The translations under genes were made by a program, and so were the position numbers. A DNA stretch of 32,059 nt. Origin: Parahoeflea alexandrii (GTDB taxonomy: Bacteria > Pseudomonadota > Alphaproteobacteria > Rhizobiales > Rhizobiaceae). This document shows, piece by piece, positions 1 through 32,059 of this stretch. The notes under the pieces were generated by a model. That model ran no database searches. It was given only the letters and a program-made list of their open reading frames with translations, and had not been told where the DNA came from. Location: NCBI RefSeq assembly GCF_027214025.1, contig NZ_JAPWHB010000014.1:1-32059 (forward strand). Reading direction: 5' to 3'. Positions within the stretch are counted from its first letter, which is position 1, and every line of letters starts with the position of its first letter.

Positions 1-77
1 GTCCCATAACCGAGTGCCCTTTCCAGAAAAGGACTCGATTACATGAAGGTTCTTACCCCCACCTTTTTCCCGCTCCC
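1..77. repeat. Left copy of a 77-bp perfect terminal inverted repeat
   Basis: Bases 1-77 are the exact reverse complement of the last 77 bases of the window. The match stops at 77/78. Inside the repeat is an imperfect hairpin, with CGAGT (11-15) pairing ACTCG (33-37) and CCTTT (18-22) pairing AAAGG (28-32). I do not recognise the element that owns this end. It does not resemble the 38-bp GGGG-type ends of the Tn3 element further in. Confidence 0.95.
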
Positions 78-202
78 CCAATTCGGCGCATTCTTACAAT
101 TTAATGCCAAGCGACATGACCAATGCCTGCCATTGCCCATTTTTTTAACGGTTGGCTGAGATTGTCATAGTGGGCTTGTATTGCGTTTTAGCCCAAACTT
201 GA

Positions 203-240
203 GCGCCGGGGTTCTTAAGCCCTTCCCCGGCGCCTTTTTA
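203..240 (+). terminator. Rho-independent terminator
   Basis: A 9-bp perfect GC stem, GCGCCGGGG (203-211) with CCCCGGCGC (225-233), encloses a 13-nt loop and is followed by CTTTTTA. It would end a transcript entering from the left. I recognise no complete gene between the repeat and this terminator (78-202), so the gene it served was probably lost or lies outside. Confidence 0.8.
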
Positions 241-321
241 TAGCCGTAGCCCACGCGGGATTGGTGCGCGTCGACTATTCCTGAGAGGTCAGCCCTGCAG
301 ATCGCGCATCTAACAATGTGG

Positions 322-329
322 TAGCGCTA
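322..329. promoter_or_regulatory. LacI/GalR-type palindromic half-operator candidate
   Basis: The sequence TGGTAGCGCTAAC surrounds a perfect TAGCGCTA palindrome about 65 bases before the DUF1330 start. It resembles operators of LacI/GalR-family repressors, but no such regulator is in the window. An 8-bp palindrome could arise by chance. The rest of 241-393 shows nothing else I can name. Confidence 0.25.
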
Positions 330-393
330 ACTGCTGTTGATGCCTCCCGCCAAAGCTGCGTACATTGAAGTCGAATGATAATGGGAGAAAACA

Positions 394-687
394 ATGGCCA
401 AAGCCTATTGGGTAACGACCTACCGCCAGATCAACGACCCCGATAAATTGGCCGCTTATGCCAAGCTGGCGGGACCCGCTATCAGTGCTGGCGGCGGTCG
501 GTTTCTAGCACGAGGCATGCCCGCCAAGGTCTATGAAGCAGGGTTGCAGCAGCGCACTGTCATCGTTGAGTTCGACAGCGTGGCTGCGGCGCTTGCGACC
601 CATGACAGCCCTACCTACCAGAAGGCGATGGATACGCTCGGCGATGCGGTGGAACGCGATATTCGTATCGTTGAAGGCGCGGAATAG
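394..687 (+). CDS. DUF1330 domain protein
   Basis: This 97-residue protein has the usual length of the DUF1330 family, small cytoplasmic proteins of the dimeric alpha/beta-barrel (ferredoxin-like) fold. The N-terminal AYWVTTYRQINDPDKLAAY stretch, the central GGRFLARG loop and the VIVEFDS strand are typical of the family. The biochemical role of DUF1330 proteins is not established. The ATG at 394 is preceded by a GGGAG ribosome binding site 6-7 bases upstream. The gene stands alone behind a terminator and is not obviously linked to the catabolic operons to the right. The family call is firm and no function is claimed. Confidence 0.85.
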   Translation: MAKAYWVTTYRQINDPDKLAAYAKLAGPAISAGGGRFLARGMPAKVYEAGLQQRTVIVEFDSVAAALATHDSPTYQKAMDTLGDAVERDIRIVEGAE

Positions 688-973
688 GCGGCGGTTCCTG
701 ATCGGCGATCTTCTTCGTCGACTTTGACTGATCCACTCCTAGAGTGCTCTGACTCCGACGCTTCGAACCCCCACCCGAGCAATGTTTGAATGACCGTAAC
801 GCGGTCAAAGTGACCAGAACATCGGTCTTGGTCGACGGCAAAAAAGGGCGGGAAGCGGCCTTTTGGTGCCATGCCCACCAAGGACTGAAATACTACTTCA
901 AAGAAGAACGATTCGCTCAGCGGCTTTAGGGAGGTTTCTGATCAGAACTTTCCACGCTTCGTCTTCTTGCGGA
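688..973. other. Intergenic stretch without recognisable gene
   Basis: About 290 bases between the DUF1330 stop and the end of the minus-strand secreted protein gene. A plus-strand frame without an ATG ends at the TAG near 930 and could encode about 40-58 residues (near its end KYYFKEERFAQRL), but I recognise nothing in it. Overlapping minus-strand frames also match no family I know. It may be relic sequence. Confidence 0.4.
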
Positions 974-1264
974 TCAAAGACTGGCAGTTTCAGTTCTTTC
1001 CAGGCAGGCACCCGGGTAATAGGGCCAGTAGGCAGCATCGCAGGAATTGACGGGCTCGACGTTGGAGGACACCAGGCGAACCTTTCGCGCAATCGGATGT
1101 GCGACCACGCTGTCGCCACGCAGGCTGATGTTTTCGTCTACAGTTGATGCGGACGCGGAGGTCAGGCTGATGGCAAGCGGGTAATGCATTCCACCTGCGT
1201 CGGCGGCAATAGATGCCGCGCCCAAAGCGAAGACAGATGCGGATATGAGAACAATTTTTTTCAT
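974..1264 (-). CDS. Small secreted protein with a two-cysteine WPYYP core
   Basis: The product is 96 residues from the ATG at 1264, which has a GAGG-like site upstream. A longer reading from 1282 would place six residues before the signal peptide and is less likely. Residues 1-22 (lysine pair, then a hydrophobic core ending in Ala-Asp-Ala) form a Sec signal peptide, so the protein is probably periplasmic or exported. The C-terminal part carries Cys-Asp-Ala-Ala-Tyr-Trp-Pro-Tyr-Tyr-Pro-Gly-Ala-Cys, which could form a disulphide. Short exported proteins with this core are, as I recall, common in Rhizobiales and have no known role. Its upstream region runs straight into the left end of the Tn3-family element. 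Confidence 0.6.
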   Translation of the reverse strand: MKKIVLISASVFALGAASIAADAGGMHYPLAISLTSASASTVDENISLRGDSVVAHPIARKVRLVSSNVEPVNSCDAAYWPYYPGACLERTETASL

Positions 1265-1444
1265 GCCATTAGACCTCTGCATAACTCAGGAAAACTGGAC
1301 AAAGGCCATGATGCGCCCGGAGGTGATAAAATTCCGCAGAATTCACCGGCGCGGTTTTATTCAAATCGTTCCGATTAACCTTTTGCTGCGCCCCGTAGTG
1401 GTGCCAACAGCAAAGAACGATACGCATGGATAGAAAAGCATATT

Positions 1445-1482
1445 GGGGTCCGAACAAGAGCAGTGCGAAATCGTACGCTAAG
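1445..1482. repeat. Left inverted repeat of the Tn3-family element
   Basis: The repeat is 38 bp, starting GGGGTC and ending TACGCTAAG, and is oriented into the element. It lies just beyond the tnpA stop codon. Confidence 0.9.
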
Positions 1483-1501
1483 GGCGAACGAAGCGGGAAC
1501 T

Positions 1502-4477
1502 CTAGGCAGCCCGCCGCGGCCCAGCTGGGAGACGGAGTGACCTGAAGCCTTCCGGGAGGTGCTGCTCGCTATCCCAAGTGTAAATGCCTGTCAGATTGAT
1601 GTGCTCCCAGCTCAACGGCGAGATATGCTTGAGCAGGTGATCCGGAATCTCGCGACGCATGTTGCGTAAGTGAGTAACGGCTCGTTCGATATAGACCGTG
1701 TTCCAGTGGACAATCGCACTGACGACGAGGTTCAGACCGGAGGCGCGGAAAGCCTGGCTTTCGAACGATCGGTCGCGGATTTCACCACGCTCGTGGAAGA
1801 AAATGGCGCGCTTCAGCTTATGTGCCGCCTCGCCCTTGTTGAGGCCGGCCTGGCAACGCCGGCGTAGCGCTGGACTTGAGTACCATTCAATCATGAACAG
1901 CGATCGTTCGATCCGGCCAAGTTCCCGTAGCGCCTTTGCGAGCTGGCTTTCCTTCGGTGATGCTGACAGCTTCTTCAAGATGGTGGAAGGCACTACGGAT
2001 CGCGTTGTGATCGACGCCGCCAGATGAAGCAGATCATCCCAATGGTCGAGGATCAGGGTGGCATTGATCGGCGCCCCGATGTGGTTCGACAGCGCGGGAT
2101 ATGCATCGCTTTTCTCGAATGTGTGGAATTTCCGATCTTTGAGATTGCGCAGCCGAGGCGCGAAGCGTTTGCCGATCAAGGCGAAAAGTCCGAAGACATG
2201 GTCGCTTGCACCGCCCGTATCGGTGAAGTGTTCCTGGATGTCGAGGATCGTGTCCTGATCGAACAGCCCGTCGAGCACATAGGCTGCCTCGCTTTCGGTC
2301 GGGCTGATCGGCAAGATGCTGAAGTAGCCATATTGATCTGACAAATGGCTATAGAATTTCGAGCCCGGTTCGCTGCCGTAATGCAGATTGATATCGCCGC
2401 GCTTCGCCGCTCTATCGCTCGCGCGAAAGAACTGCCCGTCGGATGACGCGGTCGTTCCATTACCCCAAAGTCGGGCATGCGGGTGACAAGTGTGCGCATC
2501 GGTGATGCACGCTTGCGCCGCGCGATAGGTCTCCGACCGGGCGTGGAACGAGCGCATCCAGCCGATCTGGTGAGCACTGATACCTTTGGACGCGCTAGCC
2601 ATCCGCTTCGGCCCCAGGTTGGTCGCATCTGCCAGAACGCCCGCCAGCATGGCCGAGACATTCCTCGGGTTGTCACCCGTGCGAACGTGCGTGAAGCAAT
2701 CCGCAAAGCCGGTCCAATCGTGCACTTCCCTCAACAGGTCGGGAACTTCAACCATTGGATACATATCGCTGATCTCTGCCTTCAATTCCTCGGCTGTAGC
2801 GGGAACCTCGCCGGCGACTGGAGTGACGATCAAGGTCCCGGCTTCAAGCCGAACACCTTCGAGCTTTCCGGATCGTGCTCTGTGCGCCAGACGCTTCAGG
2901 TTGAAGTCGAGCATCTGCCGCGCTTCGGCGAGCCAAGCCGCTCCGTCACCTTGGACGCCCAATCCGAGCCGATCCTCCTCCTTCATCGTGGTGAATGTTG
3001 ACCGCGGCATCAGATGCTCGTCGATCGGCCGGAAGGATCGGCTGCCATCGACCCAAACGTCCGCAGATCTAAGCCGGTCCCGCAAAGCCGCGAGCGTTGC
3101 AATCTCATAGAGACGGCGATCGGGCTTCCCCTGCCCGAGGATTAGCCTTCGATCAGCTTGGCTAAGGTGGGTGATTGGGATGCGCTCCGGAAGCGCCCGA
3201 CGCTTTTCCAGGTAGAGCCGTCTCAGCAACGCAATTGCCGCAAGAAGCGGATCGTGGCGGCGCGCTGAGCGGAACGTGAACGCCTGCAGGAACGCACCAA
3301 CATACTTGTTGACGATCGCATATTGTTCGACCGCCAAGGTCAATGGCGACGCCTCGTTGTCCTCGACCATCGACTCAAGCTCAGGCTTCATCCGGAGCAG
3401 CCGGTGCCATCCAACTTCCTGATCAAGAACCTCCAATGCGTTCCGGCCATAATCGTTCGCGGACTGCAGGGCTGTGATCGTGTCGAGGAACATGCGCAAT
3501 GCCTTGGCGGTATCCGGCCTGCAGTCCATGTGTCGCTGCTTCTTGCGGCTATTGGCTTTTGAGAACAGCCTACCCATCAGCTTGATGAACATCGACACCG
3601 CGTCGTCGGTGAGCTTCTGGCCGAGCTTGATGGCCTGCGCCAGGATCAAAGCGTGCCGGCGACTCGCATTGAAGTCGTTGGCCAGCCATGCCGGCGTGGC
3701 GTTGCCCTCGCGGATCATCTGGTCCCACCGTCCCGATGATATGCGCGACTGCAATCTCGGATCGATTTTTAGCTTGCGCAGGAAACCAATCCGTTCGGTC
3801 AGCCCGACCAGGTTCGACGCACCCGGTGCTTCTGGCGCCGACCGCAGCCAATGAAAGCGCGTCTGGCCGATAGCCGGGTCAACCTCCAATAGCTTGTCCA
3901 ATGATTGAAGCGTATCGAGTGGGATGTCTTCAATCAGAGTTCTCTCCGCCCGACGGCGAGCTATAGCGCGGCCGGCAAGGCCGATCCGTTCGATCGTGTC
4001 GATTGCGGGTAGAAGAGATCCACGTTCATGAAATGTGGTGACAATGGAGCTGGCTATCGCAGCACCGTCGTCGGACATCGTGGCCGATTGAATCGCGGCC
4101 AATAGCGCGGCTCGACGATCTTGCGCCGTCGCGCTTCTCGTATTCAGATACACCATGAGGCGCGCCGTGTGATCGCGACGGGTTTCTTCGCGGCGTGCAT
4201 AAAGCGCAAATGCTTCTGGGGCGGCGCCGATTTGGTCAGCAACATGTCGAAGCATGGCACGGGGCGGGGTCTCTTCTGCTCCCAGCACTCGGCCAGGATA
4301 TCGCATCAGACATAGCTGCACGGCAAAACCAAGCCGATTATGCTTACGCCTCCGTAGCTCAATCTCCAAAAGATCGGCCGGTGACAACGAATAGTGCCGG
4401 ATCAGACTTTCCTCGTCGGCTGGTATGTCAAAAATCTTCCGTCGATCATGAACCTTGAGAAGCTTCCGTTTTGCCAT
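1502..4477 (-). CDS. tnpA: Tn3-family transposase TnpA
   Basis: At 991 residues the protein has the full length expected for Tn3-family transposases, which perform replicative transposition by recognising the 38-bp ends. The N-terminal third, starting [20 protein letters not shown], matches the DUF4158 region. The C-terminal part is the DDE catalytic domain. The likely catalytic residues are D680 in TTASSDGQ, D753 in [12 protein letters not shown] and E883 in NKGEA. Their spacings of 73 and 130 are close to Tn3 itself. The C-terminal [12 protein letters not shown] block is also diagnostic. The frame is intact with no internal stop, so the enzyme could be active. The ATG at 4477 lies about 145 bases inside the right repeat. 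Confidence 0.95.
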
Positions 4478-4621
4478 CGCCCAACCCCCACATGACCAAT
4501 CTGCCCAGAGCGTTGTCGAGTCGAGCGGATGAAGAAACCAAAACTAGTGCCTAACGGTGCCAATCCACAGAGATCGGAGGCCGCACATCCGAGATCAGAG
4601 ACGGTTCATATTCCGTTCGAC

Positions 4622-4659
4622 CTTAGCGTACGATTTCGCACTGCTCTTGTTCTGACCCC
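4622..4659. repeat. Right inverted repeat of the Tn3-family element
   Basis: Read on the minus strand this is 38 bp starting GGGGTCAGAACAAGAGC and ending ACGCTAAG, matching the left end except at position 7. The stretch between it and tnpA (4478-4621) should hold the tnpA promoter, but I see no clear motif. Confidence 0.9.
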
Positions 4660-5041
4660 CGTGATCGAAAACCCGGTGGCCCGCGTCCTTGCAGACGGAG
4701 CCTATGACGGCGCCGGAGTTTCCAACTGTTTGACCGAAGCCTTCGGGATAGACGTCGAGATCACCATCCCGCCGCCGAGAACCGCCGTCCTCGGCCTGAG
4801 CGATGGGCGCGACGCTCACATAAAGCATATCGCCGAGCATGGCCGAATGGCGTGGCAGGCAGCGACGGGCTACAATGATCGCGCCCTCGTCGAAGCCCAG
4901 ATCGGGCGCCGCAAGTTCGTCATCGGCCCAGAGCTGAACGCCAGGGAAATGAACCGCCAAATTACCGAAAACCAGATCGCCACAAAATCTCTCAACCGCA
5001 TGACCCGCCTTGGTCGTGCGGTCTTCAACCGAGCCGCATAG
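4660..5041 (+). pseudogene. IS5-family transposase, C-terminal fragment
   Basis: About 127 codons of an IS5-family (IS427/IS1182-like) DDE transposase remain. The fragment begins exactly at the outer edge of the Tn3 right repeat. It shows the second catalytic region (LADGAYDGAGV), the IAEHGRMAWQ block and the family signature Y-(2)-R-(3)-E-(6)-K in YNDRALVEAQIGRRK. It ends with LNRMTRLG and a normal stop (5039-5041). The N-terminal two thirds are absent, and the sequence left of the Tn3 element does not supply them, so this is a remnant. An open frame continues upstream through the Tn3 end from 4529 but is not a real gene start. Confidence 0.85.
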
Positions 5042-5092
5042 TCACTTGGGAAAGGGGCGACCGCGCCCACATTCTGACCCATGCAACAAGCT
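4660..5092 (+). mobile_element. Right-hand remnant of an IS5-family element
   Basis: The element covers the transposase fragment plus about 50 bases of 3' flank ending near CCATGCAACAAGC (about 5079-5091). Read outward this gives GCTTGTTGCATGG, which looks like the G-C-TTGTTGC ends of IS5-group elements. The exact right end is inferred from where the neighbouring oxidoreductase stops resembling its family. Confidence 0.5.
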
Positions 5093-5710
5093 GTAGGGGA
5101 CGGTGATCTGGCCGACGTTTTTGATGAAATGGGGCACGAAAAATATGCGCGGTGCGTGCCTTGTCCAGGCCGGCGGCTCAACCGGAAAACGGTCTATTGA
5201 AACCCGCATGGAGCCAAGCCCTATCGGAGGCTCGTCTACCATCGGACCGGGACAGCAGAGCCGCCAGTCCAGATTGCTGCGCGAGAGGCGCTCAAAGTTC
5301 TTGCCGTGCAGCTGATATTGCTTGGGGATAAGGGGGAGTTCGAAACCTTTCAGCCCAGTGTCGCCCATATCAAGCAGGGCCGCGCCAGCCATGAACCAGC
5401 AGACCGGCGGATGTGCGACCGTTTCTGCGGCCTCGTCGATCCGGTCAATCAGTGCAGTGAACCCTTCACCGTCCGCGACATTGCCTGCAGCACAAATCAG
5501 GACGTCGTGGCCAGTGATGCGGCGCGCCAGGTCCTCGCTTGTCGATACGGCAAGATCGCCAGGATGGACCTCGATCTGATCGGCGATCGCAGGAGGCAGC
5601 TTGGCTGGGTCGCGGACGACGACACTGACTTTGTGGCCTCGAGCGACCGCCTGCTGAACCAAGACCCGCCCAAGGTTGCCTGTCGCGCCCAGAATGAGAA
5701 GCCTGCTCAC
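5042..5710 (-). CDS. NAD(P)-binding oxidoreductase (NmrA/SDR-like), 3' end probably replaced by IS5 sequence
   Basis: The 222-residue protein starts with the Rossmann motif LLILGATGNLGRVL and continues with the VVRDPAKLP and CAAGNVADG strands and loops of the atypical SDR (NmrA/isoflavone-reductase-like) group. Such enzymes bind NAD(P)H and reduce varied substrates or act as redox sensors. The start is a GTG at 5710 overlapping the stop of the carotenoid gene (GTGA), with a GAGG site upstream, so the two genes form an operon. Family similarity ends at the Val-Pro-Tyr near 5093. The last 17 or so residues (SLLHGSECGRGRPFPK) appear to be encoded by the IS5 right end, and the stop directly abuts the IS5 transposase stop. 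The protein is therefore probably C-terminally altered and may be inactive. Confidence 0.75.
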   Translation of the reverse strand: MSRLLILGATGNLGRVLVQQAVARGHKVSVVVRDPAKLPPAIADQIEVHPGDLAVSTSEDLARRITGHDVLICAAGNVADGEGFTALIDRIDEAAETVAHPPVCWFMAGAALLDMGDTGLKGFELPLIPKQYQLHGKNFERLSRSNLDWRLCCPGPMVDEPPIGLGSMRVSIDRFPVEPPAWTRHAPRIFFVPHFIKNVGQITVPYSLLHGSECGRGRPFPK

Positions 5711-6558
5711 CGGGCCGCCTCGTCCCGACCGGCCGCAGCCAGCTTGAGTGCCGTCAGGACGATCACGAAGCCCATGGTGAAGATCGATACCAACCCGAGG
5801 GACTCGTAGATGTCACGCAGGTTCCAGACCTGTCCCACCGCGTCTGTGACGGTGCCGGTTTTCGGGCCAAGGACCGTGAAGGCGACGAATTCCGCGAAAA
5901 GGCCGACATAGAGCCCGAGTGCCTGCGCTTGGGCCATTCGGTCCGGCGTCACGACCTCTTTTGCAGCGCTGCGCGACAACCAGATTGCGAACGCGGCGAA
6001 GATGGTGGCGACGCACAGGAACCAGCCCGCGAAGTTCACGAAGGGCACCCCGAAATAGGCCCCGCCATCGCGCCAGATCCAGACCTGGTTGATCGTTGCC
6101 CGCGAGGGATCCATCGACAGGTCCCACATCACCATGACGAAGGCCGCGACCAATACGACACTCCAGTGGTAGGAACTGCCAGGTGCAAGCGCGTCGATCA
6201 GCGTCCGGGCGATCAGCCAGGAAATGTAGCAGACGCCGAAATAGGCGGGCATGATCAGGAGCGGCACCGTGCCGAGCTTCGGGCCCAGTTCGTCGGTGTA
6301 GTGATAATTGCCAAACGGGAAGCCTGTGGCGATCGAAAGTGACTCATAGCTCCAGCTGATCACAAAGGCCAAAGCAAAGAAAACGCCTAGGTTTTTCCAA
6401 CCGATCTGGCGCGGCGCGTGGAGCAGGATGAAAAGGACCGGCGCCAGGATCGAGACAAGCGGAACCGCCGAGAAGTAGGGCGTGTCAACAAGCAACGGCT
6501 TGCCGGCGGCAAAGACTGCATAGATGGCGACAATCGCCCAGATGACAGGGTTTCTCAT
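5707..6558 (-). CDS. CruF-like carotenoid biosynthesis membrane protein
   Basis: The 283-residue integral membrane protein has about seven to eight hydrophobic segments. It belongs to the carotenoid biosynthesis protein family that includes CruF-type carotenoid 1,2-hydratases (Caroten_synth, formerly DUF422). Family hallmarks are GFPFGNYHYTDELGPKLGTVPL, MPAYFGVCYISWLIA, VMWDLSMDP and GAYFGVPFVNFAGWFL. It would act in the cytoplasmic membrane on an acyclic carotenoid or isoprenoid end group. The ATG at 6558 has a GGAG 6 bases upstream. A longer open frame to 7197 is antisense to the regulator and is not used. No other carotenoid gene is in the window. It is divergent from a TetR gene, with a palindrome between the starts. 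The exact reaction is inferred. Confidence 0.8.
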   Translation of the reverse strand: MRNPVIWAIVAIYAVFAAGKPLLVDTPYFSAVPLVSILAPVLFILLHAPRQIGWKNLGVFFALAFVISWSYESLSIATGFPFGNYHYTDELGPKLGTVPLLIMPAYFGVCYISWLIARTLIDALAPGSSYHWSVVLVAAFVMVMWDLSMDPSRATINQVWIWRDGGAYFGVPFVNFAGWFLCVATIFAAFAIWLSRSAAKEVVTPDRMAQAQALGLYVGLFAEFVAFTVLGPKTGTVTDAVGQVWNLRDIYESLGLVSIFTMGFVIVLTALKLAAAGRDEAAR

Positions 6559-6587
6559 GGCTTGCTCCATCGCTCCAAAAGTTATAG

Positions 6588-6637
6588 TGACGAAAGTGTC
6601 ATTATGAGTGAAATCTCTCATAATGACGATTCTGTCA
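6588..6637. promoter_or_regulatory. Large inverted repeat, probable TetR operator between divergent genes
   Basis: The left arm (6588-6608) begins TGAC and ends GTCATTATGAG. The right arm (6617-6637) is its reverse complement at 17 of 21 positions. The inner CATTATGAG/CTCATAATG core is perfect across an 8-base spacer. The repeat lies about 30 bases from the carotenoid gene start and 14 bases before the chosen TetR start, so one repressor could control both directions. Confidence 0.7.
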
Positions 6638-6651
6638 ATATGGAATCTGCC

Positions 6652-7323
6652 ATGGCCGAAACCGATACACCTCAGGATCACCGCGTCAGGGTTGCCGCCG
6701 ACCGGCGCAAACGGATGCTTGCCCAGCTTTCGGCCGCAGCTCTGCGCGTCATGGCGCGCGCAGGGGTCGAGGGGACGACCATCGACGCCATCATCCAGGA
6801 AGCCGGAGTTTCGCGCGGGACCTTCTACAAGTACTACGATGCGCCCTCGGATTTGATCCGCGCTGTCGGAGCCGAACTTGCCGAAGACCTTATCCGCGCT
6901 GTATCGCCGACACTTCAAAGTCTTGATGACCCGGCCGCAAGGCTTGCCTCCGGCTTTCGCATGATCCTGCGATTGGCGGAAGAAAACCCGTTGCTGGCGC
7001 GATTTCTGGTCCACGCAGGGTGGCCCGCGACAGATCACGTCCCCGCGTTTTCGGAACGGGTTGGCGCAAACCTTGCCGCGGGGATCGCGCAAGGAAGGTT
7101 CACGACATCGCAAACGGTCGGCGAGGCTATGGTCGGCGGTTTGTTGATGGGTGTTGTCGCGGCAACCTTGACCGGTCGCCAGGAACAGACGCTCCACTTT
7201 GATGCCACAAAGGCGCTTTTGCTTGGGGTCGGCCTAGGCTCGGATGAAGCCGAGGCATTCGCCTCGATGCCGTTAGAACCTTCCGCGCCGTTGACAGGTG
7301 GGTTGCTCGAACGGTGTTGCTAG
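6652..7323 (+). CDS. TetR/AcrR family transcriptional regulator
   Basis: The protein has 223 residues from the ATG at 6652, which has GGA 7 bases upstream. In-frame ATGs at 6640 and 6604 are alternatives, but they sit inside or against the palindrome. The N-terminal TetR DNA-binding domain is clear (RKRMLAQLSAAALRVMARAG, then the helix-turn-helix GTTIDAIIQEAGVSRGTFYKYY). The C-terminal two thirds form the ligand and dimer domain, ending in a Gly/Leu-rich helix near ALLLGVGLG. It is divergent from the carotenoid/oxidoreductase operon and probably represses it and itself through the intergenic palindrome. The ligand cannot be told. Confidence 0.88.
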   Translation: MAETDTPQDHRVRVAADRRKRMLAQLSAAALRVMARAGVEGTTIDAIIQEAGVSRGTFYKYYDAPSDLIRAVGAELAEDLIRAVSPTLQSLDDPAARLASGFRMILRLAEENPLLARFLVHAGWPATDHVPAFSERVGANLAAGIAQGRFTTSQTVGEAMVGGLLMGVVAATLTGRQEQTLHFDATKALLLGVGLGSDEAEAFASMPLEPSAPLTGGLLERCC

Positions 7324-7378
7324 TTGCTGGGCGGATCACTGGGGGATTGGGTGTTACTTTGCAACCGATGCTCTGATT

Positions 7379-8020
7379 TCAGGCCCCGCCGAGCCTTTTC
7401 GCGAAAAGATCGGAGACAGCCTCGGCGGACTTCAGGCCAAGCAGATCGGTCCTGTTGGTGAGTACTTCCGCATAGAAGGGGATGTTCATCAACCGCTCTT
7501 CCCGCGGCTCTGATACCTGCATCGCATTGTAGCCGGTCTGATGGAAATAGGTCACATAGGCACGGACCTGCGCCGCCCGGTCCGTGAACCCCAATGCCAA
7601 GAACACCTGAAGAAGTTGTTGAATCCTGAAGGCCTCGATTTCCTTCAAAACTTCTGCCGTGCGCTTTGAGCTATGCGCCCAGTCGCGGATCGCGTTGTCG
7701 TATTGCGGGCTATATTCCTCCTCGTTCAACAGCACTCCGACATAGGCGAGGTATTTCTCCCAACCGTCATCGCCTGCGGCTTCGATCGCACGCGTGAATG
7801 GAGCCGTATTGCGCTGTGCCCAGTCCTGGCGCACATCTTCCAGAAGCTCTTCGAGGTTGGCAAATTGCCAGTAGAAGGCTCCGGTTGTTGCCCCCACGTC
7901 TTCTGCAAGCTGGCGAAGGCTGATGCCGGCAATGCCTTTCTCGATCAGCGCCTTGCGTGCCGCCGAGATCCAGCTTGCCTTGTCTAGGTTACGATCTTTT
8001 CTGGGCTTTCGCTCTGCCAT
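7379..8020 (-). CDS. TetR family transcriptional regulator of the TRAP operon
   Basis: The 213-residue protein has an N-terminal TetR helix-turn-helix (IAGISLRQLAEDVGATTGAFYWQFANLEELLEDV) and a helical C-terminal effector domain. It is transcribed away from the dctP gene, with 137 bases between the starts containing two nested palindromes. I infer that it controls uptake and breakdown of the compound carried by the adjacent TRAP transporter. It differs clearly from the first TetR protein. The two regulator genes converge with only 55 bases between their stops. Confidence 0.88.
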   Translation of the reverse strand: MAERKPRKDRNLDKASWISAARKALIEKGIAGISLRQLAEDVGATTGAFYWQFANLEELLEDVRQDWAQRNTAPFTRAIEAAGDDGWEKYLAYVGVLLNEEEYSPQYDNAIRDWAHSSKRTAEVLKEIEAFRIQQLLQVFLALGFTDRAAQVRAYVTYFHQTGYNAMQVSEPREERLMNIPFYAEVLTNRTDLLGLKSAEAVSDLFAKRLGGA

Positions 8021-8063
8021 GCCTGCACCTGTTGCCGGACCTGAGGAGTGCCCGAAAAAAATA

Positions 8064-8120
8064 TTGACTCAACTACAGGACATAACGCATGTTGCGCAAC
8101 ATACGTAACACCTGTTATGT
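8064..8120. promoter_or_regulatory. Promoter/operator region of the TRAP operon
   Basis: TTGACT (8064-8069) is a good -35 candidate and CATGTT (8088-8093, spacer 18) a weak -10. Over the -10 sits a perfect 14-bp palindrome ATGTTGCGCAACAT (8089-8102), nested in a wider ACATAAC (8080-8086)/GTTATGT (8114-8120) inverted repeat. The position fits repression by the divergent TetR protein. Confidence 0.5.
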
Positions 8121-8157
8121 AAAGGCGTTGTAGAACAACCCAACAAGGAGGATGGAA

Positions 8158-9144
8158 ATGTTTCGAAGCTTTTTCTCGGCTGTCGTGTTCGTGACCGCGC
8201 TAGCCGCAACGGCCGCCTCGGCGGAAATCGAACTGAAATTTGCCACCGATTCCGGGGATCGTGAATCGCCCTCGGGCATCGCGCTTGCCGCCTGGGCGAA
8301 TGCGGTGAAAGAAGGATCGAACGGTGAGATCGACGTCAAGATCTTCTACCAGAACGAACTCGGCGGTCAGCTTGAGGTGTTTGACCTGTTCGTCGCCGGC
8401 GAAGTCGATGCCATGATTTCGTGGCCTTCGACCTCCTACGACAAGCGGATCGGGATCCTGAACACGCCCTATATGGTGACCTCGTGGGAAGAGGCGCTGG
8501 AAGCCTACAAGCCGGGCGGCTGGGCAAATGGCGTTCTGAACACGGTGTTCAACGACATCGGGCTCAAATATTTCGGCGCCTGGCCGGAAGGCTTCAGTGG
8601 TGTGGCCACGCGCGGCGCCTATACCACCGACGTCGCCGGTGCGGCGAACATCAAGGTGCGGACACCGCCGCTTTTCCCGTTCCCGCAGATTCTGGAATCG
8701 ATGGGCTACCAGACCGCGGCAATTGACTGGGGTGAGGTCTACACCTCGATCCAGACCGGTGTGGTCGACGGTGATGCAGGCAACGTAATCTACTGGGACT
8801 ACGAATATTTCCGCGATGTTCTCGATTACTACGTCCGCACCAAGCACACTTTCGTGACCGGAAACCTGCTGGTCAATCTGGAGACCTATGAGGGCCTCTC
8901 GGATGAACACAAGCAGCTGATCGAAGACGCCGCAGTTGCGGTCATGGAAGCGCGTTTCCAGGCTGCTCGGGATGAAGATCAGCACTACGTCGATTTGGCG
9001 GTGCAGTCGGGCATGGAATACTTCGAACTGACCGATGAACAGCTTGCCCCTATCGCCGAGAAGGTGCGCGCCGAAGTCTGGCCGCAGATGGAGCCCGATG
9101 TCGGCAAGGAAATCATGGATCTGATCCGCGCTCAGGTGAAATGA
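8158..9144 (+). CDS. dctP: TRAP transporter substrate-binding protein DctP
   Basis: The 328-residue periplasmic binding protein has a signal peptide cleaved after about residue 22 (AATAASA, then EIELKFA). The DctP fold is seen in GIALAAWANAVKEGSNGEIDVKIF, the ELGG..EVFDLFVAGEVDA region and IKVRTPPLFPFPQILESMGYQ, where the conserved Arg usually contacts a substrate carboxylate. DctP captures its ligand and hands it to the DctQM membrane pair, driven by a sodium gradient. The ATG at 8158 has AGGAGG 6 bases upstream. The ATG at 8152 touches the Shine-Dalgarno and is rejected. It is the first gene of the operon. A carboxylated ligand is likely but not identified. Confidence 0.92.
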   Translation: MFRSFFSAVVFVTALAATAASAEIELKFATDSGDRESPSGIALAAWANAVKEGSNGEIDVKIFYQNELGGQLEVFDLFVAGEVDAMISWPSTSYDKRIGILNTPYMVTSWEEALEAYKPGGWANGVLNTVFNDIGLKYFGAWPEGFSGVATRGAYTTDVAGAANIKVRTPPLFPFPQILESMGYQTAAIDWGEVYTSIQTGVVDGDAGNVIYWDYEYFRDVLDYYVRTKHTFVTGNLLVNLETYEGLSDEHKQLIEDAAVAVMEARFQAARDEDQHYVDLAVQSGMEYFELTDEQLAPIAEKVRAEVWPQMEPDVGKEIMDLIRAQVK

Positions 9145-9152
9145 CCGACCCA

Positions 9153-9180
9153 GCGGCCGGAGCCTGAGGGTTCCGGTCGC
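9153..9180 (+). promoter_or_regulatory. Hairpin between dctP and dctQ
   Basis: CCGGAGCC (9157-9164) pairs with GGTTCCGG (9169-9176), extended by GCG (9153-9155) with CGC (9178-9180). There is no T-tract, so it is probably not a full terminator. A stem here would protect the dctP end of the message or attenuate downstream expression, giving more binding protein than permease. Confidence 0.5.
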
Positions 9181-9219
9181 ATCCCTAACACACAGGCTGC
9201 GAACCGGGAGTAAAGCGAC

Positions 9220-9738
9220 ATGGTCGACCTTCTCAGAAAGCTCGATGCCGGGCTGATCGGCATTCTCAACCTCATCGTGATTGTGACAAGTCTCGCGATT
9301 ACTGGGCTGATCCTGTTCCTCGTTCTCGCCCGTTTCGTGCTTGGCTGGTCGGTCGTCGGCGTGCTGGAACTCGCCACACTATCGGCAATGTGGCTCTACA
9401 TGTGCGGGGCCGTCGTCGCGGCTCGCAACCATGAACATCTCGTCGTCGATTTCCTTGCCCTGTCTTTGAAGAACCCAAAGTCCAAGGCACTGCACACCTT
9501 CGCCGTATCCATGATCATGGTCGTGCTGAGCCTGTTCTTTCTGGGCCTAGCCAATGACATGGTCGCCTGGTCGATCAAGCGACCGCAGACGACCGCGGCG
9601 CTCAGCATTCCCCTCATCGTCCCGCAATCTGCTGTCGTTTTTGCTGCCGTTCTTTGCACCGTCTATGCGGTTCGGGACGCTATCGTCGCTGCCGCCGCCG
9701 TGTTCGGCAAAACCAATCAAAATGCTGGGGAGGTCTGA
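9220..9738 (+). CDS. dctQ: TRAP transporter small membrane subunit DctQ
   Basis: The 172-residue protein has four predicted membrane helices (about residues 13-35, 48-68, 88-108 and 131-152), the normal layout of DctQ subunits. The LARFVLGWSVVGVLELATLSAMWLYMCGAVVAARNHEHLVVDF region, with a conserved HLVVDF loop, is typical. With DctM it forms the inner-membrane translocator fed by DctP. GGGAG precedes the ATG at 9220. It lies 75 bases after dctP and 3 bases before dctM. Confidence 0.9.
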   Translation: MVDLLRKLDAGLIGILNLIVIVTSLAITGLILFLVLARFVLGWSVVGVLELATLSAMWLYMCGAVVAARNHEHLVVDFLALSLKNPKSKALHTFAVSMIMVVLSLFFLGLANDMVAWSIKRPQTTAALSIPLIVPQSAVVFAAVLCTVYAVRDAIVAAAAVFGKTNQNAGEV

Positions 9739-9741
9739 TCC

Positions 9742-11046
9742 ATGGAAGCTCTATTTGGTATCTTGCTCCTGATGGCCTTGATGATCTTCGGGGTGCCGGT
9801 GGCATGGTCGTTCGCAGGCGTCCTGATGTTTCTGGTCTGGGCTTACGACGTCAGCACTTCTACCTTGCTTTTGCAGGGATTTAGGTCGCTAGACTCAGTC
9901 ATCCTGCTTGCTCTCCCGCTGTTCGTATTGGCTGGCTATCTGATGCAGAGTGGCGGGGTCGCCGCCCGTTTGATCAGCTTCATGTCGATGGCCATGCGGG
10001 GGCGCAAAGGCGGACTTGGCGCGGCCCTGATCGGATCATCCGGGATCTTCGGCGCGATTTCGGGAACAGCAACTGCCGCCGTTGCCTCGATCGGTACAAT
10101 CATGGGCGATCCGCTGGCCGCCCGCGGCTATCCCCGTGGATATACCAGCGCCTTGCTGGGCGTGTCCTCGCTGTTGGGCATCCTGATCCCTCCGTCGATC
10201 ACCCTGATCCTTTTCGGTGTTGTCACCCGGCAATCCATCACGGCGCTTTTCGCGGCAACGATCGTGCCGGGCCTTTTACTGATGGTCGGCCTGATGATCT
10301 TCAACAAGATCGTGACCGCAAGAATGCTGGTCGACACGCCAGAGCGCATGGCCGCAATTTCAGCACAGAAGTCACCTCATGGCCCGCTGCGTGCAACGCT
10401 TCAGGCCCTCCCGGCCCTGATGATGCCGGTGGTTATTCTGGGCGGCATCTATGGCGGCGTATTTACCCCGACGGAAGCCGCCGCAGTTGCCTTGTTCATG
10501 GCAATCCTGATCGGATTCTTCATTTACCGCGACCTTACGCTGTCCCGCTTCCGCCAGAGTCTGGTCGAAGCCGGCGAAACTACGGGCACAATCATCCTCA
10601 TCCTGCTGTTTTCCTTCATGATCGGTCGCATCATGGTGGCCGAAAGTGTGCCGCAGGAATTGACCGAAGCCGTCACGCACCTGACCGAGAACAAGATACT
10701 GATCCTGCTTTTGGTCAACGCCTTCCTGATCTTCGTGGGCATGATCATGGACGACCTTTCGGTGACCGTCGTCATCGCACCGCTGATGATGCCCTTGATG
10801 GTCCATCATGGGGTCGATCCAGTTCACTATGCGTCGATTGTTGCCTGTTCGGTCGTGATCGGCGCCAACAGCCCACCCGTCGCGCCGATCCTCTACATGG
10901 CGTGCCGCATCGGGAAAGTATCAATCCACGAAGCGATCAAGCCCGCCTTGCAGATCATTTTCTATGTAGCACTTCCGGTGATGCTACTGGTCACGTTCTT
11001 CCCGGAGTTGTCGCTTTTCGTCCCGCGGTTGCTGGGCTTGCACTGA
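9742..11046 (+). CDS. dctM: TRAP transporter large permease DctM
   Basis: The 434-residue very hydrophobic protein has about 11-12 membrane segments and the length of DctM-type large permeases. It shows the family motifs IGSSGIFGAISGTATAAVASIG (sodium/substrate site region), RGYPRGYTSALLGVSSLLGILIPPSI and ANSPPVAPILYM. It carries substrate across the inner membrane with sodium coupling. The start lies 3 bases after the dctQ stop, so the two are translationally linked. The frame is intact. Confidence 0.93.
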   Translation: MEALFGILLLMALMIFGVPVAWSFAGVLMFLVWAYDVSTSTLLLQGFRSLDSVILLALPLFVLAGYLMQSGGVAARLISFMSMAMRGRKGGLGAALIGSSGIFGAISGTATAAVASIGTIMGDPLAARGYPRGYTSALLGVSSLLGILIPPSITLILFGVVTRQSITALFAATIVPGLLLMVGLMIFNKIVTARMLVDTPERMAAISAQKSPHGPLRATLQALPALMMPVVILGGIYGGVFTPTEAAAVALFMAILIGFFIYRDLTLSRFRQSLVEAGETTGTIILILLFSFMIGRIMVAESVPQELTEAVTHLTENKILILLLVNAFLIFVGMIMDDLSVTVVIAPLMMPLMVHHGVDPVHYASIVACSVVIGANSPPVAPILYMACRIGKVSIHEAIKPALQIIFYVALPVMLLVTFFPELSLFVPRLLGLH

Positions 11047-11061
11047 GAACAGGGATCCAAA

Positions 11062-11871
11062 ATGCCGCTGCTCAATCTTGCCCTTTTCCAAGCGCGCCCG
11101 GCGTTTCGTTCCGCAAACGAGGCCCTTTCGGATCTCGATCTAGCAATGGCTCGGGCCGCCGCAGCCGGTGCCAATCTGCTAGTTACGCCAGAGCTGTATT
11201 ACTCCGGCTACGGCCGCGCCGATACGGTCAGGGCTGCGGCCCAGGTTCAGGGATCGCCATCCCTTCGGGCCGTTGCTGGGCTTGCGGCTCGGCATGGTGT
11301 AGGGCTGGTTCTAGGCTATCCCGAAATAAGCGGCGGCTTGCTCTATAACAGTGCCGCGGTTTTCGATAGCGACGGGCGGCTCATATGCAACTATCGCAAG
11401 GTTGCCTTACCAAACGACTTCGAACGCGATTGCTTCAACCCCGGCACGGAACCTGAGGTTTTCGAGTTCGAAGGCATCCGTTGTTCGGTCCTGATCTGCT
11501 ACGACATCGAATTCCCAGAACTGGCGCGGCGATCCGCGCAATTGGGCACCGAATTGCTCTTGGTTCCCACCGCACTGCGGGCAAAGTGGCGCTTTGTCTC
11601 GGATGCCATAGTTCCGTCCCGAGCCTATGAAAACGCCATGTTCATCGGATATTGCGATTTTGCGACTGACGAAACCAATTCGCAATTCAGTGGAACAAGT
11701 TCGGTCTGTGCCCCAGACGGCCAGCACCTTTGCCGCGCCGCTGGCCCCGAAGATCTGATCTTTGCGACGATCGACACCGCAGCGGTTCAGTCCCGCAAGT
11801 CTGATTTCGACTTCCTTCAGGACCTTAAGCGCTTCGACATCAAAGCCAAGCCAATTGCTCGGATCGCCTGA
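11062..11871 (+). CDS. Nitrilase-superfamily carbon-nitrogen hydrolase
   Basis: The 269-residue protein has the complete Glu-Lys-Cys triad of the nitrilase superfamily: E44 in LLVTPELYYSGYG, K113 in NYRKVALP and C146 in VLICYDIEFPE. Members with this short single-domain form are usually omega-amidases, N-carbamoyl amidases or aliphatic amidases that release ammonia from a C-N bond. It lies 15 bases after dctM and just before an amine-oxidising flavoprotein. It could therefore hydrolyse an amide formed during breakdown of the imported compound, though the order of steps is inference. It is cytoplasmic, with no signal peptide. Confidence 0.88.
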   Translation: MPLLNLALFQARPAFRSANEALSDLDLAMARAAAAGANLLVTPELYYSGYGRADTVRAAAQVQGSPSLRAVAGLAARHGVGLVLGYPEISGGLLYNSAAVFDSDGRLICNYRKVALPNDFERDCFNPGTEPEVFEFEGIRCSVLICYDIEFPELARRSAQLGTELLLVPTALRAKWRFVSDAIVPSRAYENAMFIGYCDFATDETNSQFSGTSSVCAPDGQHLCRAAGPEDLIFATIDTAAVQSRKSDFDFLQDLKRFDIKAKPIARIA

Positions 11872-11896
11872 ACTCCCGTCTCAAGAAAGCAATGCA

Positions 11897-13240
11897 ATGA
11901 CCACTGCAAGCCATTCGCCCACCGTGCCGCCCCTCGATCGTCCCACTGGCTGGCGCCCGGCCGATGAAATCGTGCCTATCAATGAATTCGCACAGATTGG
12001 GGAGCACTACGACTGGCTCATCGTCGGCGCAGGCATAACCGGCCTGTCCGCAGCGCACCGACTGGGGGAGTTGGTTCCGCAGGACCGCGTCCTTCTTGTT
12101 GACGCGCGCCCGGTCGGCTGGGGCGCATCTGGGAGAAATTCCGGCTTCCTTCTGGATCTACCGCACAAGTTTGACCTGGATCACCCCGATGCCGCACGGC
12201 TTCGAAAAATCATGGATTTGAACCGCAGCGCGATTTCGGTGCTGCACGAGCAGACCGAAACACTCGGGATCGATTGTGATTGGTCGCCAGTCGGAAAACT
12301 TCAGGGTGCAGTCCGCGAACGTGGAACCGGCATGATGCGCAAGTTCTGCGAAGCGTTGGACAAGATCGGCGAACCCTATGAGGTGCTCGACCGACAAGGG
12401 TGCGCCGCGATCATGGGGACGGAATACTATGCTGGCGCGGTCTTCACGCCCGGAGCCGTCTTGGTGGACCCGTTCCTTCTGGTGCGCGGCTTGGCCAGAC
12501 ATCTGCCTGAAAACGTGACGTTGCGCGACGATGCGGCGGTTGTCGAGTTTTCGGAGAAGACCGGGGGATTCGCAGCCGAGCTGCGATTGGCCGATGGAGG
12601 GACCGTATCCGTTTCAGCCAAGAAGGTCATTCTTGGGACAGACCCCTACACGCCCGAATTTGGCTATATGAAAGATCGGATTCTGCCGACGATCACCTAT
12701 GCAAGCATCACCCGCGCTCTCACACCTGCCGAGCGCAGACGCTATACCGGCAAGATGAACTGGGGTCTGACACCGGCCGATGCGGGCGGAACCACGCTGC
12801 GGATGACGTCAGACGGCCGCCTCCTGATCCGAAACCACTACGGCTTTGCCCCGAATTACAAAGCGTCCTCTCGTGACCTAGGAAAGGTGGCCGAGGCGCA
12901 CCGGGAGGGGCTCGATAATCGGTTCCCGGCTTTCGCCAATGTGCCGATAACTTCAACCTGGGGCGGGGTCGTCAGCCTTTCTCGCAATCACGCAACATTC
13001 TTCGGCGAAATGGCGCCCGGGGTCTATTCGGCGAACTGCTACAACGGTGTTGGCATGACGCGCGGAACAAGCTCGGGTCGTCTGCTGGTCGATCTCGCAC
13101 TCGGAAAATCCTCACAGGCTCTTGAAGACATCATCGCCGTCAGCGGCCAGCCTTCCACGATTCCGCCAGACCCATTCCGTTCGCTGGGAGTGAGCGGGCG
13201 CATGAAACTGGTCGAGTGGGAAAGCCGCTCCGAGATCTGA
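11897..13240 (+). CDS. DAO-family FAD-dependent oxidoreductase (PuuB-like)
   Basis: The 447-residue flavoprotein has the N-terminal dinucleotide-binding motif DWLIVGAGITGLSAAHRLG (about residues 37-56). An acidic strand end (LLVDARP) and the GWGASGRNSGF loop follow, as in gamma-glutamylputrescine oxidase and similar amine oxidases. A second conserved block (STWGGVVSLSRNHATFFGEM) and a C-terminal GVGMTRGTSSGRLLVDLALG complete the DAO fold. It probably oxidises a secondary or primary amine to an imine. The ATG at 11897 is chosen because the Rossmann motif follows at normal distance. A longer frame starting at 11762 only overlaps the amidohydrolase. RidA follows directly, which fits an imine product. 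Confidence 0.88.
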   Translation: MTTASHSPTVPPLDRPTGWRPADEIVPINEFAQIGEHYDWLIVGAGITGLSAAHRLGELVPQDRVLLVDARPVGWGASGRNSGFLLDLPHKFDLDHPDAARLRKIMDLNRSAISVLHEQTETLGIDCDWSPVGKLQGAVRERGTGMMRKFCEALDKIGEPYEVLDRQGCAAIMGTEYYAGAVFTPGAVLVDPFLLVRGLARHLPENVTLRDDAAVVEFSEKTGGFAAELRLADGGTVSVSAKKVILGTDPYTPEFGYMKDRILPTITYASITRALTPAERRRYTGKMNWGLTPADAGGTTLRMTSDGRLLIRNHYGFAPNYKASSRDLGKVAEAHREGLDNRFPAFANVPITSTWGGVVSLSRNHATFFGEMAPGVYSANCYNGVGMTRGTSSGRLLVDLALGKSSQALEDIIAVSGQPSTIPPDPFRSLGVSGRMKLVEWESRSEI

Positions 13241-13267
13241 AACTCGCCAAACTTGAAAGCAAACAAA

Positions 13268-13621
13268 ATGAAAGCAGTCCGTCACAAGATTGGTCCGCGC
13301 ATGAGCCAAGTCGTGCGCGCAGGCGACATGGTATATCTTGCTGGGCAGATTCCGGATGATCGCACGGCAGACATCACGGGCCAAACCGCCGAAACTCTCC
13401 GCAAGATTGATGCCCTTCTTGCCGAGATGGACGGCTCCAAGTCTGATCTTGTTTCGGTTCAGATCTGGCTGAGCGACATGACCGACTTCGCAGGGATGAA
13501 CGCCGCATGGGAGGCCTGGGTAGATCCGGATAACCCACCTGCGCGAGCAACAGCAGGCGTCGCGTTGGCCAGCCCAGGTGTTCGCGTGGAGATCATCGGC
13601 GTAGCTTTCATTCCTTCGTAG
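13268..13621 (+). CDS. RidA/YjgF family enamine/imine deaminase
   Basis: The 117-residue protein has the full Rid-family fold. The N-terminal VVRAGDMVYLAGQIPDD strand, the TLRKIDALLAEMDGSKSDLVSVQIWLSDM middle and the C-terminal ARATAGVALASPGVRVEI are present. The conserved Arg before ATAGVALA normally binds the carboxylate of the imine. RidA proteins hydrolyse reactive enamines and imines to ketones and ammonia. Its place after the flavoprotein suggests it clears that enzyme's imine product. The ATG at 13268 is used. A TTG at 13253 would add five residues. The ribosome binding site is weak. Confidence 0.9.
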   Translation: MKAVRHKIGPRMSQVVRAGDMVYLAGQIPDDRTADITGQTAETLRKIDALLAEMDGSKSDLVSVQIWLSDMTDFAGMNAAWEAWVDPDNPPARATAGVALASPGVRVEIIGVAFIPS

Positions 13622-13693
13622 ACCGGAAAGTGGGCAGCATTCTGAAACTAAGGGATCTCAATTCGCATCTCCCATTTCAGTTCCGCGAGGTGA

Positions 13694-13708
13694 ATGGCCA
13701 TTTTCAAG
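13694..13708 (+). pseudogene. Possible 5' stub of a gene cut by the IS6 element
   Basis: GAGGTGA is followed by ATGGCCATTTTCAA, which then runs into the IS6 left end. This looks like the first four or five codons of the next operon gene. The tail of an MttB-type gene lies on the far side of the IS, so this may be its beginning, but five codons cannot prove it. Confidence 0.3.
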
Positions 13709-14534
13709 GGCTCTGTTGCAAACTCTTCGCTAACTGGCGACCGATAATCAGCTCCCGATGTTTTGGGAGATAACAATGTTCAAAGGCCGCCATTTCGACC
13801 AGTCGATCATCTTGCTTTGCGTTCGCTGGTATCTGGCCTACGGCTTGAGCCCTCGCGACTTGAAGGAAATGATGTCAGAACGAGGCATCAACGTGGATCA
13901 TTCGACGATCCATCGGTGGGTCGTACACTTCTCGCCTTTGATTTTGGACCGCTTCAACCGCAGAAAACGGTCTGTGACTGGGAAATGGCATGCCGACGAG
14001 ACCTACATCAAGGTGCGGGGTCAATGGATGTATCTTTATCGGGCCATCGACAGCGTCGGAGACACTGTTGATTTCTGGTTTAGCCAGCATCGGGACCTGG
14101 CCGCAGCCAAGCGGTTCTTCACAAAGGCTATCGAACGGCATGGTCGTCCGCAGCGCATAGTGATTGACGGCAGCCAGACGAACAGAGAAGCCATCGTTTC
14201 CTGCGATATGATCAGCCGACTGCAGGAAAAGCGCCGCCTTCACACAAAACCAATCCGCATCCGGCTAAGCCAATACCTGAATAATCGCATCGAGCAGGAT
14301 CACCGTCGGATCAAGCGGCGTGTCAGGCCAATGCTCGGCTTCAAGGCATTTTCAAGCGCGACAATAACGCTTGCCGGTATCGAGATGGTTCACATGATGC
14401 GCAAGCGACAAGGCAGATATTCCTACAACCCCAGCCCATCGCTTGCTGAGCAGATCGACGCTCTGGCCGCGGCATTCTGAGGGCGGAAGCCAAAACGCTC
14501 TTTCTCGACCATATCAAAAATTTGCAACAGAGCC
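13709..14534. mobile_element. Complete IS6-family insertion sequence
   Basis: The element is 826 bp with perfect terminal repeats: GGCTCTGTTGCAAA at the left (from 13709) and TTTGCAACAGAGCC at the right (to 14534), similar to the IS26 ends GGCACTGTTGCAAA. One further G/C pair outside also matches. The neighbouring eight bases (TTTTCAAG on the left, CACCTGAA on the right) do not match, so there is no target duplication. This is expected after IS6-type adjacent deletion or cointegrate formation. Confidence 0.92.
13776..14480 (+). CDS. IS6-family transposase
   Basis: The 234-residue DDE transposase has the length usual for the IS6/IS26 family. It opens with MFKGRHFDQSIILLCVRWYL, typical of the family. 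Catalytic residues are visible in WHADETYIKVRGQW (first Asp), IVIDGSQTNREA (second Asp) and LNNRIEQDHRRIKRR (Glu). The ATG at 13776 has GGGAG 7 bases upstream and is preferred to the in-frame ATG at 13758. The frame is intact and both element ends are present, so the copy may be active and able to form cointegrates or delete neighbours. Confidence 0.93.
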   Translation: MFKGRHFDQSIILLCVRWYLAYGLSPRDLKEMMSERGINVDHSTIHRWVVHFSPLILDRFNRRKRSVTGKWHADETYIKVRGQWMYLYRAIDSVGDTVDFWFSQHRDLAAAKRFFTKAIERHGRPQRIVIDGSQTNREAIVSCDMISRLQEKRRLHTKPIRIRLSQYLNNRIEQDHRRIKRRVRPMLGFKAFSSATITLAGIEMVHMMRKRQGRYSYNPSPSLAEQIDALAAAF

Positions 14535-15112
14535 CACCTGAAAACACCAAGGCAAACATCATCGCGGGCCAGCTGGCCCGACGCTATGGCATCCCTTACC
14601 GCACCTCCAACGCAAATGCGTCGAACGTTGTCGATCTTCAGGCGACTTATGAGACGATGATGGCCACCTGGGGGGCTGTTCTGGGGGGAGCGAACTTGAT
14701 CTACCACGCGGCTGGCTGGCTGGAGGGCGGGCTCACCGCCTCCTATGAAAAATTCGTCCTGGATGTCGAGATTATCCAGAACATGCAGGAATTTCTCAAG
14801 CCCATCAAATTCGACGATGACGAATTGGGGCTGGAGGCAATCAAGGCCGTGCCCACTGGCGGTCACTTCTTTGGCAGCGACCACACCATGGCGCGCTACG
14901 AAACAGCGTTCTACCGGCCCATTTTGTCGGACTGGCAAAATTACGAAGCCTGGGAAGCCGCCGGGGCCAGGGATGCGCTCAAACGGGCAACATCGATCTG
15001 GAAAAAGGCACTTGAGGAGTATGAGCAGCCTGCCATGGATCCGGCAGTCCGAGAGGCGCTGGACGCGTATGTCGCGCGTCGCAAGGAAGAGATCGGAAAC
15101 GACGATCCGTAG
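14535..15112 (+). pseudogene. MttB-family corrinoid methyltransferase, C-terminal fragment
   Basis: About 192 codons of the C-terminal part of a trimethylamine/glycine-betaine:corrinoid methyltransferase (MttB superfamily, about 500 residues when whole) remain. Diagnostic stretches are QATYETMMATWGAVLGGAN, HAAGWLEGGLTASYEKFVLD and TGGHFFGSDHTM. The 5' two thirds, including the barrel segment, are missing, and coding begins exactly at the IS6 right end. MttB homologues without pyrrolysine demethylate quaternary amines such as glycine betaine and pass the methyl group to a corrinoid protein. No corrinoid protein or activator is in the window. The fragment suggests the operon once handled an N-methylated compound. 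Confidence 0.85.
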
Positions 15113-15199
15113 CAGGCAGTCGTTTCCAGGAGTTTGAGGTGGCGCAAGTTTGCATCAGCGCTGCTCCGGTCCCCGTCTGTCCCGGGTTCGATCTCGGAG

Positions 15200-15459
15200 C
15201 ACAATGATGCCGGTCATATGGGTACAGGACAACATGCCCGTCGGATCGATAAATCGGTTTCTGCGATTGGCAAGCTTCGAGCAATTCACATCTTCCCGGT
15301 CACGCCAGGATTGATAACACGGCCCGGTATCTCGGCGTGGGTATCGGGGACGCACTGGTCCAGCCCGAAAGCACCGACGGCTTCCTGAGCCTATCGGGAA
15401 CATGCCGGCAGCCGAAGCTCAAGAACGGTATCGCGCCACGCTGGACGAAGCTGCCATGA
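15200..15459 (+). pseudogene. Decayed tyrosine recombinase (integrase) C-terminus
   Basis: Translated in two frames, the sequence retains the end of a phage-type integrase. HMGTGQHARRIDKSVSAIGK aligns with the HSxRR-containing block, LRAIHIF follows, and then in the next frame comes GHARIDNTARYLGVGIGDAL, with the nucleophile Tyr and the usual RYLG motif. One base is missing near 15296 between LRAIHIF and GH, so the frame is broken. The N-terminal part is not visible upstream. It is a relic of a site-specific integration system and a sign of past mobility. It cannot give a functional enzyme. Confidence 0.6.
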
Positions 15460-15702
15460 CCGCATAACCTGAATGAAATGGCCTCCGGCAAATCCGGAGC
15501 GGTTCGGTCCTGGGGAGCGGTGCGGCTCCTGAGCCCCGATGGCTGCCCGACCTATCAGCAACCCGAAACGCATCCCGGCGCCTTTTCGGTCGACTGCCAT
15601 GCCGGAGTGCGCTGGCCGGCGCCCCGGCAATGCTGCTGGCTCCGATGGTTGCCGCTGGCCAGCTTCCGCCGGAATTCGATGTCTTCGCAGCAAGGAGGTC
15701 CC
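15460..15702 (+). other. Spacer with possible 3' end of a lost flavoprotein gene
   Basis: No full gene is visible. One plus-strand frame ends at the TGA at 15717-15719, overlapping the start of the next gene. Its last residues, ALAGAPAMLLAPMVAAGQLP followed by PEFDVF, resemble the tail of a DAO-type flavoprotein. Farther upstream the frame loses any likeness. A CTCCGG/CCGGAG hairpin lies near 15482-15498. The region may be a deletion scar joining integrase debris to the hcn-like operon. Confidence 0.25.
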
Positions 15703-15996
15703 ATGGTCAGACGCATTGAAACCAGCGGGCGTGAAGTCATTTTCACATTCGAAGGACAGCTGATTACGGCCTGCGCGGGCGACAGCGTGGCTGCCGCGCT
15801 GACGGCCGCAGACATCAACAATCTCCGCGACAGCGTTGTCAGCGGCGCACCGCGCGGCGTCTATTGCATGACGGGAGCCTGCTTTGACTGCCTGGTCGAG
15901 GTTGACGGTGTCCCCAACCGGCAAGCATGCATGACCGAGGTTCGGCATGGGCTGGATGTGCGGCGCCAAAGCGCCCCGGTGGAGGTGCGGTCATGA
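15703..15996 (+). CDS. 2Fe-2S protein, HcnA-like small subunit of an amino-acid dehydrogenase
   Basis: The 97-residue protein has a plant-type [2Fe-2S] fold (Fer2_4). The cluster ligands are Cys-x4-Cys-x2-Cys in GVYCMTGACFDCLVEVDG, then a fourth Cys in NRQACMTEV. Proteins of this size are the small subunits of HcnABC-like hydrogen cyanide synthase, opine oxidases and D-hydroxyproline dehydrogenases, where they pass electrons between flavins and the quinone pool. AAGGAGG lies 5-6 bases before the ATG at 15703. The TGA overlaps the next start in ATGA, so the three genes form a tightly coupled operon. The substrate class is inferred from the set, not from this subunit. Confidence 0.85.
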   Translation: MVRRIETSGREVIFTFEGQLITACAGDSVAAALTAADINNLRDSVVSGAPRGVYCMTGACFDCLVEVDGVPNRQACMTEVRHGLDVRRQSAPVEVRS

Positions 15997-17353
15997 TGCG
16001 GCGATTCGATGTAGCTGTGATCGGCGCCGGCCCGGCGGGACTTGCAGCCGCGACAGAGGCTGCTCAAGCCTGCCTTTCGGTGGCGCTCCTCGATGAACAG
16101 CCGGCGCCGGGTGGGCAGATATACCGCGGGATCGATACAGCAAGCGCTGCGCGGCTGAAAACTCTTGGCTCGGACTATGCCGAAGGCCGCCCTTTGGTCG
16201 AGAGTTTCCGGGCCTCGGGAGCTGAGTATATGTCCGGCAGCCTGGTCTGGAACATAACCACCGACAAGGTGATCGAGTTCAGCCGTGACGGAGCCTCGTC
16301 CCACATCCGGGCAGACGCGATCATTGTTGCCACCGGCGCTTTGGAACGCCCCTCTCCACTGCCGGGCTGGACCCTCCCGGGCGTAACAACCGCAGGCGCC
16401 TTGCAGATACTTCTCAAGGCCAGCGGCATCGTGCAGGAGGATGCGGTTCTGGCCGGATCCGGCCCCCTTCTCTGGCTGCTTGCCTCGCAGATGGTCGATG
16501 CGGGCGTGCCGCCGCGGGCGATTGTCGAGACGGTTCCAGAAGGACGCATCCGTGAGGCTCTGCCGCACCTGCCGAAGGCAATGCGGGCGCGGGCCTACCT
16601 GTTCAAGGGACTTTCGATGCTCCGCAAGGTCAAACGCGCGGGCGTCCCGGCCTACACGAACGCCACCGAGGTGGCTGTGGAAGGCACGACATTTGCCACG
16701 GCGTTGAATTTTACCGCCGGGGGAAAGTCGCACCGGATTGAAACAAGAAACATCGCGCTGCATCAGGGCGTGGTGCCGAACCAGCAAGTCACGCGCTTGC
16801 TTCGCTGCGATCATGTCTGGGATTCCTCCCAGCGTTGTTACCGGCCGGTCGCAGACCAGGCGGGGATGACTACTGTCGACGGGGTCTATGTGGCTGGCGA
16901 TGGCGCCGGAATCGGCGGCGCCAGGGCAGCGGCAATCCAGGGGCGGCTTGTGGCAATGGCGACCGGCTCGCCCGCCTTCCGTCAGGACTCGCAAGGGAAG
17001 CATCTGTGCGCCCATTTCTGGAGACGCTCTATGCGCCATCGCCGCGAATCCTGTCGCCGGCTGATGACACGCTCGTCTGTCGCTGTGAGGAGATCACAGC
17101 AGGCGCGATCCGCGAAGCGGTGACACTTGGTACGACGGGACCCAACCAGGTAAAATCCTTTCTCAGGTCCGGCATGGGTCCCTGCCAGGGGCGCGTTTGC
17201 GGCCTCGCGGTCAGCGCCATCATTGGCGAGAAACGCGGCCAGACACCTGATGAGGTGGGCTACTACCGCATCAGGCCGCCGCTCAAACCATTGCCGCTGT
17301 CGGAAATTGCCAGTTTCACCGTGTCCGGCGGCCAGGAGCGCGCCGCAAAATGA
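15993..17353 (+). pseudogene. HcnB/OoxA-like FAD/NAD(P) subunit with frameshift
   Basis: The protein begins MMRRFDVAVIGAGPAGLAAA (FAD-binding) and has ADAIIVATGALERPSPLPGW, a second nucleotide-binding site (AVLAGSGPLLWLL) and GVYVAGDGAGIGGARAA. The frame then shifts near 16960, within GGCAATGGCGACC, by what looks like a one-base deletion. The C-terminal part continues in another frame: LAREASVRPFLETLYAP, then the BFD-like [2Fe-2S] ligands in VCRCEEITAG and GMGPCQGRVCG. Joined, the two parts give about 453 residues, the family norm. As written, translation ends at 17123 and lacks the cluster domain. Either this is a recent inactivation or a sequencing error. The ATG at 15993 overlaps the upstream stop, and the end overlaps the next start. 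Confidence 0.8.
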
Positions 17354-18483
17354 CCCGACAAGGTGCAGTCAGCGCAGATCTCCTGGTGATTGGTGGCGGT
17401 ATCCACGGATGCTCGGCGGCGCTGCACGCTGCAAGGTCCGGGATGGAAGTGATCGTACTGGAAAAGGACACCGTCGGACGCCATGCTTCGGGCGTCAATG
17501 CCGGCGGGGTCAGGCGCCTTGGACGGCACTATGCCGAAGTGCCGATCTCGCAGCGCTCAATGCAAATCTGGTACGGCATAGCCGAATTGCTGGACGACGA
17601 CTGCGGGTTCCAGGTGTCCCCGCAGATCAAGGTGGCGGAAAACCAGGCTGAACTGGAAACACTTTCGGCGCGCGCGGCCGATCTGCGACGGATGGGCTTC
17701 GAACACGAAGTAGTGCTTGGCCGAGCCGAACTGCGCCGCTATCTCCCCGCCGTGGCCGAACACGCCGTGGGCGGTCTTGCCTGCCTTGAGGACGGTTTTG
17801 CACAACCCTATCAGACAACTTTTGCTTTCCAGCGCAAGGCCGGGTCCCTCGGCGTCCGGTTTTACGAAAACACCGAGGTTGCAGCCGTCCGGAGGGATTC
17901 AGGGGATTGGGTTGTGGATACCAGGAACGGTCGCTTCCGCGCCGCCAGACTTCTGGTCGCCGCCGGTGCATGGGCGGGGCAACTGGCAGGGCAGCTGGGA
18001 GAGGTCGCGCCTGTCGAAGCAATTGCCCCGATGATGATTGTCACTGCACGTCTTCCACGGTTCTGCGACGCGGTGGTCGGTGCGGCGGGGCGGCCATTGT
18101 CATTCAAGCAGATGCCGAATGGCACCGTGGTGATTGGCGGAGGCCGGCGCGGGCGGGCGGATGCGGCCAGCAACCTGTCGGAAATTCTCTTCTCGGAGCT
18201 TCAGTTGACGGCGAAAACCGCGATGGACCTGTTCCCTGTCATGCGTGGAGCGACAATCGTCCGCTCCTGGTCCGGGATCGAAGGACGGATGCCCGATGAC
18301 ATTCCGGTGATCGGACCCTCGGCCAGGCATGAAGACCTCTACTACGCTCTTGGTTTCTCGGCACATGGCTTCCAGCTGGCTCCAGCGGTGGGCGAGATCC
18401 TGGCTGGACTTATCGCCACAGGAGTCACAGAAGCCCAGCTCGCTCCCTTTTCCATTTCCCGGTTCAATCAAACCGAGGATTGA
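17350..18483 (+). CDS. HcnC/OoxB-like DAO-family FAD oxidoreductase subunit
   Basis: The 377-residue catalytic subunit begins with DLLVIGGGIHGCSAALHAARSG (FAD-binding, residues about 10-31), followed by VGRHASGVNAGGVRR as in HcnC, OoxB and related amino-acid dehydrogenases. The C-terminus has the conserved IEGRMPDDIPVIGPS and FSAHGFQLAPAVGEILA blocks, with the His-Gly substrate-side motif. Its ATG overlaps the stop of the frameshifted FAD/NAD subunit (ATGA), so it belongs to one enzyme complex with the two genes upstream. Such complexes oxidise opines, glycine derivatives or D-hydroxyproline at the membrane. The frame is intact, but without the middle subunit the complex may not work. Confidence 0.87.
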   Translation: MTRQGAVSADLLVIGGGIHGCSAALHAARSGMEVIVLEKDTVGRHASGVNAGGVRRLGRHYAEVPISQRSMQIWYGIAELLDDDCGFQVSPQIKVAENQAELETLSARAADLRRMGFEHEVVLGRAELRRYLPAVAEHAVGGLACLEDGFAQPYQTTFAFQRKAGSLGVRFYENTEVAAVRRDSGDWVVDTRNGRFRAARLLVAAGAWAGQLAGQLGEVAPVEAIAPMMIVTARLPRFCDAVVGAAGRPLSFKQMPNGTVVIGGGRRGRADAASNLSEILFSELQLTAKTAMDLFPVMRGATIVRSWSGIEGRMPDDIPVIGPSARHEDLYYALGFSAHGFQLAPAVGEILAGLIATGVTEAQLAPFSISRFNQTED

Positions 18484-18811
18484 CTTGCGATCGTGTAAGT
18501 AAGATCAATTTCCTTCGAACGGGTGGTTTCTGCAATTCGCCAGGATGACGAGATTGCATCGCCCAAGCTCTAACACAGAGTGCGGACATGGGCCGGACCG
18601 GCAACGTCGCTCTTGGTTTTTTTGAACCCTCGACACACTCCAGAGGCCTTGGAAGTGTGTGATATGCAAAAATACAACGGCGCGGACATCGGACCGATGG
18701 TCGTGCCGGCTTCGCTGGACTTATCAAGCATTCGCCAGAGCCATCTGCTCGGTCTGGCGCACCTATTGCCCGAATGGGAATTTCCACCCGATGCCAGACA
18801 GGATATCCACC
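18484..18811. promoter_or_regulatory. Intergenic region with imperfect palindrome before the dadA-like gene
   Basis: About 330 bases hold no gene I recognise. ACACACTCC (18633-18641) faces GGAAGTGTGT (18651-18660), an inverted repeat with one bulged base that could be an operator. A plus-strand frame at 18580-18819 has no family likeness and overlaps the next start. No clear promoter hexamers or terminator stand out. Confidence 0.3.
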
Positions 18812-20071
18812 ATGCCTGACCCCTCCGTACGCAAGGTGACCATCATCGGCGCCGGCATCGTTGGGCTTGCCACAGCACTCACCCTTCAGTCCGAAGGGCA
18901 CAACGTGACGCTGATCGATCCGCGTCCGCCGGGCAGCGCCACCTCCTTCGGCAACGCCGGTGCAATCGTCGCCGGCGGCGTGGTGCCCACCGCCACGCCG
19001 GGCCTGTGGAAGCGGGTGCCGAAGATGCTTCTCGACCCGATGAGCCCGCTGAAGATCCGCTGGTCCTACCTGCCGCAACTGACGCCATGGCTGATCCGCT
19101 TCCTCGATTCCGGCCGCGAAGCCAAGGCGCTGAAAATAAGCCGCGAGATCTCGACGCTGACATCCCTCTGTCTCGAAGCCCATCATCGGCTCGCCGATCT
19201 GGCCGGCGCGCGACACATCCTCAAGCCTGTCGGCTGGCTCAAGGTCTATCGCGACGAGGACGCCTATGCCGGCACCGCCTATGATCGGGGCCTGATGGAT
19301 CTGGCGGGGGTCAACTACCAGCATCTGAACGTCGACGAACTGCGCCAGCTCGAACCCGGAATCTCACGTGACTACACCGTCGGGCTGTTTCAGCCCGACG
19401 CGGCGTTTGTGTCCACGCCCTACGCACTGTCGCAGGCGCTGTACAAGGCTTTTGCTGAACGCGGCGGTGTCTATCATCAAGAGGCGTTGCGGCGCTTCGA
19501 CTTCGGCGACAACGGACAGCCCAGGGCGGCGGTCACCACCCACGCCATCCATCCGCTCGATACCCTGGTGATTGCGGCCGGCGCCTGGTCGAAGGAACTG
19601 GCCCGCCAGCTCGGTTCAAAAGTCTCGCTCGACACCGAGCGCGGCTATCATTTGAGCTTCGCCCGCACCGCGGCCGGACCGGTACTCAACCGTCCCACGG
19701 TGTTCGGCGGTCCGCAATTCGTGCTGAGCCCGATGGCCGATGGCATCAGGTTGAACGCCGGGGTGGAACTGGCGGGGCTTGACGCCGAGCCGGATTTCAC
19801 CCGCATCAAGGCGCTGGTGCCGATGGCGCAGAAATGCCTGCCCGGCCTTTCGGGTGAGATCACGCGGGAATGGATGGGATACCGGCCCTCGACGCCCGAC
19901 TCGAAGCCTGTCATCGGCCGGTCGCCGGTGCACGCCAATGTGTTCTATGCCTTCGGCCACGGGCATATGGGGCTCGGACTCTCGGCGATCACGGCACGGC
20001 TGGTCGCCGACCTGGTGGCCGGGCGCGATAGTCGAATTCCGCTGGAGCCGTTTGCAGTCGACCGCTTCTAG
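18812..20071 (+). CDS. DadA-like D-amino-acid dehydrogenase
   Basis: The 419-residue DAO-family flavoprotein carries the FAD-binding motif KVTIIGAGIVGLATALTLQSEG at residues about 7-28, then LIDPRPPGSATSFGNAGAIV. This SFGNAG loop and the WLIRFLDSGR segment are typical of DadA-type small-subunit D-amino-acid dehydrogenases and their relatives acting on hydroxyproline. The C-terminal WMGYRPSTPDSKPVIGRSP and FGHGHMGLGLSAITARLVADL blocks are intact. It would oxidise a D-amino acid to a 2-oxo acid. The ATG at 18812 has AGGA 9 bases upstream. ATGs at 18659 and 18791 are in frame but lack a good site. The gene ends head-on against the ABC operon. Confidence 0.88.
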   Translation: MPDPSVRKVTIIGAGIVGLATALTLQSEGHNVTLIDPRPPGSATSFGNAGAIVAGGVVPTATPGLWKRVPKMLLDPMSPLKIRWSYLPQLTPWLIRFLDSGREAKALKISREISTLTSLCLEAHHRLADLAGARHILKPVGWLKVYRDEDAYAGTAYDRGLMDLAGVNYQHLNVDELRQLEPGISRDYTVGLFQPDAAFVSTPYALSQALYKAFAERGGVYHQEALRRFDFGDNGQPRAAVTTHAIHPLDTLVIAAGAWSKELARQLGSKVSLDTERGYHLSFARTAAGPVLNRPTVFGGPQFVLSPMADGIRLNAGVELAGLDAEPDFTRIKALVPMAQKCLPGLSGEITREWMGYRPSTPDSKPVIGRSPVHANVFYAFGHGHMGLGLSAITARLVADLVAGRDSRIPLEPFAVDRF

Positions 20072-21076
20072 CTGGTGGCACCTGCTGATTCAGCGACCGG
20101 CAGTCCGCCGCGTCCGTCGGCATAGAGATGGCAGGCCACCGAGCGCTCCGCATCGACATCGATCCAGTCCGGATAGACCTTGCGGCAGACATCCATCGCA
20201 TGCGGGCAGCGCGGGTGGAAATGGCAGCCGCTCGGCGGGTTGACGGCGGACGGAACTTCACCCTCGATGCGCTCGAAGGATTTGCGAGCCGCCGGGTCGG
20301 GAACCGGCGAGGCATCGCGCAGCATCACCGTATAGGGATGCAGCGGCTCGTCGAAGATTTTCGGAACCGGCCCCTTCTCGATGATCTTGCCCAGATACAT
20401 CACCGCCATCATCTGGCAGAAGTAGCGGACCACCCCGAGATCGTGAGAAATGAAGATGAAGCTGAGATTGAGCCGCTGCTGCAGGTCGCGCAGCAGGGTG
20501 AGGATCTGCGACTGGATTGAGACATCGAGAGCGGAGACCGGCTCGTCGGCGATGATCAGTTCCGGATTCAGCGTCAATGCGCGGGCAATACCCAGCCGCT
20601 GACGCTGGCCGCCGCTGAATTCGTGCGGAAAGCGGATTCCCGCATCGCGTGGCAGACCGACTTCTTCCAGCAGGTCGCAGATCCGTTCGTTGGCTTCCTT
20701 CTTGCTCATCAGTCCATGCACCAGCAGCGGCTCTGCCAGCGCGTTGCCCACCCGCATGCGCGGATTGAGCGAGGAGAACGGATCCTGAAAGATGATCTGT
20801 GCGCGCTTGCGGAGTGCGCGCATTTCCCTGGCATCGGCCTCGACAATTTCCCTGCCGTCAAACTCTATGGATCCTTCATCCGGTTCCAACAGCCGCAGGA
20901 TGGTCCGGCCGGCAGTGGATTTGCCGCAACCGGATTCGCCCACCAGCGCGAAAGCCTGGCCGCGCTGCACCTCGAAGGAAATGCCGTCCAGCGCGCGCAC
21001 GATCACGGTTTCCGGATTGGGAAAACCCCGGCGGACCTTGAAGAATTTCTTCAAATTCTTGACGCGGAGCAGCGGT

Positions 21077-21090
<14 letters not shown>
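20068..21090 (-). CDS. Dipeptide/opine ABC transporter ATP-binding protein (DppF/OppF-like)
   Basis: The 340-residue ATPase has Walker [10 protein letters not shown], signature FSGGQRQRLGIARAL, Walker B PELIIADEP and an H-loop in FISHDLGVV. The C-terminal oligopeptide-type extension (CHFHPRCPHAMDVC, four-cysteine pattern) identifies the Dpp/Opp/nickel subfamily. It powers import together with the second ATPase and the two permeases upstream in the operon. The start overlaps the previous gene by 14 bases (ATG 21090, alternative ATG 21084). Its stop TAG shares a CTAG with the stop of the convergent dadA-like gene. Confidence 0.93.
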
Positions 21091-22104
<1,014 letters not shown>

Positions 22105-22105
<1 letters not shown>

Positions 22106-22989
22106 CAGCTGTCGCTCCTTGTCTTCGGGTCGATGGCGTCGCGCAGGCCATCACCAAGCAGGTTGAGCGAAAACACCACCAGCAAGATCGCCATGCTGGG
22201 GCAGACCGAGAGCCAAACATTGTCGAGGATGTTCTCGAAGCCTTCGCGGATCATGCCGCCCCAGCTGGCTGTCGGCGGCTTGACGCCCAGTCCGATGAAG
22301 CTCAGCGATGCCTCTACCCGGATTGCCGTGGCGAGCCACAGCGAGCCCATGACGAGGATTTCCGAAAACACATTGGGGAAAATGTGCTTGAGGATGATGC
22401 GCGGATGGCCGAAGCCGAGTGCCCGGCAGGCCTCGACATAATCCCGCTCCTTGATCGCGATGGTCGGCGCTCGCGCCGTGCGGGCAAAGGGCGGTATCGC
22501 CGTCAGCGCGATGGCAATGATGAGGTTCTCCATGCTCGGCCCGAGCATGGCGACGACGATAAGGCCAAGGATCAGCGCCGGAAATGCCAGGAGCACATCC
22601 ATTACCTGCATCAACAGCAAGTCGATCATGCCGCCAAAATAGCCGGCAATGATACCGATGATGGAGCCGACGATCATCGCGGCTCCAATTGCCGTCAGGC
22701 TGATAACCAATGATACCCGGGCGCCATAGAGCAGGCGCGAGAGAATGTCCCTTCCATAGGCGTCGGTGCCGAACCAGTATTCGGCGCTCGGCCCCTTGAG
22801 CCGGGCGATGATGTGCTGCTGCAGCGGATCATGCGGCGCCAGCAGCGGTGCCGCGATGGCGACAACGATGATCAGAAGGAAGATCACAGCGCCTACGCCC
22901 GTGAGCTTGTTGTTGCGGAAAGCCTTCTGCAGCTGGTCGATAAAGGGATGGCGCGAAGGCGCCGGCAGGACGTCGACAGGCGCGGTCAT
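22105..22989 (-). CDS. ABC transporter permease (DppC-like)
   Basis: The 294-residue permease has an N-terminal hydrophobic helix (residues about 31-52) and five further segments. The diagnostic DppC/OppC loop is [24 protein letters not shown]. The EAA loop that contacts the ATPases is in [24 protein letters not shown]. The protein forms the inner-membrane pore together with the DppB-like partner. Its ATG overlaps that partner's stop by four bases (ATGA). The frame is intact. Confidence 0.93.
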
Positions 22990-23927
22990 TGGTATTTCAC
23001 CCTTGGGTCTATGAGGCCATAGGTCAGATCGGTCAGCAGGTTCACGATGACGATGACGAAGGTGTAGATGATCATCAGCCCCTGCAGCAGCGTGTAGTCA
23101 CGCTGGCCCAGGGCGCCGACAATCAGCTTGCCGAGGCCGGGTCTGTTAAAGACGATTTCGGTAAGCACCGAATTTCCGATCAGGATGCCGAGATAGAGCC
23201 CGACCACCGTGACCACCGGAATGAGTGCATTGCGCATGCCATGGCGCCATATCACAACCCGTTCCGGCACGCCCTTGGCGCGCGCGGTGCGGATATAGTC
23301 TTCGCCCAGCGACCCCAGCATCGAGGAACGGGTGACGCGGGTGATGTATGCGGCCATGATCAGGCCGAGATTGAGCGCCGGCAGCGCCAGGCTTTCGGCC
23401 CATTCGCCGAAGGTCGCGCGATCACCGCCACTGATGACAGGCAGCCAGCGAAGCTGGATCGAGAACACGATCAGCATCAGGATTGCCGAGACGAAAGCCG
23501 GAAACGAAAGGCCCAGCAGAGAGCCCACCCTCGTGACGTAGTCTATCCACTCGTTCCGGTGCAATGCCGACCAGGCGCCGAGCGGAATGCCGATCAGGCC
23601 GCCGATGATCAGCGAGACCACGGTGAGTTCGATTGTGTAGGGCAGCACACGGGCTATTTCGGCCAGCACCGGCTTGCCCGTGACCATGGATTCGCCCCAG
23701 TCTCCGACCAACGCTCCGCCCATGAACTCGACATATTGTTCGAGGATCGGGCGATCGACGCCAAGTCGCTCGCGCATGTTTTGCAGCGCTTCCGCGCTGG
23801 CCTGGTCGCCAAGAATGGTCTGTGCCGGGTCACCCGGCACGATACGCACCAGGACAAATACCACCGTCATCACTGCCAACAGCGTCGGTATGGCAAAGAT
23901 CAGGCGACGGACAACGAATCGAAGCAT
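22986..23927 (-). CDS. ABC transporter permease (DppB-like)
   Basis: The 313-residue permease starts with the N-terminal helix MLRFVVRRLIFAIPTLLAVMTVVF, followed by the conserved RIVPGDPA motif of DppB/OppB proteins and a periplasmic loop. The EAA loop is in YIRTARAKGVPERVVIWRHGMRNALIPV. Six membrane segments are expected. It lies about 105 bases after the binding-protein gene, separated by two hairpins. A very long plus-strand open frame (22989-25628) is the antisense shadow of this gene and the binding protein and is not a gene. Confidence 0.93.
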   Translation of the reverse strand: MLRFVVRRLIFAIPTLLAVMTVVFVLVRIVPGDPAQTILGDQASAEALQNMRERLGVDRPILEQYVEFMGGALVGDWGESMVTGKPVLAEIARVLPYTIELTVVSLIIGGLIGIPLGAWSALHRNEWIDYVTRVGSLLGLSFPAFVSAILMLIVFSIQLRWLPVISGGDRATFGEWAESLALPALNLGLIMAAYITRVTRSSMLGSLGEDYIRTARAKGVPERVVIWRHGMRNALIPVVTVVGLYLGILIGNSVLTEIVFNRPGLGKLIVGALGQRDYTLLQGLMIIYTFVIVIVNLLTDLTYGLIDPRVKYQ

Positions 23928-23946
23928 AGCGGTACCTTCCTGCCGG

Positions 23947-24021
23947 TTGCCCCGCCCTCAGCGGGAGGGGCAATTTGCGACATCAATCGGAATGCCCGGG
24001 GCGGCATAGTGGCCGCCCCGG
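23947..24021 (-). promoter_or_regulatory. Two hairpins between the binding-protein and permease genes
   Basis: CCGGGGCGGC (23996-24005) pairs perfectly with GCCGCCCCGG (24012-24021). TTGCCCC (23947-23953) pairs with GGGGCAA (23967-23973), with inner CCC/GGG pairs. Neither has a U-tract on the transcribed minus strand. The place, just after the binding-protein stop, fits the RNA stems that stabilise that part of the message and lower permease expression. Confidence 0.6.
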
Positions 24022-24032
24022 TTCGTCCGATT

Positions 24033-25607
24033 TTACTTGATGAAGTGGGTGTTCTCGGTGACCGGCGGTCCGAGGCTCAGCGAACCGATCAGCTCATACC
24101 CCAGATCCAGGTTGGTCTTGGTCGCCCAGATCTGAAGGTTTTCGTAGATCGGAACACCGCAAACTTCGTTCATGATCTTTTCCTGGGCGGTCTTCCAGAG
24201 CTGCTTCTGCTTCTCCATGTCCTGCTCGACACGAGCTTCCTCGATTTCCTTGTCAGCCACCGCACAGTGCGAGAAGTTGGTGATACCCGTCGGTGTGCCG
24301 ACGGTGCTGGCGGAATGGAAGAATTGCGTCAGGTAGGTGTCGGCAACCGGGAAGCGGGCGGCCGAGTAATGCACGATCTGGCTCAAATCCTTGCGGATCT
24401 GGGCATGGAAAGTTGCATGTTCGACGACTTCCATGTCGAGCATGATGCCGGCTTCGGCAAGCTGGGCCTGGAACACTTCCATGGTGCCGAGCATGCCCGG
24501 CAGCGCCGTGTGGATCACCTTCAGGGTAACGCCATCCGGATAACCGGCTTCGGCGAGCAGTGCCTTGGCGCCGGAAATGTCATGCTTGGGCATAAGGGCG
24601 CTCATGTCGGCGGAACCGAGATACCCCTGCGGCACCACCGACTTGGCGATGCGTGTCACGTCGCGACCCTTGAAATCCATGAACTGCTCACGGTCAACCG
24701 CCATGGCGATCGCCTGACGGACACGGATATCATCAAGCGGCTTGGAGGTGATGTTGAGAGACATCACCGACATTTCCGCCGGCTCCATCACATGCACGAC
24801 GGCACCTTCAATCTGCTTGGTGCGTTCGACCCAGGTCTGGTCCTGCTTGCCGTAGAGCATGTCAAGCTCGCCGGACTGGAAGGCCAGGTCACGCGCGGAA
24901 TCCGACGGTACATACTGATAGCTGATGCCATCAAGCTGCGGCTTGCCACGGAAATAGTCCGGGTTGGCAACCAGCATCAAGCTCTGCTGTGGCTTGTATT
25001 CGCCATACATGAACGGGCCTGTGCCGATCGGGCGCTTCTGGAAGTCTTCGCCCATTTCTTCAGCGGCTTTCATGCAGACGATGTTGCCGCCATGATAATT
25101 GCTCAGCACTCCGAGCAGGCTCGGGATCGGGTTCTTGAGCACGATGTTGACGGTGTAGGGATCGACCGCCTCGACCTTGTCGAAGGCCGCGAAATCGCCG
25201 GCGAAGCTCGAGCGGTTCGGGTCGGCGGCGCGATTGAGCGAATAGACAATGTCAGCCGAAGTCAGTTCGCCATAGCCGTGATGGCACTGCACGCCCTTGC
25301 GCAGGTGGAAGGTCCAGTCGAGGCCGTCCGCGCTGGTTTCCCAGCTCTCGGCCAGATCCGGCTCAACGGATTCGGGCGACGCGGTGCCGGGCTTCAGCCG
25401 AACCAGGCCGTTGAACATCCAACCGAATACCGCCTTGTCGATGGTAGTGGCCGAAAGATGTGGATCGAGACGACCGGCATCCGGTGCGGCGATGCCGACA
25501 TTGAGAATGTTGGTGTCGGGTCCTGCGGAGGCAATATTGGTGGTTCCGGCAAACACTGCCAGTCCCCCTGCGAGCATCAGGCTCGCTGTTATCATTCTGT
25601 GCTTCAT
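24033..25607 (-). CDS. Dipeptide/opine ABC transporter substrate-binding protein (SBP_bac_5)
   Basis: The 524-residue periplasmic protein of the family-5 solute-binding type has a signal peptide of about 28 residues ending NIASA. Family features are LNVGIAAPDAGRLDPH, GLVRLKPGTASPESVEPDLAESWE, WTFHLRKGVQCHHG and DIVYSLNRAADP. Later comes the DIRVRQAIAMAVDREQ block. Members bind di- and oligopeptides, opines, nickel chelates or polyamine-like solutes. GGGAG precedes the ATG at 25607. It is cotranscribed with oxidoreductases rather than peptidases, so an opine or amino-acid derivative is more likely than a plain peptide, which is an inference from context. Confidence 0.93.
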   Translation of the reverse strand: MKHRMITASLMLAGGLAVFAGTTNIASAGPDTNILNVGIAAPDAGRLDPHLSATTIDKAVFGWMFNGLVRLKPGTASPESVEPDLAESWETSADGLDWTFHLRKGVQCHHGYGELTSADIVYSLNRAADPNRSSFAGDFAAFDKVEAVDPYTVNIVLKNPIPSLLGVLSNYHGGNIVCMKAAEEMGEDFQKRPIGTGPFMYGEYKPQQSLMLVANPDYFRGKPQLDGISYQYVPSDSARDLAFQSGELDMLYGKQDQTWVERTKQIEGAVVHVMEPAEMSVMSLNITSKPLDDIRVRQAIAMAVDREQFMDFKGRDVTRIAKSVVPQGYLGSADMSALMPKHDISGAKALLAEAGYPDGVTLKVIHTALPGMLGTMEVFQAQLAEAGIMLDMEVVEHATFHAQIRKDLSQIVHYSAARFPVADTYLTQFFHSASTVGTPTGITNFSHCAVADKEIEEARVEQDMEKQKQLWKTAQEKIMNEVCGVPIYENLQIWATKTNLDLGYELIGSLSLGPPVTENTHFIK

Positions 25608-25824
25608 GTCTGTTCTCCCTTGTTATAGACGTCAGGCCATGACGGCGTCGCAGCCTCTCCCGATGCACCGCCACCCCCGTTCCACTGTCTGTCAGTGTCA
25701 TCGGGCAACCGGCGGAATTCTTGAAGCCTTGTCAGGCGCGACGCTCCGTCGTTGCGGTGCCGCGTATCCTTTGGCTTGATTTCTGTTTTATCCTTCTTTT
25801 CGTTCGTGCCGGTTTCACAACCGG
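25608..25824 (-). promoter_or_regulatory. Spacer with hairpin after the SDR gene
   Basis: The sequence GCCGGTT (25808-25814), a 4-base loop and AACCGGC (25819-25825) form a perfect 7-bp stem touching the SDR stop codon. No U-tract follows on the minus strand. The remaining 190 bases before the binding-protein gene hold no gene and could carry a separate promoter, but I see no convincing hexamers. Confidence 0.35.
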
Positions 25825-26538
25825 CTATAGAGTGTCTTCAAGCCGACAATTGACCAGCATTTCAGCCATTGCGGCAGTGTTAGGCAGTGCGATCGCGGTT
25901 GCAGCCAGCTCTGCCAGGTCCGCGGCGTCGATCATCTCGTCCCGGCTGACCTTTGTCACGTCGGCGGTCAGGTCAGTGGCCACGAAGCCGGGGCACAGGG
26001 CGGTGGCTCGAACTCCGTCTGCCCAACCGATGCGGCGTATCCCGTGTGTTAGCGCCAAAAGCGCGTGCTTGGTCATGCTATAGGCAATGTTATCGTTGCG
26101 CACGCGTTTTCCCGACAGCGAAGCCAGATTGACAACCCGGCCCGAGCCAGACGTCCTAAGATGTGGCAGGCAGGCGCGGGTCAGAAACAGCGGTCCCTTG
26201 ACATTGATGCCCCAGAGAAGGTCGAGCTCGGCCTCATCGCCCTCTTCGATAGAGAAGGTATTGGACGTGCCGGCATTGTTGACCAGCGCGTCGAGCCGTC
26301 CGAACCGGTCGATGGTGGTGGCGAGCCAGTCGGCGTGGCTGCCGCGGTCCGCAGCATCGTAGCGGGCGCAAATGAGCCGCTCGCCGGCCTGAGCTTTCAG
26401 AACCGCCCGCAGTGCGTCCACGTCCCGGGCGCCGGCGCTGACGACATAGCCTTTGGCGTGCAGGGTCTTGGCAATCGCCATGCCGATGCCGCGGCTGGCG
26501 CCGGAAATCATGACAACTCGGCCTTTCGGGTCGATCAA
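25825..26538 (-). CDS. Short-chain dehydrogenase/reductase (classical SDR)
   Basis: The 237-residue NAD(P)-dependent oxidoreductase has cofactor motif SGASRGIG (residues about 12-19), NNAG strand motif in DALVNNAGTS, catalytic Ser in NLASLSGK, and the Tyr-x3-Lys pair in AYSMTKHALLAL. It has the size of single-domain classical SDRs and would oxidise or reduce a hydroxyl/keto group in the cytoplasm. The apparent start is TTG at 26538, with an AGGG/AGG site a few bases upstream. No in-frame ATG is better placed because the next Met lies within the first strand. It follows two DAO flavoproteins in the operon and probably handles a downstream product. Confidence 0.88.
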   Translation of the reverse strand: MIDPKGRVVMISGASRGIGMAIAKTLHAKGYVVSAGARDVDALRAVLKAQAGERLICARYDAADRGSHADWLATTIDRFGRLDALVNNAGTSNTFSIEEGDEAELDLLWGINVKGPLFLTRACLPHLRTSGSGRVVNLASLSGKRVRNDNIAYSMTKHALLALTHGIRRIGWADGVRATALCPGFVATDLTADVTKVSRDEMIDAADLAELAATAIALPNTAAMAEMLVNCRLEDTL

Positions 26539-26579
26539 TTCCTGTCCCTCATCTGTTCACCTCGCCCCTGTCCCGCCGG

Positions 26580-27743
26580 TCATCCGTGCAGGGTTAAAAC
26601 CGCCTCTGTTGTGTTGTTGCCGGCAAACCGGTCGAACCTGAAGGCATCCAGCGCCAGGCGCGGTGTGCGCCCCAATGCCAGGTCGGCCGCCAGCGGCCCC
26701 GTGACCGGACCAATGCCGAAGCCATGGCCGGAAAAGCCAGCGGCAACGATCAGATTTTCATACCCCGGCACATGATCGATCACCGGCAATGCGTCGGGCG
26801 TAAGATCCAGAATCCCGCCCCAGAAACCTTCGATTTCGGCATCGGCGAACGCCGGCAGCACTTCGCTGATCCGGACAATGGTCTCCATCACGCGGCGCAT
26901 CAGCGGTCGCGCCACCGGCCTGCCGTCGACAAGTTCGATCTCGCCGGTCCAGTCCTGCGCGCCACTGGTCACCCGCAGCCGGCCCGAGATTTCCTGTCGC
27001 GCCGCCATGTCGGCGTTGGCCACACCCAGCACCGGCTTGAGCTGGAATGCTTGCGGCGTGGTGCGCAGCACCGTGACAATCGGACGGCGCAGCGGGATGG
27101 AATGGCCCAGTGGTTCAAGGATCGAATTTGCATGAATGCCTGGGGCCGCCAGCACCGCACCGGCTGAAATCGTGCGTTTATCGGTACGCACGCCGGTGAT
27201 GCGCCCGCCCTCGCTGATCAGGTTGCAGATACTTTCTCCCATCGAGGCGCGGGCGCCCAAACACGTGGCTTTCTCGAGATAGGCCGTGACAGTTGCCACC
27301 GGATCGGCGTGGCCATCGGTTGGACACCACGAGGCGGCACGCACCAGCGGCGCCAGCGCTGGTGCAATCTCAAGAATGGCATCACGGTCGGTGAGAAGTG
27401 TCAGGTCGAGGCCGGCTGCGCGCTGGTTTTCCACCAGTATTCGCAAGGTTTCGACTTCAGCGGCATTGCGCGCCAGCCGCAGATTGCCATCCTGGCGATA
27501 GCCGGTCTCGGCGCCAAGCCTGACGGCAAGCTCCGGCCATTGCGCCACTGCAGCCAGAGCGAGTGGAAGTTCCGATGGATGGCGTCCAGATTGACGCACT
27601 CCGGCAAGGGTCCAGCCCGAGGCCATGGCAGCCGGGCCGTAACGATCAACGATCTCGACAGTGGCGCCGGCTTCCACCAGCTCCAGCGCCGCCGCCACTC
27701 CGGTAATGCCGGCTCCGATGACGAGGACATCGGGCGCGCTCAT
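26580..27743 (-). CDS. DAO-family FAD-dependent oxidoreductase
   Basis: The 387-residue flavoprotein begins DVLVIGAGITGVAAALELVEAG (FAD-binding, residues about 5-26), followed by AAMASGWTLAGVRQSGRHPSE in the substrate loop. C-terminal blocks FWGGILDLTPDALPVIDHVP and AAGFSGHGFGIGPVTGPLAADL are typical of glycine/sarcosine/D-amino-acid oxidase relatives. It lacks a signal peptide. Its ATG overlaps the stop of the upstream flavoprotein (ATGA). The two adjacent enzymes share C-terminal wording (PVID, SGHGFGIGP) but are otherwise quite different, so they may be paralogues acting on related steps or two halves of one enzyme system. Confidence 0.88.
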   Translation of the reverse strand: MSAPDVLVIGAGITGVAAALELVEAGATVEIVDRYGPAAMASGWTLAGVRQSGRHPSELPLALAAVAQWPELAVRLGAETGYRQDGNLRLARNAAEVETLRILVENQRAAGLDLTLLTDRDAILEIAPALAPLVRAASWCPTDGHADPVATVTAYLEKATCLGARASMGESICNLISEGGRITGVRTDKRTISAGAVLAAPGIHANSILEPLGHSIPLRRPIVTVLRTTPQAFQLKPVLGVANADMAARQEISGRLRVTSGAQDWTGEIELVDGRPVARPLMRRVMETIVRISEVLPAFADAEIEGFWGGILDLTPDALPVIDHVPGYENLIVAAGFSGHGFGIGPVTGPLAADLALGRTPRLALDAFRFDRFAGNNTTEAVLTLHG

Positions 27744-29035
27744 GCCGCCGCCTTCCGGTTGAACCGCGCCAGAGCAAAATTGGAGGCGTCGACCAGCATG
27801 TTTTCACCAAGCACCCGTTGTGCCGCCATCAGTCCGACGCCCGGGCCGATGCCGAAGCCATGGCCGGACAGGCCGGTGGCGAGCACCAGACCTTGCCAGC
27901 CCGGCGGGCTATCGATTACCGGCAGCTCGTCGGGCATGACGTCGATCAGGCCGCCCCAGGTCTCGGCGACAGTCACGTCCGCAAGCTGCGGATGGAGAAC
28001 CTTCGCATCGCTCAGCACGCGAGCGAGCAGTTTCTTATCGGGCTCGGGGTCCATCACACGAACGCGCTCGAAAGGGCTGGTTTCGTCGGCTTTCCAGCGG
28101 GCTCTGCCCAGCGGACCGAAGAACTCCGAACCGGCACGGATTTTCATGATTCGCCAGCGCTCCCTGATGATCGGAAGGAAGGCGGCAAAGTGGTGGAAGG
28201 CAGCCGGAATCAACTGAAATTCTGCCGCGCCGCTGCGTGCGACGGTGTAGCCGCCATCCTGGCGGCGGCGCAACGAGGCGCGCTCTGAACCAACTGTGCC
28301 GGAGATGAATTCCGGGGCGACCGAGGTCCTCATGACCGAGGATTTGACCGCCAGCTGCGGCAGGTCGAGATCAAGATTTTCCAGGAAAGTCCGTGACCAG
28401 ACGCCACCCGCGAGGATGACGGATTCGCAGGCGATCTCGCCGCGCTCAGTGACCACGCTGCGGACATTGCCGGCTTCCCGCTCAATCAGCCGGACGGCAC
28501 AATTGTCCAGGATAGTTGCCCCCAACTCCGCCGCCCGCCGCGCCATGGCAGGCACTGCCAGACGGGGTTCGGCGGTGGCATCCGACGGGGTGTGAAGCGC
28601 TCCCTTGAACCGCTTTCCGGTTCGTCCGAGCAAGGCGTCGGTTTCCGATGGCGACAACAGCGTGGAATCGAGCTGGAAATGCTTTGTCTTGTCGAGCCAG
28701 TCCTGATGCCGGGCGATGTCGGCATCGGTCTCGCAGAGATAAGTGGTGCCGCGCACGCCGTAACCGATGTCACTGTCGAGCTCGGATACGATGCGCGACC
28801 ACAGCCGGGCGCTTTCGATCATCAGTGGCAATTCGCGCTCGTCGCGGCTGGCCTTGCGGATCCAGCCCCAGTTGCGCGATGACTGCTCGCCAGCAATTTG
28901 GCCTTTTTCGCACAACACGACGGGCACGCCGCGCTCGGCCAGGAACAGCGCTGCCGTCACTCCGACAATGCCACCGCCAATTACGACGACACTCGTCTTG
29001 AGAGGGAAGCTCTGATCAGCGCTTCTGGTGTGCAC
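27740..29035 (-). CDS. DAO-family FAD-dependent oxidoreductase, first gene of the ABC operon
   Basis: The protein has 431 residues from the GTG at 29035, which has AAGGAG 6 bases upstream. The frame stays open to a TTG at 29053, but that would put the Shine-Dalgarno inside the gene. FAD-binding motif SVVVIGGGIVGVTAALFLAERG is followed by GEQSSRNWGWIRK, a loop characteristic of one alphaproteobacterial DAO group. The C-terminus has ETWGGLIDVMPDELPVID and TGLSGHGFGIGPGVGLMAAQ. It probably oxidises an N-substituted amino acid. As first gene of a long operon divergent from a LysR regulator, it is the likeliest first enzyme after uptake. Confidence 0.87.
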   Translation of the reverse strand: MHTRSADQSFPLKTSVVVIGGGIVGVTAALFLAERGVPVVLCEKGQIAGEQSSRNWGWIRKASRDERELPLMIESARLWSRIVSELDSDIGYGVRGTTYLCETDADIARHQDWLDKTKHFQLDSTLLSPSETDALLGRTGKRFKGALHTPSDATAEPRLAVPAMARRAAELGATILDNCAVRLIEREAGNVRSVVTERGEIACESVILAGGVWSRTFLENLDLDLPQLAVKSSVMRTSVAPEFISGTVGSERASLRRRQDGGYTVARSGAAEFQLIPAAFHHFAAFLPIIRERWRIMKIRAGSEFFGPLGRARWKADETSPFERVRVMDPEPDKKLLARVLSDAKVLHPQLADVTVAETWGGLIDVMPDELPVIDSPPGWQGLVLATGLSGHGFGIGPGVGLMAAQRVLGENMLVDASNFALARFNRKAAA

Positions 29036-29048
29036 ATAAGTCTCCTTG

Positions 29049-29098
29049 GGCAATCAAGTGCTGATTGCCAGTCAACGGCGACGGTTGCTATAAGGCAA
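29049..29098. promoter_or_regulatory. Palindromes between the LysR gene and the ABC/oxidoreductase operon
   Basis: GGCAATCA (29049-29056) and TGATTGCC (29062-29069) form a perfect 8-bp inverted repeat with a 5-base spacer, just upstream of the operon's GTG start. A second element, TTGC-N6-GCAA (29085-29098), contains the T-N11-A pattern of LysR boxes. Both lie in the 105 bases between divergent starts, where a LysR activator would bind. The first repeat covers the operon leader and may act as a second operator. Confidence 0.6.
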
Positions 29099-29140
29099 AT
29101 AAATTTTTGTTCCGCGATTATGTGAAAAGGTTATACTCTC

Positions 29141-30034
29141 ATGTTGAGTCAACGCTCCCTGGAGGCATTCCGCGCCGTCATGCGCACCGGAACGGTGTCT
29201 GGCGGGGCCGAGGAGTTGCGGATCTCCCAGCCGGCCGCCAGCCGGCTGATCCGGGAACTGGAGGAAAAAACCGGACTCAGACTGTTCACCCGCCATGGCA
29301 GCCGGGTAGTCGCAACCCACGAAGCGCATGAGTTCTGGATCGAAGTGGAGCGCAGCTTTACCGGGCTCGGACACATTGAACGCGCCGCGCAACAGATCAG
29401 GAGCGGTCAGCGGGCAACCCTCACGATTGCGGCTGCCCCCGCACTTGCTTACACAGCCCTCCCCGAAGCCGTGGCGCGTCTGCAGGCGCGACGGCCGGGC
29501 TTCAGGGCGGAGTTTCTGTCGATGACGACACTGCCGGTGGTTCGACAGGTGGCGCTCAGACAATGCCAGATCGGCTTCGGGGTGCTGACCCAGCACAAGC
29601 TTGAGATCGACGTCGTCAAGACCGGTTCGCTGGCCTATCGCTTCATTGCCGCAGCCGGCCACCCGCTCCAGGAAAAGGACGCGATCTGTGCCGAAGATTT
29701 GGCAGGTCTCGATTTTGTCGGCTTCGTCGATTCGACCATGACCGGCCGCTTGTTCGACCAGCGCTTTGCCCGAATGCGGAAACCGCCCTTGGTCAAGCTG
29801 CGCAGCTATCTGTCCAATGTCATATCCGCGCTCGTCATCCGTAGCCTCGGTGTCGGCATCGTTGATCCGTTTACTGCGGAAGTTCATGTCCAGCTCGGCG
29901 GTATCTCCCGGCCGTGGCTGGGCGAGGAACGCTTTGACTATTCGGTCATCAAGCCGCTCGGCGAGAAACTTAGCTCTGAATGCGAGGGACTGGTCACTGT
30001 GTTCGAGGACTTGGCTGACCTGCACCGGGGCTAA
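29141..30034 (+). CDS. LysR-family transcriptional regulator (OccR/NocR-like)
   Basis: The 297-residue protein has an N-terminal winged helix-turn-helix (residues about 3-60: LEAFRAVMRTGTVSGGAEEL, then RISQPAASRLIRELEEKTGLRLF) and the two-lobed periplasmic-binding-like effector domain. Its style recalls the regulators of octopine and nopaline catabolism, which sense the opine and activate a divergent ABC-uptake and oxidase operon. The gene layout here is the same. An AAAGG site lies about 10 bases before the ATG at 29141. It probably controls the operon at 20068-29035. The inducer is not known. Confidence 0.9.
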   Translation: MLSQRSLEAFRAVMRTGTVSGGAEELRISQPAASRLIRELEEKTGLRLFTRHGSRVVATHEAHEFWIEVERSFTGLGHIERAAQQIRSGQRATLTIAAAPALAYTALPEAVARLQARRPGFRAEFLSMTTLPVVRQVALRQCQIGFGVLTQHKLEIDVVKTGSLAYRFIAAAGHPLQEKDAICAEDLAGLDFVGFVDSTMTGRLFDQRFARMRKPPLVKLRSYLSNVISALVIRSLGVGIVDPFTAEVHVQLGGISRPWLGEERFDYSVIKPLGEKLSSECEGLVTVFEDLADLHRG

Positions 30035-30110
30035 TTGAGCGATCGGACTAAAAGGGCTGCGACGGCACGGGCCCTTCTGTATTCCACCCTCCAACCGAGA
30101 GACTTGCGAC

Positions 30111-30257
30111 ATGCTCGGTAGAACTATTGCATCCAATTTGCATAACGTTGATGACTTGATCAGCCAGCGGCCCATTCGCATCTTTGATGCTGCTGGCTAT
30201 GTGAGCGGCGGTGCAAACCTTGCAACGGCAGCGCCGGGATACCCCCGGCGCGGGTGA
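30111..30257 (+). pseudogene. Short open frame, possibly a gene start cut by IS110-like sequence
   Basis: The frame encodes 48 residues beginning MLGRTIASNLHNVDDLISQR and running to PGYPRRG and a TGA at 30255. I recognise no family. The last few codons overlap sequence that reads as IS110 transposase in another frame. It may be the 5' end of a gene truncated by an insertion, or simply chance. Nothing else stands out in 30035-30110. Confidence 0.2.
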
Positions 30258-30421
30258 GCAGACCCACTTGATGTCACCACTTTATGTGCGGCCGTATGTG
30301 AAGGTGCACAAGACAGATGACCACGACGCGAGGCCATTTCCGAAGCGGCAAGCCGGCCCACGATGAGCTTCGTGACAGTAAAGTCGGCAGCACAATTGGA
30401 CCTGCAGGCTTTGCACCGGAT
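30245..30421 (+). pseudogene. IS110-family transposase internal fragment
   Basis: About 59 codons match the N-terminal part of IS110/IS1111-type DEDD transposases. LMSPLYVRPYVKVHKTDDHDA corresponds to the conserved APAYVKPYVKxxKND-DAxDAEA region. After a one-base loss near 30331 the frame continues with AISEAASRPTMSFVTVKSAA. Both ends of the gene are missing. It stops where the next insertion sequence begins. It is a relic without function. Confidence 0.65.
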
Positions 30422-30655
30422 TGAGCCTCCCCCTTTGAAGTGGTCCGCCCCTATGTTTAGGAAGACGGAGGACCGGAGATGGCGATTAAGAGACCGAAGC
30501 CCGAAGAGATTGTCGTGAAGTTGCGGCAGGTTGAAGTTCTGATGGGGCAAGGCATGCCCCGTATTGACACGATCCGTCGGATTGGCGTGACTGAACAAAC
30601 CTATTATCGCTGGGAGAATAATACGGCGGAATGGACACAGAACAACTCAAGGAAC
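30422..30655 (+). mobile_element. Left-end remnant of an IS3-family element
   Basis: The sequence begins TGAGCCTCCCCCTTTGAAGT, which looks like an IS3-group left end. It includes the leader and orfA start, then is cut by the left end of a second, complete IS3-family element at 30656. Confidence 0.6.
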
Positions 30656-30658
30656 TGA
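30479..30658 (+). pseudogene. IS3-family OrfA (helix-turn-helix) fragment
   Basis: The 59-residue frame starts MAIKRPKPEEIVVKLRQVEV and has the OrfA helix-turn-helix ending IRRIGVTEQTYYRW. Family members continue with a YGGMDTEQLKELN-like stretch. Here that wording is found, but in a shifted frame, so one base was lost or gained near 30615, and the annotated frame ends in unrelated residues. The rest of orfA and all of orfB are missing. GGAG lies before the ATG. The fragment is not functional. Confidence 0.7.
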
Positions 30659-30711
30659 ATAGCCCCTAGATTTCTGGACACCTTCTTCCCTAGATTTGAG
30701 GCAAGGAGGCC

Positions 30712-30987
30712 ATGATGGGGTCTGGCAATTTCAGTGATGATTTTAAGCGCGATGCAGTCGCACAGATTACCGAGCGGGGTTATCCCGTTGCGGAGGTTTC
30801 CAAACGGCTCGGCGTGAGCCCTCACTCGCTCTATGCTTGGAAGAAGAAGTTCTCGAAGCCTTCGGGATCGGGCGATGCGGATCAATCAGCTGAGATCCGG
30901 CGACTGAAGAAGGAACTGGCGCGCGTCACCGAGGAGCGCGACATCTTAAGAAAAGCCACCGCGTATTTCGCCAAGGATGCAAAGTGA
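30712..30987 (+). CDS. IS3-family OrfA
   Basis: The 91-residue protein has a helix-turn-helix (FKRDAVAQITERGYPVAEVSKRLGVSPHSLYAWKKKF) and a C-terminal leucine-zipper-like helix (EIRRLKKELARVTEERDILRKA). It binds the element ends and provides the N-terminal part of the OrfAB fusion. AAGGAGG precedes two ATGs (30712 and 30715). The second has the better spacing. OrfB overlaps in another frame, and an A-rich TTAAGAAAAG near the end is the likely slippage site for the fusion. Confidence 0.9.
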   Translation: MMGSGNFSDDFKRDAVAQITERGYPVAEVSKRLGVSPHSLYAWKKKFSKPSGSGDADQSAEIRRLKKELARVTEERDILRKATAYFAKDAK

Positions 30988-31844
30988 GATACGCGTTCAT
31001 TGCCGAGCATCGCCAGCAGTTCACGGTTCGGGCGATGTGCCGTTGCCTGCGTATGCGACCCAGCGGTTTCTACGCCTGGCTGAAGAACCCGCTGAGCAAG
31101 AGGGCGTTGGAGGATGCACGTCAGACGGAGCTCATCAGCGATGCCTGGAAGGAAAGCGGCAGGGTCTATGGCTACCGCAAGCTTCATGACGACCTTCTCG
31201 ATCAGGGGGAGACCAGTTGTGCCAACCGCATTGCTCGCCTCGCGAGGCTTGCAGGGATCAAGGCGCAGATCGGCTACAAGCGACGGCCCGGCTCCTATGG
31301 CGGCAGGCCCTCGATCATGGTCGACAATACCTTGGCTCGCCAGTTCGATGTGGAGGCCCCGGACAGGGCGTGGGTGACCGACATCACCTACATCAGGACC
31401 CAGGAAGGCTTTGCCTATCTGGCCGTGGTGATCGATCTGTTCTCCCGTCGAGTCATCGGCTGGTCAATGCAGAGCCGCCAGACAACCGACGTCGTGTTGC
31501 AGGCGTTGCTCATGGCTGTGTGGCGTCGAAAGCCCAAGAGCAAGGTCCTGATCCATTCCGATCAGGGCTCCCAGTTCACCAGCATGGACTGGGTGGCATT
31601 TCTCAAGCATCACAATCTTGAGCATTCGATGAGCCGACGAGGGAATTGCCACGACAACGCTGTGGCAGAAAGCTTCTTCAATCTGCTCAAGCGTGAACGG
31701 ATACGGCGCAGAACCTATCGAACACGCCAAGAGGCAAGGCAGGACGTGTTCGACTACATCGAAATGTTCTATAACCCAAAACGGAAGCACGTCAGGAACG
31801 GGATGCTGTCACCCGTCGAGTTCGAACGGCAGCAGGAAATGTAA
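30984..31844 (+). CDS. IS3-family transposase OrfB
   Basis: The 286-residue catalytic part begins RYAFIAEHRQQFTVRAMCRCL. It has the rve integrase core with a DDE triad: Asp in WVTDITYIRTQEG, Asp in VLIHSDQGSQFTS and Glu in NCHDNAVAESFFNLLKRE. The C-terminal YNPKRKHVRNGMLSPVEFE is diagnostic of the family. It probably acts as an OrfAB fusion made by ribosomal frameshifting. The GTG at 30984 overlaps the OrfA stop. The frame is intact. Confidence 0.93.
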   Translation: MRYAFIAEHRQQFTVRAMCRCLRMRPSGFYAWLKNPLSKRALEDARQTELISDAWKESGRVYGYRKLHDDLLDQGETSCANRIARLARLAGIKAQIGYKRRPGSYGGRPSIMVDNTLARQFDVEAPDRAWVTDITYIRTQEGFAYLAVVIDLFSRRVIGWSMQSRQTTDVVLQALLMAVWRRKPKSKVLIHSDQGSQFTSMDWVAFLKHHNLEHSMSRRGNCHDNAVAESFFNLLKRERIRRRTYRTRQEARQDVFDYIEMFYNPKRKHVRNGMLSPVEFERQQEM

Positions 31845-31877
31845 CCCGAGGGTGTCCACGAAACTCGGGGCTATTCA

Positions 31878-31982
31878 CTGATCGAGTTCGGTGTTGCCAA
31901 CCACCGGCAACCGAAACCAGTTCATAGGGCCGGGAACGAAGTTCCTCGCGCAGATCTTCAATCAGTAGATCAATGCTGCAAT
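31878..31982 (-). pseudogene. ScpB-like (SMC-ScpAB segregation protein) internal fragment
   Basis: Read on the minus strand, the frame gives CSIDLLIEDLREELRSRP followed by YELVSVAGGWQHRTR, which matches the N-terminal winged-helix region of ScpB. ScpB is the partner of ScpA and SMC in chromosome condensation, and some alphaproteobacterial plasmids carry extra copies. The match starts just inside the 77-bp repeat and stops at the IS3 right end, so both ends are lost. The 77-bp repeat itself carries an in-frame stop and does not look like ScpB. This suggests the repeat marks the end of an element that landed in or next to scpB. Confidence 0.65.
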
Positions 31983-32059
31983 GGGAGCGGGAAAAAGGTG
32001 GGGGTAAGAACCTTCATGTAATCGAGTCCTTTTCTGGAAAGGGCACTCGGTTATGGGAC
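31983..32059. repeat. Right copy of the 77-bp perfect terminal inverted repeat
   Basis: This is the exact reverse complement of bases 1-77, ending GGCACTCGGTTATGGGAC. The identity stops at 31983 (GGGAGCGGG). Inside it lies scpB-like sequence, while the left copy is followed by unrelated sequence. Confidence 0.95.

Follow-up and report, generated by a model that had tools for sequence, protein, structure and literature searches.

The contig and its terminal inverted repeat

The stretch of DNA analyzed here (the window, 32,059 bp) represents one complete contig, C5:1-32059, of a draft assembly comprising 5,543,836 bases in 68 contigs. The segment between its two ends holds a catabolic gene set, and the region at 8.0–13.7 kb encodes DctP, DctM, carbon–nitrogen hydrolase, and DAO domains. 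As described in the initial annotation of this sequence, bases 1–77 and 31983–32059 are reverse complements of each other with zero mismatches. The identity breaks off at base 78. Both copies of the 77-bp repeat coincide with the contig ends. An inverted repeat of this length is far above chance expectation. Within its own genome, in which 51 of the 68 contigs read N, the 77-mer occurred at these two sites only.

The imperfect hairpin previously noticed in the repeat was also found (−8.7 kcal/mol, z = −2.87, folded as single-stranded DNA), an equally good fold being obtained in 1 out of 200 shuffles. None of the other repeats of at least 25 nt reported for the window overlaps the 77-bp repeat, which is therefore not the end of one of the internal IS6-, IS3-, or Tn3-type elements, in agreement with the earlier remark that it does not resemble the ends of the internal ISs. 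Neither an exact scan of the genome contig collection nor a comparison with phage records yielded a match to the 77-mer. The features at the two window ends are as follows:

1..77, minus strand: left end (transposase 5′ side) of an ISKra4-family IS, as judged by 96% identity to the left 77 bp of the 1,448-bp ISs in genomes G007 and G002
57..77, minus strand: terminal inverted repeat of the IS, approximately 21 bp, GGGAGCGGGAAAAAGGTGGGG when read into the IS; 20 of 21 bases equal the right-end terminus on contigs C3 and C7
78..116, plus strand: 39-bp stretch resembling a TniA/TniB-type transposon terminus and adjoining the left IS copy; 39/39 bases identical in G013 (C12)
31887..31982, minus strand: scpB-like gene fragment ending at the right IS copy; 96 nt, 88.5% identity to a ScpB-domain ORF located close to the end of C3
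31983..32059, plus strand: the same left end, belonging to a second, inverted IS copy truncated by the contig end, with its terminus at 31983

Overlaps of fixed length at the contig ends

To characterize the assembly, the 34 ends of the 17 readable contigs were read inward and compared in 561 pairs; the 102 ends of the 51 contigs of 228–2,709 bases reading N were left out of this comparison. The number of leading bases in common was 0–4 in 534 pairs, 77 in 23 pairs, 78 in two pairs, and 79 in two pairs, and none of the 561 pairs shared between 5 and 76 leading bases. The 27 overlapping pairs formed nine groups covering 24 of the 34 ends, the start and the end of C5 making up one of these groups. 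Furthermore, the end of contig C1 overlaps its own start by exactly 77 bases, like a circular molecule that was cut open. When both self-overlapping ends of C1 are counted, the pattern covers 26 of the 34 readable ends. The remaining eight ends overlap no other readable end, which counts as a point against an assembly with k = 77; such ends are expected if their partners sit among the contigs reading N. Two of the eight, namely the start of C4 and the end of C50, are low-complexity C runs.

A fixed overlap length across the contig ends, as expected for k-mer overlaps of a de Bruijn graph assembly, was thus found, and one overlap length across the assembly is the mark of such a graph with k = 77. 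The value 77 is among the usual k values of SPAdes, and the assembler was probably SPAdes-like. SPAdes has been described to produce overlaps at contig ends (PMC5481147). Since the contigs of this assembly overlap by 77 bases, the fact that the repeat is perfect and exactly 77 bases long carries no biological information. In the initial annotation, perfect conservation over 77 bases was taken to imply recent duplication or functional selection; neither is needed, because contig ends placed on one graph vertex share their k-mer by construction.

Identity of the repeat

The 77 bp were searched against databases, as proposed at the outset. Among plasmids, 16 records from Sinorhizobium, Rhizobium, Mesorhizobium, Neorhizobium, and Nitratireductor hosts were matched with 79–88% identity, and an annotated ISKra4 transposase overlies two of these 16 matches. 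Each match ends at query base 75–77, and the matches therefore share one common terminus. Among 61 genomes (the own genome and 60 relatives), the 77-mer was matched in six, and G007 and G002, both of the same genus, reached 96% over all 77 bases. These two genomes carry an intact IS of 1,448 bp whose left end corresponds to the 77 bp, and a related element of 1,447 bp was detected in G017. The transposase of the G007 element (452 aa) matched the ISKra4 model NF033572 (NCBIfam) with an E-value of 1.9e-93 and 313.9 bits, the cut-off being 205; this cut-off was far exceeded by the transposases of two relatives' elements. A Pfam search on the transposase of the more distant copy L006 gave no match.

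The corresponding right end of the IS, with 96% identity to the G007 and G002 copies over 76 bases, was found at the end of C3 and at the start of C7, and these two contig ends have a 77-mer of their own in common. The left end from the window and the right end from C3 and C7 agree at 20 of the 21 terminal bases, with the terminus reading CTCCC in the outward direction. Terminal inverted repeats of the ISKra4 family are described as 18–39 bp long with a conserved terminal C (PMC3942029), and the ends from the window, C3, and C7 show both features. Based on these similarities, the 77-mer is assigned to an ISKra4-family IS, of which it forms the left end. When an ISKra4 transposase was searched for in the own genome, in which 51 contigs of 228–2,709 bases read N, the one match obtained was weak and disrupted, located on C66 (35.4 bits, 45% identity) and containing two stops, which counts as a point against IS copies outside C5.

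Proposed arrangement of the contigs

Taken together, the ends of C5 are best explained as an assembler overlap at a collapsed ISKra4-family IS, two mirrored copies of which lie outside the contig; we consider this explanation as a whole to be correct with a probability of approximately 95%. According to this explanation, C5 would run at both ends into one collapsed repeat, formed by the left end of an approximately 1.45-kb IS. On each contig reaching a branching vertex, the assembler would keep the last common k-mer of 77 bases, and since this k-mer stays on every contig meeting the vertex, both ends would bear the same 77 bases in inverted orientation. The left IS copy has its terminus at base 77 and is truncated by the contig end; it presumably runs on outward past base 1. 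Two IS copies in opposite orientation would accordingly flank the segment, with their transposases pointing away from C5, and the most likely layout is C3-[IS]-C5-[IS inverted]-C7. As the left ends are located on C5 and the right ends on C3 and C7, two copies suffice to explain the four junctions. Directly observed are the k = 77 pattern, the assignment of the terminal sequence to this IS, and the right-end sequence on C3 and C7, whereas a continuation of the IS past the contig ends, the presence of two copies, and the way the contigs join were deduced.

Of the options considered initially, the data thus favor oppositely oriented copies of one element, the contig stopping inside the IS on both sides. 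Extension of the repeat into two ordinary inverted IS copies had been named beforehand as a finding that would speak against a large mobile unit; the deduced layout would amount to this. In principle, the 32-kb segment could invert by homologous recombination between the two IS copies.

Mobility of the 32-kb segment

A short direct target duplication outside the repeats had been suggested as a further check. ISKra4-family elements are described to produce direct target duplications with a length of 8 or 9 bp (PMC3942029). No target duplication of 3–12 bp was detected in the four left–right flank pairings, in the outer pair C3/C7, or in the inner pair. The pairing of left and right flanks is itself deduced, and the lack of a duplication at any pairing means either that the flanks were rearranged later or that the pairing is wrong. 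Among the 11 relatives' copies with both ends, three of which have internal gaps, a target duplication of at least 4 bp was found in one, namely 9 bp at locus L005; two further matches (3 bp and 2 bp) are at chance level.

Comparison with related genomes, likewise proposed initially, revealed that the part of the window between 15.5 and 30.0 kb is also present in G009 and G007, both of the same genus, with 81–87% identity. G009 holds positions 18829–30029, and G007 holds positions 15502–28604 with a gap at about 17375–18665. Apart from the right side in G007, where the stretch stops with its contig, the edges of this common cluster differ from the window ends. An ISKra4 terminus (at most three substitutions) was not found around the cluster within the 60 kb of G009 and the 19.9 kb of G007 searched, and G007 carries its ISKra4 IS on a different contig. 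For the region at 8.0–13.7 kb, only short matches were obtained (16 of 25 other genomes), the best one covering 314 bases at 68% identity. Nothing indicates movement of the 32-kb segment as a unit.

The initial annotation had proposed that the window might be a large catabolic mobile element bounded by its own 77-bp terminal inverted repeats and moved by a transposase that is not obvious. The perfect inverted repeat at both window ends would suit such an element, but 77 is the overlap length across the whole readable assembly, and intact 1.45-kb ISs that have this repeat as their end and encode their own transposase occur in other genomes, which leaves this proposal hardly any credibility. An inverted repeat at both ends combined with a weak hairpin would also be compatible with the termini of a linear replicon or a hairpin telomere. 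However, the same sequence represents an IS end inside other replicons, and 77-nt overlaps occur at most readable contig ends, including the two self-overlapping ends of C1, so that telomeric ends are regarded as extremely improbable.

A composite transposon, in which the ISKra4 transposase used the outer (right) ends to move both inverted IS copies along with the intervening 32 kb, would agree with a catabolic gene set lying between two opposite IS ends and with the corresponding right-end sequences on C3 and C7. It is nevertheless very unlikely, because the target duplication to be expected outside both ISs is absent from the deduced outer flanks on C3 and C7, and the cluster in G009 and G007 has other edges and lacks an ISKra4 terminus in the stretches examined. 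Moreover, the Tni-like end on the left, the scpB fragment on the right, and a truncated RraA-like gene at the C7 junction, represented by an ORF lacking its start and matching the RraA family from profile position 48, rather reflect a history of separate events.

The original observation of a perfect inverted repeat was correct. Its exact length results from the assembly, and the underlying element belongs to the ordinary ISs of a known family. A false lead is thereby removed, namely that a perfect terminal repeat as long as the assembler's k and located at contig ends marks the ends of a mobile element. Screening all contig ends of one assembly for a single fixed overlap length represents a simple and general test for such cases.

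ISKra4 left ends next to probable TniA/TniB-type transposon termini

The 39-bp stretch adjoining the left IS copy is located, in G013, downstream of genes encoding Mu-transpos_C/rve and TniB domains. Between these genes and the end, a third ORF is present in G013 that has no Pfam match, and labeling it as tniQ would therefore be a guess. In the own genome, C66 matched positions 78–116 with 92% identity over 38 bp. The matches of loci L122–L126 to this stretch all stop at window base 116, as a transposon terminus would, and positions 78–116 probably represent a TniA/TniB-type transposon terminus.

To determine whether this neighborhood recurs, flanks were collected from 37 loci (21 from the plasmids and the 61 genomes, and 16 from 394 genomes of the family) and from four stretches of the own genome. 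End alignments shorter than 40 nt or starting more than 4 nt from the terminus were dropped, as were flanks shorter than 40 nt; flanks were considered distinct on the basis of the first 30 nt, a criterion under which related insertions may have been counted separately. The 17-mer TTTAATGCCAAGCGACA, allowing at most five mismatches, was present in the 60 nt next to the left end in 8 of the 29 other distinct left flanks, the left flank of the window having been dropped from this count because the motif was derived from it (9 of 30 when it is included). The 29 flanks comprise that of the window's right-hand IS copy, which is a miss. All matches in left flanks are in forward orientation and start 11–34 nt from the IS. 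In contrast, the motif was found in none of 17 distinct right flanks, C3 and C7 included (Fisher p = 0.019), and in none of 47 left-end flanks of control elements (18 IS6-type and 29 IS3-type; p = 0.0002), which were drawn from 151 relatives, a genome set other than that of the IS loci. The background amounted to 0.9% of 20,000 random 60-nt stretches, a sample that contains part of the tested loci. With a 21-mer used earlier, which was written differently and allowed at most six mismatches, the left flanks of 3 out of 21 loci (L117, L119, and L151) were matched. Thus, left ends of this ISKra4 group often lie just inside a putative TniA/TniB-type terminus, the Pfam check of TniA/TniB genes beside the motif covering one locus (L123).

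That the ISKra4 group targets TniA/TniB-type transposon termini as landing pads, with its left end towards the terminus, is a tentative proposal to which we assign somewhat less than an even chance. Against targeting, the motif is absent from 21 of the 29 other left flanks. Loci L005 (with L003) and L161 bear similar repeats in the opposite direction with seven mismatches and were scored as misses. For the G007 copy, it is the right end of the IS that is accompanied by the inner part of the Tni-like terminus (27 bp at 96%), an observation at odds with a strict rule of orientation. A second possibility, that one TniA/TniB lineage carries the IS along as a fixed passenger, is disfavored by right flanks and a motif spacing that vary between loci; this variation speaks for separate insertions, short of proof. 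Nothing on ISKra4 elements at Tni ends appeared among the matches listed in one search of the open-licence literature, and the link merits a separate look.

Comparison with known systems

The contig-end pattern resembles the overlaps of SPAdes-type assemblies, which correspond to the final de Bruijn graph k-mer (PMC5481147), in its exact overlaps of one length including a self-closing contig; no difference from that pattern was seen in the assembly containing C5, the identity of the assembler being deduced from the overlaps. With the ISKra4 family as described in PMC3942029 (p-MULT 4, Mutator-like DDE transposases), the IS shares a terminal repeat of about 21 bp and, in the relatives, an element of approximately 1.45 kb with its transposase. 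It differs in that a target duplication is absent at the deduced flanks, and the IS body in the own genome is presumed from its ends.

For some elements of the ISKra4 group, the same source describes oriented insertion upstream of sigma-A promoters (PMC3942029), whereas left ends of the group studied here recur at TniA/TniB-type termini; this pattern may be a form of the promoter-oriented insertion or something else. If the association is true, it would represent a further example of a transposon family whose target sites are provided by another. IS4321/IS5075 and similar IS110-type elements sit in the terminal repeats of Tn21-like transposons and are thus alike in landing in the ends of other transposons. 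However, they belong to another transposase family, and the motif described here starts at 11–34 nt from the IS rather than at a single fixed base.

Apparent transposon termini beside some ISKra4-group left ends

A motif scan of the flanks, based on a short motif from the left flank of the left IS copy (up to five mismatches allowed), revealed an apparent TniA/TniB-type transposon terminus beside ISKra4-group left ends in 8 of the 29 other left flanks. The same motif was detected in none of the 17 right flanks of ISKra4-group copies and in none of the 47 control flanks. The left ends of this IS group thus repeatedly sit just within what looks like the terminus of a TniA/TniB-type transposon.

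Left flanks with the apparent terminus
Window 78-116: flank of the left IS copy
L117, L119, L143, L149, L151, L155, L156, and L006: loci with related IS copies

At a further locus, located on a Sinorhizobium medicae plasmid (L003, 1649-4995), a remnant of the left end of this IS is flanked on both sides by a TniA-type gene, present as two mirrored copies.

Other elements and gene content of the window

Features of the window
1445-4659: Tn3-family unit, 46-bp terminal repeats (96%)
1502-4477: tnpA of this unit, DDE_Tnp_Tn3 domain match (5.1e-141)
13708-14535: IS6-type element, 17-bp inverted ends with one mismatch
15502-30029: cluster of several DAO-type FAD oxidoreductase genes and a peptide-type transporter

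In the Tn3-family unit, tnpA is the sole long plausible gene, and a 5-bp target duplication was absent from the flanks inspected. The IS6-type element is bordered on one side by DNA matching oxidoreductase and RidA-family genes, and on the other by DNA matching a gene for a trimethylamine methyltransferase that Leisingera plasmids carry. Portions of the oxidoreductase and transporter cluster are kept at 81-87% in two same-genus genomes, in both of which an ISKra4 end was not found close by.

Other contigs of the draft genome

The start of contig C1 (94,071 bases) overlaps its end by 77 bases and, therefore, this contig probably represents a complete circular replicon of approximately 93,994 bases. 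Comparison of the readable contig ends of the same draft yielded two groups of five members each, possibly representing opposite sides of a single five-copy repeat.

Contig-end groups
C10 start, C58 end, C68 start, C6 end, C8 start
C21 start, C50 start, C58 start, C67 start, C8 end
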